64,000 bases of DNA from Janibacter limosus (GTDB lineage: Bacteria; Actinomycetota; Actinomycetes; Actinomycetales; Dermatophilaceae). Made by a program: the position numbers and the translations under genes. Below, in pieces: positions 1 through 64,000 of this stretch; the stretch's first letter is position 1; every line of letters begins with the position of its first letter. The notes under the pieces were generated by a model. It was not told the origin of the DNA and did not search any database. It was given only the letters and a program-made list of their open reading frames with translations. The stretch is from the NCBI RefSeq assembly GCF_004295485.1, contig NZ_CP036164.1, positions 2,046,001 to 2,110,000 of the forward strand. Reading direction: 5' to 3'.

Positions 1-720
1 GCCCTCGATGCCGACGAGCTGGCAGCCGCCTTCTCGGAGCGGACCCGGGTCGTCGTCGTCAACAGCCCCCACAACCCGACCGGCAAGGTCTTCTCCCCGA
101 AGGAGCTCGAGGTCGTCGCCGACCTGGCCCGTCGCCACGACGCGTGGGTGATCAGCGACGAGGTGTACGAGCACCTGACCTTCGGGGTGGCGCACACCCC
201 GATCGCGACCCTGCCGGGGATGTGGGAGCGCACGCTGACGATCGGGTCGGCCGGCAAGTTCTTCTCCGTCACGGGGTGGAAGGTCGGCTGGCTCAGCGGG
301 CCCGCCGAGCTCGTGCGGGCCGCGCAGGTGGTCCGTCAGTACCTGACCTTCACCACCGCCTCCCCCTTCCAGCACGCCGTGGCGCACGCCCTGCGGATGG
401 GGCCCCAGCCACTCGATGACCTGCGCGACTCGCTGCGCGCCCGGCACGACCTGCTCGTGACGGGCCTGAGGGCGGCTGGCCTCGAGGTGCGTCCCTCCCA
501 GGGCACCTACTTCGTCGTCGCGGATGCCGCGCCGCTCGGTGTCACCGACGCACTGCAGTGGTGTCTGGACCTGCCGGCCGCTGCCGGCGTCGCCGCAGTG
601 CCGGTCTCCGTCTTCTGCGACGACCCGAGCGAGACGGCCACGCTGGTGCGCTTCGCCTTCTGCAAACGCGACGAGGTGCTCCAGGAGGGGTGCCGGCGGC
701 TGGCTGCCTTCACCGGCTGA
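1..720 (+). CDS. Aminotransferase class I/II, C-terminal part (start lies before the window)
   Basis: This is the C-terminal ~239 residues of a fold-type I PLP-dependent aminotransferase, open from the first base to TGA at 718-720. The NSPHNPTGKVF segment (fragment residues ~21-31), the SDEVYE motif that holds the cofactor aspartate, and SAGKFFSVTGWKVGW with the Schiff-base lysine (fragment residue 86) are all present. The NSPHNPTGKVF form is typical of the kynurenine/methionine aminotransferase (YbdL-like) subgroup. Substrate cannot be fixed from sequence; transamination of aromatic or sulfur amino acids is an inference from the subgroup. The missing N-terminus is only a window-edge effect. 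Confidence 0.9.
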   Translation, partial: ALDADELAAAFSERTRVVVVNSPHNPTGKVFSPKELEVVADLARRHDAWVISDEVYEHLTFGVAHTPIATLPGMWERTLTIGSAGKFFSVTGWKVGWLSGPAELVRAAQVVRQYLTFTTASPFQHAVAHALRMGPQPLDDLRDSLRARHDLLVTGLRAAGLEVRPSQGTYFVVADAAPLGVTDALQWCLDLPAAAGVAAVPVSVFCDDPSETATLVRFAFCKRDEVLQEGCRRLAAFTG

Positions 721-807
721 TCCACACGTCGGGCGGCCTCTGCGCCCCCGTCCACAGGTCGACCCCGGACCGCGCTCGCTCCTGACGAAGGGCGGACGCT
801 GGGTCCC

Positions 808-1305
808 ATGAGCACCACCCCCTTCCTCGCCCTCCTCGTCGCCGGGGCCCTCGTCGGCGGCCCACCACCCGCGACGTCCGGGAGCCGCTGGTCCTGGCCC
901 GTGGGTGACGGGGACCGACCGGCGCTCGCGGCGCCCTTCGACGCGCCGGAGGAGCAGTGGGGTCCCGGCCATCGGGGCATCGACCTCGCGGCATCGGTCG
1001 GCGAGCGGGTCACGGCCGTCGACACGGGTGTGGTGACGCATCGCGGTCGCATCGCCGGCCGCGGGACCGTCACCGTGACGCACGCGAGTGGCGTGCGCAG
1101 CACCTACGAGCCGGTCGACTCGACGCTCCGGGTGGGCGACCGCGTCGAGCGCGGTCGGGGCATCGGCCGGGTCGGCGACGAGGCCGGCCACTGCGCACCG
1201 GCCACCTGCCTGCACCTCGGCGCCAAGCGGGGGGCGACCTATCTGGATCCACTGACCTTCTTCGGTGTCCGACGGGTCATCCTGCTGCCGGTGCCCTCGG
1301 TCTGA
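808..1305 (+). CDS. M23 family metallopeptidase (LytM-like), small exported form
   Basis: A 165-residue protein with a hydrophobic N-terminus resembling a signal peptide and a single M23 domain (~residues 30-160). The first zinc-binding motif GHRGIDLA (HxxxD) is intact. The second motif reads CLHLG, so the usual HxH has Cys at its first position while the zinc-ligand His remains. The same CLHWG-like form is, from memory, common in the actinobacterial M23 protein found near rpsB. Members cleave or bind peptidoglycan cross-bridges outside the membrane; the Cys raises doubt about full activity. GACGCT lies seven bases before the ATG, suggesting a leaderless start. It converges on xerC. Confidence 0.85.
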   Translation: MSTTPFLALLVAGALVGGPPPATSGSRWSWPVGDGDRPALAAPFDAPEEQWGPGHRGIDLAASVGERVTAVDTGVVTHRGRIAGRGTVTVTHASGVRSTYEPVDSTLRVGDRVERGRGIGRVGDEAGHCAPATCLHLGAKRGATYLDPLTFFGVRRVILLPVPSV

Positions 1306-1324
1306 CCTCCTCCACGCCGGTGGG

Positions 1325-1354
1325 GTATCGCCGGTGGAGGTATCGCCGGTGGAG
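1325..1354. repeat. 15-bp direct repeat, two copies, between M23 gene and xerC
   Basis: The unit GTATCGCCGGTGGAG occurs twice back to back (1325-1339 and 1340-1354) in the convergent intergenic space. A third partial GCCGGTGG precedes it. No function is apparent. Confidence 0.7.
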
Positions 1355-1399
1355 GTGCACCCGCCGGCGAATCGTCCGCGCGTCGACCTCCACCCGCGG

Positions 1400-2341
1400 T
1401 CAGGCGCGGGGGTGGGCCTGCTCGTAGCTGCGGCGCAGGCGGTCGAGCGAGACGTGGGTGTAGATCTGGGTCGTCGCCAGGGACGAGTGGCCGAGCAGCT
1501 CCTGGACCATGCGCAGGTCGGCACCGCCCTCGAGCAGGTGGGTCGCTGCCGAGTGGCGCAGGCCGTGCGGTCCGACGTCCGGGGCGTCGGGGACGTGCGC
1601 CAGGAGTGCGTGGACGACCTCTCTCACCTGCCGCGGGTCCACCCTGCGGCCGCGACGGCCCAGGAAGAGGGCCGGCCCCGACGAGTCGGTGACCACCCTC
1701 GGGCGTCCCCGCTCGAGCCACTCCCCCAGCGCCTCGTCCGCCGGGACGCCGTAGGGGACGACGCGCTCCTTGCGCCCCTTGCCGAGGACCCGCACCACCC
1801 GACGGGACCGGTCCGCGTCGTCGACGTCGAGGCCGGTCAGCTCGCTGACGCGGATGCCCGTCGCGTAGAGCAGCTCGAGCACCGCGCGATTGCGCAGGTG
1901 GATCGGATCGTCGTCGTCCGCCGCGACCGCGGCGATGTCGAGCACGCTCGTCGCGCTCTCTCGGCTGAGGACCTCGGGCAGGGTGCGCTGGCGCTTGGGT
2001 GAGGCCAGCCGCAGCGCCGGGTCCGTCTCGACCCGTCCGGTGCGGCGTGCCCAGGCGAAGAAGGTCCGGACCGCCGCCGAGCGCCTCGAGAGGGTGGCGC
2101 GAGCGGCGCCGCCCGCAGCGAGCGTGCCGAGCCAGTCCCGCAGCTGGTGCAGGGTGATCTCACCGAGTGCGCGGCTGCCGTCGCTCGCGCACCAGGAGAG
2201 GCAAGCGCGGACATCGCCCGCATAGGCCCGGATGGTGTGCTCGGACCGGTCACGCTCCCGCTCCAGGTGGGTGACGAAGTCGTCGACGCAGCCAGCCACC
2301 CACGTGGGGGTCGCTGCTCGGGGGTGCGTCTGCGTGCTCAC
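1400..2341 (-). CDS. xerC: Tyrosine recombinase XerC
   Basis: A 313-residue site-specific tyrosine recombinase that, with XerD, resolves chromosome dimers at dif during division. The N-terminal SAM-like core-binding domain (~residues 15-100) includes [16 protein letters not shown]. The catalytic domain carries the R of GIRVSEL, the H-x-x-R of [12 protein letters not shown], a further H in [10 protein letters not shown] and the nucleophilic Tyr in IYTH, so the R-H-R-H-Y set is complete. Start is GTG at 2341. An 18-bp direct repeat lies just upstream. It sits at the position before dprA that is usual for actinobacteria, and its length is normal for the family. Confidence 0.95.
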
Positions 2342-2369
2342 CCGACCACCGTCCCACGAGCCCGGGCGT

Positions 2370-2428
2370 ACCTCGTGGACCGACCCGGTCGGAGCGACCC
2401 CGCTGGGCGCACCTCGTGGACCGACCCG
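2370..2428. repeat. 18-bp direct repeat upstream of xerC
   Basis: ACCTCGTGGACCGACCCG is present at 2370-2387 and again at 2411-2428, 41 bp apart, filling most of the gap between the dprA stop and the xerC start. It could be a pair of regulator half-sites or a small duplication. Confidence 0.65.
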
Positions 2429-3616
2429 TCACGAGGGTCCGGGCCCGCGGCGCCAGCCACCCTCCTCGTCCTGACGGGCCCAACCCTGCAAGGACATCAC
2501 CGAGAGCTCGGCGAGCACCTCCTCCACGGGCAGGACGAGCTCGTGGGCCACGACTCCCGGGGAGCGTCCCGCACGAGCCCTGAGCAGGTCGTGGATACGT
2601 CGCTGGGCGGTGGTCATGGCGTCGAGCTCGCGCGCCGGGCCCAGCTGCTCGACCGGCTGCTCGAGGGCGTCACCGACCCGGGCGGCCAGGGCGAGGACGT
2701 CTGCGGTGTCGGTCACGAGGTGGGCGCGGGTCTTTTGGATCCACTCGTGGCAGCCGGCCGAGGACATCTGCGTCACGGGGCCGGGGACGGCCCCGACGGG
2801 CCGCCCGAGGGACTCGGCCCAACCGGCGGTGTTGAGCGAGCCCGAGCGCAGCCCCGCCTCCACGACGACGGTGGCCGCCCCGAGCGCCGCGATGATCCGG
2901 TTGCGAGCCAGGAACCGGTGGCGCATGGCCACCGTCCCGGTCGCGAGCTCGGTGATGACCACCCCGCGCTCGGCCACCGCGTCGATCAGGCGACGGTTGC
3001 CCTCGGGGTAGGCGCGATCAGGACCGCAGGGCAGCACCGCGATGGCAGGGCCGTCGACGGTCAACGCGCCCTGGTGGGCCGCGGCGTCGATGCCGTAGGC
3101 CGCACCCGACACGACGGTCCACGAGCGATGGGCCAGGCCCGCCCCCAGCTCGCGTGCGATGGCCTCGCCGTACCCCGTGCTCGCCCGGGACCCGACGACG
3201 GCGACGGCCCGGGCGGCAAGATCGGCGAGGCAGCCCTGCCCGCGCACGTGGAGCAGGTGGGGCTCGATGTCGGGGTGGGACAGGCACGTCGGCCAGTCGG
3301 CGTCACCGGGGATGACCACCCGCGCACCCAGACGGGTCACTCGGTCGAGCTCGGCATCGACATCGACGCCGGCCACATGGGCGCGGGCGCTGGCGCACCG
3401 GGGCAGGTCGCCGTCGACCAGGCGGTGCCAGGCCTCGACGTGACCGATGCTCATCACCTCGTCCAGCAGCTCTGCCCGAGCATCGCTGGTCCGCTCGCGG
3501 CGATGCTCCAGCACGCGCGACCACGCGACCCGGGCGCGGCGCTCGTCGGTCTCGACCTGCGCGTGCGCCCGCGCCACCTGCGCCGCGTCGGGCTGCGATC
3601 CACCCCGCCCGCTCAT
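2429..3616 (-). CDS. dprA: DNA-processing protein DprA
   Basis: A 395-residue single-strand-DNA-binding protein that loads RecA on incoming DNA during natural transformation. The Rossmann-like core is clear: GSRASTGYGEAIARELG, then SGAAYGIDAAAHQGAL, with LPCGPDRAYPEGNRRL further on. The C-terminal ~70 residues look like the winged-helix (DML1-like) domain. The ATG at 3616 overlaps the comM stop in an ATGA, which fixes the start; longer upstream reading lies over comM and is not credible. Together with comM it forms a competence-associated pair that is also kept in bacteria not known to be competent. Confidence 0.95.
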   Translation of the reverse strand: MSGRGGSQPDAAQVARAHAQVETDERRARVAWSRVLEHRRERTSDARAELLDEVMSIGHVEAWHRLVDGDLPRCASARAHVAGVDVDAELDRVTRLGARVVIPGDADWPTCLSHPDIEPHLLHVRGQGCLADLAARAVAVVGSRASTGYGEAIARELGAGLAHRSWTVVSGAAYGIDAAAHQGALTVDGPAIAVLPCGPDRAYPEGNRRLIDAVAERGVVITELATGTVAMRHRFLARNRIIAALGAATVVVEAGLRSGSLNTAGWAESLGRPVGAVPGPVTQMSSAGCHEWIQKTRAHLVTDTADVLALAARVGDALEQPVEQLGPARELDAMTTAQRRIHDLLRARAGRSPGVVAHELVLPVEEVLAELSVMSLQGWARQDEEGGWRRGPGPS

Positions 3617-5160
3617 GCCGCCACCGCGCCCTGGGTCCGGTACATGAGGGCCAGACCCACGTCGGTCGGGCTCGGTGTCGGGCGGCCGTTGAGGTCGGCG
3701 CTCGTCCACGCCAACCGCAACACCCGGTCGTATCCCCGCAGGGTCACCTGCCCGAGGTCGAGAGCGCGGTCCAGCGTCGCGGTCGTGGCGGACGGGAGGC
3801 GCCAGGGGGCACGGCGCAGGACCGGCCCCGGGACCTGGCTGTTGAGCTGCCAGCCGTGCGCGGCCCACCGGCGGCTCTGAGCGGCCCGCGCCACGAGGAC
3901 CCGCTGCGCCACCGCTGCACTCGAGTCCGACGGGGCCTCGTGCAGCTCGGCCAGGCTGACCTTGGGCACCTGCACCTGGATGTCGACGCGGTCGAGCAGC
4001 GGCCCGCTCAGCCGGGCCGCGTACGCGCGCCGCTCCGTCGGCCGGCACCGGCAGAGCAGGCCCTTGCCATGCCCCTCACCGCACGGGCAGGGGTTGGCAG
4101 CCAGCACGAGCTGCACCCGCGCCGGGTACACGACCTGCTCACGGGCGCGGGCGATGACGACCTGCCCCGACTCCAGCGGCTGGCGCAGCGCCTGCAGGAC
4201 CGCCCCGCCGAACTCCGCCGCCTCGTCGAGGAAGAGGACCCCGTGATGCGCCTGTGACACCGCCCCCGGGAGCACCACGCCGGTCCCGCCGCCCACGAGG
4301 GCTGCGACGCTCGCGGAGTGGTGCGGGGCGACGAAGGGAGGTTGTCGGTCGATGCCGGAGGTCGGCACGGCACCGATGAGCGAGCGCACCGCGAGGGTCT
4401 GCAGGGCCTGCTCCCGGGTCAGCGGCGGCAGGATCGTCACCAGCCTCTCGGCGAGCATCGTCTTGCCCGACCCCGGAGGGCCGTTGAGCAGGACGTGGTG
4501 CCCCCCGGCCGCCGCGAGCATGAGCGCCGCACGCGCCTCGTGCTGGCCGGACACGTCAGCGAGGTCGACCCGCCGTGCCCCGCTCTCGCGACCCGCCGCA
4601 GCCGCTGGGGCGGCGACGGCCGCCGGGGGGAAGCTCCCGCCGCGCGCAGTCTGGCCGTAACCCCGCACCACCTCCTCGAGGGTGCGGGCGGTGCAGACCC
4701 GCAGCCCCTCGACCAGCTGGGCCTCCGCCACATCGTCGGGAGCGACGAGGACCTGCTCGCACCCGGCGCGCTGGGCCGCGAGCACGGCCGGCAGCACGCC
4801 GGCGACATGGCGCAACCGGCCGTCGAGGCCCAGCTCGGCCAGGTGGACGACGGGGCGCACCGCGTCGGCCGGCAGCTCACCGCAGGCGGCGAGCGCCGCC
4901 ACCGCGATGCCGAGGTCGAAGCCGGTGCCGTGCTTGGGGATCGCCGCCGGTGACAGGTTGAAGGTCAGCTGCCGCGAGTTGAGGGAGAACCCGGCCGAGA
5001 TGGTGGCAGCCCGCACCCGCTGAGGAGCCTGCCGCAGGGCCGTGTCCGGCAGGCCGCTGATCTCGAAGGCGGGCAGGCCCTGCCCCACGTGGCACTCGAT
5101 GTCGACGAGATGACCGGCGATGCCGCGCAGGGCCACCCCTCGCGTCACGCCCACGCCCAT
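3613..5160 (-). CDS. comM: YifB/ComM family Mg-chelatase-like AAA+ ATPase
   Basis: A 515-residue protein with an N-terminal ChlI domain (~residues 20-140), an AAA+ core with Walker A GPPGSGKTMLAERL (~residue 230) and Walker B FLDEAAEF, and a C-terminal Mg-chelatase subdomain. A four-Cys cluster (PCPCGEGHGKGLLCRC) in the core is typical of the family. In Vibrio and Haemophilus ComM is a helicase that promotes branch migration during transformation. The start ATG at 5160 lies two bases after the yraN stop, so the genes are translationally coupled and continue into dprA. Confidence 0.93.
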   Translation of the reverse strand: MGVGVTRGVALRGIAGHLVDIECHVGQGLPAFEISGLPDTALRQAPQRVRAATISAGFSLNSRQLTFNLSPAAIPKHGTGFDLGIAVAALAACGELPADAVRPVVHLAELGLDGRLRHVAGVLPAVLAAQRAGCEQVLVAPDDVAEAQLVEGLRVCTARTLEEVVRGYGQTARGGSFPPAAVAAPAAAAGRESGARRVDLADVSGQHEARAALMLAAAGGHHVLLNGPPGSGKTMLAERLVTILPPLTREQALQTLAVRSLIGAVPTSGIDRQPPFVAPHHSASVAALVGGGTGVVLPGAVSQAHHGVLFLDEAAEFGGAVLQALRQPLESGQVVIARAREQVVYPARVQLVLAANPCPCGEGHGKGLLCRCRPTERRAYAARLSGPLLDRVDIQVQVPKVSLAELHEAPSDSSAAVAQRVLVARAAQSRRWAAHGWQLNSQVPGPVLRRAPWRLPSATTATLDRALDLGQVTLRGYDRVLRLAWTSADLNGRPTPSPTDVGLALMYRTQGAVAA

Positions 5161-5162
5161 CG

Positions 5163-5540
5163 TCACGCCCCCACGACGTGGTGGACGGCGTAGTTGCCCT
5201 CGTGGTCGCGGTGCAGGGCGACGATGTCGATCCGCACCCCGCGCGAGGACACCTGGTGCTCGGCGAGCCACCGCCCGGCGAGCCGTCGCAGGCGGGCCAG
5301 CTTGGCCCTGGTGATGGCCTCGATCGGCTCACCGAAGGCGCGGCTGCGCCGGGTCTTGACCTCGCAGACGACGACGGTGTCCCCGTCGCGCAGGACCAGG
5401 TCGATCTCTCCCGTGCTGCACCGCCAGTTGCGGTCCAGCACCACCATGCCGGCTCGCGTCAGATGGCGCTCGGCAAAGGCCTCACCATCGGCTCCCACGC
5501 TGGCCCGTGTGGGCTCGGCATCCGTCCTCGTGCGGGTCAT
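5163..5540 (-). CDS. YraN family (UPF0102) putative endonuclease
   Basis: A 125-residue protein of the Holliday-junction-resolvase-like nuclease fold. GEIDLVLRDGDTVVVCEVKTRR holds the E..D..ExK acidic triad of this nuclease superfamily (mature residues ~45-66). The molecular role of YraN is unproven; association with comM and dprA in one run points to DNA recombination. The ATG at 5540 (MTRTRTDAEP) is chosen because residues before it lack family similarity. Confidence 0.85.
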   Translation of the reverse strand: MTRTRTDAEPTRASVGADGEAFAERHLTRAGMVVLDRNWRCSTGEIDLVLRDGDTVVVCEVKTRRSRAFGEPIEAITRAKLARLRRLAGRWLAEHQVSSRGVRIDIVALHRDHEGNYAVHHVVGA

Positions 5541-5646
5541 CGGTGACCACCTCCGAGACCCAGTCAAGGGCCGCGCGGTGCTCGTCGGGTGCCACCTCGC
5601 GACGCTGTGGACGACGGGCGGTGCACCGGCGGGGGATGTGGACGGG

Positions 5647-5961
5647 CTAGAAGCCGCCCTCTGGCATCTCGAGCTCGGACTTGGCCAGCTCCTCGACGTT
5701 GACGTCCTTGAAGGTGACCACCCGCACCTGCTTGGCAAAGCGTGCCGGACGGTAGATGTCCCACACCCAGGCGTCCTGCATCGTCACCTCGAAGTAGACC
5801 TCGGCGCCCTCGCCGCGCACCGTGACGTCCACGCTGTTGGCCAGGTAGAAGCGTCGCTCGGTCTCGACGACGTGGCTGAAGAGGTGCACGACGTCCCGGT
5901 ACTCGCGGTAGAGCGCCAGCTCCATCTCGGTCTCGTACTTCTCAAGGTCCTCCGAGCTCAC
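5647..5961 (-). CDS. DUF2469 family protein
   Basis: A 104-residue acidic protein beginning [23 protein letters not shown], a very conserved actinobacterial family (DUF2469) always found just after rnhB. Function is unknown. Its ATG overlaps the rnhB stop by ATGA, so it is co-translated with RNase HII. No signal peptide or membrane segment is visible, so it is probably cytosolic. A gap of 106 bp separates it from yraN; nothing recognisable is seen there. Confidence 0.9.
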
Positions 5962-6743
5962 CTGGACCTCCCTTCGCTCACCGTGCCGGCGAGGAGGTCA
6001 TGGCCCTCGCCCGGTCGACCCTCATCATCTCCCACCGCGTCACTGCGGCCGCGCACCGGGGGCACTCCCGGGAGGGACCACGAGCGGCGGTGCTCGACGC
6101 AGGGCCCGTGCACCCTCAGGGCGTCCAGGTGGGCGCTCGCCGAGTAGCCCTTGTTGTCCTCCCAGCGGTAGTGGGGGTAGACGTCCGCGAGCTCGACCAT
6201 CTGCTGGTCGCGCTCGACCTTGGCCAGGACGCTGGCGGCGGCGACGCTGCTGCAGCGCATGTCGGCCTTGATCATGGTGCGCACGGGCGGGGTCGAGGCG
6301 CCATCCCCCAGCCCCGCGAAGAGGCCGACCTCCTGCGGATCAGTCAGCCAGTCGTGGTTGCCGTCGAGAAGCACGAGGTCGGGGACGACGTCCAGCTGCG
6401 CCAGGGCGCGGGTCCCCGCGAGCCGCAGCGCGGCGATGATGCCGATCTCGTCGATCTCGGCCGGCCCGGCGTGGCCCACGGCGTGTGCGAGCGCCCACCG
6501 GCGCAGGCGCGGCACCATCGCCACCCGCGCGGCGGGCGTCAGCAGCTTGGAGTCGCGCACCCCGGCGGGGGCCGTGCGGCAGGTCTCGTCGATGACGACG
6601 ACCCCCACGCTCACCGGTCCCGCCAGGGACCCGCGACCCACCTCGTCCATCCCGGCGAGCACGCGGTGGCCGGCACGCTGCAGCTCACGCTCGACGCGCA
6701 GGCTGGGGCGCCCCGGACGGGTGGCTCGACGGACGGTGGTCAC
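5958..6743 (-). CDS. rnhB: Ribonuclease HII
   Basis: A 261-residue RNase HII that removes ribonucleotides embedded in DNA and RNA primers. The catalytic motif [13 protein letters not shown] supplies Asp-Glu, a second Asp is in [11 protein letters not shown], and the [11 protein letters not shown] segment matches the C-terminal conserved block. The start used is GTG at 6743, which overlaps the lepB stop (GTGA, 6740-6743). The ~25 extra N-terminal residues before [17 protein letters not shown] are basic and may be partly dispensable. It forms an operon with lepB upstream and the DUF2469 gene downstream. Confidence 0.94.
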
Positions 6744-7561
6744 GACGAGTGCGGCTCACGCACCGGCAGGCCGAGCGAGCGGTTGCTGCCGGCGTCCGGC
6801 ACCTGGGAGAAGACGTCCTCGTGGGTCGACAGGCGGCCCGCGCGGTCGAAGGGCCACACGGTCACGACGGCCTTGCCGACGACGAGGTCGAGGGGCACGG
6901 ATCCGTCGCTGCCGGTGCCGCCGGGGTCGTGGTAGCGCGAGTCCGAGGAGTCGCTGCGGTTGTCACCCATGACCCACATGCGGCCGCTCGGGACCGTGAT
7001 GTCGAACTCCATGTCGCTCGGGTTGACGCCGGGCTTGAGGTAGGCGGACTCCTCGATGGGCTCGCCGTTGACGAGCAGTCGTCCCTCGGCGTCGCAGCAC
7101 TGCACGTGGTCGCCCGGCATGCCGATGACCCGCTTGATGAGGTGGCCCTCGGAGGTGTCGGGGAGCAGGCCGACGAACATCATCGCGTCGCGCAGGCCGT
7201 TGAGCACCGCACCGCGGTTGGTCACCGGGGTCGGGCTGAGCCAGTCACCCGGGTCGGCGAAGACGACGATGTCGCCGCGCTTGAGCTCGAAGGGGCCCGG
7301 GGTCAGCTTGGACACCACGACCCGGTCGCCCACGAGCAGGGTGTTCTGCATGGACTCGCTGGGGATGAAGAAGGCCTGGATGAGGAAGGTCTTGACGACG
7401 AAGGAGAGGGTGAGGGCCATGGCGAGCACGACGACGGTCTCGCGCACCGCACCCCCCAGACGCGCTCCGACGCCCCGCTCGTCGCGGACTCGCTCCTCGC
7501 GGACCCGGTCCTTGTGGGAGTCCTCGGCCTCTGCGTGAGCCGAATCAGGATCGTGTGCCAC
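6740..7561 (-). CDS. lepB: Signal peptidase I (first of two paralogues)
   Basis: A 273-residue membrane serine protease that cleaves signal peptides of Sec and Tat substrates on the outer face of the membrane. A charged N-terminal tail is followed by one membrane segment ([18 protein letters not shown]), then the Ser nucleophile in [20 protein letters not shown] and the general-base Lys in [14 protein letters not shown]; box E is seen as [11 protein letters not shown]. Start is GTG at 7561 preceded by GGAAGAG. It heads the lepB-rnhB-DUF2469 run. Confidence 0.94.
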
Positions 7562-7669
7562 GGGTCTCTTCCTCTAGCGCGCCCGGCAGGTCGGGCATCT
7601 CGGCCCCCAGTATGCGCGCTCCGGGCCCGCGCTGACGTGAGCCCGGGCGCCGTGTCCCGACCAACCGGC

Positions 7670-8350
7670 TCAGGAGCCGAGACCACCGATGCGGTCGAGG
7701 GGCCAGTACCGCCACGACACGTGGCCGACGACGTCGTCCACCGGCACCATGCCGCCGCCCGGGTCGCCGAGGTGGGCGCGGGAGTCGGCCGAGTCGCTGC
7801 GGTTGTCCCCCAGGACGAAGAGGCGCCCCTGCGGGACCACGACGTCGAAGGGGGCGTCGCAGGCACGGCTGCCGGGCGCCAGCCAGGGCTCGTCGACCGA
7901 CGCGCCGTTGACGACGAGACCGCGCGCGGGCGTGCACGCCACGCGGTCGCCGCCGACGCCGGCGACCCGTTTGAGGAAGTCCTGCTCCCCCAGGTCGATG
8001 GACAGTGCGGAGGCCGCGCCGGAGAGGACCCTGCCGATGAGTCCGTCCGAGACGAAGGGGGTGCGGTCGGCCGCGGCGAAGGTCGAGGTCCCGTCGAAGA
8101 CGATGACATCGCCCCGCTCGACCTGCGAGGCACCGATCTTGGTGACCACGACGCGGTCCCCGGCAGCGATCGTGGGAGCCATCGAGGCGCTGGGCACGTG
8201 GAAGGACTCCATCACGAAGATCCGCACGAGCATCACGAGCAGCACTGCGACCGCGATCTCGACCAGGAGACGGCGGGCGGGACGCACGTCGACCCCCACC
8301 GGAGGTCCGGCGGGGGTCGAGAGGTCATGCTGGGCGGGCTCGGTCGACAT
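7670..8350 (-). CDS. lepB: Signal peptidase I (second paralogue)
   Basis: A 226-residue signal peptidase I with an N-terminal membrane helix (LLVEIAVAVLLVMLVRIFVM), the Ser motif VPSASMAPTIAAGDRVVV and the Lys motif DFLKRVAGVGGDRV, then GDNRSDSADSR. The start ATG at 8350 (MSTEPAQHDL) gives the usual topology; reading further upstream would enter rplS. Tandem lepB copies at this place are common in actinobacteria and may differ in substrate preference. Confidence 0.93.
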   Translation of the reverse strand: MSTEPAQHDLSTPAGPPVGVDVRPARRLLVEIAVAVLLVMLVRIFVMESFHVPSASMAPTIAAGDRVVVTKIGASQVERGDVIVFDGTSTFAAADRTPFVSDGLIGRVLSGAASALSIDLGEQDFLKRVAGVGGDRVACTPARGLVVNGASVDEPWLAPGSRACDAPFDVVVPQGRLFVLGDNRSDSADSRAHLGDPGGGMVPVDDVVGHVSWRYWPLDRIGGLGS

Positions 8351-8384
8351 CGGGGTCAGCCTACGGCCCGCAGGTGCAGGTGGG

Positions 8385-8741
8385 TCAGCTCGCGGGGGTC
8401 TCGCGACGCTCGCGGATGCGAGCGGCCTTGCCGCGCAGGTTGCGCAGGTAGTACAGCTTCGCGCGACGGACGTCGCCACGGGTGGCGACCTCGATCTTCT
8501 CGATGACCGGGGTGTGCAGCGGGAAGGTCCGCTCCACGCCGACGCCGAAGGAGACCTTGCGGACGGTGAAGGTCTCGCCGATGCCGCCGCCGTGGCGGCG
8601 GATGACGATGCCCTGGAAGAGCTGGACACGCGAGCGGCTGCCCTCGATGACCTTGACGTGGACCTTGACGGTGTCGCCGGCCCGGAACTCGGGGATGTCG
8701 TCCCGCAGGGACGCCTTGTCGATCTCGTCGAAACGCTGCAT
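8385..8741 (-). CDS. rplS: 50S ribosomal protein L19
   Basis: A 118-residue bL19 starting [31 protein letters not shown] with the conserved [23 protein letters not shown] and [10 protein letters not shown] blocks. It sits at the subunit interface. A purine-rich GGAAAG lies about eleven bases before the ATG. It is transcribed away from the small membrane-protein gene at 8929, so its promoter must lie in 8742-8928; a possible -10 TACATT is visible at ~8791-8796 on the minus strand. Confidence 0.97.
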
Positions 8742-8928
8742 GGCGCTTGTCGCTTTCCTGCAGACGCCACAGGCCGTCCGCCCTCGTCAGTAATGTATGA
8801 GGAGTCGCGCCCACCGCCGCGTGCCGTGGGTCGGGTCCGCACGAGGTGCGGGCCCTGGTCTCGGCACTCCCCCTGTGGCAGGGGCGGTGTCGTTGAGCGC
8901 GATGTCCGATTCTGCCAGAGGGGAGTGC

Positions 8929-9288
8929 GTGAGCAGAAATCGCGATGCCGTCCGGCCTCGGCCGCCCGAGGACGAGACGCCGACCCGCCACCCCGTGGGC
9001 AGCCTGCTGACGCTGCTGCTCATCGCTCCTGCAGCGGCCGTCCTCGCCTCGCGCGTCCACGGCCTCGTGGCGATCGACCGGCCCGGGGGCAGCCTCTGCA
9101 GCGGCACGGACCTGCTGTGGCCGATCGTGCAGCTCGGCCTGCCGGCCATCGCCCTGGTCATCGCGATCCCAGTCGCCCTGCTCTCCCTGGCCCACCGGGC
9201 CAGGGGATGGATGTGGCTGGCGGGTGCGCTCCTGGGCACGCTCGCCCTCGAGGTCGCCCTGCGCCTGTGGGTGCCCGGCTGCTCGTGA
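8929..9288 (+). CDS. Small hypothetical membrane protein
   Basis: I do not recognise the family. The 119-residue product has a short charged N-terminus and three hydrophobic stretches (SLLTLLLIAPAAAVLAS, LWPIVQLGLPAIALVIAIPV, WMWLAGALLGTLALEVAL), so it is likely a three-pass membrane protein. The GTG at 8929 is preferred because AGAGGGGAG lies just before it; an ATG at 8902 in the same frame lacks a ribosome-binding site. It lies divergent from rplS and ends ten bases before the trmD stop. Confidence 0.6.
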   Translation: MSRNRDAVRPRPPEDETPTRHPVGSLLTLLLIAPAAAVLASRVHGLVAIDRPGGSLCSGTDLLWPIVQLGLPAIALVIAIPVALLSLAHRARGWMWLAGALLGTLALEVALRLWVPGCS

Positions 9289-9297
9289 GCTCGCCCG

Positions 9298-10497
9298 TCA
9301 GGGACGCAGGCGACGGGTGAGATCGACCGTGCCGGGCCCCTCGCCGGGTCCCACGACGCGGTAGCCGGCCTTCTTGTAGAACTTCAGCAGACGCGGCTGG
9401 TCGGCGCCGGTGTTGAGCCACAGCGTGGTGACCCCTGCCGGTGCCAGCGCCTCGGCATGCGCGAGGAGAGCGCGTCCGAGACCGCGCCCCTGCAGGTCGG
9501 GAGCGATCATCAGTCGACCGATCTGCCAGGTGGTCGCTTCCTGCGGGTCGCGGCGCACGCGCACCGACCCGACGAGACGGCCGTGGGACCGGAAGAGGTG
9601 GGTGCTCCACTGCTCGAGGTTGTCGGCGACGGCGGCCTCGTCCTCCGCCGGGGCCCCCCACCAGTGCTGCTCCGGCGTCACCATCTCGATCCAGCAGGCC
9701 TTCTGCAGCACCGCCAGCTCGGCGGCGTCGGCCCGGCTGGCGACGGAGTGGTCGAGACCCGCGAGCTCCCTGGTCGTGGCCGCCACGCTGAGCAGGTCGG
9801 GACGGCGGGCGGCCGTGCGGGTCAGCCGCTGCTCGTGCCGCCACTGCGCGATGGCCGCGTGGTTGCCGCCGAGCAGGACCTCGGGGACGTCTCGCTCCAC
9901 GCCGGCGGCGTCGGTCCAGGACGACGGCTTGGTGTAGATGGGGTACTCGAGCAAGCCCCCTTCGTGCGACTCCTCGACCAGGGACTCGGCGTTGCCGACG
10001 ACTCCCGGCAGGAGCCGGCCGATGGCCTCGACCATGGCCAGGACGGCGACCTCGCCGCCGTTGAGCACGTAGTCCCCGAGCGAGACGACCCGCACCTCCA
10101 TGCGGTCGGCGGCCCACTCGTAGACACGCTCGTCGATGCCCTCGTAGCGACCGCAGGCGAAGGCCAGCCACGGTGCCCCAGCGAGCTCCCTGGCCATCGT
10201 CTGGCTGAAACGCTCGCCACCGGGGCCGGGGACGACCAGCACGGGAGCAGCGCCCGTGCTCTCGTCCGCCGAGTCGAGCACGTGGGTGAGCGCCTCGCTC
10301 CACGGCTGCGGCTTCATGACCATGCCCGCTCCCCCGCCGTACGGGGTGTCGTCGACGGTGCGGTGCCGGTCGTGGGCGAAGTCGCGCAGGTCGTGCACGC
10401 GCAGGTCGATCAGCCCGTCACGTCGGGCCTTGCCGATGAGCGAGATGTCGAGGGCGTCGAGGTACTGGGGGAAGATCGAGACCGCGTCGATGCGCAC
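9298..10497 (-). CDS. trmD: tRNA (guanine37-N1)-methyltransferase TrmD fused to a GNAT acetyltransferase domain
   Basis: A 399-residue protein, about 150 residues longer than ordinary TrmD. Residues 1-~240 are TrmD, which methylates G37 of tRNA to prevent frameshifting: [29 protein letters not shown], the trefoil-knot motif [15 protein letters not shown] and [11 protein letters not shown] are all present. Residues ~250-399 form a GNAT fold with the acetyl-CoA loop [20 protein letters not shown] and the final [13 protein letters not shown]. The two parts are in one continuous frame. The acetylated substrate is unknown. It follows rimM after three bases. Confidence 0.93.
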
Positions 10498-10500
10498 GGC

Positions 10501-11049
10501 TCACTCCCCCTTCGCGTCGAGGTCGAGCAGCCCGGGGGGCGCGTCGACGACGATCCGCCCGCCCGCGGGGTCGACCTCCGGGACGATCTCCTCGACGAAG
10601 GGGACGAGCGCCTCCGAGCCGTCGGGACGACGCACCCGCAGCCGGTCCTGGGCGGCGCCGAGCTCCAGGGCGACGACCTCGCCGAGCACCGTCCCGGAGG
10701 GGTCGACCGCCTGCAGGCCCACAAGGTCCTCCTCGTACCAGCCCTCGTCGTCCTGCGTCGGGTCCGGCTGGTCCAGCGCCAGCACCAGCCGGGTGCCGCG
10801 CAGGGACTCGGCGCCCGTGCGGTCGGGGATGCCCTCGAAGCCCAGCAGCCAGACGCCCTGATGGACGCGGGTCGTCGCGAGCGTCAGCTGGCGGGGGACG
10901 CCGGACCCCTCGCTCGCGCGGGTGTCGAAGACGGTCCCGGGCACGAAGCGCGCCTCGGGGTCGTCGGTGTGCAGCTGCACGGTGACCTCACCGCGCAGGG
11001 CGTGGGGCTTGCCGATGCGGGCGACCACGTGGCCATCGGTGCGACTCAT
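10501..11049 (-). CDS. rimM: Ribosome maturation factor RimM
   Basis: A 182-residue 16S rRNA processing factor that binds S19 during 30S head assembly. The N-terminal RimM domain shows ARIGKPHALRGEVTVQLHTDDPEARF, followed by the PRC barrel with WYEEDLVGLQAVDPSGTVLGEVVAL and VPFVEEIVPEVDPAGGRIVVD. The ATG at 11049 is chosen because similarity begins right there. It lies between khpA and trmD in the conserved rpsP-khpA-rimM-trmD-rplS order. Confidence 0.95.
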   Translation of the reverse strand: MSRTDGHVVARIGKPHALRGEVTVQLHTDDPEARFVPGTVFDTRASEGSGVPRQLTLATTRVHQGVWLLGFEGIPDRTGAESLRGTRLVLALDQPDPTQDDEGWYEEDLVGLQAVDPSGTVLGEVVALELGAAQDRLRVRRPDGSEALVPFVEEIVPEVDPAGGRIVVDAPPGLLDLDAKGE

Positions 11050-11143
11050 GCGGGACAACCTATGCAGCCGGGCCCCGACATGGCGAATGGCCGCCCTCCC
11101 CGTGGGGATGGCGGCCATTCGGCCACGAGGTGAGCGCCGGGTG

Positions 11144-11386
11144 TCAGCGCTCGCGGTCGGTGTCGACGATGTCGATCCGCACGTTGTCGCCGCCGCCGAG
11201 CGCACCGAGGACGGTGCGCAGCGCGGAGGCGGTCCGGCCGGAGCGCCCGATCACGCGACCGAGGTCATCGGGGTGCACGCGCACCTCGAGGATCTCGCCG
11301 CGACGCAGGTTCTTGCTCCGCACGACGACGTCGTCCTTGTGGTCGACGATGCCGGTGACCAGGTGCTCGAGCGCCTCGTCGAGCAT
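11144..11386 (-). CDS. khpA: KH-domain RNA-binding protein KhpA
   Basis: An 80-residue single KH-domain protein with the GxxG loop in VIGRSGRTASALRTVL. KhpA partners KhpB/Jag in RNA binding linked to cell-wall growth in Gram-positives. One base separates its ATG at 11386 from the rpsP stop, so it is in the rpsP operon. Confidence 0.93.
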   Translation of the reverse strand: MLDEALEHLVTGIVDHKDDVVVRSKNLRRGEILEVRVHPDDLGRVIGRSGRTASALRTVLGALGGGDNVRIDIVDTDRER

Positions 11387-11387
11387 C

Positions 11388-11921
11388 TCAGGCCTCGGTG
11401 GTCTCGGCCTCGGCCGGAGCGTCCTCGGCCGGAGCCTCGGCAGCAGCCTTCTCCTCGGCGGCCTTGGCGTCGGCAGCAGCCTTCTCCTCGGCAGCCTTGG
11501 CGTCGGCCGCCTTCTTGTCAGCGGCCTCCTTGTCGGCCTTCTTCTTCGCCGTGATGGCCTCGTGCTCGCCGGCCTCCTTGTCGGAGGACGCGAGGGCAGC
11601 CTCGTAGAGGTCCTTCTTGGAGGCCTTGGGCTCCTTGACCTTCAGGGTGCCCTCGGCGCCGGGCTCGCCCTTGAACTTCTGCCAGTCACCGGTGATCTTG
11701 AGCAGCGCGGCGACGGCCTCGGTGGGCTGGGCGCCCTGGGAGAGCCAGTGCTGGGCGCGCTCGCCGTCGATCTTGATGACCGAGGGCTCCTCGGTGGGGT
11801 GGTACTGACCGATCTCCTCGATGGCACGGCCATCGCGCTTGGCGCGGGAGTCCATGATGACGACGCGGTAGAACGGCTTGTGGATCTTGCCCATACGCTT
11901 CAGGCGGATCTTGACGGCCAC
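11388..11921 (-). CDS. rpsP: 30S ribosomal protein S16 with long Ala/Lys/Glu tail
   Basis: A 177-residue bS16. Residues 1-~85 are the ribosomal domain ([39 protein letters not shown]). The remaining ~90 residues are low-complexity repeats of the [11 protein letters not shown] type ending in an acidic tail, an extension seen in many actinobacteria. The start is GTG at 11921 with GAAGGGACC upstream. A promoter element shared with rpmB lies at 12061-12075. Confidence 0.95.
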
Positions 11922-12048
11922 GTGAGTGGTCCCTTCAGTCATGAGCACGGCGAGACCGTGCGCTGGTCGCACGGGGTATCGAGCTCGGGGTGTAGGCATC
12001 CGGCGCGCAGGAGAGATCACCGGCGCGGACGGGTACGCAGGGGATTCT

Positions 12049-12075
12049 TCCACGGGGGCGCCGCAGGGCCAAAAC
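12049..12075 (-). promoter_or_regulatory. Candidate rpsP operon promoter sharing a 15-mer with the rpmB promoter
   Basis: On the minus strand GTTTTGGCCCTGCGG (12075 to 12061) is identical to the element before rpmB. Twelve bases further, at the place of the rpmB -10 box TACTCT, is AGAATC within GGAAGAATCC. The match is seen; promoter function is inferred. Confidence 0.5.
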
Positions 12076-12098
12076 AGCGACGGCGGACACGCACCAGC

Positions 12099-12141
12099 AC
12101 GAAGGGGGGAGGTCGCCGCCGCGGTGGCCTCCCCCCTTCGT
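12099..12141 (-). terminator. Hairpin terminator after the Rrf2 gene, built from a CGAAGGG pair
   Basis: A perfect 14-bp stem pairs ACGAAGGGGGGAGG (12099-12112) with its complement at 12128-12141 around a 15-base loop, starting seven bases after the rrf2 stop. There is no T tract. The stem consists of two inverted copies of the dispersed CGAAGGG word. Confidence 0.75.
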
Positions 12142-12147
12142 CGTCGG

Positions 12148-12609
12148 TCAGCGGTTCTCCCAGGCCCCGGGGGCGGCGACGGCGGTCCGGACCGCAGCGG
12201 GGAAGTCGCCCGCGAGCACGTCGGCGAGGCTCGTGCCGTCGAGGACCGACCGGACGCTGGAGCGCACCGCGACCCACAGCGTCGGCAGGTGCGTGGCCGC
12301 GCCGTCGTAGCTGGTCGCCTGCGGCCGCTCCCCGCGGACCTCGGCGAGGGGGCCGTCGACGGCCCGGATGACGTCACCGACCGCGATCCCGCTCGCCGGC
12401 CGCGCGAGCAGGTACCCGCCGCTGGCCCCCATGCGGCTCGTCACGAGCTCCGCGCGACGCAGGTCGGCGAGGATCGCCTCGAGGAACTTGCGCGGCAGGT
12501 CCTGATCGGCGGCCAGCCGCACGACGGAGACCGGTGTCCCCCCTTCGCCGGAGGCCGCGAGGGTCAGCATCGCGCGGACGGCGTAGTCCGACCGGGCAGA
12601 GATGTCCAT
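12148..12609 (-). CDS. Rrf2 family transcriptional regulator
   Basis: A 153-residue Rrf2-type winged-helix repressor starting [56 protein letters not shown] is the conserved recognition-helix and wing region. The three Cys that bind Fe-S in IscR/NsrR-type members are absent, which puts it nearer the sulfur-responsive CymR-like members; that is inference. It is divergent from a TauE/SafE exporter, and a palindrome in the shared region is a candidate operator. GATACT lies seven bases before the ATG. Confidence 0.9.
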
Positions 12610-12661
12610 GCCCCCCAGTATCCCGGCTCGCAGCCGTCGCGATCGCCCACGTCGTGAGACA

Positions 12662-12674
12662 TAACGCGGCGTTA
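12662..12674. promoter_or_regulatory. Perfect 6-1-6 palindrome, candidate Rrf2 operator
   Basis: TAACGCGGCGTTA is a perfect inverted repeat around one central G, directly upstream of a TTGACC box (12676-12681) that, with CAAACT 18 bases later (12700-12705), could be the exporter promoter. Its place between the divergent regulator and exporter genes suggests an operator. Confidence 0.5.
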
Positions 12675-12774
12675 CTTGACCCATAAGCAGATGTTGGATC
12701 AAACTCCTGCACAACAGGTGGGAGATCCTCTCGCCCGTCGCGCCGCACACTCCTCACGGAAAAGAGTCCTCCGT

Positions 12775-13698
12775 ATGCGCAAGCTCGTCCTCCTGGCCAT
12801 CGTGGGCCTGCTCGCCCAGCTCGTCGACGGGTCGCTCGGCATGGCCTACGGCGTCACGACGACCACCCTCCTGCTCGCCATCGGCACCAACCCGGTCGCC
12901 GCCTCGGCGACCGTGCACCTCGCCGAGATCGGGACGACCCTCGTCTCGGGTGCCTCGCACTGGCGCTTCGGCAACGTCGACTGGCCCGTGGTGCTCAAGA
13001 TCGGTGTCCCGGGCGCCCTCGGGTCCTTCGCCGGCGCCACCTTCCTCGCCAGCCTCGACACCTCGACCGCCAAGCCGCTGATGTCCGGGATCCTGCTGGC
13101 GCTCGGCCTGTACGTCCTGGTCCGCTTCACCTTCAAGGGCCTGCGCAAGGACCGCCTCGGCACTCCACTGCGCAAGCGCTTCCTCACCCCGCTGGGTCTC
13201 TTCGGCGGCTTCGTCGACGCGACCGGTGGCGGCGGCTGGGGCCCGGTCGGCACACCGGCGATCCTCGCGAGCGGTCGGCTGGAGCCGCGCAAGGTCATCG
13301 GCTCGATCGACACGAGCGAGTTCCTCGTCTCCGTCGCCGCGAGCATCGGCTTCCTCGCTGCGCTCGGGTCCCAGGGCATCAACTTCTCGTGGGTGGCCAT
13401 GCTCTTCGTCGGCGGAGCCATCGCGGCCCCGATCGCGGCTTGGATCGTGCGCACCATCCCCCCGCGCATCCTCGGCTCGCTCGTCGGCGGGGTCATCGTC
13501 CTGACCAATGCCCGCACGATCATCGGCAAGGACGGTCTGGCTCTCGACGGCGGCGCCACCTGGCTGGTCTACGCCCTCGTCTGGGTCGTCTGGGTCGGCG
13601 CCGTGCTCTACAGCCTGCGCGCCCACCGCGCCGAGGTGGCCGCGGAGTCGGCCGGCTCCGCCGAGCCGGAGCGCGAGCTGGTGGGCGACCCCGCCTGA
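12775..13698 (+). CDS. TauE/SafE family sulfite exporter-like permease
   Basis: A 307-residue integral membrane protein with about eight hydrophobic helices. The repeated domain signature is seen in the N-half (GSLGMAYGVTTTTLLLAIGTNPVAASATVHLAEIG) and C-half (GGFVDATGGGGWGPVGTPAIL). Family members move sulfite, sulfonates or other organosulfur anions across the membrane; the actual substrate is not readable. The ATG at 12775 has GGAAAAGAG upstream; an earlier in-frame ATG at 12676 gives a tail lacking similarity. Divergence from an Rrf2 regulator suggests sulfur-responsive control. Confidence 0.88.
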   Translation: MRKLVLLAIVGLLAQLVDGSLGMAYGVTTTTLLLAIGTNPVAASATVHLAEIGTTLVSGASHWRFGNVDWPVVLKIGVPGALGSFAGATFLASLDTSTAKPLMSGILLALGLYVLVRFTFKGLRKDRLGTPLRKRFLTPLGLFGGFVDATGGGGWGPVGTPAILASGRLEPRKVIGSIDTSEFLVSVAASIGFLAALGSQGINFSWVAMLFVGGAIAAPIAAWIVRTIPPRILGSLVGGVIVLTNARTIIGKDGLALDGGATWLVYALVWVVWVGAVLYSLRAHRAEVAAESAGSAEPERELVGDPA

Positions 13699-13740
13699 GC
13701 CCACCGGCCCCCGGGATGTGGACGGCCGGGCGAAGGGGGG

Positions 13741-14829
13741 TCAGCGCCCCCCGACGCGCCTGCCCCGCAGGATCACGTGCTCGGGTGTGCCACAGGCCCG
13801 CACGTCCTCGCGGGGGTCCTCGGCGAGGACCACGAGGTCGGCGTCCTCGCCTTCGGCGATGGCGGGACGACCGAGCCAGGTCCGTGAGGACCAGGTCCCG
13901 GCGGCGAGCGCCTCCTGCGTGGAGAAGCCGGCCCGCACGAGCAGCTCCATCTCCTGGGCGACCAGGCCGTGCGGGAGCGAGCCACCGGCATCGGTGCCCA
14001 CGTAGATCGGGACACCGGCGTCGTGGGCGGCAGCGATCGTCTCGAAGCGTCGCTCGTGGAGCTGCAGCATGTGGCGGGCGTAGTCGGGGAACTTGTCGGC
14101 AGCCGGGGCCGCGATCTGGGGGAAGGTCTCGATGTTGACGAGGGTCGGCACGATGGCGATGCCCCGCTCGGCGAAGGTCGAGATCGTCTCGGGGACGAGC
14201 CCGGTCGCGTGCTCGATGCAGTCGGTGCCGGCGGCCGCGAAGTCGGCGAGCGACTCCTCGCCGAAGCAGTGCGCCGTCACCCGCGCGCCCTCCTCGTGGG
14301 CGGCGGCGATGGCCTCGACGAGGACCTCGCGCGGCCAGCAGGGCGCGAGGTCCCCGACGCCGCGGTCGATCCAGTCACCGACGAGCTTGACCCAGCCGTC
14401 ACCCGCGCGGGCCTCGGCCCGCACGCGGGAGACGAGCTGCTCCGGCTCGACCTCGTGGGCGAAGTTGCGGATGTAGCGCTTGGTCCGCGCGATGTGCCGG
14501 CCGGCCCGGATGATCTTGGGCAGGTCATCACGCTCGTCGATCCAGCGGGTGTCGGCAGGCGAGCCGGCGTCGCGGATGAGCAGGGTGCCCGCGTCGCGGT
14601 CGGCCACGGCCTGGGCCTCGCTCGTGGCGTCGTCGACCGCCCCGTGCGCGTCGAGACCGACGTGGCAGTGGGCATCGACGAAGCCCGGCAGGACGAACCC
14701 GCTCACGGTCTCGACGTCGCCGCTCGTGGGCGGGGTGAAGGAGACGACGCCGTCGATCACCCACAGCTCAGGGACGCTCTCGTGCTCGGAGATGAGGACC
14801 TCGCCCGTGACGTGCAGCACATCAGCCAT
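13741..14829 (-). CDS. Amidohydrolase family protein
   Basis: A 362-residue metal-dependent hydrolase of the imidazolonepropionase-like group. The composite beta-domain is followed by the metal motif GFVDAHCHVGLD (HxH), later His residues in VTAHCFGEES and EHATGLVP, and the Asp in YVGTDAGGSLPHG. Such enzymes hydrolyse cyclic amides, prolyl dipeptides or related bonds; no substrate can be assigned. It lies convergent with the exporter gene and is followed upstream by a tandem-repeat array. Confidence 0.87.
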   Translation of the reverse strand: MADVLHVTGEVLISEHESVPELWVIDGVVSFTPPTSGDVETVSGFVLPGFVDAHCHVGLDAHGAVDDATSEAQAVADRDAGTLLIRDAGSPADTRWIDERDDLPKIIRAGRHIARTKRYIRNFAHEVEPEQLVSRVRAEARAGDGWVKLVGDWIDRGVGDLAPCWPREVLVEAIAAAHEEGARVTAHCFGEESLADFAAAGTDCIEHATGLVPETISTFAERGIAIVPTLVNIETFPQIAAPAADKFPDYARHMLQLHERRFETIAAAHDAGVPIYVGTDAGGSLPHGLVAQEMELLVRAGFSTQEALAAGTWSSRTWLGRPAIAEGEDADLVVLAEDPREDVRACGTPEHVILRGRRVGGR

Positions 14830-14840
14830 GGCCCGAGGCT

Positions 14841-14945
14841 ATCCGAGAAGCCAGGCCCACGGCCCCTGAGGAGCCATCCGAGAAGCCAGGCCCACGGCCC
14901 CTGAGGAGCCATCCGAGAAGCCAGGCCCACGGCCCCTGAGGAGCT
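14841..14945. repeat. 35-bp tandem repeat, three perfect or near-perfect copies
   Basis: The unit starting ATCCGAGAAGCCAGGCCC begins at 14841, 14876 and 14911. The array is followed by CTCGCTCCGCGAGCGTCTCGA (14943-14963), a GC-rich hairpin-forming stretch that resembles dispersed repeats I associate with actinobacterial intergenic regions. It lies between the amidohydrolase start and the next gene's stop. Confidence 0.9.
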
Positions 14946-14968
14946 CGCTCCGCGAGCGTCTCGAAGGG

Positions 14969-15610
14969 TCAGCCGATCGCGTCGTCGATGGGCGTGGACC
15001 CGTCGTGGAACTCGATGGTCCGTCGGCTGGTCGCGTTGGCGCGCAACGTCGCCGCGATGACGCGGGCGACATTGGCGCGCGACACCTTGCCGCTGCCCTC
15101 GCGGCCGACCGCGATCGATCCGGTGGGCGGGTCGAGGGTCAGCCCGCTCGGGCCGAGGACGGTCCAGTCGAGCTCGGTCGCGCGCAGGTGCTCGTCGGCG
15201 GCGGCCTTGGCCTGCGCGTAGGCGAAGAAGGGGGTGCTGGGATCCACGCCGTGGTCGGTGCCGGCACCGCAGTAGCTGACCATCACATAGCGCTGGACCC
15301 CGGCCTGCACCGCGGCGTCCATCGAGCGGATCGCCGCGTCCTGGTCGACCGCTCGGGTGCGTGCGGGGTCGCCGCCGCCAGCGCCGGCGGACCACACCAC
15401 CGCGTCGTGACCGGTGATGACCTCGGCGATGCCAGCGACGTCGAGCTGCTCGACGTCGGCGACGACGGGGGTGGCTCCGGCCGCCTGGACCTCGGCGGCG
15501 TGAGCGGGGTTGCGGATGAGGGAGGTGACCGAGTGGCCCTCCTCGACGAGGAGCGGCGCGAGGAGCAGGGCGATCTTGCCGTGCCCGCCGATGACGACGA
15601 TGCGAGACAT
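14969..15610 (-). CDS. NAD(P)-binding (atypical SDR) protein
   Basis: A 213-residue Rossmann-fold protein starting MSRIVVIGGHGKIALLLAPLL; GGHGKIA is the dinucleotide-binding glycine motif of atypical SDRs (NmrA/SDR_a5-like). VVADVEQLDVAGIAEVITGHDAVVWSAGAGG and YVMVSYCGAG match the family. Homologues are often called NAD-dependent epimerase/dehydratase but enzymatic roles are mostly unproved. The ATG at 15610 places the glycine motif at residues 8-13, as usual. Confidence 0.85.
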   Translation of the reverse strand: MSRIVVIGGHGKIALLLAPLLVEEGHSVTSLIRNPAHAAEVQAAGATPVVADVEQLDVAGIAEVITGHDAVVWSAGAGGGDPARTRAVDQDAAIRSMDAAVQAGVQRYVMVSYCGAGTDHGVDPSTPFFAYAQAKAAADEHLRATELDWTVLGPSGLTLDPPTGSIAVGREGSGKVSRANVARVIAATLRANATSRRTIEFHDGSTPIDDAIG

Positions 15611-15675
15611 GACGAGTCCTTCCGGTGTGAGGGTCCGGTGGGCGCCGGACACCTCCACCTCATCACATCGCGACG

Positions 15676-15726
15676 TCAGCGGTCAGACGAGATCAGCGGT
15701 CAGAGGAGATCAGCGGTCAGAGGTGA
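15676..15726. repeat. 17-bp tandem repeat, three copies, running into a gene end
   Basis: Copies of TCAGCGGTCAGAGGAGA-type units start at 15676, 15693 and 15710. The third copy encodes the last residues (TSDR and stop) of the hydrolase on the minus strand, so the array probably arose by duplication of the gene's 3' end. Confidence 0.85.
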
Positions 15727-16510
15727 TCAGTGCCCGCAGTGCGGCGACGGTCACCTCGGGCTGCTCCGAGTGGACCCAGTGCCCGGCGTCCTTGACGGTG
15801 ACGTGCCGCATCCGCGGGAAGAGACGTCGCATCTGCGCCTCGTCCTCGTCGGTGACATAGCGCGAGCGGGCTCCCGAGAGCCACAGCACGGGCTCGTCGA
15901 AGGGGGGCAGCCCCGCGATCTCGTCCTGCGGCCACCCACCGATCGTGGCGATGTCCCGCCCGATGACCTCGAGGTTGGGCTGCCAGCGCCAGCCACTCCC
16001 TTCGCGTCGCAGGTTCTGCAGCAGGAAGGCCCGCACGCCGGCATCGGGCGCGGCCTCCTGCATGGCGGCATCGGCGTCGGCGCGCGACTCGATCGCGTCG
16101 AGGTCCATGGCCTGCATCGCGGCGATGTAGGTCTCGAACTCGGTGAAGCTCGTCGTGGCCGCCGGGGAGATGTCGACGACGCACAGCCGTGACACCAGCT
16201 CGGGGTGGCGCAGGGCGAGGAGCATCGCGATCTTGCCGCCCATGGAGTGCCCGACGACGACCCATGGCTCATCGGCGTCGATGCCGCGCAGCGTGTCCGC
16301 CACGATGTCTGCGTCGGCCACGTAGTCGAAGCGATCGGTCCACCCGGAGCGCCCGTGGTCGGGCATGTCCAGCAGCGTCGGGCGAGCGATGTCGGTCAGG
16401 CCCTTGGCGATCTGGGTCCAGTTGCGTCCCTGCCCGAAGAGCCCGTGGCAGAAGGCGATCCGAGGACCGGTGTCACCCGAGGAAACCGCGTGGAGGGTCG
16501 GGGAGCTCAC
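15710..16510 (-). CDS. Alpha/beta hydrolase
   Basis: A 266-residue alpha/beta-hydrolase-fold protein. The oxyanion region FCHGLFGQGRNW, the nucleophile elbow VVGHSMGGKIA (Ser), and a C-terminal His in DAGHWVHSEQPE are visible, so the triad is complete. It resembles esterase YbfF-type proteins; substrate unknown. The start is GTG at 16510, seven bases after the ffh stop, so it is probably co-transcribed with ffh. Confidence 0.88.
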   Translation of the reverse strand: MSSPTLHAVSSGDTGPRIAFCHGLFGQGRNWTQIAKGLTDIARPTLLDMPDHGRSGWTDRFDYVADADIVADTLRGIDADEPWVVVGHSMGGKIAMLLALRHPELVSRLCVVDISPAATTSFTEFETYIAAMQAMDLDAIESRADADAAMQEAAPDAGVRAFLLQNLRREGSGWRWQPNLEVIGRDIATIGGWPQDEIAGLPPFDEPVLWLSGARSRYVTDEDEAQMRRLFPRMRHVTVKDAGHWVHSEQPEVTVAALRALITSDR

Positions 16511-16517
16511 GTCGATC

Positions 16518-18137
16518 TCAGCTGCCGCCGAGGAACTTCTCGAAGCCCTTGGGCAGCTGGCTCGGGTCGAGGTCGGCCGGCGGGCCTGCCGGACCGTCCG
16601 CTGCTCCCCCGCCGAAGGCCGCGCCGGCAGGGCCTGCCGGGCCGCGACCGGCTGCCCGCTCCGCGGCCTCGCGCTCCTGCTGGGCACGCTTGGCCGGGTT
16701 GCCGGACTTGCCCTTCTTCTTCGGCTGCTTGACCTGCTTCTTGCGGCCACCGCCCATGCCGGGCACCCCGGGCATGCCCGGCATGCCGCCGCCGCGGGCG
16801 AGCTGCTTCATCATCTTCTGCGCCTCGCCGAAGCGCTCGAGCAGCTGGTTGACCTCGGAGACGGTCACGCCGGAGCCCTTGGCGATGCGCGAGCGGCGCG
16901 AGCCGTTGATCTGCTTGGGGTGGGTCCGCTCGAAGGGGGTCATCGAGCGGACCATCGCCTCGACCCGGTCGAACTCGCGCTCGTCGAGGTTGTCCAGCTG
17001 GGCCGACATCTGGCCCATGCCCGGCATCATCTTGAGCATCGACTTCAGCGAGCCCATCCGCTTGAGCGCGGACATCTGCTGGAGGAAGTCGTCGAAGGTG
17101 AAGTCCTCGGCCGCGAGGAACTTGCGCTGCATCTCCTCGGCCTCGCCGGCCTCGAAGGCGCGCTCGGCCTGCTCGATGAGGGTGAGCACGTCACCCATGT
17201 CGAGGATGCGGCTGGCCATCCGGTCGGGGTGGAAGACCTCGATGTCCTTGGTCTGCTCACCCGTGGAGGCGAACATGATCGGTCGGCCCGTGGTCCCGGC
17301 GACCGACAGGGCCGCACCACCGCGGGCGTCGCCATCGAGCTTGGACAGGACGACACCCGTGAAGTCGACGCCCTCGGCGAAGGCCCGGGCGGTCTCGACC
17401 GCGGCCTGGCCGATCATCGCGTCGATGACGAAGAGGACCTCGTCGGGGTTGACCGCGGAGCGGATGTCCGCAGCCTGCTGCATCAGCTCGGCGTCGACCG
17501 CCAGGCGACCGGCGGTGTCGACGATGACGACGTCGTGCAGCTGGGACTGGGCGTGGGCGATGCCCGCGCGGCTGACCGAGACGGGGTCACCGAAGGAGCG
17601 CGTCCCCTCGCCCGAGTCGAGCACGGCATCGTGGCCGCCCATGTTGCCGCGCTCCGGGGCGAAGACGGGGACACCAGCGCGCTCACCGGTCACCTCGAGC
17701 TGCGTGACGGCGTTGGGTCGCTGCAGGTCGGCCGCGACGAGGAGCGGCGTGTGGCCCTGCTGCTTGAGCCATGCGCCGAGCTTGCCGGCGAAGGTCGTCT
17801 TGCCGGAGCCCTGGAGGCCGGCGAGCATGATGACGGTCGGCGGGCGCTTGGCGAACTGGATGGTCCGCGTGTTGCCTCCGAGGATCGTCACGAGCTCCTC
17901 GTTGACGATCTTGATGACCTGCTGGGCGGGGTTGAGGGCCCCGCTCACCTCGGCGCCGGTGGCCCGCTCGCGCACCGCGGAGGTGAACTCCTTGACGACG
18001 GGCAGGGCGACATCGGCGTCGATGAGGGCCATCCGGATGTCGCGGACGGTCTTGTTGACGTCGGACTCGGACAGGCGTCCCTTGCCGCGAAGGTTCTTGA
18101 AGGTCGCGGTCAGACGGTCGGACAGGCTGGTGAACAC
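16518..18137 (-). CDS. ffh: Signal recognition particle protein Ffh
   Basis: A 539-residue SRP GTPase that binds signal sequences on nascent chains and docks with FtsY. The N domain is followed by the G domain with GLQGSGKTTFAGKLG (~residue 105), DTAGRLAVDAELM and TKLDGDARGGAAL, then the Met-rich M domain (LKSMLKMMPGMGQM, RRSRIAKGSGV). The C-terminus has an unusual basic and Gly/Pro/Met-rich tail. No SRP RNA gene is seen nearby. Confidence 0.97.
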   Translation of the reverse strand: MFTSLSDRLTATFKNLRGKGRLSESDVNKTVRDIRMALIDADVALPVVKEFTSAVRERATGAEVSGALNPAQQVIKIVNEELVTILGGNTRTIQFAKRPPTVIMLAGLQGSGKTTFAGKLGAWLKQQGHTPLLVAADLQRPNAVTQLEVTGERAGVPVFAPERGNMGGHDAVLDSGEGTRSFGDPVSVSRAGIAHAQSQLHDVVIVDTAGRLAVDAELMQQAADIRSAVNPDEVLFVIDAMIGQAAVETARAFAEGVDFTGVVLSKLDGDARGGAALSVAGTTGRPIMFASTGEQTKDIEVFHPDRMASRILDMGDVLTLIEQAERAFEAGEAEEMQRKFLAAEDFTFDDFLQQMSALKRMGSLKSMLKMMPGMGQMSAQLDNLDEREFDRVEAMVRSMTPFERTHPKQINGSRRSRIAKGSGVTVSEVNQLLERFGEAQKMMKQLARGGGMPGMPGVPGMGGGRKKQVKQPKKKGKSGNPAKRAQQEREAAERAAGRGPAGPAGAAFGGGAADGPAGPPADLDPSQLPKGFEKFLGGS

Positions 18138-18174
18138 CCGGCCAAGGGTACTTGCCCGCGGGCACTCCCTTCGC

Positions 18175-20529
18175 TCAGGCGGTGTCGCAGGCGTCGATGA
18201 CGGCCGAGACGGCCCGTCCCACCGCTGCCGGGGTCAGCTCCGCCCCCTGCTGGTCGGTCACGTAGAAGGTGTCGAGGGTCTGCCCGGCGAAGGTCGAGAT
18301 GTGGGCCGACCGGATCCGCAGCCCCTCGTGCGTCAGGGCACGCCCCAGGTCGTGCAGCAGTCCCTCCCGGTCCTGCGAGCGCACCTCGAGGACGGTGGCG
18401 CCGCTGCCGGCGCTCGGCAGGACGAAGGCGCTGGTGCCGGCCGCGGTGAGCGGAGGCACCCCTCGCGCCGGGTCCGCCCGTCGTCTCGTCGACCCGGCCA
18501 CGACGGTCCGGTCGCCCGCGTCGAGCCGGGCGAGCCCGGCCGTGAGCCTGCTGGCCTCGGGGGCGTCGCCGCCCGGGGACTCGACGAACCACTCGTCCAC
18601 CGCGACGCCGTCGACGGTGGCGAGCCGGGCCCGGCGCACGGTCAGGCCGTGTGCGGCGAGGAGCCCCGCGGTGTCGGCGAAGAGCCCGGCCCGATCACGG
18701 CAGTGGACGGTCAGCGTCCACCCGCCCGGCCCGGGGTCGACCCGCACGTGCGCGCGACCGTCCCGCAGGTCGTCGAGTGCCGCCGGGTCCACGCTCGGGG
18801 AAGGGGGCAGCGGCGGAGGCTGCGGAGCACGGCCGGTCAGGCGCTCTCGCACCAGCCCGGTCAGCGAGTCGACCAGGCTGGCCCGCCAGTCGGTCCATGC
18901 GGTGGGCCCGGCCGCGCGCGCGTCGGCGATCGTCAGTGCCCGCAGCAGCTCGAAGGTCTGCGGGTCATCCCCCACGAGCCGGCACACGGAGTCGACGGTC
19001 GCCGGGTCGGCCAGGTCGCGGCGGGTGGCGGTCTCGATGAGGGTCAGGTGCTCGCGCACGAGCAGGACGACAGTTGCGCGCTCGTCCTCGGGCAGACCCC
19101 AGCGCCGCAGCACGCGATCGGCGAGGTCGGCCCCGGTGAGTGAGTGGTCGCGGGCCCCGGCGATCTTGCCGATGTCGTGCAGGAGGGCGGCGAGCAGGAG
19201 CAGGTCCGGCCGCGCGACGTCACGCCCGACGGCCGTGGCCTGCGAGACCGTCTCCAGCAGGTGCCGCTCGACGGTGTGCCGGTGGACCGGGTGGTGCTGT
19301 GGCCGGCCACGCACCCCCGTCCACTCGGGCAGCCACCGCTCGATCACGCCGACCTGGTCCAGCCCCTCCCACACCGTCGCCAGGCCGCGGTCCGCGGCCA
19401 GCAGGTCGGTGAGCAGGTCCCGGTGCTGCTGGTCCCACGGCTGCGCCGGGTCGGGACAGGCAGCGAGGTTGGTGAGCGTCTGCGGGGCGAGCGGCAGCCC
19501 GGCGCGGGCCGCCACCACTGCAGCGCGAAGGGGGAGGGTCGGGTCGATCCCGACGCGGCGGGTGGAGCCGAGGACCGCTTCGCCGTCGTGGACGAAGAGG
19601 CCGTACCCGAGGGGTGCCATGGTCGGGCGCCGAGGACCGACCCGCAGGGTGCGGGCCCGCTGGCTCTGCCCGGCTCGCCGCATCGTCGCCTCCAGCGCCC
19701 AGGCGATGGTGCGCGCCGACGTGGAGACCGCGGTGAGCAGCTCGTCCCGGTCGCCCAGGCCGAGCAGCGCCGCGACGGCGTCGTGCTCCTCCCGCAGGAG
19801 GCGATCGCGCCCGCGACCGGTCACGACGTGCAGGGCGTCGCGCACGTCGAGCAGCTGACCCAGGGCCGGGCCCACCGACCCGTGGGGCCGGTCGGTCAGC
19901 CAGGCCCTGGTCAGTGCGTCGAGCACCGTCACGTCCCGCAGACCGCCGAGCGACTCCTTCAGGTCAGGCTCGACCTGCTGGCTCAGCTCTCCGTGCCGGT
20001 GGTGCCGCGCGCGGACCGACTCGACGAACTGCGGCAACCGCGTGCGGGCACCTGACCGCCAGTCGTGGGAGACCGTCGCGCGCACCCCGGCGACGAGCTC
20101 CTCGTCGCCCGCGACGAGGGACAGATCGAGCAGGCCGACCGCGGCCGACAGGTCCTGACGGGCGATGTCGCGGCACTCCCGGCCCGAGCGGACGGAGTGG
20201 TCGAGGGAGAGTCCCGAGTCCCAGACCGGGTACCAGAGGCGATCGGCCATCGCGGTGAGGGACTCCCCCTTCGTCCTGCGGCCGTCGTGGACGAGCACGA
20301 GGTCGAGGTCGCTCAACGGGCCCGACGACCCGCGTCCGAGGGAGCCGACGGCTGCGAGCGCGATGCCCTCCTGCTCACCGACGGCACCGGCGTAGAGCTC
20401 GGTCAGCCAGGCGCGGGTCGCGTCGGCGATGGCGGTACGTCGCGCCGGGCCGGCACCCGGGAGGGTGAACTCCCGGGTGCCGGCGAGGTCGAGCCGGGTG
20501 GCTCGCAGGTCGTCTCCGATGGCGCTCAT
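18175..20529 (-). CDS. glnD: PII nucleotidylyltransferase GlnD
   Basis: A 784-residue enzyme that modifies and demodifies PII according to nitrogen status. The nucleotidyltransferase motif VGSLGRGSSGPLSDLDLVLV sits near residue 60, an HD hydrolase domain with LLHDIGKI near residue 450, and two ACT domains near residues 605 and 713. The start ATG at 20529 is 14 bases after the glnB stop. In actinobacteria the equivalent enzyme adenylylates rather than uridylylates PII, which I assume here. It closes the amt-glnB-glnD operon. Confidence 0.93.
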   Translation of the reverse strand: MSAIGDDLRATRLDLAGTREFTLPGAGPARRTAIADATRAWLTELYAGAVGEQEGIALAAVGSLGRGSSGPLSDLDLVLVHDGRRTKGESLTAMADRLWYPVWDSGLSLDHSVRSGRECRDIARQDLSAAVGLLDLSLVAGDEELVAGVRATVSHDWRSGARTRLPQFVESVRARHHRHGELSQQVEPDLKESLGGLRDVTVLDALTRAWLTDRPHGSVGPALGQLLDVRDALHVVTGRGRDRLLREEHDAVAALLGLGDRDELLTAVSTSARTIAWALEATMRRAGQSQRARTLRVGPRRPTMAPLGYGLFVHDGEAVLGSTRRVGIDPTLPLRAAVVAARAGLPLAPQTLTNLAACPDPAQPWDQQHRDLLTDLLAADRGLATVWEGLDQVGVIERWLPEWTGVRGRPQHHPVHRHTVERHLLETVSQATAVGRDVARPDLLLLAALLHDIGKIAGARDHSLTGADLADRVLRRWGLPEDERATVVLLVREHLTLIETATRRDLADPATVDSVCRLVGDDPQTFELLRALTIADARAAGPTAWTDWRASLVDSLTGLVRERLTGRAPQPPPLPPSPSVDPAALDDLRDGRAHVRVDPGPGGWTLTVHCRDRAGLFADTAGLLAAHGLTVRRARLATVDGVAVDEWFVESPGGDAPEASRLTAGLARLDAGDRTVVAGSTRRRADPARGVPPLTAAGTSAFVLPSAGSGATVLEVRSQDREGLLHDLGRALTHEGLRIRSAHISTFAGQTLDTFYVTDQQGAELTPAAVGRAVSAVIDACDTA

Positions 20530-20542
20530 GGGGCAGCGAGGC

Positions 20543-22317
<1,775 letters not shown>

Positions 22318-22339
22318 GACGACAGACTGCGAGCGCGGC

Positions 22340-22377
22340 GTTTCGTCACGGGGCGCCGCACGTTACGAGGGTGTTTC
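22340..22377 (-). promoter_or_regulatory. Candidate GlnR-type operator before amt-glnB-glnD
   Basis: Reading the minus strand, GAAAC, six bases, GTAAC, a degenerate position, and GAAAC occur with an 11-bp phase (plus-strand GTTTC 22340-22344, GTTAC 22362-22366, GTTTC 22373-22377). This matches the alternating gTnAC/GaAAC half-site pattern of actinobacterial GlnR. The gene it precedes fits. No regulator gene is in the window. Confidence 0.5.
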
Positions 22378-22519
22378 GCCCGGGGCGGGCCGGTTAAGGC
22401 TGCGTGACACGGCCGGTCAGCGGCGAGCCGCGCGGGTGGCATACGGTGAGACCGCACGACACAACTGTCCCGGGGGGAACGCCTGTGCGGCCACTCCCGA
22501 CGTACCAGCAGGGAGAACC

Positions 22520-23251
22520 ATGAGCATGCCGCCCCCCGGCCCCGGGCAGCCGGGCCGCCCGCAGGGACAGCCCCACAACCAGCCGCCCTTCGGCCAGCAG
22601 CCGCCGTACGGTCAGCAGCCGCCTCAGCAGCCGCCCTTTGGTCAGCAGCCGCCGTACGGGCAGCAGCCTCCGGCGGGCTCCCCCTACGGCGCGCCGTACG
22701 GCACCGGCGGCCCTCCCCCGCGCAAGGGCGGCGTCCCCGTCTGGGCCTGGGTCGTCGGGGGTATCGCCCTGGTGCTCGTGCTCTGCCTCTGCGGTGGGAT
22801 CGGTGTCGTCGCGCTCTCCGACGACGAATCGTCGAGCTCCTCCTCGACGACGACGCAGACGAGCACCACCGACCCGACCACGAGCGAGTCCTCGAGCACG
22901 AGCGTGCCGCCGACCTCGACCACCACGAGCTCGACGACCACGCCGACCCCGAGCTCGTCCGCGCCGCCCACTCCTGCAGGGTCCACGGCCAACACCAACA
23001 CCTCGCTGAAGCTGCCCTCCGACGAGGTCGAGACGCAGATCGCCAAGGGGATGAAGGCCTACGGGCACACGAAGTCCGACATCAGCTGCCCGACCGACCT
23101 CGTGCTCGTGGCTGGCCGCAAGGCCTTCTGCACCGCGCCGGTGCCCGGCAAGAGCGGCACGACGTCGACCGTCACCGTCGAGGTCGTGTGGGCCGCCAAC
23201 GTCGGCTCCGACACCCGCTACTACCTGAGCTTCCACCAGCCGCTGAGCTGA
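22520..23251 (+). CDS. Pro/Gln-rich single-pass membrane protein with C-terminal DUF4333-like domain
   Basis: A 243-residue protein with an N-terminal cytoplasmic tail of repeated QQPPYG/QQPPFG units (residues ~15-65), one membrane helix (VWAWVVGGIALVLVLCLCGGIGVVAL), a Ser/Thr-rich linker of ~60 residues and an outer domain of ~75 residues with two Cys (DISCPTDL and AFCTAP) as in DUF4333-type proteins. Function is unknown; surface location is likely. The ATG at 22520 has GGGAGAA upstream. It converges on ftsY and ends before a strong terminator. Confidence 0.75.
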   Translation: MSMPPPGPGQPGRPQGQPHNQPPFGQQPPYGQQPPQQPPFGQQPPYGQQPPAGSPYGAPYGTGGPPPRKGGVPVWAWVVGGIALVLVLCLCGGIGVVALSDDESSSSSSTTTQTSTTDPTTSESSSTSVPPTSTTTSSTTTPTPSSSAPPTPAGSTANTNTSLKLPSDEVETQIAKGMKAYGHTKSDISCPTDLVLVAGRKAFCTAPVPGKSGTTSTVTVEVVWAANVGSDTRYYLSFHQPLS

Positions 23252-23295
23252 GTCGCTCGACAGCAGTACGCCCCAGCAGTACGCCCGGGGCAGTG

Positions 23296-23337
23296 CGCAC
23301 AGGGCCCCGGCCGCGGATGCGGTCGGGGCCCTGTGCG
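23296..23337. terminator. Bidirectional hairpin between the DUF4333-like gene and ftsY
   Basis: CGCACAGGGCCCCG (23296-23309) pairs perfectly with 23324-23337 around a 14-base loop. It lies in a convergent intergenic space, so it can serve both genes. A duplicated AGCAGTACGCCC precedes it (~23261-23286). Confidence 0.8.
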
Positions 23338-23354
23338 TGCGGCGGGTGGCGGGG

Positions 23355-24821
23355 TCAGCCGACGATCGCGTCGACGAAGGCCTCCGGCACGAAGGGAGCC
23401 AGGTCGTCGGGGCCCTCACCCAGGCCCACGAGCTTGACCGGCACCCCCAGCTGGCGCTGGACCGCCACGACGATGCCGCCCTTGGCGGTGCCGTCGAGCT
23501 TGGTCAGCACGACACCGGTGACGTCGACGGCCTCGGCGAAGACCTTGGCCTGGGCCAGGCCGTTCTGCCCCGTGGTCGCGTCGAGCACGAGCAGCACCTC
23601 GTCGATGGGGGTCTGCTTCTCGATGACCCGCTTGACCTTGGCCAGCTCGTCCATGAGGCCGACCTTGTTGTGCAGCCGGCCCGCGGTGTCGATGATCACC
23701 ACGTCGACCTCGGCGTCGGCGGCGGCCTTGACCGCGTCGAAGGCCACCGCTGCGGGGTCGGCGCCGTCGCGGTCGCTGCGGACGGTGGGCACGCCCACGC
23801 GGGCACCCCAGGTCTCGAGCTGGTCGGCGGCCGCCGCGCGGAAGGTGTCCGCCGCGCCGAGCAGCACGTCGCGGTCGTTGGCCACGAGGACGCGGGCCAG
23901 CTTGCCGACGGTCGTCGTCTTGCCGGTGCCGTTGACCCCGACGACGAGGATGCAGGCCGGACGGTCGCCGACGCGCGAGGCGGCCAGGCCTCGGTCCATC
24001 GACGGGTCGACCAGGGCGAGCAGGTCGGAGTACAGCCAGTCCTTGGCCACCTCCGGGTCCGTGGTGCCGTCGACGGACACGTGCGCCCGGAGCGAGTCGA
24101 CGAGCTCGGTCGTCGGCTCCATGCCCAGGTCGGCGACGAGCAGGGTGTCCTCGACGTCCTCCCAGTCCTCCTCGGACAGCTTGCCCTGGGACAGCAGCGC
24201 GAGCAGGCCCTTGCCGATCGCGCCGTTGGAGCGGGCCAGCCGAGAGCGCAGCGCCCGCATCCGGTCGCGGGTGGGGGCCGGGGTGTCGAGCTCCGGCTCG
24301 GCCGGGGCCTCGGGCTGGGCCGGGGCCTCGGGTTCGGTCAGGATCTCGGGCTCGGCCGGAGCCTCCGGCTCGGCCGGGGTCTCTGCTGGGGGCGCGACCG
24401 GCGGGACCGTCCGGGCCCGCTCGGCGCTCTCGTCCGACGCCGGCGGGGTGAAGTCCTCGTCGGAGGTGTCCGGCTGCGGCGGCGTGGTCGGCTGCGGCGG
24501 CGTGGTCGGCTCGGGTGGCGCGGCCTGCGGCTGCTCCTCCGTCGTCTCCGGCTGCGCGACCGGCGGCTGCTCCCCCTTCGCCTCCTGCGGTGGGGCCTGC
24601 GGCTGCGCGTGGTCGCTCGGCCGATCGAGCACGATCGTGCCGCTGCGGTGGTCGGTCGCGCCCTTGGGGCGCTCCGGGGGACGGTGCTCCTTGGGGAGGT
24701 CCTTGGTCTTGCCGCCTCCGCCGCGCAGCAGGCCCACCGCAAGTCCTCCGAGGAGGAGCAGCAGGCCGACGGCGACGGCGATGTACTCGGTCAGTGTGTC
24801 GATACCCATCACGAGCCCCAT
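23355..24821 (-). CDS. ftsY: Signal recognition particle receptor FtsY
   Basis: A 488-residue SRP receptor GTPase. It begins with a membrane helix (YIAVAVGLLLLLGGLAVGLL), then ~140 residues of acidic, Pro/Glu-rich linker, then the NG domain with GVNGTGKTTTVGKLARVL, DTAGRLHNKVGLMDEL, TKLDGTAKGG and LVGLGEGPDDLAPF. The membrane anchor is typical of actinobacterial FtsY. The ATG at 24821 or the in-frame ATG four codons later are both possible. Confidence 0.96.
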   Translation of the reverse strand: MGLVMGIDTLTEYIAVAVGLLLLLGGLAVGLLRGGGGKTKDLPKEHRPPERPKGATDHRSGTIVLDRPSDHAQPQAPPQEAKGEQPPVAQPETTEEQPQAAPPEPTTPPQPTTPPQPDTSDEDFTPPASDESAERARTVPPVAPPAETPAEPEAPAEPEILTEPEAPAQPEAPAEPELDTPAPTRDRMRALRSRLARSNGAIGKGLLALLSQGKLSEEDWEDVEDTLLVADLGMEPTTELVDSLRAHVSVDGTTDPEVAKDWLYSDLLALVDPSMDRGLAASRVGDRPACILVVGVNGTGKTTTVGKLARVLVANDRDVLLGAADTFRAAAADQLETWGARVGVPTVRSDRDGADPAAVAFDAVKAAADAEVDVVIIDTAGRLHNKVGLMDELAKVKRVIEKQTPIDEVLLVLDATTGQNGLAQAKVFAEAVDVTGVVLTKLDGTAKGGIVVAVQRQLGVPVKLVGLGEGPDDLAPFVPEAFVDAIVG

Positions 24822-24907
24822 CTTGGCAGGGTCGCCCGACAGCGACGAACCGCCGGGCAGTCCGCGTGGTGGCTGCCGGTGGTGGGAGGCACGAGGGGGC
24901 AGTCCAG

Positions 24908-24971
24908 GGACTCCCGTTCTGCTCCTCCAGGTGTGTCATGGCCCACCAGGAGGAGCAGGACGGGAGCGTCC
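24908..24971. other. Long hairpin (18-bp arm plus extensions) between DUF309 gene and ftsY
   Basis: CTCCCGTTCTGCTCCTCC (24911-24928) pairs with 24949-24966 over 18 positions with one G-U wobble. GGTG (24930-24933) with CACC (24944-24947) closes the inner part, and GGAC/GTCC can extend the base. It lies downstream of the DUF309 gene and upstream of ftsY on the minus strand. It may be a terminator, a structured leader or a relic of a small mobile element. Confidence 0.7.
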
Positions 24972-25000
24972 GGATGGCCCCGTCGCTGCCCCGGACGCCG

Positions 25001-25456
25001 TCAGGAGCGAAGGGCGGGGACCGGCACGTCGCCGTCGGGCTCGGCCGCGAGTGCGCGTGCCCAGGACAGCAGCCCGGCGACGTCGATGCCGTGGGGCGCG
25101 ATGGCGACGTACCGAGAGATGGCGTCAGCACCCCGGGTCGTCACGCTCGTCGCGCCGGAGGTGTTGCCGCGGCGCTGGTGGGTGAGGCCGACCGCGAGCT
25201 GGGCGAGGCCCTGCCACAGGGCTCGCTCGGGCTGCGGTGCGACCTTCCACTGCTCCTCGAGGACCTCGTGGGCGTGGAAGGGCATCTCACGGTCGAGATA
25301 GCCCTGGGCATCGGCGATGGCCTCGTCGGGTGTGCGGTCACGGGCCGCGACCCGCTCCACGCCGGCACTGCCGTGCGGCAACGGCCGGCCCAGACCGTCG
25401 CGAGGCCTGGCATTTTCGGCCCGTCCCCTGGCGTCACGGTCCCGGTCAACAGTCAT
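25001..25456 (-). CDS. DUF309 family protein
   Basis: A 151-residue protein with the DUF309 core DREMPFHAHEVLEEQWKVAPQPERALWQGLAQLAVGLTHQRRGN (residues ~55-100), where the invariant HAHEVLEE and WQGL motifs are intact. The family is helical and of unknown function. The ATG at 25456 lies eight bases after the M13 peptidase stop, so it is likely the last gene of that operon. Confidence 0.85.
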   Translation of the reverse strand: MTVDRDRDARGRAENARPRDGLGRPLPHGSAGVERVAARDRTPDEAIADAQGYLDREMPFHAHEVLEEQWKVAPQPERALWQGLAQLAVGLTHQRRGNTSGATSVTTRGADAISRYVAIAPHGIDVAGLLSWARALAAEPDGDVPVPALRS

Positions 25457-25463
25457 CGGCGCC

Positions 25464-27452
25464 TCAGAAGAGCGAGACCCGCTCCTGCGGGTCGAGCCAC
25501 ATCCCGTCACCCTCACGCGTGCCGAAGGCGGCGTGGAAGGCGTCGATGTTGCGCACGGCGTTGGCGCGCACGTCCTGGGGGCTGTGCGGGTCGATCGCGA
25601 GCAACCGCACGGCCTCCTCGGGCCGGGCATCGCCGCACCAGACACGGGCCCAGTTGCTGAAGAAGCGCTGCTCGCCGGTCAGGCCATCCGCGTCGACCTC
25701 GTGCGCGGACTCGCCGGCGGCGATGAGATAGGCGGCGTGGCCGATGGCCAGGCCCCCGATGTCACCGATGTTCTCGCCCACGGTCAGGGCGCCGTTGACG
25801 GTGTGGCCGGGCGCATTGCGCGTCGTCAGCCCGTCGAACTGGGTGATGAGGGCGTCACGTCGCTCCTCGAAGGCGCTGCGGTCCTCCTGCGTCCACCAGT
25901 CGCGCAGGTTGCCCTGGCCGTCGAAGGTCGAGCCGGCGTCGTCGAAGCCGTGGCCGATCTCGTGCCCGATGACGGCGCCGATGCCGCCGTAGTTGTCGGA
26001 GTCGTCGCCCTCGGCGTCGAAGAAGGGCGGCTGCAGGATCGCTGCGGGGAAGACGATCTCGTTGAGCCCGGGGTTGTAGTAGGCGTTGACCGTCTGCGGC
26101 GTGAGGAACCACTCGTCGCGGTCGACCGGCCCACCGAGCTTGGACAGGGCCCGGTCGACCTCGTAGGCAGCCACCCGGCGGACATTGCCGACGAGGTCGT
26201 CCTCGCGGATCTCGACCGACGAGTAGTCGCGCCAGGTGCTGGGGTGGCCCACCTTGGGGGTGAAGGCCTCGAGCTTGGCGATGGCCTCCTGCTGGGTGGC
26301 CTCGCTCATCCACTCGGACGTGGCGAAGGAGCGGCGGAAGGCCTCGACGAGGTGCTCCACCAGCTCGGCCATCCGCTCACGGGCGGCCGGCGGGAAGTGC
26401 CGAGCGACGTAGAGCTCGCCGACGGCCTCACCGAGGGAGGCCCCGACGAGGGAGACACCGCGCTTCCACCGGGCACGCTGCTCGGGGATGCCCGAGAGGG
26501 TGCGCCCGACGAAGTCGAACTCCTCGTCGACGATCCGCGCATCGAGGTAGGCGGCGTGGGCCTGGACGATGCGCAGCCGCAGCCAGTCGCGCCACGTCGC
26601 CAGGTCGGTGGAGTCCAGTGCGCGCGAGAGGCCGCGCAGGAAGTCGGGCTGGCGCACGACGACCTCGGCGAAGGGGGTCGCGCTGCCCAGCCCGGCCGCC
26701 CAGGCTCCCCAGTCGACGGCCGGAGCGAGCTCGGTCAGCCCGGCGGGGTCGACGAGCGTGTAGGTCTTGACCGGGTCCCGGTTGGTCACGCGGTCCCAGT
26801 GGTCGCGGGCGAGGTCGCTCTCGAGGTCGACGACGCGGTCGGACATCTGGGCCGCGGCGTCCTCGTCGAGGCCGAGCGCCAGCCGGGCCAGGCGAGCGAC
26901 GTGCCCGCGGTAGGCGGTGAGCGTCTCGGCGTGCTGCTCGTCGCGGTAGTAGGACTCGTCGGGCAGACCGAGGCCGCCCTGCTCGAGGTAGAGGACATAG
27001 CGCGAGGAGTCGCGGTCGTCGGTGTTGACGAAGGGAAGGACGAAGCCGCTGACGCCGTCGCGTGCCAGCCGGCCGGTCAGGGCGACGAGGTCGGGGACGC
27101 TCGTGACCTCGTCGACGCTCGCGAGGAGGTCGGCGATCGGAGCGGTCCCGAGCTGGTCCGCGCGGGCCTCGTCGAGGAAGGAGCGGTAGAGGGCACCGAC
27201 CTTGCCGGCGACGTCGTCGGCCGCGATCTCGCCCGACTGGACCTGCTGGCCGACCTCGTCGATGAGGACCCGCACGTCCTCCTCGGCCCGCTCGCGCAGG
27301 ACGTCGAAGGCGCCGTAGCGACCTCGGTCGGCCGGGATCTCGACGCTCTCGAGCCAGTGGTTGTTGACATGACCGAAGAGGTCGTCCTGGGGCCGCACGC
27401 TCGGGTCGACGGGTCCCCTGAAGCCGGGTGCGCGGTCGGTCACGGAGCTCAT
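25464..27452 (-). CDS. M13 (neprilysin/PepO) family metallopeptidase
   Basis: A 662-residue zinc endopeptidase. The zinc motif HEIGHGFDDAGSTFDGQGN, the NAYYNPGLNEIVFPAAILQPPFF block before it, the Glu zinc ligand in ENIGDIGGLAIGHAAY and the C-terminal VWCGDARPEEAVR are present, so it appears active. No signal peptide or membrane helix is visible, so it is probably cytoplasmic, as for many bacterial PepO proteins, where oligopeptide cleavage is the usual role. Its ATG overlaps the stop of the small upstream membrane-protein gene (ATGA). Confidence 0.92.
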   Translation of the reverse strand: MSSVTDRAPGFRGPVDPSVRPQDDLFGHVNNHWLESVEIPADRGRYGAFDVLRERAEEDVRVLIDEVGQQVQSGEIAADDVAGKVGALYRSFLDEARADQLGTAPIADLLASVDEVTSVPDLVALTGRLARDGVSGFVLPFVNTDDRDSSRYVLYLEQGGLGLPDESYYRDEQHAETLTAYRGHVARLARLALGLDEDAAAQMSDRVVDLESDLARDHWDRVTNRDPVKTYTLVDPAGLTELAPAVDWGAWAAGLGSATPFAEVVVRQPDFLRGLSRALDSTDLATWRDWLRLRIVQAHAAYLDARIVDEEFDFVGRTLSGIPEQRARWKRGVSLVGASLGEAVGELYVARHFPPAARERMAELVEHLVEAFRRSFATSEWMSEATQQEAIAKLEAFTPKVGHPSTWRDYSSVEIREDDLVGNVRRVAAYEVDRALSKLGGPVDRDEWFLTPQTVNAYYNPGLNEIVFPAAILQPPFFDAEGDDSDNYGGIGAVIGHEIGHGFDDAGSTFDGQGNLRDWWTQEDRSAFEERRDALITQFDGLTTRNAPGHTVNGALTVGENIGDIGGLAIGHAAYLIAAGESAHEVDADGLTGEQRFFSNWARVWCGDARPEEAVRLLAIDPHSPQDVRANAVRNIDAFHAAFGTREGDGMWLDPQERVSLF

Positions 27453-27733
27453 GAGGCCTGTCGCTTGGTGGGGGTGACCGGCTTGTCCGTGGCGGCTCCC
27501 TTGGCGAGCGTGGCTGCCTTGTCGGACCCCGACCGCTTGGACGTCGCGCTGGAGATCAGGTCCGAGGTGCGGCTCGCGGCGCCGTCGGCCCCCTCGCGCA
27601 CCTTGACCACGACCCGCTCACCGCGGGCGGTGAGGATCTCGCGGCCCTCGCGCCTGGCAGGGATGGCGACCAGGCTCATGACGGCGACTGACAGGGCGAG
27701 GCACAGCAGCAGTCCTACGATCATGGCGGTCAT
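27449..27733 (-). CDS. Small hypothetical membrane protein
   Basis: A 94-residue protein with one N-terminal helix (MIVGLLLCLALSVAVMSLVAIPA) and a basic C-terminal tail rich in Lys, Ser and Thr. I do not recognise a family; it looks like the small hypothetical often found downstream of smc in actinobacteria. It is coupled to the M13 peptidase gene by an ATGA overlap and starts 48 bases after the smc stop. Confidence 0.65.
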   Translation of the reverse strand: MTAMIVGLLLCLALSVAVMSLVAIPARREGREILTARGERVVVKVREGADGAASRTSDLISSATSKRSGSDKAATLAKGAATDKPVTPTKRQAS

Positions 27734-27781
27734 GGCCCCATCGTCCTCTCTCAGGACAGGCGGCTCAACCCGACCCGCCGA

Positions 27782-30700
27782 CTAGACCTCGACGGACTGG
27801 GCCGATGGCAGGTCGGTTGGCTGCTCCCGACCCTCCGGTGCGACATCGCGCAGCCGCTGGCTGACGACGGTGGTGATGCCGTCGCCACGCATCGAGACGC
27901 CGTAGAGCGCGTCCGCGACCTCCATCGTCTTCTTCTGGTGGGTGATGACGATCAGCTGGCTGGAGTCACGCAGCTCCTCGAAGAGCATGATCAGGCGGCC
28001 GAGGTTGGTGTCGTCGAGGGCCGCCTCGACCTCGTCCATGATGTAGAAGGGCGAGGGCCGCGCCTTGAAGATCGACACGAGCAGGGCCACCGCGACCAGC
28101 GATCGCTCGCCTCCCGAGAGCAGGGAGAGACGCTTGACCTTCTTGCCCGGCGGCCGCGCCTCGACCTCGATCCCGGTGGTCAGCATGTTGCTCGGGTCGG
28201 TGAGGATCAGCCGCCCCTCTCCCCCGGGGAAGAGGCGGGAGAACACCCCTTCGAACTGCTCGGCTGTGTCGGCGAAGGCCTCGGAGAAGACCTGCTCCAC
28301 GCGCTCGTCGATCTCGGCGACGATCGACAGCAGGTCCTTCTTGGACTGCCGCAGGTCCTCCAGCTGGGTGGTGAGGAAGGTGTGCCGCTCCTCGAGGGCA
28401 GCGAACTCCTCGAGCGCCAGCGGGTTGACCTTGCCCAACGCCTTGAGCCCACGCTCGGCGGTGCGCAGCCTCTTTTCCTGGACCTCGCGCACATAGGGCT
28501 GCGGCTGCGGGAAGTCCTCCGCATCCGGGTTCTCGTCGGGTCCCGCGACGTGCGGGACGAGCTGGTGGGGGCCGTACTCCTCCATCAGGGCGTCGGGGTC
28601 GACGCCCAGCTCCTCGATCGCCTTGGCCTGCAGCTGCTCGATCCGGGCGATCTGCTGGGCCCGCGCGACCTCGTCGCGGTGCACCTCGTCGGTCAGCTCG
28701 CGCAGCGCGTCCTGCTGGCCGGTCAGCTCGGTGCGCAGTCCCCGCAGGGCCTCGTCGCGCTCCACGCGAGCGGCCTCCCCGCTGTCGCGCTGCTGGGCCG
28801 CGACGGTGGCGGCAGCGGTGATGCGCTCAGCCGACCAGCGAGCGGCGATCTCGACGGCGGCAGCCACCTCGGCCTCGCGGCGACGGCGCTCCCGTCGGGC
28901 CCGCAGCCGCTCGCGCGCGGCGATCTCGTTGCGGGCAGCGCCCTCGAGCGACTCGGCCCGACCGTGCAGCGACCGGGCGCGCTCCTCCTTGGTACGAAGG
29001 GCGAGACGCACCTCGGTCTCCGCGGTGCGGGCCGACCTCGCCTCCAGCTCGAGACGCTCGCGGTCGTCGGCCGGCTCCTCGCCGTCGTCCTCGGTGGGTG
29101 CCGCGGAGGCGTCCTCGAGTCGCTGCTCGAGCTCGGCGAGCTCGCTCTTGTCGGCCTCCAACGCGGTGGTGATGTCGGTGATCTTGACGCGCGTGCGCTC
29201 GGCCTCGGCCCGCGCAGTGCGGGTCGTGGTGCCCAGCCCGCCGAGCTGCTCGGCGACGGCAGCCATCCGGGCGTCGGACTCGTGCAGCGCCTCCATGGCA
29301 GCGTCCAGGGCCTCGCGTCGCTCGGCCAGCACGGCCTTGGCCGTCGTGAGGGCGAAGGTCGACTGCTCGCTCCTGTGCGTGGCGTCCTGCAAGGTCGCCC
29401 GGGTCTCGTCGACGGCGGCCTGCAGCTCGAGCAGGCTGGGAGCAGCGCTCGACCCGCCCCGCACGAATCCGGGTCCGTAGACGTCGCCGTCCCGGGTCAC
29501 CGCCGTCAGGTCACCGACCTCGGCCAGGAGGGCCAGCGCGGCAGGGGTGTCCGCGACGATGGCGACGCGCTCGAGCACCTGCTCGACCGCGGGGCGCACC
29601 CCGTCGGGCGCCTCGACGACGTCACTGGCCCACACGGCACCCTCGGGCAGCCCGGGCCAGCCGGCGCGGTCGGAGGGGCGTGCGGTGGCCCCGACGACGA
29701 GGGTCGCCCGGCCGGAGTCGTCCGCGCGCAGCCGCTCGACCGCACGCGCCGCGGCGTCGATGCTGCCCACGGCGAGCGCGTTGCCGGCCTGGTCCAGGGC
29801 TGCGGCGACGGCGGCCTCGTGGCCACCACTCACCGTGATCAGCTCGGCGACCGAGCCGAGGATCTCGTGCTCGCCGTCGGCTGCCTCACGCAGCGCCTCG
29901 ACCCCGTCCTTGCGGCGCAGGCTCAGCTCGAGGGCCTCGAGGCGGGCCTGGGCCGACTGGCGGTCACGGTCAGCCGTGCGACCGGCCTCGACGATCCGCT
30001 CGACCTCGTCAGCGGCGGAGTCGTGGGCGTCGGTCGCGCGCTCGTACACCTCGTCAAGGCCCTCTTCGCTCCCTTCCTCGTCGGCGATCGTGCCCTCGAG
30101 GCGGTGGAACTCACGCTCCGCCTCGCTGGCCCGGGCGAGAGCGGTGGCGACGCTCTCCTCCAGGCGTCCGACCTCGGCCTCGCGGGCCTCGATCCGGGAA
30201 CGACGAGCACCGACCTGGCCGGCCAGACGGGCCAGTCCCTCACGACGATCGGCCGCTCGCTGGGCGAGGGCCGCGATGCGCTGCTGCTCGGCCGTGAAGG
30301 CCTTCTCCAGACCCTCGCGGGCGGCCACGGCCTCGGCGAGCTCCTCGGTGATCCGCGCGATCTCGGCGCGCAGTGCGTCCTCGTCGGCCCGTGCCTGCGC
30401 GGCCTGGGCGCGCAGCGCCTCGGGGTCACGACCGCTGGTCGTCTCGACCTCTTCGTCCTGCCCGAGCAGGCGCACCCGCTCGGCGGCCAACGACGCGGTG
30501 GCGGTGAGGCGGTCGCCGAGCGAGGCCAGGCGCACGGCCCGCTGCTGGGCGGCGGCGAGGTCGGCGGCCGCGGCGGCACCCGCCTCCTCGTGCTCGGTGA
30601 TGCGGGTGCGGGCGGCGAGGACCGCCTGCTCCAGGGTCTTGCGCCGCTCGAGCATGGCCTGCTCGTCGGCGACCTCCTGCTCGAGGGCGGAGGTCATCCG

Positions 30701-31405
30701 CACGAGGTCGTCGGCGAGCAGCCGGTAGCGCGCATCACGGGCGTCGGCCTGGATGACGACGGCCTTGCGGGCGGTCTCCGCCTGGCGGCCGAGCGGCCCG
30801 AGCTGGCGACGGATCTCGGTGGTCAGGTCGGCCACCCGGGAGAGGTTGGCCTCCATCCCGTCGAGCTTGCGGATCGCCTTCTCCTTGCGCTTGCGGTGCT
30901 TGAGGACGCCCGCGGCCTCCTCGATGAACCCGCGCCGCTCCTCAGCGGTCGCGCGCAGGACCGCGTCGAGCTGCCCCTGACCGACGATGACGTGCATCTC
31001 GCGGCCGATCCCGGAGTCGGAGAGCAGCTCCTGGATGTCGAGCAGTCGGCAGGAGGTGCCGTTGATCGCGTACTCCGAGCCGCCGTTGCGGAACATCGTG
31101 CGGCTGATCGTCACCTCGGAGTAGTCGATCGGCAGCGCACCGTCGGTGTTGTCGATCGTCATCGTCACCTCGGCGCGCCCCAGCGCCGCCCGGCCGGTCG
31201 TGCCGGCGAAGATGACGTCCTCCATCTTGCCGCCGCGCAGGGTCTTGGCCCCCTGCTCCCCCATCACCCACGCGAGGGCGTCCACGACATTGGACTTGCC
31301 CGAGCCGTTGGGCCCGACGATGCAGGTGATCCCGGGCTCGAGACGCATGTGGGTCGCCGAGGCAAACGACTTGAAGCCCTTGAGGGTGAGGCTCTTGACG
31401 TACAC
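27782..31405 (-). CDS. smc: Chromosome segregation protein SMC
   Basis: A 1207-residue condensin subunit. The N-terminal ATPase head has VYVKSLTLKGFKSFASATHM and Walker A GPNGSGKSNVVDAL; a coiled coil leads to a hinge near residue 510-640 (GGHEAAVAAALDQAGNALAV); a second coiled coil returns to the C-terminal head with the ABC signature LSGGERSLVAVALL and Walker B FYIMDEVEAALDD. The GTG at 31405 is chosen because family similarity begins there; GAGGAG lies upstream. ScpA and ScpB are not in the window. Confidence 0.97.
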   Translation of the reverse strand: MYVKSLTLKGFKSFASATHMRLEPGITCIVGPNGSGKSNVVDALAWVMGEQGAKTLRGGKMEDVIFAGTTGRAALGRAEVTMTIDNTDGALPIDYSEVTISRTMFRNGGSEYAINGTSCRLLDIQELLSDSGIGREMHVIVGQGQLDAVLRATAEERRGFIEEAAGVLKHRKRKEKAIRKLDGMEANLSRVADLTTEIRRQLGPLGRQAETARKAVVIQADARDARYRLLADDLVRMTSALEQEVADEQAMLERRKTLEQAVLAARTRITEHEEAGAAAAADLAAAQQRAVRLASLGDRLTATASLAAERVRLLGQDEEVETTSGRDPEALRAQAAQARADEDALRAEIARITEELAEAVAAREGLEKAFTAEQQRIAALAQRAADRREGLARLAGQVGARRSRIEAREAEVGRLEESVATALARASEAEREFHRLEGTIADEEGSEEGLDEVYERATDAHDSAADEVERIVEAGRTADRDRQSAQARLEALELSLRRKDGVEALREAADGEHEILGSVAELITVSGGHEAAVAAALDQAGNALAVGSIDAAARAVERLRADDSGRATLVVGATARPSDRAGWPGLPEGAVWASDVVEAPDGVRPAVEQVLERVAIVADTPAALALLAEVGDLTAVTRDGDVYGPGFVRGGSSAAPSLLELQAAVDETRATLQDATHRSEQSTFALTTAKAVLAERREALDAAMEALHESDARMAAVAEQLGGLGTTTRTARAEAERTRVKITDITTALEADKSELAELEQRLEDASAAPTEDDGEEPADDRERLELEARSARTAETEVRLALRTKEERARSLHGRAESLEGAARNEIAARERLRARRERRRREAEVAAAVEIAARWSAERITAAATVAAQQRDSGEAARVERDEALRGLRTELTGQQDALRELTDEVHRDEVARAQQIARIEQLQAKAIEELGVDPDALMEEYGPHQLVPHVAGPDENPDAEDFPQPQPYVREVQEKRLRTAERGLKALGKVNPLALEEFAALEERHTFLTTQLEDLRQSKKDLLSIVAEIDERVEQVFSEAFADTAEQFEGVFSRLFPGGEGRLILTDPSNMLTTGIEVEARPPGKKVKRLSLLSGGERSLVAVALLVSIFKARPSPFYIMDEVEAALDDTNLGRLIMLFEELRDSSQLIVITHQKKTMEVADALYGVSMRGDGITTVVSQRLRDVAPEGREQPTDLPSAQSVEV

Positions 31406-31517
31406 GAGCGGGACGCTCCTCGGGCTGACGGCGGACGATCCGGGCCACTCTACGTGGCGGGCCCCGCTCGGGGCCCGCTGCTGCGCTGGCCGGGGGGATC
31501 GGCGACGGACCCGGGCG

Positions 31518-32279
31518 TCAGGCGGTGAGGACGATCGGGTCGCCGTCGGTGATCGCGATGGTGTGCTCGCTGTGGGCGCCGCGGGAGCCATCGGCGCTGC
31601 GCAGGGTCCAGCCGTCGGGGTCGGTGAAGATCTCGTCGGTGGTGGCGAGGAACCACGGCTCGATGGCGATCGTCAGGCCGGGCCGCAGCGGGATCCCGCG
31701 GCCCGCGCGACCGTCGTTGGAGATGTGCGGGTCCCCGTGCATCTCCCGGCCGACGCCATGGCCACCGAAGTCGGTGTTGATCGAGTAGCCCTCTGCGCGA
31801 GCGATGCCGGCGATGGCAGCGCCGATGTCGCCGATCTTCTTGCCGGGTCGGGCGATCTCGATCGCGGCAGCCAGCGCCCGCTCGGTGGTGTCGATCAGGC
31901 GCAGGTCCTCCGGGTCGGGGGTGCCGACGACGAAGGAGCGGGCGGCGTCGCAGACCCAACCGCCCACGGACACGGCGAAGTCGACGGAGAGCAGGTCGCC
32001 GTCGCGGAGCCGGTAGTCGTGCGGGAGACCGTGCAGGACGGCGTCGTTGACCGAGGTGCACAGCACCTTGCCGAAGGGGCTGGCCCCGAAGGAGGGGTGG
32101 TAGTCGATGTAGCAGGAGCTCCCTCCGGCAGCACGGATCATGTCGTGCGCGAGCGCATCGAGCTCGAGCAGGTTGGTGCCCACCGTGGCCGTCTCGGTGA
32201 GCCGCTGCAGCACGTCACGCACGAGACGTCCCGCGGGCCGCATGGCCTCGATCTCCTGTGGGGTCTTCAGCTCGATCAT
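31518..32279 (-). CDS. map: Methionine aminopeptidase, type I
   Basis: A 253-residue enzyme that removes N-terminal Met. Metal ligands are visible: Asp in LLSVDFAVSVGGWVCDAARSF (two Asp), His in GGHGVGREMHGDPHI, Glu in AIEPWF and Glu in HSEHTIAI. The ATG at 32279 overlaps the chorismate mutase stop (ATGA), an unusual pairing for these two genes. Actinobacteria often carry two map genes; this one is not beside adk. Confidence 0.95.
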   Translation of the reverse strand: MIELKTPQEIEAMRPAGRLVRDVLQRLTETATVGTNLLELDALAHDMIRAAGGSSCYIDYHPSFGASPFGKVLCTSVNDAVLHGLPHDYRLRDGDLLSVDFAVSVGGWVCDAARSFVVGTPDPEDLRLIDTTERALAAAIEIARPGKKIGDIGAAIAGIARAEGYSINTDFGGHGVGREMHGDPHISNDGRAGRGIPLRPGLTIAIEPWFLATTDEIFTDPDGWTLRSADGSRGAHSEHTIAITDGDPIVLTA

Positions 32280-32593
32280 GCGTCTGCGTCCTCTGCGGAG
32301 TCGGCCTGGCGCCCCGCGATCTGCTCGTGATGGTGGATGACCTCGGCGATGACGAAGTTCAGGAACTTCTCCGCGAAGACGGGGTCCAGGCCCGCGTCGT
32401 GGGCCAGACCGCGCAGCCTGGCGATCTGCCGCTCCTCGCGAGCCGGGTCGGCCGGAGGCAGGTCGATGCTGGCCTTGAGCATGCCCACGCTCTGGGTGGC
32501 CTTGAAGCGCTCGGCCAGCAGGTGGATCAGGGCGGCGTCGATGTTGTCGATGGACTGGCGCAGCCGCAGCAGCTCGGGATGTGTCTCGCTCAC
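32276..32593 (-). CDS. Chorismate mutase (AroQ class)
   Basis: A 105-residue all-helical chorismate mutase converting chorismate to prephenate for Phe/Tyr synthesis. LRQSIDNIDAALIHLLAERFKATQSVGMLKA supplies the conserved Arg/Asp/Lys positions, and REERQIARLRGLAHDAGLDPVFAEKFLNFVIAEVI completes the helical bundle. The start is GTG at 32593 with TAGCCT exactly seven bases upstream, so the message is probably leaderless. Confidence 0.9.
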   Translation of the reverse strand: MSETHPELLRLRQSIDNIDAALIHLLAERFKATQSVGMLKASIDLPPADPAREERQIARLRGLAHDAGLDPVFAEKFLNFVIAEVIHHHEQIAGRQADSAEDADA

Positions 32594-32600
32594 CCGGTCA

Positions 32601-32606
32601 AGGCTA
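32601..32606 (-). promoter_or_regulatory. TAnnnT -10 box seven bases before the chorismate mutase GTG
   Basis: TAGCCT on the minus strand is followed by seven bases and the GTG at 32593. The same spacing recurs at many genes here. Confidence 0.6.
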
Positions 32607-32614
32607 GGTCACGC

Positions 32615-33145
32615 CTACGCCCGGAACTCCCCGGGTCGGGGCTGGTCGGCGGGGTCGAGCAGGCTCCCGTCCTCCCAGGCGAAGCGCCCGGCCTCGTCCG
32701 ACCACGTCACCTGGAGCCCGAGCACCGAGAACTCGGGCGGCCGCTCGTAGAAGCCGTTGGCCGCGAAGAAGATCTCGCCGGGGTTGGGTACGGCCTCGAT
32801 GAGCAGCGATCGTCCGTCGAGCTCGACCAGCTCACCGGGCACCAAGTCGCGTCCCGCGTGCACCCACCCGGAGACGGCATTGAGGACGCCGCAGGCCGAC
32901 GCGGGGGACAACCCGAAGACCAGGAGCTCCGGATGCCCCACGCCGTGCAGCCCGGTGGTGTAGGCGAAGGGCGGCCTCTCCGCCGCCACGTCGTCGTCAC
33001 GAGCATCTGCGGGCACCGCCGCACACGTGCCGCACTCGCAGTCCCCACCCACGTACGTGTTCCACACCCCGAGCTCGCGGATGCCCATCGCCATCCGTTG
33101 ACGCGTCTGGTCCCTGAACGCGGTGAGCGCCGCCTCGGTGTCCAT
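32615..33145 (-). CDS. DUF4262 domain protein
   Basis: A 176-residue protein of the DUF4262 family, recognised by FAYTTGLHGVGHPELLVFGLS near residue 60 and the following WVHAGRDLVPGE segment. Two Cys in CECGTC near residue 36 are an extra feature that might bind metal. Function is unknown. GAAGGGGGAG lies just before the ATG at 33145, a good ribosome-binding site, and a possible -10 TAGCGT lies near 33192-33197. Confidence 0.82.
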   Translation of the reverse strand: MDTEAALTAFRDQTRQRMAMGIRELGVWNTYVGGDCECGTCAAVPADARDDDVAAERPPFAYTTGLHGVGHPELLVFGLSPASACGVLNAVSGWVHAGRDLVPGELVELDGRSLLIEAVPNPGEIFFAANGFYERPPEFSVLGLQVTWSDEAGRFAWEDGSLLDPADQPRPGEFRA

Positions 33146-33238
33146 GTCTCCCCCTTCGACCGTCGACCACGGTGGCCGCCCTGCTGACGACGCTATCGAT
33201 GAGGGCGGTCTGCGGTCCGCGGTTTTCCACAGGGAGGC

Positions 33239-33529
33239 TCACTTCTCGACGAAGCCGGCGATCCCTCCCTTCGCGCTGGCGTCCTGCCGGACCACGGAGG
33301 TGACGCTGCCGGGTCGCCGTGTGGTGGAGGGCTGCTCGCGCAGCAGCTCCTCGATCTGCTCCAGCGCCGAAGGGGGACCCTCCGCCACGACCTCGACCCT
33401 CCCGTCGTCCATGTTGCGGGCATGACCGACGAGGCCGAGCTCGAGGGCCCGGGCTCGGGTCCACCACCGGAAGCCGACTCCCTGAACCCGACCACGGACG
33501 AAGAAGGTCGCGCGCTCCGTGCTGCTCAT
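33239..33529 (-). CDS. acyP: Acylphosphatase
   Basis: A 96-residue enzyme hydrolysing carboxyl-phosphate bonds. The catalytic Arg is in [12 protein letters not shown] and the catalytic Asn in [17 protein letters not shown]; length and ferredoxin-like fold pattern are normal. Actinobacterial acyP commonly sits between mutM and smc, as it nearly does here. TAGTTT lies exactly seven bases before the ATG, indicating a leaderless message. Confidence 0.93.
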
Positions 33530-33536
33530 GCCCGCA

Positions 33537-33592
33537 AAACTACCGGTCCTGCGGTGCGCCTCCCCCACCCTGACCCCGCGAGTGCATAGCGT
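33537..33592. promoter_or_regulatory. Divergent leaderless promoters for acyP and the acyltransferase
   Basis: Minus-strand TAGTTT (33537-33542) is seven bases before the acyP ATG. Plus-strand TAGCGT (33587-33592) is seven bases before the acyltransferase GTG at 33600. The two boxes face apart across about 45 bp. Confidence 0.6.
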
Positions 33593-33599
33593 CGACCGC

Positions 33600-35519
33600 G
33601 TGGGTCAGCCAACCGCCACCGCCGACGTCGAGGTCACCTCGGAGCCCGCCGCGGCCACCCCCGACGTCAGCACCACGCGTGCTCGTCGATCCCCTCGTGG
33701 GCACCTCGCCGGACTCGACGGCCTGCGTGCCCTCGCGGTCATCGCGGTGGTCGTCTTCCACCTCGATCCCTCGTGGCTGCCCGGAGGCTTCCTCGGCGTC
33801 GACGTCTTCTTCGTCATCTCCGGCTTCCTCATCACCACGCTCCTCGTGCGGGAGCGCCGTGACACCGGGCGCGTCGACCTGCGCGGCTTCTGGACCCGCC
33901 GGGCCCGCAGGCTGCTGCCGGCGCTCCTCGTCGTCGTGCCGGCCGCGATCCTCATCGCCCGCACCGTCGAGGCCGACCTGCTCGTCGGGGTGCGCCGCCA
34001 GGCGCTCGGTGCCCTGACCTTCTCCACCAACTGGCTCGAGATCGCCCAGGGCAGCAACTACTTCGCCGCCACCTCGCCGCAGCTCTTCATGAACTTCTGG
34101 AGCCTCGCGGTCGAGGAGCAGTTCTACCTCTTCTGGCCGCTGGTGATGCTCGGTCTGCTGACGCTCCACCGCCGCTTCGCTCTCACCGAGGGCGCGCTCG
34201 CCACGATCGTGCTGGGCGTCGGCGTCGCCTCCGCCGTCCTGATGGCCCTCACCCACGACGGGGCCAATGCCACCCGCGCCTACTACGGCACCGACACCCA
34301 CCTCTTCGGTCTGATGCTCGGGGCGGCCCTGGCGATCGTCTGGACCGGCCCCCTTCGCGCCTACACGACCAACCCCCGCTGGGGCGCCCACCGTCGCTGG
34401 TTCGTCGGTGGGGCGATCGCCACCATCGCCGCGCTCTTCCTGCTGGCCGGAGAGGAGCACGCCTGGACCTTCGTTCTGGGCATCCCGCTCGTCTCCGTGG
34501 CCACCGCCGTCCTCCTGCTCGCCGCCGTGGAGCGGCCCGGGAAGGTGCGCGCAGTCCTCGAGCTGCCGCCGCTGGCCTGGATCGGTCAGCGCTCCTACGG
34601 CATCTACCTGTGGCACTGGCCGGTCATCCTCATCGTCGCCCAGGACATCCCGACCAACGCGGGCACCCCGGGCTTCGTGTGGACCCGGGTGTGGGCGGTC
34701 GTCGTGACCCTCGCCGTGGCCGACCTGTCCTTCCGCTTCGTCGAGACACCGGTACGACGACTGGGCTTCCGCGAGACCGGCCGCCGGATCCTCGGCGCCT
34801 TCGCCCTGCTGCGGTCCGTGCGCACCCGCCGCATCGTCCTCGGGGGCGTCGTCGCCGGTGCCCTGGTCCTGGGTGTCGTCCTCGTGACGGCGCCGGACAC
34901 CACGACGACCCAGCGGACCATCGAGCAGAACCAGGCGCGGGCGGCCGCCCCGCGCAAGACCGAGCCCGCCCCCACCTTCTCCGGCACCAAGAGCTTCACG
35001 ATGCCGACCGGGGACGAGATCGACGTCTTCGGCGACTCGATGGTCGTCGGCTCGGTCCCGGCCCTCGAGTACTACTTCCCCGGCATCCAGATCGACGCCC
35101 GCTCCAACCGCCGCTGGAGCGACGGGCTGGCCGCCGTGGGGTCGGCCGGCACGTCCCTGCGCCGGGCCGTCGTCCTCGCCTTCGGGACCAACGCCGGCAC
35201 CGACCCCGAGACCGTCGAGGCGATCCTCGCCGAGATCGGGGACGACCGCATGGTCGTCATCGTCAACCTGCACGCCGATCGTCTCTCACGCATCGACGAC
35301 GACAACGCGGCGCTGAAGAAGATCGCCGACAAGCACCCCAATGTCGCTCTCGCCGACTGGGACTCGGCCGTGGCCGCCGAGGACCTGCAGGCCGACGGGA
35401 TCCACCCGTCGCTCGGTGGTGCGCACACCTACGCGGCGACCATCCGCAAGGCCTTCGCCGACCTGTCCACGAAGCACACCGGCAAGGCCGTCACGCTCAA
35501 GCCGCTCCCCCGCCCCTGA
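33600..35519 (+). CDS. Membrane acyltransferase (acyltransferase-3) with SGNH-like outer domain
   Basis: A 639-residue OatA-like protein. The N-terminal acyltransferase-3 domain shows [22 protein letters not shown], with the catalytic-region His, and [21 protein letters not shown], then about ten membrane helices and [13 protein letters not shown]. The C-terminal outer SGNH-type domain has Ser in [11 protein letters not shown] (~residue 474) and Asp-x-x-His in ADGIHPSLG (~residue 598). Such proteins O-acetylate cell-wall glycans or surface polysaccharides; the acceptor is not known. The GTG at 33600 is picked from the leaderless -10 box; longer starts are possible. Confidence 0.87.
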
Positions 35520-35534
35520 CCGGCGGGCCCGTCC

Positions 35535-36407
35535 TCAGGCTCGAGCGAAGCGCGGACGCACCTGGCAGCGGGGGCAGCTCGTGGAGCTGCGGTTCATGAA
35601 CTGCTCGCGGCGCATCGTCGCCCCGCAGCGGGGACACGGGCGCCCCTCCTGCCCGTAGGCGGACAGCGACCGGTCGAAGTACCCCGAGGCGCCGTTGACG
35701 TTGACGTACAGCGCGTCGAAGCTGGTGCCGCCCTGGGCGAGCGCCTCGGCCATGACGTCGCGCGCGTGGTCGAGCAGCCGTCCGATGGCCGGCTTCGTCA
35801 GCTCGTTGGCCAGGCGCTCCCCGTGCACGCCGGCGCGCCACAGCGCCTCGTCGGCGTAGATGTTGCCGATGCCCGAGACGACGGTCTGGTTGAGCAGCAC
35901 CCGCTTGATGCCGCTGCGTCTGGCCTTGACGTCACGCACGACCGCCTCGCGGTCGTAGTGCGGGTCGAAGGGGTCGAGGGCGATGTGCGCGACGCTCGAG
36001 GGCACGCCGTCGACGAGGTCGGCCAGGGCGAAGCCGCCGAAGGTGCGCTGGTCGACGAAGCGCAGCTCGCTCCCTTCGTCGGCGAAGCGGACCCGCGCGT
36101 GGGTGTGCCGCGCCTCGGGGTCGTCAGGGCCGGTGACGAGCATCTGGCCGCTCATGCCGAGGTGGACGATGAGGCCCTCGTCGGGCACCGCCTCGGGTGC
36201 GTCCGCGAGCGACAACCACAGGTACTTGCCGCGACGGTGCGCCCCGGTGACCGTGCGCCCGGCCAGACGGTCCTCGAGGTCCCGCGGACCGGGCTCGTGG
36301 CGGCGGGCGACCCGGTGCCCGCTCAGGGCCAGCGTCTGGATGGTCCGGCCGCTCACGTGGTCGGCGAGACCCCGGCGGACCACCTCGACCTCGGGCAGCT
36401 CAGGCAT
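35535..36407 (-). CDS. mutM: Formamidopyrimidine-DNA glycosylase
   Basis: A 290-residue bifunctional base-excision repair glycosylase/AP lyase for 8-oxoguanine and FaPy lesions. It starts [14 protein letters not shown] with the Pro nucleophile and catalytic Glu, has [17 protein letters not shown] in the H2TH region, and ends with a four-Cys zinc finger (CPRCGATM...CPRCQ). The ATG at 36407 must be exact because the Pro is at position 2. It is 17 bases after the rnc stop. Confidence 0.97.
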
Positions 36408-36424
36408 GTCGCACCAGCGTCACG

Positions 36425-37171
36425 TCAGGCGGAGGTGGCCGCTTGATCAGCGGTGAGCGCGGCATAGGCGTCGGCCGCGGCCTCCTGCTCGGCGATCTTC
36501 TTGGTCCGGCCGCTGCCGTGACCGCGGGCCACGTCGGCGATGATCGCCTCTGCGGTGAAGGTCTTGTCGTGGTCGGGGCCCTCGTCGCTGGTGCGGTAGT
36601 GGACGCTCCCGAGGTCCTGGGCTGCCGCGACCTCCTGCAGCGAGGTCTTCCAGTCCAGTCCCGCGCCGAGGGTCGCGGAGCTCCTCATCAGCGGCCCGAG
36701 GAGGGAGTGGACGAGCAGCTCGGCGGCGTCGAAGCCACGCGGCCTGGGAGTGGACAGGTAGACCGCCCCGATGACCGCCTCGACGGTGTCGGCGAGGATC
36801 GAGTCCTTGTCGCGACCGCCGGTCGTCTCCTCGCCACGACCGAGGCTGACGAAGGCACCCAGGTCGATCGTGCGGCCGACCTGCGCGAGCGCGCGCATGT
36901 TGACCACCGCGGCACGCAGCTTGGCCAGCTCCCCCTCGGTGAGGTCGGGGTGCGTGGTGTGCAGGTGGTCGGTGACGACGAGACCGAGCACGGAGTCCCC
37001 GAGGAACTCCAGCCGCTCGTTGTGCGGCAGACCACCGTGCTCGTAGGAGTACGAGCGGTGGGTGAGGGCACGCATGAGCAGCGGCTCGTCGACGGGCTCC
37101 CCTGTGACCTCGGTGAGGTATCGGGAGAGCTCCTCGACGGGCCGCTGCTGCGATGAGGTCCTGTCGCTCAT
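36425..37171 (-). CDS. rnc: Ribonuclease III
   Basis: A 248-residue double-strand-specific endoribonuclease that processes rRNA. The signature [21 protein letters not shown] and the second acidic site [13 protein letters not shown] form the catalytic centre; the C-terminal dsRNA-binding domain ends in [18 protein letters not shown]. The ATG at 37171 lies in the loop of an 8-bp hairpin and has no clear ribosome-binding site, 13 bases after the rpmF stop. Confidence 0.96.
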
Positions 37172-37180
37172 TGCGACAGG
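37160..37180 (-). promoter_or_regulatory. Hairpin with the rnc start codon in its loop
   Basis: CCTGTCGC and GCGACAGG form a perfect 8-bp stem around the loop AATGA on the minus strand; the loop contains the rnc ATG. Such a fold could limit translation of RNase III or be a site of its own cleavage, which is inference. Confidence 0.5.
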
Positions 37181-37184
37181 AAGC

Positions 37185-37379
37185 TCAGGCCTGGTGCTCG
37201 GTACGGTCTGCGGTCGCGTAGTAGCGACCCTTGTACGTCCCGCAGCTCGGGCAGGCCTGGTGGGCCGGCGCCGGCGACTTGCACTGGGGGCAGGTCGACA
37301 GCGCGGTGGGCGTCGCCTTCCAGTTCGCGCGGCGGCTACGGGTGTTGGAGCGCGACATCTTCCGCTTCGGGACGGCCAC
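37185..37379 (-). CDS. rpmF: 50S ribosomal protein L32 (zinc-ribbon form)
   Basis: A 64-residue bL32 starting [25 protein letters not shown] and CPSC pairs form the zinc ribbon, so this is the Zn-binding C+ paralogue. The start is GTG at 37379, just after the DUF177 gene stop. Actinobacteria often keep a second Zn-free copy elsewhere for zinc shortage. Confidence 0.96.
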
Positions 37380-37380
37380 G

Positions 37381-37977
37381 TCAGTTCCTCTTCTCTTCGT
37401 TGTCCACATCCCCCGACGGCGACGCAAGAGGCGCGAGTGCCTCGAGTGCCGCCCACCGGGGGTCGATCAGCTCATGGTGGTGGTCCGGGTCGTCCTCGAG
37501 CCTGGCTCCACAGTCGGAGCACAGTCCCGGGCAGTCATCTCGGCACACCGGTTGGAACGGCAGGCTCGGCAGCACCGCGTCCCTCAGCACCGGCTCGAGG
37601 TCGATCTTCTCGTCCACGATCTGGTGCTCGTCCTGCTCATCGGCCTCTGCATCCACCTCGCGGTGGTGCTGTGCCCGATCCGGCCACACGAACAGCTCCT
37701 GGAAGCGATTGTTGACCGGCAGGTCGAGATCGTCCAGGCACCGCACGCAGGGTCCGACCGCCGAGGCAGAGACCGTTCCTGTCACCAGCACACCCTCGTG
37801 CACGGACTCCATCCGCACCTGCAGGTCCATCATCTGGCCCTGCGGGACGGACAGCACATCCGTGCCGAAATCAGCTGGCGCCTCGGCCTGGAAGTCCACT
37901 TCGTGCATCGACCCGGGTCTGCGGCCGACATTCTTGGCATCGAGCACCAAGGACGAGGCGGGGGCGTTGCGGTTCAT
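37381..37977 (-). CDS. DUF177 (YceD-like) protein
   Basis: A 198-residue protein of the DUF177 family, which in many bacteria precedes rpmF and is linked to 23S rRNA accumulation. [12 protein letters not shown] and [16 protein letters not shown] give a four-or-more Cys zinc-site pattern. It starts at ATG 37977 and ends two bases before rpmF. A possible promoter lies at 38033-38060. Confidence 0.9.
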
Positions 37978-38032
37978 GGCTCCAGTTTCCGAAGAGATCG
38001 GTCCACGACACGACGACGTAGACCGACGCCCA

Positions 38033-38060
38033 AGACTACCGGCGATTCCCCCTCGCCCCA
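38033..38060 (-). promoter_or_regulatory. Candidate promoter of the DUF177-rpmF-rnc-mutM operon
   Basis: On the minus strand GGTTTGGGGCGAGG is followed 11-12 bases later by TAGTCT (38038 to 38033), a layout much like the rpmB and rpsP promoters. The leader would be about 50 bases. Confidence 0.45.
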
Positions 38061-38081
38061 AACCGGCCGAAGGGAGCCGCC

Positions 38082-38564
38082 TCAGGGCCGCTTCAGCCGC
38101 TCCCCCAGCGCGTCGCGCACCTCGTCGGAGACGAGGCCGGAGACGTCGCCGCCAAAGCGGGCGACCTCCTTGACCAGCGAGCTGGAGACGTGCTCGTGGC
38201 GCGGGTCCCCGGGGATGAAGAGCGTCTCGACCCCGGTCAGATGACGGTTCATCAGGGCCATCGGCCACTCGTAGGAGAAGTCGGTCTCACCCCGCAGCCC
38301 CTTGAGCAGGACCTGCGCGTCGAGCTCGGTGCACACGTCGACGATGAGCCGGTTGGCGAAGGCCTCGACCCGGACGTTGCCGAGGTCGGCGACCTGGTCG
38401 TGGATGAAGCCGGCCCGCTCGTCGACGCTGAAGGTCCCCTGCTTGGCGGGGTTGTGCAGGATCGCGACGACGACCTCGTCGAAGAGCGATGACGCGCGCC
38501 GGAAGACGTCGATGTGCCCGATGGTCACCGGGTCGTAGGACCCCGGGCAGACGGCGCGGGTCAC
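38082..38564 (-). CDS. coaD: Phosphopantetheine adenylyltransferase
   Basis: A 160-residue CoA-pathway enzyme joining phosphopantetheine and ATP to dephospho-CoA. GSYDPVTIGHIDVF is the nucleotidyltransferase motif with both His positions, LLKGLRGETDFSYEWPMALMN contacts substrate, and SSSLVKEVARFGGDVSGLV is the C-terminal signature. The start is GTG at 38564, overlapping the hemerythrin gene stop by GTGA. Confidence 0.96.
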   Translation of the reverse strand: MTRAVCPGSYDPVTIGHIDVFRRASSLFDEVVVAILHNPAKQGTFSVDERAGFIHDQVADLGNVRVEAFANRLIVDVCTELDAQVLLKGLRGETDFSYEWPMALMNRHLTGVETLFIPGDPRHEHVSSSLVKEVARFGGDVSGLVSDEVRDALGERLKRP

Positions 38565-39118
38565 TCGTCGGGCTGGTCGTCGTTGGGCAGCAAGCCGTCG
38601 TCGTAGGCCTTCTTGACGATGGCCTCGACGTTGTCGATCGAGCCCGCGCCGCTCTCGAGCAGCTGGTTGCGCTTGGCCAGCCACTTCTCGCCGAGCTCCT
38701 GGCGCGTCGTCTCGGGGGCGTCCTCGCGGGCCGGGTTGAGGATCGACAGCTCCTCCTCGCCGATGTGGTGATTGAGCACCTCCGCGACGGCCTCGAGCGC
38801 GTCCTCGAACTTCTGCGTGTCGGTGCCCTTGGCCTGGAGCAGCTTGAGCAGCGCCTCGTTGGTGGCTGCGTGCTCCTTCTCGCCGTGCTCCTCCTCCTCG
38901 CCGTCGATGACCTTCTTCGACTTCAGCTTGGGGTAGACGTTGTCCTCCTCGGCCTCGCTGTGCGCGACGAGCAGGTCGGCGAAGGCGACCCGAGCCGCGT
39001 CGCGGTCAGCGCTCTCGTCGCGCATGGCACGCATGAGGTCCTCGAGGAGGCGGTGGTCGGCGGTGATCAGGTCGACGACGTCGCCGGAGGTGGGCTGAGG
39101 GATCGAGTAGTCGGTCAT
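38561..39118 (-). CDS. Hemerythrin HHE-domain protein
   Basis: A 185-residue four-helix protein with likely di-iron ligands: DHRLLEDLM, HSEAEEDNVYPKL, HGEKEHAATNEALL and NHHIGEEELSIL. Family members bind O2 or NO or act in oxidative-stress defence; the role here is open. It sits between rsmD and coaD, an insertion into an otherwise standard pair, and is translationally coupled to coaD. Confidence 0.88.
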   Translation of the reverse strand: MTDYSIPQPTSGDVVDLITADHRLLEDLMRAMRDESADRDAARVAFADLLVAHSEAEEDNVYPKLKSKKVIDGEEEEHGEKEHAATNEALLKLLQAKGTDTQKFEDALEAVAEVLNHHIGEEELSILNPAREDAPETTRQELGEKWLAKRNQLLESGAGSIDNVEAIVKKAYDDGLLPNDDQPDE

Positions 39119-39168
39119 GGGTCCATTCCTACCCGATCCGGGGGGCTGCGACACGCGCGCGACGCTGC

Positions 39169-39744
39169 TCAGATCTGGTAGTCGGGTGCAACCTGCGTGG
39201 CGAACCACAGGACGGTCTCGCCGTAGGACTTCGACCCCTCGGCGACGATGCCGTCGGGCCACGTCGGCTCGGGCGACCGGGAGGACCGCTCGATGACGAT
39301 CACCGGCTCCTGCGCGAGCCACTGGTGGGCCAGCAGCATCTCGAGGACGGCGGCCAGCGACTCCTCGGTGACGTCGTAGGGCGGGTCGGCCAGGACCAGG
39401 TCGTAGCGAAGGGAGGCCGGCCGGTTGAGCGCCTGCTCCACCGAGCAGGACTGGAGGCGGGCGCCGGACACCCCGAGGTCGGAGATGTTGGCGCGGATGG
39501 TCGCCGAGGCTCCCCGGTCGGACTCGACGAGCAGCACGCTGGCCGCGCCGCGGCTGGCCGCCTCGAGCCCCAGGGCGCCGGACCCGGCGTAGAGGTCCAT
39601 GACGTGCGCGCCGTCGATGGCGTCGCGCGACTCGAGCGCCGAGAAGAGCGCCTCACGCACGCGGTCGGTGGTGGGCCTGGTGCCGTCGCCCGTGGGCGTG
39701 CGAAGTCGCCGCCCGCCGGCCTCGCCGCTGATGATCCGAGTCAC
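39169..39744 (-). CDS. rsmD: 16S rRNA (guanine966-N2)-methyltransferase RsmD
   Basis: A 191-residue SAM-dependent methyltransferase. VTRIISGEAGGRRLRTP is the characteristic start, motif I is LYAGSGALGLEAASRGA, and the catalytic motif IV is LADPPYDVTEE. The GTG at 39744 is preferred to an ATG at 39762 because family similarity begins at VTRIISG. It follows recG after ~75 bases. Confidence 0.94.
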   Translation of the reverse strand: MTRIISGEAGGRRLRTPTGDGTRPTTDRVREALFSALESRDAIDGAHVMDLYAGSGALGLEAASRGAASVLLVESDRGASATIRANISDLGVSGARLQSCSVEQALNRPASLRYDLVLADPPYDVTEESLAAVLEMLLAHQWLAQEPVIVIERSSRSPEPTWPDGIVAEGSKSYGETVLWFATQVAPDYQI

Positions 39745-39819
39745 GCGTCCATGATGCGCCATCGCCTCGGCCGTGATCCACCCGGGCAGCAGCAGCCGAG
39801 CACCGGGCGAAGGGAGCGA

Positions 39820-42039
39820 TCAGCCCTTTTGGAGGTAGGCGGCCTGCTCGGCGTCGAGCCAGTGGTCGATCGTCTCGCGCAGATCGGGGTGACCGGCGAG
39901 CTCGGGGTCCTCCGCGAGGACCGCCTGGGCGTCCTCGCGCGCCTGCTCGATGGTCGCGCCGTGGTCGCGCACCGACAGGTGCTGCAGCTGGCTGCGCACA
40001 CCGTGCTGGGCGGTGCCCAGGACGTCACCCTCGCGGCGCTGCGAGAGGTCGAGCTGGGCGAGCTCGAAGCCGTCCGTGGTCTGCGCGATGGAGGTCAGGC
40101 GCTCGCCGGCGCTCTCGCTCTCGGTCGCCGTCACGAGCAGGCAGATCCCGGGCTCGCCGCCGCGCCCGACGCGGCCACGCAGCTGGTGCAGCTGGGAGAC
40201 ACCGAACCGGTCGGCGTCGAGGATCACCATCGTCGAGGCGTTGGGCACGTCGACCCCGACCTCGATGACCGTCGTGGAGACGAGGACGTCGACACCGCCG
40301 GAGTGGAAGCTCGCCATCACGGCGTCCTTGTCCTCGGGTGCCATCCTCCCGTGGAGCACCTCGAGGGTCAGGCCGGCCATGGCCGGGTGGGCCCGCAGCG
40401 TCTCGACGACCTCCTCCACGGCGGCGAGCGGCCGCTCCGGGCGCTCGGCGCCGTCCCCCTCGAGCCGCTCGCCGTCGTCGTTGTCGTCGGCGGCGTCGCC
40501 CTCGGTCACCAGGTCGATGCCGTCGAGGTCGTCGTCGTCACCACCGATGCGCGGGCAGACGACGTAGGCCTGCCGGCCGGCGGCGACCTCCTCGGCGACC
40601 CGCTGCCACGCCCGGTCGACCCAGCCCGGTCGGTTGACCGGCACCACGTGCGTGGTGATCGGTTGGCGTCCTCGCGGCAGCTCACGCAGGGTCGAGGTCT
40701 CCATGTCTCCGAAGACGGTCATCGCGACCGTGCGCGGGATCGGCGTGGCCGTCATGACGAGCAGGTGCGGAGGCGTGATCCCCTTGGCGCGCAACGCATC
40801 TCGCTGCTCGACACCGAAGCGGTGCTGCTCGTCGACGACGACCAGCGCCAGGTCGGCGAAGGTCACCTTGTCCTCGAGGAGCGCGTGCGTGCCGATGACG
40901 ATGCCCGCCTCCCCGGAGGCGATCTCGAGCATCGCCTCGCGACGACGGGCGGTCGACATGGACCCGGTCAGCAGCGCCACCCGGGTGGCGTGCTCGTCGC
41001 CACCGAGCATCCCGCCCTCGGCGAGGTCGCCGAGCATGGAGCGGATGGATGCCGCGTGCTGCGACGCCAGCACCTCGGTCGGGGCGAGCAGGACGGCCTG
41101 GCCGCCGGCGTCGACGGCGGCGAGCATCGCGCGCAGCGCGACGATCGTCTTGCCTGAGCCGACCTCACCCTGCAGCAGCCGGTGCATCGGCGTGGGTCGG
41201 GCCATCTCGGCCAGGATCTCGGCCCCGACCTGCTCCTGACCTGCGGTCAGGTCGAAGGGCAACCTCTGGTCGAAGGTGGCCAGCAGCCCGCCCTCGCGCG
41301 GGGTGCGTCCCCGGGTGACCACGGCGGCCGCTGCGAGGCGGCGCTGGCCGAGGATGCACTGGAGGACGAAGGCCTCCTCGAACTGCAGGCGCCGCTTGCC
41401 CGCGGTGACGTCCCGGTCGCCTCGAGGTGCGTGGATGGCGCGAAGGGCGGCGCCCCGCTCGAGCAGGCCCCGGCGCTCGCGCACTGCCTCGGGGACCACG
41501 TCGACGACACCGTCGAGCTGGCCCAGGACCAGTCGCACGCACCGCGTGATCGTCCACGGGTGGACGCCCGGGACGTGCCGGTAGATCGGGAGCAGCCCGC
41601 TGTGGTCGGCGTCGCCGAGCTCACCGAGGGCAGCCGCCTCCTCGAGGGTCGCGTAGCCGGGGTGGGCCAGCTGGCGCTGGCGGTTGAACTCGGAGACCAT
41701 GCCGGCGAAGACGAACTCGTGCCCGGGGAGCAGCTTGTGCTCGTGCCCACGGGCGTCGAAGAAGGTCACCCGCATCCGCGAGCGGCCGTCGGTGATGACG
41801 ACCTCGAGCATCCGACCGCGCCGCTTGGCCATCGGCCGGGCATTGGCCGTCTCGACGCGGGCGACCGCCACGAGGTAGTCGCCCACCCGCGGGTGGCCGA
41901 GGTCGGCGTCGGCCGACCGGTAGCGCCGGGGCCAGAAGTCGAGCAGCTCCCCGACGGTCTCGATCCCCCGGTGCTTGGCCAGCTTGCTCGCTGCCTGCCC
42001 GCCGAGCAGACCCTTGAGCCGGGTCGACTCCTGCGCCAC
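39820..42039 (-). CDS. recG: ATP-dependent DNA helicase RecG
   Basis: A 739-residue branch-migration helicase acting on stalled forks and recombination intermediates. The N-terminal wedge/OB domain is followed by Walker A LLQGEVGSGKTIVALRAML, the DEQH box in VVVDEQHRFGVEQRDALRAKG, TATPIPRTVAM, and the C-terminal helicase half with GRVGRGGEPGICLLV and the TRG-like segment. The GTG at 42039 shares its G with the TAG stop of the upstream gene, so they are coupled. A short acidic insertion (DGIDLVTEGDAADDNDDG) interrupts the C-terminal half. Confidence 0.96.
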   Translation of the reverse strand: MAQESTRLKGLLGGQAASKLAKHRGIETVGELLDFWPRRYRSADADLGHPRVGDYLVAVARVETANARPMAKRRGRMLEVVITDGRSRMRVTFFDARGHEHKLLPGHEFVFAGMVSEFNRQRQLAHPGYATLEEAAALGELGDADHSGLLPIYRHVPGVHPWTITRCVRLVLGQLDGVVDVVPEAVRERRGLLERGAALRAIHAPRGDRDVTAGKRRLQFEEAFVLQCILGQRRLAAAAVVTRGRTPREGGLLATFDQRLPFDLTAGQEQVGAEILAEMARPTPMHRLLQGEVGSGKTIVALRAMLAAVDAGGQAVLLAPTEVLASQHAASIRSMLGDLAEGGMLGGDEHATRVALLTGSMSTARRREAMLEIASGEAGIVIGTHALLEDKVTFADLALVVVDEQHRFGVEQRDALRAKGITPPHLLVMTATPIPRTVAMTVFGDMETSTLRELPRGRQPITTHVVPVNRPGWVDRAWQRVAEEVAAGRQAYVVCPRIGGDDDDLDGIDLVTEGDAADDNDDGERLEGDGAERPERPLAAVEEVVETLRAHPAMAGLTLEVLHGRMAPEDKDAVMASFHSGGVDVLVSTTVIEVGVDVPNASTMVILDADRFGVSQLHQLRGRVGRGGEPGICLLVTATESESAGERLTSIAQTTDGFELAQLDLSQRREGDVLGTAQHGVRSQLQHLSVRDHGATIEQAREDAQAVLAEDPELAGHPDLRETIDHWLDAEQAAYLQKG

Positions 42040-43691
42040 TACTCCGCCCCGAGGAGCAGCAGGTAGTGCCGCTGCCCGCCGTCGATGACCTCGACCTCGA
42101 TGCCGGAGCGACGCGACTCGATCCGTGCGGTGATCGCCTCGACCAGCCCGTCGGGTGCGCCCTCGCCGACGACGAGGGTGACGAGCTCGGTGCCGGTGGA
42201 GACGATGCCGTCGAGGACCTCGAAGGTGACCTGCTCGGTGTCGGACCCGACGATGGTGATGTCTCCGCTGACGACGCCCAGGACGTCACCGACCTCGCAG
42301 AGGCCACCACTGGTCAGACCCGCCTTGACGGCGATGGTGACCGCCCCGTGCCGGGTGGCCGCCGCCGTGTGCGTCATGGCCAGGACGTTGTGCTGCGTGG
42401 AGGCACCCGGGTCGAAGACCGCCAGGGCGGCCAGCCCCTGGACTGCCGTGCTGGAGGTGATGACGTGCACCGACTGACCCTCCTGCTCGGCGGCGTGGGC
42501 GGCGGCGTCAGCGGCCATCCTGGTGTCGCGGTCGTTGGGCAGGAGGATGACGTCCTGGCTGCCCGTCGTCCGCACCGCGGCGAGGATCTCACCGGCCGAG
42601 GCCCGGTGACCCGGCCCCGACGCCACGGTGATCGCGCCGGACTCCTCGAGGACCGCGGCGATGCCCCGGCCCGCCGCGCAGGCGACGATGCTGACCCCGC
42701 TGCGCAGGCGCGGGGCGAGGATCTCGAGCAGGGCGACGGCGACGCGCTTCGGCGCCCCGTGCTCGAGCCCTGCCTCGAGGGCAGCACCGATGTCGTCGGT
42801 GTGGACGTGGACGTGGCACACGTCCTCGGCGGTGGACACGACGACGCTGTCCCCGATCTCGTCGAGACGCAGACGCAGGCTGGCCACACCCCCTTCGCTC
42901 ACGTCGTGCAGCAGGTACATGACCTCGTGGGCCGGCCCCTCGTGGACCTGCGCGGCAGCGCCCTCGGCGCGATCGCGTGACCAGTCGGCCCGCCGCTCGA
43001 GGGAGGGGTTGAGGGTGAACTCGTCGACGGCAAACCGGGAGGGTGTCCCGAGCTCGTGGACGACCTGGTCGAGGGCCTCGACGAAGAGCAGGTACCCGGC
43101 GCCCCCCGCATCGACGACGCCCGCGTCGGCGAGGACCTGCAGCTGCTCGGGGGTGCGGCCCAGGGCGGTGCGCGCAGCCTCGACACCGGCCCTGGTCAGG
43201 TCACCGAGGGTGCCACCCTCGGACCGCACCCGAGCGACCTCGAGGGCGGTGGCGTCGGCGACGCTGAGGATGGTGCCCTCCTGCGGTCGCACGACGCTCT
43301 CGCGGGCACGCATGGCGCCCTGCTGCACCATGCGGACGACCGCGTCGGCGTCGACGACCTCGAGGTTGCCGGCCGTCACCACCTCGCTGACGCCGCGGAT
43401 CATCTGGCTGAGGATGACGCCGGAGTTGCCGCGGGCAGACATCAGGGCCGCTCGCGAGAGGGCGGCCGACTCGACCGGCAGCGGCACCACACCGAAGGTC
43501 CCCGCGCGCTCCTGCTCGGTGCGAGCGGTGTCGAGGGCCTGGTCGAGCGTGAGGTACATGTTGGTGCCGGTGTCGCCGTCGGGGACGGGGTAGACGTTGA
43601 GCGCGTCGATCTCGGCCCGTCGCGCGGCGAGGGCCGCTCGGGTCACGACGACCCACCGACGGACTGACTCTGCGTCGAGGACCTCCAGCAC
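42039..43691 (-). CDS. DAK2-domain protein, fatty acid kinase FakA-like
   Basis: A 550-residue YloV/FakA family protein. The N-terminal DhaL/DAK2 domain shows ALNVYPVPDGDTGTNMYLTL with the Mg-binding Asp cluster and SARGNSGVILSQMIRG; a middle domain and a C-terminal DegV-like-interacting (Dak1_2) domain follow. In Firmicutes FakA phosphorylates fatty acids carried by FakB; the actinobacterial role is inferred. The GTG at 43691 is preceded by TAACCT six bases upstream, suggesting leaderless transcription of the fakA-like-recG-rsmD run. Confidence 0.88.
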   Translation of the reverse strand: MLEVLDAESVRRWVVVTRAALAARRAEIDALNVYPVPDGDTGTNMYLTLDQALDTARTEQERAGTFGVVPLPVESAALSRAALMSARGNSGVILSQMIRGVSEVVTAGNLEVVDADAVVRMVQQGAMRARESVVRPQEGTILSVADATALEVARVRSEGGTLGDLTRAGVEAARTALGRTPEQLQVLADAGVVDAGGAGYLLFVEALDQVVHELGTPSRFAVDEFTLNPSLERRADWSRDRAEGAAAQVHEGPAHEVMYLLHDVSEGGVASLRLRLDEIGDSVVVSTAEDVCHVHVHTDDIGAALEAGLEHGAPKRVAVALLEILAPRLRSGVSIVACAAGRGIAAVLEESGAITVASGPGHRASAGEILAAVRTTGSQDVILLPNDRDTRMAADAAAHAAEQEGQSVHVITSSTAVQGLAALAVFDPGASTQHNVLAMTHTAAATRHGAVTIAVKAGLTSGGLCEVGDVLGVVSGDITIVGSDTEQVTFEVLDGIVSTGTELVTLVVGEGAPDGLVEAITARIESRRSGIEVEVIDGGQRHYLLLLGAE

Positions 43692-43770
43692 GCGCTCAGG
43701 TTAGTCGACAGGGGCGACATCGCGGGCGATCGGTCCACCGCAACCGGCTGGGAATGGGCCTCGCTGCACC

Positions 43771-43803
43771 GTTTTGGCCCTGCGGTCGCACCTCGGCTAC
43801 TCT
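43771..43803 (+). promoter_or_regulatory. rpmB promoter
   Basis: GTTTTGGCCCTGCGG (43771-43785) followed by TACTCT (43798-43803) forms a plausible -35/-10 pair about 85 bases before rpmB. The 15-mer is identical to one before rpsP. Confidence 0.6.
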
Positions 43804-43887
43804 GTACCGGTTGCCCGGTGACGCGCCCCCTTCGGGTGGAGCGATCGAGCAGCATCACTCACTTACTGACGAACACAGGAGAAACCC

Positions 43888-44082
43888 GTGGCTGCCAACT
43901 GCGACGTCTGCGGCAAGGGACCGTCCTTCGGACACTCCATCTCGCACTCGCACCGCCGCACCAAGCGTCGCTGGAACCCCAACATCCAGCGCGTTCGCGC
44001 CAAGGTGGGCGAGGCCGGGGTGACCCCGAAGCGTCTCAATGTCTGCACTTCATGCCTCAAGGCCGGCAAGGTCAAGCGCTGA
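43888..44082 (+). CDS. rpmB: 50S ribosomal protein L28 (zinc form)
   Basis: A 64-residue bL28 starting [32 protein letters not shown], with CDVC and CTSC pairs typical of the zinc-binding C+ form. The start GTG at 43888 has AGGAGA seven bases upstream. It is monocistronic, with its own promoter and a terminator with a T tract. Confidence 0.97.
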
Positions 44083-44098
44083 CCCGAGCCTGACGAGA

Positions 44099-44135
44099 GC
44101 CGCCGCTCCCCCTCCCGGGGGGACGGCGGCTTTTT
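44099..44135 (+). terminator. Rho-independent terminator of rpmB
   Basis: GCCGCCG and CGGCGGC arms with an inner C5/G5 stem are followed by five T (44131-44135). It is one of few terminators in the window with a U tract. Confidence 0.92.
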
Positions 44136-44144
44136 CGTGCCCAG

Positions 44145-44234
44145 GTGCGCATCTCCTTAAGGAGATGCGGACAAGGGTGCGCACGACCTTAAGGAGATGC
44201 GGACAAGGGTGCGCACGACCTTAAGGAGATGCGG
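44145..44234. repeat. 32-bp tandem repeat (~2.6 copies) containing a perfect palindrome
   Basis: CCTTAAGGAGATGCGG starts at 44155, 44187 and 44219, each followed by ACAAGGGTGCGCACGA. Around the first copy, CATCTCCTTAAGGAGATG extends to a 22-bp perfect palindrome (44149-44170); in the later copies the left half reads CGCACGA instead. TTAA is rare in DNA of this composition. It lies between rpmB and thiL, which converge. Confidence 0.9.
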
Positions 44235-44246
44235 GCGAAGGGGGGG

Positions 44247-45251
44247 TCAGGGCCGGAAATGGTCCCAGCCGGTGACCGTCGGGACCGCGCCGTCGACGAG
44301 CACGGCCGGCTCCCCCGCCACGCACGTTCCCAGGACCGTCCATCCGGGCGGCACCGCCCCCACCGGGAAGGTGGCCGCCAGCGAGTGCTCCTCGCCACCG
44401 GAGAGGACCTGCCGCAGCGCGTCGACCTCCCCCAGCGCCTCGGTGAGCGCGCCCGCTGCCGCCCGGGTCAGCGCCCGACCCGACAGCTCGACCCGCACAC
44501 CGCTCGCCCGGGCGACCCGGCCCAGGTCGCGCACGAGACCGTCGGAGACGTCGATCATCGACGTCGCGCCGGCGCGGGCAGCGACCGGTCCCTGCTCGAA
44601 GGGCGGTCGTCCAGCGGTGCGGTGCACGAGACACAGCTCGTGGACGGCCCGGTCGCCCGGCTCGGGCTCGCCGTCGGCATGGGTGCGCCCGCGGCCCTCG
44701 AGGAGCAGCTGCAGCCCTCCCCCGGAGCGACCGAGCCCACCGCAGACCGCCACGACGTCCTCCGGCTGCGCCCCGTCCCGGCGCACCGGCGCCCGTCCGT
44801 CCAGGTCACCCGTCGCCGTGATCGCCACGAGGAGCATGTCCTCGCCGGCCGATGACAGGTCGCCGCCGACGACCGGTGCACCGGCCTCCCGGGCGGCCTC
44901 GGCGATCCCCTCGGCCAGGTCGAGGACCCAGGCCAGCTCGGTGCTCGGGTCGGCCGCGAGCGCGACGAGCAGGCCGGTGGGCACGGCGCCCATGGCGGCG
45001 ATGTCGGCGAGGTTCTGCGCCACGACCTTGCGCCCGACCTCGCGGCCGGACGACCAGTCGTCCCGCCAGTCGCGGCCCCGGACCATCGAGTCCGTCGTCA
45101 GCACGACCGCTCCTGACGGCGACCCCAGCACGGCGGCGTCGTCGCCGGGGCCGAGGAGGAGCGGGGCGGCTCCCTTCGTCCCGTCGAAGATCGGGAAGAG
45201 GCGGGCGAGCAGGTCCCCCTCGGACAGGTCGGACAGGCGGGTGGGGGCCAT
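44247..45251 (-). CDS. thiL: Thiamine-monophosphate kinase
   Basis: A 334-residue AIR-synthase-like enzyme making thiamine diphosphate. LLGPGDDAAVL near the N-terminus, VLTTDSMVRGRDW, QNLADIAAMGAVPTGLLVALA and VGGDLSSAGEDMLLVAITATG match ThiL; DVSDGLVRDLGRVARASGV supplies the Mg-binding Asp. The ATG at 45251 is preceded by GGAGCG. No TPP riboswitch is seen. Confidence 0.93.
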   Translation of the reverse strand: MAPTRLSDLSEGDLLARLFPIFDGTKGAAPLLLGPGDDAAVLGSPSGAVVLTTDSMVRGRDWRDDWSSGREVGRKVVAQNLADIAAMGAVPTGLLVALAADPSTELAWVLDLAEGIAEAAREAGAPVVGGDLSSAGEDMLLVAITATGDLDGRAPVRRDGAQPEDVVAVCGGLGRSGGGLQLLLEGRGRTHADGEPEPGDRAVHELCLVHRTAGRPPFEQGPVAARAGATSMIDVSDGLVRDLGRVARASGVRVELSGRALTRAAAGALTEALGEVDALRQVLSGGEEHSLAATFPVGAVPPGWTVLGTCVAGEPAVLVDGAVPTVTGWDHFRP

Positions 45252-45294
45252 CGGTCACGCTCCGCTCGGACGAAGGGGGGTCAGCACCGCACGG

Positions 45295-45300
45295 TAGCCT
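45295..45300 (+). promoter_or_regulatory. TAnnnT box seven bases before the DUF3515 gene
   Basis: TAGCCT is followed by seven bases and the GTG at 45308, giving a leaderless start. Confidence 0.6.
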
Positions 45301-45307
45301 CCCGTCC

Positions 45308-45766
45308 GTGCCCTCCTCTCGCCGACCTCACGCCGCGCTCGCCGGTGCCCTCGCCCTCCCGCTGCTGCTCGCCGGGTGTGGCGGGTCCGTGGAGGTCGGG
45401 ATCCCACCGGCCGCCGACAGCCCGGCGTGCACGGCCGCGGCCGAGCGCTGGCCCACGGACGTGTCGGGACTCGAGCCTCGCGAGACCACCCCGAGCAGCC
45501 CCGCGATCAAGGCCTGGGGCGATCCTGCGGTCGTCGCCCGGTGCGGGATGCCCGCGATGCCGCCCACGGAGGAGCAGTGCGTCGTCGTCAACGGCATCGG
45601 GTGGGTCGCCGAGGACCTCGGTGACGGCGCCCGCCTGACCACCTTCGGTCGCGACCCCGCCATCGAGGTCATCGTGCCTGGCGAGCACGGGCCGGGCCCG
45701 CTGCTCCTGCCCGCCTTCTCGGCTGCGGTCAAGGAGCTGCCGACCAACGACTACACGTGCACCTGA
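45308..45766 (+). CDS. DUF3515 family lipoprotein
   Basis: A 152-residue exported protein with a lipobox (LLLAGCGG; Cys near residue 24) and the DUF3515 core with RWPTDVSGLEPRETTPSSPAIKAWGDPAVVARCG and VNGIGWVAEDLGDGARLTTFGRDPAIEVIVPG. Function is unknown; the gene is regularly found near thiL and ddl in actinobacteria. The GTG at 45308 is set by the leaderless -10 box. It converges on ddl. Confidence 0.87.
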   Translation: MPSSRRPHAALAGALALPLLLAGCGGSVEVGIPPAADSPACTAAAERWPTDVSGLEPRETTPSSPAIKAWGDPAVVARCGMPAMPPTEEQCVVVNGIGWVAEDLGDGARLTTFGRDPAIEVIVPGEHGPGPLLLPAFSAAVKELPTNDYTCT

Positions 45767-45790
45767 CGCGCGAGCGCGAGCAGCGGTCGG

Positions 45791-46918
45791 CTACCGCAGG
45801 CCGACCGGCCGCTCGAGGGCCAGCTGGATGAGCTCGTCGACGAGCTCGGGGTAGCTGACCCCGCTGGCCTGCCACATCCGCGGGTACATCGAGTGCGGGG
45901 TGAAGCCGGGCATCGTGTTGATCTCGTTGATGACCACCTCGCCACTCTCGGTGACGAAGCAGTCGACCCGGGACAGGCCCTCGCAGGCCAGCGACTCGAA
46001 GGCCGCAGCCGCCAGGCGGCGCACCTCGTCGGCGACCGCCGGCGGCAGGTCGGCCGGGCAGGACAGGACGACCGAGGCCTCGTCGAGGTACTTGGCCTCG
46101 AAGTCGTAGAAGTCGTGACCGTGACCGGCCTCGACGACGATCTCGCCCGGCATGGAGGTCCGCGGGGCGTCCAGGCCGCGCCCCTGCAGGACGGCGCACT
46201 CGATCTCCCGGCCGACGATGCCCGACTCGACGATGACCTTGAGGTCGTGCTCGCGGGCTGCCTCGATCGCCGCCTCGAGGCAGCCGGGGCCATCGACCTT
46301 GGACACGCCCATCGAGGACCCCGCGCGGCAGGGCTTGACGAAGACGGGGTAGGTCAGGGCGCCCACCGAGTCCATCGCCGCGGCCTTGTCCCGACGCCAC
46401 TGGGTGTCGGTGATGACCACGTAGGGGCCCACGGGCAGGCCGGCCCCCTCGAAGACGACCTTCATGTAGTGCTTGTCCATGCCGGCGGCGGAGGCGAGCA
46501 CGCCCGAGCCGACGTAGCGGATGTCGGTGAGCTCGAGCATCCCCTGCAGGGTGCCGTCCTCGCCGTAGGGCCCGTGCAGCAGCGGGAAGACGACGTCGAC
46601 CTCGCCGAGGGCCTCGAGCGCCTCGCCGGGGCGGTGGACGGAGAGCGAGGACTGCCCCACGCGGGTGGGCAGGATCACCTCGGTCCCGGTGTCGGTCACC
46701 TCGGGCGTGCTCCCCGGCGTGAGCATGAGCGCGTCGGGGTCGTCGGCGGCCAGGACCCAGGCACCGTCACGCGTGATGCCCACGGGCACGACGTCGTAGG
46801 TGTCGCGGTCGATCGCCCGCAGGACGCCGGCGGCGGTGGCGCACGAGACGGCGTGCTCGGAGGACCGGCCGCCGAAGACGACGGCGACGCGGGGCTTGCG
46901 GCTGGGATGGCTGCTCAT
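45791..46918 (-). CDS. ddl: D-alanine--D-alanine ligase
   Basis: A 375-residue ATP-grasp enzyme supplying the D-Ala-D-Ala end of peptidoglycan precursors. RVAVVFGGRSSEHAVSCATA is the N-terminal signature, FPLLHGPYGEDGTLQGMLEL and VFVKPCRAGSSMGVSKV the ATP-grasp parts, and VVINEINTMPGFTPHSMYPRMW the C-terminal metal site. TAGTCT lies seven bases before the ATG at 46918, facing away from the divergent PLP-enzyme promoter. Confidence 0.96.
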   Translation of the reverse strand: MSSHPSRKPRVAVVFGGRSSEHAVSCATAAGVLRAIDRDTYDVVPVGITRDGAWVLAADDPDALMLTPGSTPEVTDTGTEVILPTRVGQSSLSVHRPGEALEALGEVDVVFPLLHGPYGEDGTLQGMLELTDIRYVGSGVLASAAGMDKHYMKVVFEGAGLPVGPYVVITDTQWRRDKAAAMDSVGALTYPVFVKPCRAGSSMGVSKVDGPGCLEAAIEAAREHDLKVIVESGIVGREIECAVLQGRGLDAPRTSMPGEIVVEAGHGHDFYDFEAKYLDEASVVLSCPADLPPAVADEVRRLAAAAFESLACEGLSRVDCFVTESGEVVINEINTMPGFTPHSMYPRMWQASGVSYPELVDELIQLALERPVGLR

Positions 46919-46925
46919 CGGGGGA

Positions 46926-46942
46926 AGACTAACGTCTAGCCT
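46926..46942. promoter_or_regulatory. Overlapping divergent leaderless promoters, ddl and PLP-enzyme gene
   Basis: Minus-strand TAGTCT (46926-46931) and plus-strand TAGCCT (46937-46942) each lie seven bases before an ATG (46918 and 46950). Only five bases separate the two -10 boxes, so the polymerases would compete. Confidence 0.65.
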
Positions 46943-46949
46943 CAGGAGC

Positions 46950-48056
46950 ATGGAGCAGCAGGAGCACGACGCGCAGACCGATCTGTCCCCCCGCACCAAG
47001 GTCGTGGCCCTCGGCCGGCCGCAGCGTGCGCCCGGCGCCTCCTTGAACCCCCCGGTCACCTTCACCTCGACCTACATCCAGGACGGTGCGGTCAACTACG
47101 CGCGCGTCGACAACCCGACGTGGACCCCCTTCGAGGAGGCCGTCGGCGAGCTCGAAGGGGGGCGAGCCCTCCTCTTCGCATCGGGCATGGCGGCCGTGCA
47201 CGCCGCGCTGTCGCTCGTCCCCACGGGCGGGACCGTCGTCGCTCCCGCGGCGGCCTACAACGGCGTCGTCGTCTCCCTGACCGAGGCGCAGGCCGAGGGT
47301 CGGGTCGCCGTGCGCTGGGTGGACGTCACCGACAGCGACGCGGTGATCGCGGCGCTGCCGGGTGCCGACCTGCTCTGGCTCGAGTCGCCCTCCAACCCGC
47401 TGCTGGAGCTCGCCGACATCCCCGGCCTGACCGCCGCGGCCCACGAGGCGGGCGCGCTCGTCGCGGTCGACAACACCTTCGCCACGCCCCTGCTGCAGCG
47501 CCCGTTGGAGGACGGCGTCGACGTGGTCGTGCACTCCGCGACGAAGTACCTCGCCGGGCACTCCGACGTCATCCTCGGTCTGACCGTCACCGCCGACACC
47601 GACGGTGGGCGCGAGCTGCACACCCGGCTCGCGCGCCGGCGCACCCTCGCCGGTGCGATCGCCGGCCCCATGGAGGCCTGGCTGGCGCTGCGCGGGCTGC
47701 GCACCCTCTCCCTTCGTCTGGAGCGGGCGTGCGCCAACGCCGCCGACCTCGCCGAGCGGCTGGGCACCCACCCGCGGATCGCGCGCGTGCGCTACCCCGG
47801 GTGGGGGGCGATCGTCTCCGTGGACGTCGCGGGTGACGGCGACGGCGCAGCGGCCGCCGAGGCACTGACCGCCGGCACCCGGATCTGGTCCGCGTCGACG
47901 AGCCTGGGCGGCGTCGAGTCGCAGCTCGAGCGCCGCCGTCGCCAGCCCGGCGAGCCGGAGGCCGTGCCGGTCAACCTGGTGCGGCTGTCCGTCGGCGTCG
48001 AGGACGTGGACGACCTGTGGGCCGACCTGCGGCAGGCCCTCGACGCGATCGGCTGA
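46950..48056 (+). CDS. Cys/Met metabolism PLP-dependent enzyme (cystathionine gamma-synthase/lyase family)
   Basis: A 368-residue PLP enzyme of the trans-sulfuration family. ARVDNPTWTPFEEAVGELEGGRALLFASGMAA gives the phosphate-binding region, LLWLESPSNPLLELADIPGL and AVDNTFATPLLQRPLEDGVDVVVHSATKYLAGHSDVILG give the cofactor Asp and Schiff-base Lys (SATKY). The exact activity (synthase, lyase or gamma-lyase) is not settled by sequence. Its insertion beside ddl and gpsA is not part of the conserved block. Confidence 0.9.
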   Translation: MEQQEHDAQTDLSPRTKVVALGRPQRAPGASLNPPVTFTSTYIQDGAVNYARVDNPTWTPFEEAVGELEGGRALLFASGMAAVHAALSLVPTGGTVVAPAAAYNGVVVSLTEAQAEGRVAVRWVDVTDSDAVIAALPGADLLWLESPSNPLLELADIPGLTAAAHEAGALVAVDNTFATPLLQRPLEDGVDVVVHSATKYLAGHSDVILGLTVTADTDGGRELHTRLARRRTLAGAIAGPMEAWLALRGLRTLSLRLERACANAADLAERLGTHPRIARVRYPGWGAIVSVDVAGDGDGAAAAEALTAGTRIWSASTSLGGVESQLERRRRQPGEPEAVPVNLVRLSVGVEDVDDLWADLRQALDAIG

Positions 48057-48062
48057 CCGCAG

Positions 48063-49061
48063 TCAGTCCATCTCGTGCTTGCGGGCACGGGAGAGCAGCA
48101 CGCTGACCATGTCCTGGGGCGAGACGCCTTCGTGCACCACGCGGTTGACCTGCTCGGTGATCGGCACGTCGACGCCGTGTGCCCGGGCCAGGTCGAGGAT
48201 CGAGGCGCAGGACTTCACGCCCTCGGCCGTCTGCTTGGTCTGCTCGGTGACCTCGGCGACGGACATGCCCTCGCCGAGCTTGACGCCGAAGGAGTGGTTG
48301 CGCGAGAGCGGCGACATGCAGGTGGCGATGAGGTCACCGACGCCCGCGAGGCCGGACATCGTGCGTGGGTCGGCCCCGAGAGCCATCGCCAGCCGGGTGG
48401 TCTCCGCCAGACCACGCGTGATGATCGTCGCCTTGGTGTTGTCGCCGAAGCCCAACCCCGACGCCATGCCGACGGCGAGCGCGATGACGTTCTTGACCGC
48501 ACCACCGAGCTCCGCGCCGATGACATCGGTCGAGGTGTAGGGACGGAAGAAGGAGGTCGAGCACACCGCCGCCACCGTGTCAGCCGCTTCGAGGTCCGGG
48601 CAGGCCACGACGCTGGCCGCGGGCTGCTGCCGGACGATCTCCTTGGCCAGGTTGGGGCCACTCACCACGGCGATGCGCTCGCTGGGGACGCCGGCGACCT
48701 CGTGGATCACCTCGCTCATCCGCTTGGTGGTCCCCAGCTCGATGCCCTTCATCAGGGAGACGACGATCTTGTCGTCGTGCAGCAGCGGCCCCCAGTCGGC
48801 GAGGTTGGTGCGCAGGGACTGGGAGGGCACCGACAGGATGACGATCTCGGCGCCGTCGGTCACCTCGGCAGGATCGGTCGACGCGCTGATCCCCGACGGG
48901 AGGTCCACACCCGGCAGGTAGTCCTCGTTGACGCCGGAGTTGATCTGGGCGACGAGCTCGGGGCGACGGCCCCAGACCCGGACGTCGTTGCCGCCGTGGG
49001 CGAGGATCGTGGCGAAGGCGGTGCCCCAGCTCCCGGCACCGAAGACTGCGATGTGACTCAT
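48063..49061 (-). CDS. gpsA: Glycerol-3-phosphate dehydrogenase (NAD(P)+)
   Basis: A 332-residue enzyme making sn-glycerol 3-phosphate for phospholipids. The Rossmann motif IAVFGAGSWGTAFATILA starts at residue 4, LMKGIELGTTKRMSEV and GPNLAKEI follow, and the catalytic Lys is in GAELGGAVKNVIALAVG; GLAGVGDLIATCMSPLSRN is the C-terminal signature. Its ATG overlaps the plsC stop (ATGA), coupling the first two acyl-lipid steps. Confidence 0.96.
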   Translation of the reverse strand: MSHIAVFGAGSWGTAFATILAHGGNDVRVWGRRPELVAQINSGVNEDYLPGVDLPSGISASTDPAEVTDGAEIVILSVPSQSLRTNLADWGPLLHDDKIVVSLMKGIELGTTKRMSEVIHEVAGVPSERIAVVSGPNLAKEIVRQQPAASVVACPDLEAADTVAAVCSTSFFRPYTSTDVIGAELGGAVKNVIALAVGMASGLGFGDNTKATIITRGLAETTRLAMALGADPRTMSGLAGVGDLIATCMSPLSRNHSFGVKLGEGMSVAEVTEQTKQTAEGVKSCASILDLARAHGVDVPITEQVNRVVHEGVSPQDMVSVLLSRARKHEMD

Positions 49062-49819
49062 TGGTCATCTCCTGATCGATAGTTGCCGGTGACCCGCAGG
49101 CCATGGGCCGCGGGGTCGAATCGGGTCGTCGGGGCGCGCTGCCCACGCAGCTGCTCGAGCTCGTGCGTGATGGCGGCCATGATGCGGTCGGTCGCGGTGG
49201 CGACGGCGACGGGGGTCTCTGGAGCCTCTGGACCGGTCAGGTCGCCCAGCCCGACCGGCACACCGAACCGGATCTGCATGAGGGTGCGGTGCCGGGAGAG
49301 CCGAGGTCGCCGGGCGTAGCGCGGCAGCAGGTCCTGAGGTCCCCACTGCGCGACCGGGATCACCGGCGCCCCGGTCTGCAGGGCCAGGCGGGCCGCGCCG
49401 GTCTTGCCCCGCATCGGCCACAGGTCGGGGTCGCGCGTGAGCGAGCCCTCTGGGTAGATGACGACGCACTCCCCCGCCGCGAGCGCCCGGGCGGCGTGAG
49501 GCAGGGCCTCGCGCGCCCGGTCGGTCTCACGATCGACGCGTACCTGCTTGGCGTGACGCAGGACCCAGCCGACGACAGGGGTCTCGAAGAGGCTGCCCTT
49601 GGCCAGGAAGACCGGGCTGTGGCCATGGTTGTAGAGGACGTGCGCCCACGGGAAGGGGTCGACGTGCGACACGTGGTTGGGCGTGAGGAGGAAGCCACCC
49701 TGCGTGGGGACGTGCTCGATGCCGGTGACCTCGTAGCGCGCCACGGCACGCATCCCCGTGCGCAGGATCCCGGCGACCACCCGGTACATGATCGGGGTGG
49801 GGGTGCGGTGGACGACCAT
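49058..49819 (-). CDS. plsC: 1-acyl-sn-glycerol-3-phosphate acyltransferase
   Basis: A 253-residue membrane-associated acyltransferase making phosphatidic acid. The HxxxxD catalytic motif is NHVSHVDPF, followed by FLAKGSLFETPVVGWVLRHAKQVRVDR and the substrate motif VIYPEGSLTRDPDLWPMRGKTGAARLAL. The ATG at 49819 has AGAGG upstream. Confidence 0.93.
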   Translation of the reverse strand: MVVHRTPTPIMYRVVAGILRTGMRAVARYEVTGIEHVPTQGGFLLTPNHVSHVDPFPWAHVLYNHGHSPVFLAKGSLFETPVVGWVLRHAKQVRVDRETDRAREALPHAARALAAGECVVIYPEGSLTRDPDLWPMRGKTGAARLALQTGAPVIPVAQWGPQDLLPRYARRPRLSRHRTLMQIRFGVPVGLGDLTGPEAPETPVAVATATDRIMAAITHELEQLRGQRAPTTRFDPAAHGLRVTGNYRSGDDQ

Positions 49820-49894
49820 GTCACCTCTTCTGCGCTCGCCCGTGAGTCCCTCGACCCCGGGCCACCTCTGTGAGCCCTCACACTAAGCCACGGA

Positions 49895-49900
49895 TACGCT
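49895..49900 (+). promoter_or_regulatory. TAnnnT box seven bases before the 69-residue gene
   Basis: TACGCT is followed by seven bases and the GTG at 49908. Confidence 0.55.
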
Positions 49901-49907
49901 CGATCTC

Positions 49908-50117
49908 GTGCAAGCCACCGTCTTCTCCCACGCCCCCGACGGCGCCACCGTCGTCGTCACCGACGACGGTCTGCGGCTGTCGGCCGAGCCGTCCGTCTTC
50001 GCCGCGAGCGGCCTGCGCTTCCTGCGCCCCGGTCAGCGGGTGAGCATCACCGTCGAGGGCTCCGCAGTCACCCGAGTGTGGATCGTGGGCATCGGCGACG
50101 GCGAGACGATCGGCTGA
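49908..50117 (+). CDS. Small hypothetical protein, possible OB-like fold
   Basis: A 69-residue protein, VQATVFSHAPDGATVVVTDDG and so on, ending in GIGDGETIG. I do not recognise a named family. Alternating hydrophobic residues and the FLRPGQRVSITVEG segment resemble the last strands of cold-shock/OB domains, which is only a pattern impression. It has its own leaderless promoter box and a very strong terminator 16 bases after the stop, which argues that it is a real gene. Confidence 0.7.
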   Translation: MQATVFSHAPDGATVVVTDDGLRLSAEPSVFAASGLRFLRPGQRVSITVEGSAVTRVWIVGIGDGETIG

Positions 50118-50133
50118 CCCTGCGAGGCCCAGA

Positions 50134-50176
50134 GGGTGAGGGGCCGGTGACCGCGATGGTCACCGGCCCCTCACCC
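50134..50176. terminator. Perfect 19-bp hairpin between the small gene and hupB
   Basis: Arms at 50134-50152 and 50158-50176 pair perfectly around the loop GCGAT. The genes on both sides converge on it, so it should act in both directions. Confidence 0.88.
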
Positions 50177-50183
50177 TGTCGGC

Positions 50184-50915
50184 TCAGCTGCCGCTGGAGT
50201 CAGCCTTCTGCGCGGTGGTCTTCTTCGCCGGCGTCGACTTCTTGGCCGGGGTGGCCTTCTTGGCCGTCGACGTCTTCTTGGCGGGGGTCGCCTTCTTCGC
50301 CGTGGACGACGTCGCGGTCGTCTTCTTGGCCGGGGTGGCCTTCTTCGTGGTCGACGACTTCTTCGCCGGCGCCGCCTTCGTCGTCGATGCCTTCTTGGCC
50401 GTCGACGTCTTCTTCGCGGGTGCGGCCTTCTTGGCCGTGGACTTCTTGGCCGTGGTCTTCTTGGCCGGAGCCTTCTTCGCCGTGCTCTTCTTCGCCGGAG
50501 CAGCCGTGGACGTCGATGCCGACTTCTTCGACCGGCGTCCCGGGATCGCTCCCTCGGCGATGCCGAGGGCGGTCCCGGCCACGGCAGTCACCGTGCCCGC
50601 CGCGGCACGTGCCGCGGCCGGAGCAGCCTTGGGCAGCGAGCGCGGGTCCGCGACATAGCCCTTGAAGCTCGTGCCCGCCTTGAAGCGCGGGACCGAGGTC
50701 TTCTTGATCTTGACGACCTCACCAGTGCGCGGGTTGCGGCCGGTGCGGGCGGCCCGGGCCGCCTTCTCGAAGGTGCCGAATCCCGTGATGGCGACTCGGC
50801 CTCCCTTGGCGACCTCGCGGACGATCGTGTCGAGCACGACCTCCAACGCTTCCTGGGCGGCCTTGCGGCTGCCGAGCCTCTCCTCGAGAGCCTTGACGAG
50901 TTCTGCCTTGTTCAC
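50184..50915 (-). CDS. hupB: HU-family DNA-binding protein with Lys/Ala-rich tail (HupB-like)
   Basis: A 243-residue nucleoid protein. Residues 1-~90 are HU (VNKAELVKALEERLGSRKAAQ, GGRVAITGFGTFEKAARAARTGRNPRTGEVV with the DNA-contact RNPRTG arm). The last ~110 residues are PAKK/TAKK repeats like the histone H1-like tail of mycobacterial HupB. The GTG at 50915 has GGGAG five bases upstream. At DNA level the tail is a degenerate repeat of Lys-Ala-Pro codons. Confidence 0.95.
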   Translation of the reverse strand: MNKAELVKALEERLGSRKAAQEALEVVLDTIVREVAKGGRVAITGFGTFEKAARAARTGRNPRTGEVVKIKKTSVPRFKAGTSFKGYVADPRSLPKAAPAAARAAAGTVTAVAGTALGIAEGAIPGRRSKKSASTSTAAPAKKSTAKKAPAKKTTAKKSTAKKAAPAKKTSTAKKASTTKAAPAKKSSTTKKATPAKKTTATSSTAKKATPAKKTSTAKKATPAKKSTPAKKTTAQKADSSGS

Positions 50916-51156
50916 GGTCACTCCCGTAGCGGTACGGCGCCGGTCATCCTCCGGCAAGGACAGCCGAGTCGTGCACCCGACCTGTTCTGACGGTAGGGGT
51001 GCCAGCAGGCCTCGTGTGTGATTTGGGCCTCCCCATTTCTTTTGCGCCGCAACCCCGTTCGTCGCCACGAGATCGGCCACTTCAGGGCAGCGGGACGAAC
51101 TCGCCTGCGCCCCAACGGCTTTGACGATCGACCTCGTGACCGACCGCCCACCGCAC
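50916..51156 (-). promoter_or_regulatory. Upstream region of hupB
   Basis: About 240 bp without a gene between hupB and the leuD terminator. A possible -10 TACCGT (50990-50995, minus strand) would give a leader of about 70 bases. I see no conserved leader structure. Confidence 0.35.
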
Positions 51157-51188
51157 GACGAAGGGGGCGCCGCAGCACCCCCTTCGTC
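51157..51188 (-). terminator. leuD terminator made of an inverted CGAAGGG pair
   Basis: GACGAAGGGGG (51157-51167) pairs with CCCCCTTCGTC (51178-51188) around a ten-base loop, ~30 bases after the leuD stop. Confidence 0.78.
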
Positions 51189-51218
51189 CTCACCGGCGCA
51201 CAGCCGAGCTGTCGTGAC

Positions 51219-51812
51219 TCACGCCGAGTGCGTGACCGGCTTCCAGCTCGGACGAGTCGTCTCGAAGTCGGTGACGTCCTGCTCGTGACGCATCGTCAGG
51301 CCGATGTCGTCCAGGCCCTCGAGCAGGCGCCAGCGCGTGTAGTCGTCGACGACGAAGCCGCAGACGATCTCACCGGCGGTGATGGTCTTGGCCGTGAGGT
51401 CGACGGTGATCTCGCCGCCGGGGGTGTTCTCCAGGTACTTCCACAGCAGCTCGACGTCGTCCTGGCTGACCTGCGCGGCCAGCAGACCCTGCTTGCCGGA
51501 GTTGCCTCGGAAGATGTCGGCGAAGCGCGAGGAGATGACGACCTTGAAGCCGTAGTCCTTCAGCGCCCAGACGGCGTGCTCACGGGAGGAGCCGGTGCCG
51601 AAGTCCGGACCGACCACGAGGACCGAGCCGTCGCGGTAGGCGGGCTGGTTGAGGACGAAGGTCTCGTCATTACGCCAGGCGGCGAAGAGCCCGTCCTCGA
51701 AGCCGGTCCGCGAGACCCGCTTGAGGTAGACGGCCGGGATGATCTGGTCGGTGTCGACATTGCTGCGGCGCAGCGGGACACCGGTGCCGGTGTGGGTGGT
51801 GAAGGCTTCCAT
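51219..51812 (-). CDS. leuD: 3-isopropylmalate dehydratase small subunit
   Basis: A 197-residue swivel-domain subunit. [49 protein letters not shown] and [11 protein letters not shown] are diagnostic. With LeuC it isomerises 2-isopropylmalate in leucine synthesis. It starts ten bases after the leuC stop. Confidence 0.96.
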
Positions 51813-51821
51813 GGCTGCTCC

Positions 51822-53249
51822 TCAGGCCGTCACGAGGTCGGCGTCGGCGGGGGTGGGCTCCAGGTCGGCGGGACTCGACAGCGTGCCGCGCACGGCTGTG
51901 GCCGCGGCGACGAGCGGGCTGACGAGGTGCGTGCGACCGCCCTTGCCCTGGCGTCCCTCGAAGTTGCGGTTGCTCGTCGACGCCGAGCGCTCCCCCGGCG
52001 CGAGCGTGTCGGGGTTCATGCCCAGGCACATCGAGCAGCCGGGCAGGCGCCACTCGGCGCCGGCCTCGGTGAAGACCTTGTCCAGGCCCTCGGCCTCGGC
52101 CTGCAGGCGCACGCGGGCCGAGCCCGGCACGACGAGCATGCGCACGGAGTCGGCGACCTGACGTCCCTTGATGACCTCCGCGACGGCGCGCAGGTCCTCG
52201 ATGCGGCCGTTGGTGCACGAGCCGACGAAGACCGTGTCCACCGCGACCTCGCGCAGCGGGGTGCCGGCCGTCAGGCCCATGTACTCCAGCGCCTTGGCGG
52301 CGTTGGCGCGCTCGTTCTCGTCGGGCATCGCCTCGGGGTCGGGGACCGCGTCGCCGAGCGGCGAGCCCTGCGCGGGGTTGGTACCCCACGTGACGAAGGG
52401 GGTGAGCGTCGAGGCGTCGATGTCGACCTCGGCGTCGAAGACGGCATCGTCGTCGGAGCGCAGCGTGCGCCAGTGCTCGACGGCCGCGTCCCAGTCGGCC
52501 CCTGCCGGGGCGTGGTCGCGGCCCTTGAGGTAGTCGAAGGTCGTGTCGTCGGGGGCGATCATGCCGGCGCGGGCGCCGGCCTCGATCGACATGTTGCACA
52601 CGGTCATCCGGGCTTCCATCGACAGCGCCTCGATGGCCTCGCCGCGGTACTCCAGGACGTAGCCCTGGCCGCCGCCAGTGCCGATCTTGGCGATGACCGC
52701 GAGGATGACGTCCTTGGCGGTGACACCGGGCTGCAGCTCACCGGTCACGTTGATCGCCATGGTCTTGAAGGGGTTGAGCGAGAGCGTCTGCGTGGCGAGC
52801 ACGTGCTCGACCTCGCTCGTGCCGATGCCGAAGGCGAGCGCGCCGAAGGCACCGTGGGTGCTCGTGTGGCTGTCGCCGCAGACGACGGTCATGCCCGGCT
52901 GGGTCAGACCCAGCTGGGGGCCGACGACGTGGACGATGCCCTGCTCGGCATCCCCCATCGGGTAGAGCCGCACGCCGAACTCGGCGCAGTTGTCCCGCAG
53001 CGTCTCGACCTGGATCTTGCTCACCGGGTCGGTGATGGGCCCGGGCGTCGTCGGGACGTTGTGGTCCTCGGTCGCGAGGGTGAGGTCGGGTCGACGGACC
53101 TGGCGACCGGCGATGCGCAGCCCCTCGAAGGCCTGCGGACTCGTCACCTCGTGCAGGAGGTGCAGGTCGATGTAGAGGAGGTCGGGCTCCCCGTCGACGT
53201 GTCGGACGACGTGCTCGCCCCAGACCTTCTCGGCCAGCGTTCCAGCCAT
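51822..53249 (-). CDS. leuC: 3-isopropylmalate dehydratase large subunit
   Basis: A 475-residue aconitase-family enzyme. [32 protein letters not shown] is a signature; the three Fe-S Cys are in VGSCTNGR and [10 protein letters not shown]. The ATG at 53249 has AGAGAG upstream. It is divergent from the IclR regulator gene, the classical ndgR-leuCD arrangement. Confidence 0.97.
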
Positions 53250-53284
53250 GTCTCTCTTCCCATCCTTGCGTGTGCCGCGGTGCG

Positions 53285-53361
53285 GGCACGATGTGTCACC
53301 GATGACATTTCCACGTCCGGGACGCCCCGGATCTTGCGTCTCACGACATGAGATGTCAGTA
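53285..53361. promoter_or_regulatory. leuC-ndgR divergent control region
   Basis: Inverted half-sites GATGACATTTCC (~53299-53310) and GAGATGTCAGTAT (~53350-53362) flank the space between the divergent genes, and ACGACATGAGATGTC (53344-53357) is itself a partial palindrome. NdgR binds the leuC promoter in Streptomyces, so these are candidate sites. Confidence 0.4.
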
Positions 53362-53368
53362 TCACTCC

Positions 53369-54118
53369 ATGGACAACGGTAGTGGAGTTGGCGTTCTGGA
53401 CAAGGCCGCCATCGTGTTGGGTGCCCTCGAAGCAGGCCCCTCGACCCTCGCGCAGCTCGTCGCGGCGACCGGTCTGGCGCGCCCGACGGCGCACCGACTG
53501 GCCGTGGCCCTCGAGCACCATCGGCTCGTCGCGCGTGACATGCAGGGGCGCTTCGTCCTCGGACCGCGCCTCGGCGAGCTCGCCGCATCGGCCGGCGAGG
53601 ACAAGCTGCTCGTCGCGGCCAACCCCGTGCTCGGCGCGCTGCGTGACCACACCAACGAGTCCGCCCAGCTCTTCCGCCGGCAGGGCGAGCACCGCGTCTG
53701 CGTCTCGGCCGCCGAGCGCCCCGTGGGCCTGCGCGACTCGATCCCCGTCGGCGCGACCATGACCATGCACGCCGGGTCGGCCGCCCAGGTCCTGCTCGCG
53801 TGGGAGGAGCCCGACCGCCTCCACCGCGGCCTGCAGGAGGCCGCCTTCACCGCGACCATGCTCTCGGGCGTGCGACGCCGCGGGTGGGCACAGAGCGTCG
53901 GCGAGCGCGAGGCAGGCGTCGCGTCCGTCTCCGCGCCGGTGCGCTCCCCCAGCGGGCGCGTCATCGCGGCCGTGTCCATCTCGGGTCCGATCGAGCGCCT
54001 CTCCCGTCAGCCCGGCCGGCTGCACGCCGCGACCGTCATCGCCGGCGCCAACAAGTTGACCGAGGTCCTGGCCAAGCACGCCAAGGCCGCCGAGGCCGCC
54101 GACCGCGACACGGAGTGA
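53369..54118 (+). CDS. ndgR: IclR-family regulator NdgR
   Basis: A 249-residue IclR-type regulator that controls leucine (and in Streptomyces other amino acid) genes. The N-terminal winged helix has [45 protein letters not shown]; the C-terminal effector domain has [26 protein letters not shown]. The ATG at 53369 is chosen; CAGTAT lies six bases upstream. Its stop codon runs straight into a CGAAGGG hairpin. Confidence 0.94.
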
Positions 54119-54140
54119 CGAAGGGGGGCTCCCCCCTTCG
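54119..54140 (+). terminator. ndgR terminator made of an inverted CGAAGGG pair
   Basis: CGAAGGGGGG (54119-54128) and CCCCCCTTCG (54131-54140) face each other two bases apart, directly after the ndgR stop. Confidence 0.75.
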
Positions 54141-54142
54141 CC

Positions 54143-54246
54143 CTCGTCGCCCGGCGTCGTCGTGACCACCTGTCGTCGTTGATGCCACCCGGACCCCCGG
54201 AGAGGGGTATCCGGGTGACATCAACGACGCCGGGCTTGGCGACGGA
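54143..54246. other. Structured intergenic element with two competing helices
   Basis: CGTCGTTGATG (54174-54184) can pair perfectly with CATCAACGACG (54219-54229), enclosing CACCCGG/CCGGGTG and CCCC/GGGG arms. The upstream GCCCGGCGTCGT (54149-54160) can instead pair with ACGACGCCGGGC (54224-54235). The two choices share ACGACG and exclude each other. It lies in the convergent space between ndgR and the tRNA genes; strand and role are unknown. Confidence 0.6.
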
Positions 54247-54325
54247 CCTGGCTGCAGCAGGACGACAAAGGAGTGACCTGACCTGCAGACGGACGCGCCC
54301 CGGGCAAGCCCCCTCGGCGCGTACG

Positions 54326-54417
54326 GGCAGGAGGGGTGGCGCAGCATCAAGCCGATGTCGAGAACGACGACGTGACCACACGACGACGAAGGACATCGGC
54401 AGCGCGCCACCCCTGCC
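54326..54417. ncRNA. Structured repeat element, copy A (two covarying stems)
   Basis: Outer stem GGGGTGGCGC (54333-54342) with 54404-54413; linker AGCATCAA; inner stem GCCGATGTC (54351-54359) with GACATCGGC (54392-54400); apical part with duplicated ACGACGAC. Copy B at 61041-61140 keeps the layout and the GCATCAA and ACGAAGGAC words while both stems differ by compensatory changes. Strand is not known because both flanking genes point toward it. Confidence 0.6.
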
Positions 54418-54451
54418 GACCAGGAGCGCACGATGCGTGCGAGCAGACACG

Positions 54452-54487
54452 ACAAAGGCCCCCGCTCCGAAGAGCGGGGGCCTTGTC
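54452..54487 (-). terminator. Terminator downstream of tRNA-Glu
   Basis: A 15-bp stem with one bulged A (54452-54467 with 54473-54487) and a loop of about five bases; on the minus strand it ends in CCTTTGTC. It closes the gltX-tRNA-Gln-tRNA-Glu unit. Confidence 0.85.
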
Positions 54488-54493
54488 TCACTG

Positions 54494-54566
54494 TAGCCCC
54501 GACGGGATTCGAACCCGCGCTACCGCCGTGAGAGGGCGGCGTGCTAGGCCGCTACACAACGGGGCC
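54494..54566 (-). tRNA. tRNA-Glu (anticodon CTC)
   Basis: A 73-base cloverleaf on the minus strand: acceptor GGCCCCG pairs with CGGGGCT (G-U first pair), anticodon stem-loop CCGCCCTCTCACGGCGG has CTC, the T arm has GGTTCGAATCC, discriminator A. The CCA end is not encoded. Confidence 0.97.
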
Positions 54567-54667
54567 CTATGCACTTCCCAGACCGGCGAACCGGCTGGGC
54601 AACGGAGAGAACCCTACCCGGAGGAAGGCCACTTTCCGAAATCGAGTGGCAGCAAGCACTCGATTCG

Positions 54668-54739
54668 CTGGGGTACCAGGACTCGAACCTAGAACAACTG
54701 AACCAGAATCAGCCGTGTTGCCAATTACACCATACCCCA
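54668..54739 (-). tRNA. tRNA-Gln (anticodon CTG)
   Basis: A 72-base cloverleaf on the minus strand: acceptor TGGGGTA pairs with TACCCCA, D arm GTGTAATTGGCAACAC, anticodon loop TTCTGGT with CTG, T arm AGGTTCGAGTCCT, discriminator G. It lies between gltX and tRNA-Glu. Confidence 0.96.
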
Positions 54740-54833
54740 AGGGGGTATCACGGCCCCTTCGGAGCGAACTCCGCGCGGGCTGTGAACCGAGTGATGATGC
54801 TACCCGTCATCACCCGCCACCCCAAATCGTCGC

Positions 54834-56384
<1,551 letters not shown>

Positions 56385-56444
56385 GATGGCTCGATGCTAT
56401 CGCTCGCCCTTCCGCCCGCAGGAACCCTCTGCGATGCTGCGTCG

Positions 56445-57224
56445 ATGGCCACCCCACTCGTCACCGTCGAGACCACCGACACCGTCACGACCATCACCAT
56501 CGAGCAGCCCCAGACCCGCAACGCCCTGTCGCTGCCCGTCATGGAGGCCGTCATCGACGCCCTCGAGGAGGTGGCTCGGCGCACCGACGTCCACGCGGTC
56601 GTCCTCGCGACGGCCGGGCACGTCTTCTCCTCGGGCCACAACCTCGCCGAGGTCCGGGCCGCCGACCGGCAGGAGCAGCAGCGGATCTTCTCGGTCTGCT
56701 CGCGGATGATGCTGCTGGTCCAGCAGATCCCGCAGCCGGTCATCGCCCGGGTCCAGGGCGTCGCCACTGCGGCCGGGTGCCAGCTCGTGGCCTCGTGCGA
56801 CCTGGCGGTCGCCGCTGAGTCCGCTCGCTTCGCCACGCCGGGCGTGCGCATCGGGCTCTTCTGCTCCACCCCGATGGTCGCGCTCTCTCGCGCCGTCCCC
56901 CGCAAGCAGGCGATGCGGATGCTGCTCACCGGCGAGATGGTCCCGGCCGACCGGGCACTCGCGATGGGTCTGGTCTCCGACGTCGTCCCGGACGAGGACC
57001 TGGTCACCGCGACCGCCGAGCTGGCGCGCACCGTCGCGACCGCGTCGTCGGCCACGGTGGCCATCGGCAAGCGCGCCTTCTACGACCAGATCGACCTGCC
57101 GATCGAGGCGGCCTACGAGCAGATGACCCAGGTCATGGTCGACAACTCCTTGACCCCGGACGCCCGGGAGGGCATCGGGGCCTTCCTCGACAAGCGCGAG
57201 CCCCAGTGGCAGCACCGCGTCTGA
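56445..57224 (+). CDS. Enoyl-CoA hydratase/isomerase family protein
   Basis: A 259-residue crotonase-fold enzyme. The oxyanion-hole segments SSGHNLAEVRAAD (residues ~64-76) and ATAAGCQLVASCDLAVAAESARFATPGVRIGL are clear. The Glu pair of classical enoyl-CoA hydratase is not obvious, so the reaction may differ; it resembles human ECHDC3-type proteins. The ATG at 56445 is chosen; it diverges from gltX. Confidence 0.87.
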   Translation: MATPLVTVETTDTVTTITIEQPQTRNALSLPVMEAVIDALEEVARRTDVHAVVLATAGHVFSSGHNLAEVRAADRQEQQRIFSVCSRMMLLVQQIPQPVIARVQGVATAAGCQLVASCDLAVAAESARFATPGVRIGLFCSTPMVALSRAVPRKQAMRMLLTGEMVPADRALAMGLVSDVVPDEDLVTATAELARTVATASSATVAIGKRAFYDQIDLPIEAAYEQMTQVMVDNSLTPDAREGIGAFLDKREPQWQHRV

Positions 57225-57235
57225 GGTGAGGTGCC

Positions 57236-57264
57236 GGACGAAGGGGGTGCCCCCCCCTTCGTCC
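57236..57264. terminator. Bidirectional terminator made of an inverted CGAAGGG pair
   Basis: GGACGAAGGGGG (57236-57247) pairs with CCCCCTTCGTCC (57253-57264) around five bases in a convergent space. Confidence 0.8.
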
Positions 57265-57270
57265 GCCGCG

Positions 57271-58167
57271 TCAGGTCAGGAGGTCGTCGAGCACCCGACC
57301 GCACTCGTCGCGCAGCCGGCCCTGGGGCCCGAGCCCGATGGCGAGCGCCAGTCGCAGCGCCCACGCCCGGGCCCGCGTCCACGTCGCGTCGTCGTGGGGC
57401 CGCACCGCCTGGACCTCGGCGATGAAGTCGTCCGCTCCCTTCGCGTCGAAGAGGAGGAAGGCAGCGGCCAGGTCGCACGCCGGGTCGCCACTGGTGACAT
57501 CGCCGAAGTCGATGAGCGCCACCGGGTCCAGCAGGACATTGCCCGCGTGGACGTCGCCGTGCACCCACACCGGCGGGCCGCCCCATGCGGGAGCGCTCGA
57601 CCAGGACTCCCAGCGCCGGGTCACCTCCCCGGCGTCCACCTCGCGTCCGTGCGGCAGGTGGATGGGTCGCGACGCGAGAGCCGCGATCGCCTCCCGGGTG
57701 GCGTCCTCGCGGTCGGCGAGCGGCACGCCGCGATAGGCGTTCGTGGGCGGGTGCTCGCCGACCGCCACAGGTTGGTGGAGGGCGGTCAGAGCCCTCGCCA
57801 GCTGCGGGGCGAAGGGGGCCCGGTCCGCCACGACCACGTCGAGGGCGACCGTGCCGGGCAGGTGGCGCACGACCGACCAGTGCCACGGGTAGTCCCCCTG
57901 CGGCCGGCCGGCGTGGACGATGTCGGGCACGGCCACGGGCAGCCGGGGAGCGAGCAGCGGCAGCACCTCCTGCTCGTGCCGCACGAGATCACCCGCGAGC
58001 GCGCGCCGGGGACAGCGGACGAGCAGGTCGTCACCGAGGGCCAGGATCTCGTTGTCCCAACCGTGGGCGAAGGGGGCGAGCGCCCGGCCGTCGAGCAACG
58101 CCGGGGCCTGCTGCCGCAGCAGGCCCGTCACGAGGTCGGTCGTCACCTCGACCGTGTCCGGGTACAC
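57271..58167 (-). CDS. Aminoglycoside phosphotransferase (APH) family kinase
   Basis: A 298-residue protein-kinase-like fold. VHGDVHAGNVLLDPVALIDFGDVTSGDPACDLAAAFLLF holds the catalytic Asp (HGDxHxxN) and the metal Asp (DFGD). The family includes antibiotic-modifying, macrolide and small-molecule kinases, so resistance should not be assumed. The start is GTG at 58167, three bases after the ynfA-like stop. Confidence 0.85.
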   Translation of the reverse strand: MYPDTVEVTTDLVTGLLRQQAPALLDGRALAPFAHGWDNEILALGDDLLVRCPRRALAGDLVRHEQEVLPLLAPRLPVAVPDIVHAGRPQGDYPWHWSVVRHLPGTVALDVVVADRAPFAPQLARALTALHQPVAVGEHPPTNAYRGVPLADREDATREAIAALASRPIHLPHGREVDAGEVTRRWESWSSAPAWGGPPVWVHGDVHAGNVLLDPVALIDFGDVTSGDPACDLAAAFLLFDAKGADDFIAEVQAVRPHDDATWTRARAWALRLALAIGLGPQGRLRDECGRVLDDLLT

Positions 58168-58170
58168 GGC

Positions 58171-58506
58171 TCAGGCCGAGCGCGGTGCGTACATGATCAC
58201 CGCGACGCCGACGAGGCAGAGCAGCGCGCCGGTGACGTCGAAGCGGTCCGGCCGGAAGCCGTCGAAGGCCATCCCCCACAGCAGCGAGCCGGCGACGAAG
58301 ACCCCGCCGTAGGCCGCGAGGATCCGGCCGAAACTGGCATCGGGCTGCAGCGTCGCGACGGCGCCGTAGAGGCCGAGCGCGATGACGCCGGCCCCGATCC
58401 ACAACCAGCCGCGGTGCTCACGCACGCCCTGCCAGACGAGCCACGCCCCACCGATCTCGAGCAGCGCCGCGAGGACGAAGAGCGGGACCGAGCGGGCGAC
58501 GTCCAC
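58171..58506 (-). CDS. YnfA family (UPF0060) small membrane protein
   Basis: A 111-residue four-helix membrane protein: [42 protein letters not shown] and [46 protein letters not shown] are diagnostic. YnfA is related to small multidrug-resistance transporters. The GTG at 58506 lies two bases after the FAH-family stop, so it is in that operon. Confidence 0.93.
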
Positions 58507-58508
58507 GA

Positions 58509-59285
58509 CTACTCGGCGTTGACGAAGGGGTTGGACAGCGTGCCGATCGCGTCGATCTCGATGTCGACGCGCTGACCGGCGACGACCGGCCCGACACCCG
58601 CCGGGGTGCCGGTGAGGATGACATCGCCGGGCAGCAGGGTGAAGGCCCGGGAGCAGTGGCTGATGAGGTGCGCGACGCCGTGCACCATGTCGGAGCTGTG
58701 GCCGTCCTGGACGACCTCGCCGTCGCGGCGGGTGAGGATCGAGACGTCCTGGGGGTCGAGGTCGGTCTCGATCCACGGGCCGAGCGGGCAGAAGGTGTCC
58801 ATGCCCTTGGCCCGCGCCCACTGACCATCGCCGCGCTGCAGGTCGCGTGCGGAGACGTCGTTGGCGATCGTGTAGCCGAAGATGACCTTCTTGGCCTCCT
58901 CCGGCTCGATGTCCTTGCACATCCGGCCGATGATGACCGCGAGCTCGCCCTCGTAGTGGACCTCCGAGGTGAGCTTCGTCGGGATGACGACCGGGTCGCC
59001 GGGCCCGATCACCGCGGTGTTGGGGATGAGGAAGATCATCGGCTCGTCAGGGACGTCCGTGCCCATCTCGGCGGCGTGGTCGGCGTAGTTGCGGCCGATG
59101 CCGATCACCTTGCTGCGCGGGATGGTGGGCGCCAGCAGGCGCACCTCGTCGACCGTCGTGACCTTGCCCGTCAGCTCGATGCGTTGGTAGAACGGGTCCC
59201 CGCTCACCTCGGCGATCTTTTTGCCGTCTGCGTCGACGAGCCCGTAGACGGGGTCGTCACCTTCGGTATATCTCGCGATGCGCAC
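58509..59285 (-). CDS. Fumarylacetoacetate hydrolase (FAH) family protein
   Basis: A 258-residue FAH-fold enzyme. [54 protein letters not shown] (metal Glu residues) and [25 protein letters not shown] are present. Members hydrolyse or decarboxylate 2,4-diketo compounds in aromatic degradation; the gene is a routine neighbour of gltX in actinobacteria. The GTG at 59285 is fixed by TAGTGT seven bases upstream. Confidence 0.92.
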
Positions 59286-59292
59286 GAACCCC

Positions 59293-59314
59293 ACACTAGG
59301 CGACTGCCTACCCT
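59293..59314. promoter_or_regulatory. Divergent leaderless promoters for the FAH and glycosylase-like genes
   Basis: Minus-strand TAGTGT (59293-59298) and plus-strand TACCCT (59309-59314) each lie seven bases before a start codon (GTG 59285 and ATG 59322). Confidence 0.65.
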
Positions 59315-59321
59315 GTCTGCG

Positions 59322-60191
59322 ATGACCTCCACGACCCTGCCCCGCGACGAGTGGCTCGCCCGCGCCCGGGCGCACGAGGCTGCGGTCGACGAGCTGACCA
59401 CCGGTCACCGTGGTCGTCGCGCCCGTGGCGAGCGGCACCCGGTCGAGGACTTCCTCTTCGAGTACTACGCCCACCGCCCCTCCCACCTGCGGCGCTGGCA
59501 CCCCGGCCCGGGCGTCGAGCTCGCGGACGCCCCCGAGTACGAAGGGAGGTCCGGTTACGTCGTCGACGATGACGGATCGGCCCGCCTGGACGTGGCCGGC
59601 TTCGTGGGGCGAAGGGAGCGGACCGTCACCTTCGTCAGGCAGTTGCTCACCGCGACGCTGTCGCGGCCGGGGACCCACGACTGCTTCGGGCTGCACGAGT
59701 GGGCGATGGTCCACGGCCTGCAGCCGGGCGAGCAGCGGCACGAGCAGCTCCCCCTTCGCCTCGACCGGGCGCAGACCGACGCCGTCGTGGAGTCGCACCG
59801 GATCAAGTGCAGCCATGCCGACGCATACCGCTTCTTCACACCGACAGCGCTGGGGCTCAACTCCCTTCGCCCGACCCGCGACGACCAGCTGGAGCACGAG
59901 CAGCCGGCCTGCCTGCACGCGGGGATGGACACCTACAAGTGGGCCTTCAAGCTCGCTCCGGCGATGCCGTCGGAGATCACGCTCGACGCCTTCCGCCACG
60001 CGCTGCGCATCCGGCGGCTCGACATGCAGGCCTCCCCCTACGACGTCTCGGACTTCGACCTGGACCCCGTCGCGATCGAGACGAGCGAGGGCAAGGCGGA
60101 GTACGTCGCCCGCCAGCGGGAGCTGATGGTGACGTCCAACTCCCTTCGCCGGCGGCTGCTCGACGTCTGCGACCTGCTGCTGCCCGAGTGA
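59322..60191 (+). CDS. Actinobacterial protein annotated as 3-methyladenine DNA glycosylase
   Basis: A 289-residue soluble protein. I recognise it as the conserved actinobacterial family usually labelled 3-methyladenine DNA glycosylase (HPVEDFLFEYYAHRPSHLRRWHPGPG, GLHEWAMVHGL, IKCSHADAYRFFTPTA, LDMQASPYDVSDF). It shows no helix-hairpin-helix motif that I can see, so the activity is by label only. The recurring CCCTTCG word lies three times in it, each coding Leu-Arg with the rare codon CTT. Confidence 0.75.
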   Translation: MTSTTLPRDEWLARARAHEAAVDELTTGHRGRRARGERHPVEDFLFEYYAHRPSHLRRWHPGPGVELADAPEYEGRSGYVVDDDGSARLDVAGFVGRRERTVTFVRQLLTATLSRPGTHDCFGLHEWAMVHGLQPGEQRHEQLPLRLDRAQTDAVVESHRIKCSHADAYRFFTPTALGLNSLRPTRDDQLEHEQPACLHAGMDTYKWAFKLAPAMPSEITLDAFRHALRIRRLDMQASPYDVSDFDLDPVAIETSEGKAEYVARQRELMVTSNSLRRRLLDVCDLLLPE

Positions 60192-60213
60192 CGCCGGTCG
60201 GTGTCACGCTGGG

Positions 60214-61035
60214 GTGGTGGACATGCCTCTGGAGACCCAGCCTCGTCGCTTCTACGACGGCGGGCCGGCCGGGGGCCGGCCCGACCCGACCGCGCCCCCG
60301 CTCATCGTCCTCGAGCGGACCCTCGACATGGACGTCGACGAGTTCCACATGGGGCGCCGGCTGGCCTACCGCGACCGGGAGCTCGGGCAGCTGCTCGTGC
60401 CGGTCGACATGACGACCTTCTCCACCGACCTGACCTCGGTGCCCTCGATCTTCCTGTGGCTCGTCCCCCGGCTCGGCCGGCACCTGCCGGCCGCCCTGCT
60501 GCACGACGGGCTCGTCAGCGGGTCCTTCACCGCCGCGCCCGGGGTGACGATCGACCGCGAGCGCGCGGACCTCGTCTTCCGAGCAGCCATGGCCGACACC
60601 GGGACCGGGCTCATCAGGCGCTGGCTGATGTGGACGGCCGTCACGCTGGGGACGATCTTCCAGGACCGCAGCACCATGTGGTCGGCGGCCGAGCGACTGC
60701 GCTGGCGGGTCACTGCCGTCGGCACCCTCGCGCTCACCGCGTTGCTGGGTGTCATCGCCACACTTGACCTCTTCGATGTCCGGGTCCCCCTCATCGGTGG
60801 CGTTCCTTGGATGGCGGAGCGAGTGTGGTGGGTCGAGCTCATCACCGGCGCGATCGGGGCTGTCGTCGTCCCCCTGCTCCTCGGTCTGCTGTGGGGCCGG
60901 TTCCGAGCAGCCGGCATGATCGCCGGCGTCGCGCTGGCGCTCCTGCTGCACGTGACCGCGGCGGTCGCGCTGCTGACCGGCGTCTACCAGATCGCTGAGC
61001 GCCTGGTGACCCGAGCGACTCCGGAGGAGACCTGA
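60214..61035 (+). CDS. DUF1353 domain membrane protein
   Basis: A 273-residue protein. Residues ~35-110 resemble DUF1353 (TDLTSVPSIFLWLVPRLGRHLPAALLHDGLV), a domain also found in phage proteins. Three hydrophobic segments follow (VGTLALTALLGVIATLDL, ELITGAIGAVVVPLLLGLLWG, MIAGVALALLLHVTAAVALLTGV). Function is unknown. The start is uncertain: GTG at 60214 or 60217 or ATG at 60223; CACGCT lies just upstream. Confidence 0.75.
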   Translation: MVDMPLETQPRRFYDGGPAGGRPDPTAPPLIVLERTLDMDVDEFHMGRRLAYRDRELGQLLVPVDMTTFSTDLTSVPSIFLWLVPRLGRHLPAALLHDGLVSGSFTAAPGVTIDRERADLVFRAAMADTGTGLIRRWLMWTAVTLGTIFQDRSTMWSAAERLRWRVTAVGTLALTALLGVIATLDLFDVRVPLIGGVPWMAERVWWVELITGAIGAVVVPLLLGLLWGRFRAAGMIAGVALALLLHVTAAVALLTGVYQIAERLVTRATPEET

Positions 61036-61040
61036 GGCGG

Positions 61041-61140
61041 ACGACGAAGGAGGGTCGGCGCGCATCAAACCGAAGTCGGGCACGACAACCGCCGCGGACA
61101 GGACAACGAAGGACTTCGGCGCGCGCCGACCCTTCGTCGT
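61041..61140. ncRNA. Structured repeat element, copy B (two covarying stems)
   Basis: ACGACGAAG (61041-61049) with CTTCGTCGT (61132-61140), then GGTCGGCGCGC (61053-61063) with 61121-61131, linker ATCAAA, inner stem CCGAAGTC (61070-61077) with GACTTCGG (61112-61119). Compared with copy A the inner stem swaps T-A for A-T and the outer stem changes sequence while still pairing. It fills the convergent space between the DUF1353 and PucR genes. Confidence 0.6.
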
Positions 61141-61167
61141 CGGCAGCACCGGATGCGGCGACCAGGG

Positions 61168-62322
61168 TCACTGTCGGTCGCCGAGCACGAGCAGCCCCAG
61201 GTGCAGCTCGAGCCGGTCGCGGCCGCGGGAGAGGTCAAGGCCGGTGATCGCCTCGATCCGACGCAGGCGGGCGTAGACGCTCTGCCGGTGCAGGTCGAGG
61301 CGGAGCGAGGTGGCGGCCATCGAGCCGGCCTCGTCGAGGTAGACGGCGGCGGTCTCGACGAGCTCCGGTGCGGCAGCGAGCAGCTCGGCGACCGCCGGGG
61401 TGCGCACCGCCTCGAGCAGCTCGTCACCGGCCGTGCCGCCGAGCAGCCGCTCGATGCCGAGCGAGGACCACGGGTGGACCCGTGCGGCTGCCGGCAGCGA
61501 TGGCGCACCGGGGCTCGTCGGACGCACGACACGAAGGGCGGCCCTCCCCTCGCGCAGGGACCGAGCCACCTCGGTGAGGGGCACGAGATCGCCCACCCCG
61601 GCGACGACCTGCTCGTCGACGACCCGGTCGGCGGCGCGCAGCGCCGTCTCGGCCGCGGACTGGACCTCGGCGTCGCTGGCGGCCGGGACGACGAGGAGGA
61701 GATCGCCGGAGCGCTCGGCGACCCCGATGCGGCGCGGCAGCCCACGCGGCCCGTGGACCTCCTCGGCGCGCAGCCGGACGCCGGGCGCCGCTCCGAGGAC
61801 GACGACACCAGCCCGCGTTGCCGGGTCGACGGCGAGCTCGTCAGCGAGCTCACGCGCCGGACCGGTGCGCGCACCCGGCTCCGCGTCGAGCAGGTCGAGG
61901 ACGAGCCGCTCGGTCTCACGACGGCGCGAGGCGAGCCGGGCAAGGTGCTCGCCAGCCTGGTCGGCGAGCACGCCTGCGGCGCGGACCCGCTCGAGCGACA
62001 GGCCCTCGGGCGGCTCGACCGCCCACAGGTATCCCTGGACAACGCCACGCCACCGGGCCGGCAAGCACAGGCGGGCCGCGGTCCCCCGCTCCTCGTCGGC
62101 CGGGATGTGCACCGGGCCGCTCGCCCGGGCGATGCCGAAGCTCTCGAACCACTCGCGCGTGCGCGGGTGCGCCCCGCGGGAGAGGACGGTCTCGGCCCGC
62201 ACGCTGTCGACATCGCCCGCGTGGGCGGCGAAGGCGAGCAGGCGGAAGCGCCGGTCCTCCAGGGTCACCGGGGCGAGGAGGATCGCGGACGCCTCGTCGA
62301 CGAGGTCCTGCACGTCTGCCAT
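61168..62322 (-). CDS. PucR family transcriptional regulator
   Basis: A 384-residue regulator. The N-half is a GAF/CdaR-like sensing region; the C-terminal PucR helix-turn-helix reads LDEAGSMAATSLRLDLHRQSVYARLRRIEAITGLDLSRGRDRLELHLGLLV. Its divergence from putA suggests it is the proline-responsive activator, as known for PutR/PrpR-type regulators in actinobacteria. TACATT lies six bases before the ATG at 62322. Confidence 0.9.
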   Translation of the reverse strand: MADVQDLVDEASAILLAPVTLEDRRFRLLAFAAHAGDVDSVRAETVLSRGAHPRTREWFESFGIARASGPVHIPADEERGTAARLCLPARWRGVVQGYLWAVEPPEGLSLERVRAAGVLADQAGEHLARLASRRRETERLVLDLLDAEPGARTGPARELADELAVDPATRAGVVVLGAAPGVRLRAEEVHGPRGLPRRIGVAERSGDLLLVVPAASDAEVQSAAETALRAADRVVDEQVVAGVGDLVPLTEVARSLREGRAALRVVRPTSPGAPSLPAAARVHPWSSLGIERLLGGTAGDELLEAVRTPAVAELLAAAPELVETAAVYLDEAGSMAATSLRLDLHRQSVYARLRRIEAITGLDLSRGRDRLELHLGLLVLGDRQ

Positions 62323-62391
62323 CAGACAAATGTATGCCAGTCGACCCACTCGGTAGGACAGGTGTCTGTGGCGATGGCCACGACCGGCACC

Positions 62392-62397
62392 TACCGT
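62392..62397 (+). promoter_or_regulatory. TAnnnT box seven bases before putA
   Basis: TACCGT is followed by seven bases and the ATG at 62405. The minus-strand TACATT of the PucR gene is at 62329-62334, so the divergent control region spans only about 60 bp. Confidence 0.6.
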
Positions 62398-62404
62398 CGA
62401 AGAC

Positions 62405-64000
62405 ATGACCACCACCTCTGCGCCGACCGACCCGAGCACCGCAGCCTTCGCCCCCTTCGTCGAGGACGCGATCGCCCTCGCCGAGCGGTGGTCCGCTGCC
62501 GCCCACGCCGGGGAGACCAGGCGCGAGGCGCAGACGACCGGTCAGTTGGCCGCCCTGCTGTCCGACCACGCCGGGCTCGACCTCGCGGTCTTCTTCGTCG
62601 ACCGCGTCGCCCGCCCCGAGGACAACACGGTCGCCGCGACTGCGCTGAACAGGATCACCGCGTCGGACTCCGCGTCCTTCCTCGGCACCCTCGACCGCAG
62701 CCTCCTCGGCCTCGGTGCCCGTGCGGCGAAGATCGCCCCCCAGGTCGTCGTGCCCGCCGCCCGCGCCCGGATGAAGCAGATGGTCGGCCACCTCATCGTC
62801 GACGCCCGTGACCCGAAGCTCGGCAAGCACCTGGCTGCCGCCCGCGAGGACGGGTTCCGACTCAACATCAACCTCCTCGGCGAGGCCGTGCTCGGCGAGA
62901 GCGAGGCGGCCGCGCGCACCGAGCGCACCCGCGAGATCCTCGAGCGCGCCGACGTCGACTACGCCTCGATCAAGGTCTCCTCGCTCGTCAGCCAGATCAG
63001 TACCTGGGACACCGACGGCACCGTCGAGCGCTGCCTGACCCGGCTGCGGCCGCTCTACGAGACCGCCAAGGCGTCCACGCCGCACGCCTTCGTCAACCTC
63101 GACATGGAGGAGTACCGCGACCTCGAGATGACGATGGAGGTCTTCATGACCCTGTTGTCCGAGCCGCAGTTCCACGACCTCGAGGCCGGCATCGTCCTGC
63201 AGGGCTACCTGCCCGACGCCCTGCCCGCGATGGAGCGGCTCGTCGACTTCGCGATCGGGCGCCGCGACGCCGGCGGCGCTCCGATCAAGATCCGCCTCGT
63301 CAAGGGCGCCAACCTCGCGATGGAGCGCGTCGAGGCGGCCATGCACGGCTGGGAGCAGGCGCCCTACCCGACCAAGGCCGACGTCGACGCCAACTACCTG
63401 CGCTGCATCGAGCGCGCGCTGCGCCCCGAGCTCGCCGGGGCCCTGCGCCTGGGCGTCGCCTCGCACAACCTCTACGACGTCGCCGCCGCGCACCTGCTCG
63501 CGCAGCACCGTGGTGTCCAGGACTCCCTCGACGTCGAGATGCTCCAGGGCATGTCGCCCGCGCAGGCCCGGGCCGTGCGCGACGAGGTCGGCACGGTGAT
63601 CCTCTACACGCCGGTCGTCGCGCCCAAGGACTTCGACGCAGCCGTCTCCTACCTCGTGCGCCGCCTCGAGGAGACCGCCTCGCCGGAGAACTACATCCAC
63701 GCCTCCTTCGCCGACGACCCGGCCGCCATGCCCGACCAGGAGCGCCGCTTCCGCGCCAGCATCGAGGACATCGGGTCCGTCCCCGTCGGCCCGCGCCGCT
63801 CCGCCGAGCGCGCCCCGATCGGTGACGACTTCGACAACACCCCCGACTCCGACCCGGCCCTGCCCGCCACCCGTGAGTGGGCCGCCCGCGCCGTCACCGC
63901 CGCGCGCCCCGAACCGACCTCACCCCACCTGGCCATCACCGAGGCGGTCGACGACGTCGTCGACGTCGCGCGCACCGCGCAGCAGAGTTGGGCGGCGCGG
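62405..64000 (+). CDS. putA: Bifunctional proline dehydrogenase / glutamate-semialdehyde dehydrogenase, N-terminal part
   Basis: 532 codons are present and the frame is still open at the window edge. The proline dehydrogenase barrel is clear: LNINLLGEAVLGESEA, DYASIKVSSLVSQIS, AFVNLDMEEYRDLEMTMEVF, GIVLQGYLPDALPAMERL, IRLVKGANLAMERVEA and VASHNLYDVAAAHLLA. After ENYIHASF the RFRASIEDIGSVPVGPRR segment begins the linker into an aldehyde dehydrogenase domain, so this is the fused PutA type, oxidising proline to glutamate. It lacks the DNA-binding domain of enterobacterial PutA, which fits regulation by the divergent PucR gene. Confidence 0.93.
   Translation, partial: MTTTSAPTDPSTAAFAPFVEDAIALAERWSAAAHAGETRREAQTTGQLAALLSDHAGLDLAVFFVDRVARPEDNTVAATALNRITASDSASFLGTLDRSLLGLGARAAKIAPQVVVPAARARMKQMVGHLIVDARDPKLGKHLAAAREDGFRLNINLLGEAVLGESEAAARTERTREILERADVDYASIKVSSLVSQISTWDTDGTVERCLTRLRPLYETAKASTPHAFVNLDMEEYRDLEMTMEVFMTLLSEPQFHDLEAGIVLQGYLPDALPAMERLVDFAIGRRDAGGAPIKIRLVKGANLAMERVEAAMHGWEQAPYPTKADVDANYLRCIERALRPELAGALRLGVASHNLYDVAAAHLLAQHRGVQDSLDVEMLQGMSPAQARAVRDEVGTVILYTPVVAPKDFDAAVSYLVRRLEETASPENYIHASFADDPAAMPDQERRFRASIEDIGSVPVGPRRSAERAPIGDDFDNTPDSDPALPATREWAARAVTAARPEPTSPHLAITEAVDDVVDVARTAQQSWAAR

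Follow-up and report, generated by a model that had tools for sequence, protein, structure and literature searches.

The word and its sites in the window

The DNA analysed here is a 64-kb stretch of the Janibacter limosus genome, referred to below as the window. It contains two transformation genes on the minus strand, namely an ORF with dprA (PF02481) at 2429..4048, whose start is not fixed, and comM/yifB (TIGR00368) at 3613..5271. A sequence-only reading of the window had named both genes, and had proposed a dispersed, over-represented 7-mer, with 43 copies of CGAAGGG and 31 of its complement CCCTTCG on the plus strand. Our recount gives 76 copies (43 plus and 33 minus) against a mean of 10.25 in dinucleotide shuffles of the window, with 20 as the highest value in 100 shuffles; the over-representation is stronger than originally claimed. 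An order-2 Markov model derived from the window itself leaves a smaller excess of the 7-mer (76 vs 26.6 expected); under this model it is the 9-mers that hold the excess, with 37 copies of CGAAGGGGG vs 1.7 expected and 17 of CGAAGGGAG vs 1.4. GG or AG follows CGAAGGG in 54 of the 76 copies. The exact word is therefore not the 7-mer but CGAAGGGRG, mostly with G-R in front. Its copies number 26 on the plus strand and 28 on the minus strand, so that the weak strand bias noticed earlier holds for the 7-mer and disappears for the 9-mer.

Besides the close inverted pairs described below, the word occurs on the plus strand at 4332..4340, 7846..7854, 8053..8061, 13731..13739, 15898..15906, 16931..16939 (within ffh), 19526..19534 (within glnD), 23390..23398, 26669..26677, 33368..33376, 38068..38076, 39407..39415, 39808..39816, 44236..44244, 45271..45279, 52394..52402 (within leuC), 54946..54954 (within gltX), 57810..57818, 58068..58076, 59540..59548 and 59610..59618. 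Minus-strand sites lie at 5968..5976, 9956..9964, 10506..10514, 12539..12547, 15996..16004, 18165..18173, 20265..20273 (within the glnD ORF), 21749..21757, 24572..24580, 33150..33158, 33265..33273, 36070..36078, 42889..42897, 43826..43834, 45170..45178, 55490..55498 (within gltX), 57435..57443 and 62451..62459.

Five further minus-strand sites correspond to the places (34353, 47711, 59752, 59863 and 60143) where the rare Leu codon CTT, followed by CGN, had been suggested to be forced by the word, and all five were found within 2 bases of these positions. Two of them lie in genes supported by Pfam matches: CTT-CGC at 34351 in an acyltransferase gene (site 34349..34357) and CTT-CGT at 47710 in the gene of a Cys/Met metabolism PLP enzyme (site 47708..47716). 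At the remaining three sites (59750..59758, 59861..59869 and 60140..60148) CTT-CGN can be read at 59752, 59863 and 60142, but the gene itself is uncertain, because the plus-strand ORF at 58656-60191 has no Pfam match and its first part overlaps a FAA hydrolase encoded on the minus strand.

Codon choice, abundance and placement in the genome

The genome is a single contig of 3.55 Mb. Codons, genes and pairs were counted in the window and in 40 further stretches, each of 20 kb, which together make up 864 kb or 24% of the genome. In this sample the Leu codon is CTT in 61 of 75 cases in the context of the word and in 479 of 23,146 elsewhere, so that the equal use inside and outside the word that would speak against selection of the codon is not observed; in contexts that differ from the word by one step CTT appears in 0/23, 0/27, 1/10 and 0/20 cases. 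Similarly, the codon GAA is used in 72 of 76 cases in the word context vs 675 of 13,436 elsewhere. CGAAGGGRG forces rare codons inside genes.

Genome-wide, there are 1185 + 1180 copies of CGAAGGGRG (2365 in all, about one per 1.5 kb), compared to 21 + 14 (35) for the word written backwards as a control. The comparison with a third-order Markov model, proposed as a check in the sequence-only reading, gave counts far from expectation in the 864-kb sample: 368 vs 22.5 for CGAAGGGGG, 224 vs 20.3 for CGAAGGGAG, and 592 vs 43 for CGAAGGGRG as a whole. Strand skew was scanned over every possible origin position; the maximum difference between leading and lagging strands is 24 of 592, and the permutation mean is 45. 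A strand bias in the genome match listings was dismissed as an artefact of the listing, judging from the counts in the 864-kb sample.

The placement of the word is near-random and slightly over-dispersed (mean 13.45 and variance 16.2 per 20 kb in the 40 stretches). As many as 395 of the 592 sampled sites fall within called genes, and the density is 0.56 per kb inside them vs 1.23 per kb outside, a 2.2-fold difference that depends on a home-made G+C-frame caller, which probably over-calls non-genic DNA. The deficit of words one step away from CGAAGGGRG is not confined to one transition but extends over many positions (the lowest counts are those of CGAAGGAAG, 2 vs 23, and CGAAGGTAG, 1 vs 11); it is weak evidence because the expectation is inflated by CGAAGGGRG itself. 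Comparison with J. indicus found 8 of 14 sites kept, with too few control sites for a meaningful contrast, and searches of plasmids and phages with two window regions matched two and one records, respectively, at 75-80% identity, none of them informative about the word.

Inverted pairs

Inverted copies less than 40 bp apart occur 33 times in hairpin order and 7 times in the opposite order in the 864-kb sample, where same-direction pairs number 5. Eleven of the 33 hairpin-order pairs lie within called genes, an unexpected place for a terminator. Three of the four hairpin-order pairs in the window fold beyond shuffles: the pair at 12100..12140 (12100 +, 12132 -), which forms one long hairpin of -45.9 kcal/mol (z -5.8), and the pairs at 51159..51186 (51159 +, 51178 -; -25.9 kcal/mol, z -4.1) and 57239..57261 (57239 +, 57253 -; -28.9 kcal/mol, z -4.2), both between genes called convergent. 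The fourth hairpin, at 54119..54140 (54119 +, 54132 -), has -22.3 kcal/mol and z -1.7, while the opposite-order pair at 47125..47161 (47125 -, 47153 +) does not fold beyond shuffles (z -0.85).

Words in related genomes

The comparison with related genera, also proposed earlier, showed that among 149 genomes of the family CGAAGGGRG is enriched only in genera g1 (9/9), taken as Janibacter from an SMC match, and g38 (3/3), and that different words occur among the other genera. In a separate search of Janibacter genomes, including that of J. limosus itself, it is enriched in 16/16, with 444 to 1312 copies per strand. In a ComEC tree with 19 rows, the four CGAAGGGRG carriers that were included group together as a single clade (support 97/96). 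Of the 51 remaining genera in the family, 30 have the word CGGCATACG at high density, and its total reaches at least 200 in 77 of the 137 other family genomes. Counts of CGGCATAC in genome G074 are 77/79 pooled over nine stretches, with 5/13 in the most uneven one, and this word shows no hairpin-order pairing (1 vs 3 in G074; 4 vs 5 in 14 other loci). The variants CGGCATCC, CGGCGTAC and CGCCGTAC come from single genomes of other genera. For the words of other genera, 20-200 kb were analysed per genome; the k-mer scan omitted five of 40 stretches, which were contigs of 0.3 to 5.7 kb (L128, L130, L133, L148 and L162). No clear word was seen in the 20-60 kb examined from several genomes with ComEA and ComEC (e.g. 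G025, G039, G055 and G096), and neither CGAAGGGRG nor CGGCATACG is enriched in 272 genomes sampled from 18 other families of the order. The Janibacter clade appears to have adopted a word that does not clearly resemble those of its relatives, a bigger jump than between most of the dialects in Neisseriaceae.

Competence genes

The search for comEA/comEC and pilus genes, likewise proposed earlier, found ComEA adjoining ComEC. In addition, T2SSE ATPases score over the cut-off at three loci, where the neighbouring genes look Tad-like. Pilin-like proteins are also listed in the gene survey. ComEC is present in 145 of the 149 family genomes irrespective of the word, while a search for Ssd (TIGR03815) matched 149/149 (only 8 over the cut-off) as well as 14/14 control genomes. 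The presence of competence genes therefore does not explain which genomes carry the word. The arrangement resembles the Tad and ComEA-ComEC competence system of Micrococcus luteus, in which ComEA also lies beside ComEC and there is more than one tad-like cluster; the phrase "uptake sequence" is absent from the two M. luteus papers searched. We came across no reports of DNA uptake or transformation in the bacteria studied here in the literature searched, and neither an uptake sequence nor Chi in Actinobacteria among the listed titles and abstract starts of the open-licence PMC literature.

Possible functions of the word

Several explanations other than DNA uptake have to be weighed. CGAAGGGRG resembles the short G-rich GGGNAGGG or GAGAAGGG, as an FtsK-orienting (KOPS-like) sequence would, but replichore polarity is absent at every origin position and the maximal skew is below the permutation mean, which bears out the earlier doubt about FtsK polarity; we reject this reading as barely credible. 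A mere terminator stem agrees with the close pairs in hairpin order and conflicts with the intragenic majority of sites, and a compositional by-product conflicts both with the Markov expectation and with the lack of CGAAGGGRG in other genera of similar G+C; these two readings were also rejected and are very improbable. Near-random placement without polarity would suit a site bound by a nucleoid protein or by one that organises the chromosome. However, about 2,400 strict 9-mers, mostly intragenic in the sample and replaced between related genera, would need an abundant DNA-binding protein that evolves fast, and we regard this function as improbable.

Short, dense, over-represented G-rich words are typical of Chi, at which a nuclease of the RecBCD or AdnAB type changes over to recombination, and RecC (PF04257) is matched in 12/12 carriers of CGAAGGGRG among the 149 genomes. 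On the other hand, the word lacks leading-strand bias for any origin, is denser outside called genes, and switches between lineages. RecC was rejected as the reader of CGGCATACG, as it is matched in only 21 of the 77 genomes rich in this sister word (none in the other 56), while 22 of the 47 genomes with fewer than 60 copies of CGGCATACG do have it; G022, the genome richest in CGGCATACG, is 98% complete and lacks a RecC match, which makes RecC a most unlikely reader of this word. A Chi-like role is thus distinctly unlikely in general, and a Chi read by RecC is unlikely in particular. The closest known replacement of a word outside uptake sequences is provided by the cyanobacterial HIP1, a very dense word of unproven role that in some strains has given way to alternate words, each with a matching methyltransferase (PMC4390886). 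By analogy, a modification enzyme acting along with biased repair could maintain CGAAGGGRG, or the word could be a methylated self-marker, with the enzyme differing among relatives. Nonetheless, CGAAGGGRG and CGGCATAC are asymmetric, in contrast to the palindromic HIP1 with its link to orphan methyltransferases; a shared PF01555 methyltransferase, the only such family searched, was rejected, since just four of the 12 carriers (G003, G009, G015 and G088) exceed the cut-off. The spread of the neighbour-word deficit over many positions also argues, weakly given the inflated expectation, against this reading, which we consider rather unlikely.

The relatives carry other words in the manner of the Neisseriaceae dialects, which makes an uptake role the best of the explanations weighed, and we judge it somewhat probable that CGAAGGGRG serves one lineage as a self-recognition sequence for DNA uptake. 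Of the features of such a sequence, over-representation, non-polarity, codon override, dialects and competence genes are present, the last of which do not discriminate. Against this reading count the lack of a clear word in several genomes with ComEA and ComEC, the near-universal presence of ComEC in the family, the hairpin-order pairs inside genes, the lack of such pairing for CGGCATAC, and the size of the jump between the Janibacter word and those of its relatives. The uptake signal suggested by the sequence-only reading is partly supported by a dispersed, non-polar, codon-overriding word with other words in relatives; the act of uptake is what we infer from them.

The uptake signal of Pasteurellaceae has a 9-mer core found about once per 1-2 kb, as is CGAAGGGRG, but it differs in sequence, phylum and machinery. 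The word of Neisseriaceae is likewise dense, has intragenic copies and differs between related species; it also forms inverted pairs that are associated with terminators, and its dialects show inverted pairing in every genome that carries them (PMC3630211). In Neisseria the uptake receptor is ComP, a minor pilin of type IV (PMC6370729). Janibacter, a presumed case of uptake, is in contrast an actinobacterium whose loci for type II/IV-filament ATPases look Tad-type, and its word is unlike that of its relatives.

If CGAAGGGRG is an uptake sequence, a putative DNA receptor on the surface of the competence apparatus, a Tad pilus feeding ComEA and ComEC, would bind it, and DNA bearing the word would be preferentially taken up. 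Recombination of this DNA would then enrich the word by molecular drive, some inverted pairs could have been recruited as hairpins, probably as transcription terminators, and changes of the receptor would lead to different words in different lineages. We propose more tentatively, as a scenario that falls a little short of an even chance, that this Gram-positive family possesses a self-recognition code for DNA with dialects (CGGCATAC, CGGCATCC, CGGCGTAC and CGCCGTAC) read by would-be Tad competence pili, in which the Janibacter clade, on its stem, replaced the common word with the unrelated CGAAGGGRG; this would imply an independent origin of uptake sequences outside Gram-negatives and a turnover of the receptor so fast that it could be observed.

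To our knowledge, uptake sequences have been proven only in two Gram-negative families, Neisseriaceae and Pasteurellaceae, and we know of no self-recognition word for DNA uptake in the bacterial group studied here. If our proposal is true, a word system as strong as theirs, with dialects, would exist in an actinobacterial family, and sequence-specific sex would have evolved again on a different pilus. The receptor could then be sought with the help of many naturally occurring pairs of dialects, and little-studied bacteria could become easier to transform.

The word and its extent

In the 64-kb window, the sequence-only reading had counted about 74 copies of the 7-mer CGAAGGG/CCCTTCG; the actual number is 76 (43 plus, 33 minus), against 10.25 expected from dinucleotide shuffles (maximum 20 in 100) and 26.6 from an order-2 Markov model. 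The over-representation stands, but not the length of the unit, because ranking of the k-mers under the order-2 model reveals a longer one: in the window CGAAGGGGG occurs 37 times against 1.7 expected, and CGAAGGGAG 17 times against 1.4. CGAAGGGRG has 54 sites there, split 26/28 between the strands. The window (positions 2,046,001-2,110,000) is part of a single contig of 3,545,254 bases, in which the 9-mer has 1185 + 1180 copies on the two strands, compared to 21 + 14 for the backwards-read control. An evenly sampled 864 kb (40 stretches of 20 kb plus the window) contains 592 sites, and the excess proposed earlier was upheld under a third-order Markov model, with 368 copies of CGAAGGGGG seen against 22.5 expected and 224 of CGAAGGGAG against 20.3. 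The logo of these sites reads G (70%), R (79%), CGAAGGG, G/A (62/38%), G, with identical flanks in 41 sites from two genomes of g38, another genus of the Dermatophilaceae. Most one-base neighbours of the word do not exceed expectation; CGAAGGGGA (6.2x), GGAAGGGGG (3.9x) and CGAAGGGGT (3.0x) clearly do.

The same DNA contains other repeats. A 32-bp tandem repeat at 44144-44242 (3.1 copies) has the core ACGACCTTAAGGAGATG, a 17-mer that is found 25 times in the 864-kb sample, often in short arrays with a period of 31-32 bp, and is a dispersed minisatellite. The palindrome GTGCGCAC occurs 234 times in this sample against 64.7 expected (3.6x), an excess to which the minisatellite perhaps contributes. 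A perfect 35-bp tandem repeat (3.0 copies) lies at 14841-14944, and the dense CTTCTTGGCC/CTTCTTCGCC repeats at 50205-50501 perhaps encode the Lys-Ala tail of a protein on the minus strand, a candidate HupB.

Codon cost and placement

Inside genes, CTT is used in 61 of the 75 Leu codons where the word needs it and in 479 of 23,146 elsewhere, which bears out the earlier claim that the word is kept at the expense of this rare codon. Of the five examples offered for it, two lie in Pfam-supported genes and three in an ORF without such support. In four one-off contexts CTT is found in 0/23, 0/27, 1/10 and 0/20 codons. Likewise, GAA makes up 72 of the 76 Glu codons in the word context, as opposed to 675 of 13,436 elsewhere, and 3/43, 5/6 and 13/26 of those in three changed contexts, the last two of which are near-words. 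Therefore, it is the word context, and not codon preference, that fixes CTT and GAA.

Called genes contain 395 sites (0.56 per kb), and the DNA outside them contains 197 (1.23 per kb). Of the pairs of sites less than 40 bp apart, 33 are arranged as for a hairpin, 7 the other way round and 5 with both sites pointing the same way; the hairpin-order pairs are located in called genes (11), between convergent (9), same-direction (8) or divergent (1) genes, and at the ends of stretches (4). The window has four such pairs; three of them fold much more stably than shuffled sequences (z -5.8, -4.1 and -4.2) and the fourth has z -1.7, while the fold of the opposite-order pair does not go beyond shuffles (z -0.85). 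The stretch 3,344,001-3,364,000 (G+C 0.64) has a single site, which is weak evidence for acquired DNA, since site density correlates with G+C overall (r = 0.64).

Distribution among relatives

The SMC protein encoded in the window matches that of Janibacter indicus with 91% identity in the best segment, followed by matches of at most 71%. All 16 genomes of the genus searched are enriched in CGAAGGGRG (444 to 1312 copies per strand). Among 149 genomes of the family (53 genera), the enriched ones are confined to Janibacter (9 of 9 sampled) and g38 (3 of 3), and no other exceeds 68 copies per strand. In a 19-row ComEC tree, the four carriers included group as one clade (support 97/96). Janibacter massiliensis (L200), which lies outside this clade, is without CGAAGGGRG and the sister word described below; its ComEC match is limited to residues 267-791 of the Janibacter protein, and the surrounding 20 kb contain no ComEA match.

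Scans of named 23-kb loci and further genome stretches revealed the sister word CGGCATAC, dense in other genera of the family, including Terrabacter tumescens and Serinicoccus kebangsaanensis, and accompanied in Flexivirga caeni by CGCCATAC and CGTCATAC. Counted as CGGCATACG, it has a total of at least 200 copies in 77 of the 137 genomes not enriched in CGAAGGGRG; 13 others have 60-199 copies and 47 have fewer. Of 51 genera, 30 include one or more genomes with at least 200 copies. The carriers of CGAAGGGRG have 1-7 copies per strand (g38: 0-6). Variants are CGGCATCC in genome G041 (56 against 6.2 expected in 60 kb), CGGCGTAC in G054 (58 against 11.3) and CGCCGTAC in G083 (42 against 9.3). CGGCATAC also uses rare codons (16 of 48 ATA codons in 200 kb of G074 lie inside it); its copies are not strongly polar (77 and 79 on the two strands when pooled, with 5/13 to 10/5 in individual stretches), and it has no hairpin-ordered pairs. 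In a sample of 297 genomes from the order, including 272 from 18 other families (at least 90% complete), enrichment of either word is limited to this family. CGGCGTAC is enriched in loci of Marmoricola sp. (L009; 15 vs 2.45) and Nocardioides insulae (L023; 19 vs 1.91), which may point to similar words beyond the family, and ACACGTCAACA-like words occur 10-11 times in 22.7 kb of Nocardioides speluncae (L014; expected <1).

Competence genes and possible function

A search for the competence genes comEA and comEC found both in the J. limosus genome, with ComEA adjoining ComEC; ComEA is under the NCBIfam cut-offs, its HHH and SLBB domains over those of Pfam. DprA and ComM are present. PF00437 ATPases exceed the cut-off at three loci, at two of which a T2SSF (TadB/C-like) match adjoins, and the third has an Ssd match below cut-off. 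By eye, we recognized a Flp-type pilin with G-xxxx-EY (L187:4409-4600) and, at a second locus, a short pilin-like protein (L089:7560-7820) without an NCBIfam model match. According to PMC4322843, transformation of M. luteus requires both tad clusters, and the combination of tad with ComEA/ComEC is common in Actinobacteria. ComEC is found in 145 of the 149 genomes of the family, and the four without a match are many-contig drafts; thus, having the competence machine does not predict having a word.

Orientation of FtsK by KOPS is refuted by strand symmetry: replication polarity is absent, the leading-lagging difference being at most 24 of 592 sites for any origin position (permutation mean 45). 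A recombination signal of the Chi type would be in keeping with the presence of RecC in all 12 carriers; however, it is unlikely given the lack of strand bias and the fact that 56 of the 77 genomes with a high count of the sister word have no RecC match. The most serious rival is a methylation word similar to HIP1, because alternate HIPs likewise replace one another (PMC4390886). Nonetheless, CGAAGGGRG is asymmetric, and its carriers share no common PF01555 enzyme (over the cut-off in 4 of 12). None of the literature matches listed reports the word. The existence of CGAAGGGRG and its replacement between genera of the family are well supported by the counts, and the best inference, which we regard as somewhat probable, is that it serves DNA uptake.
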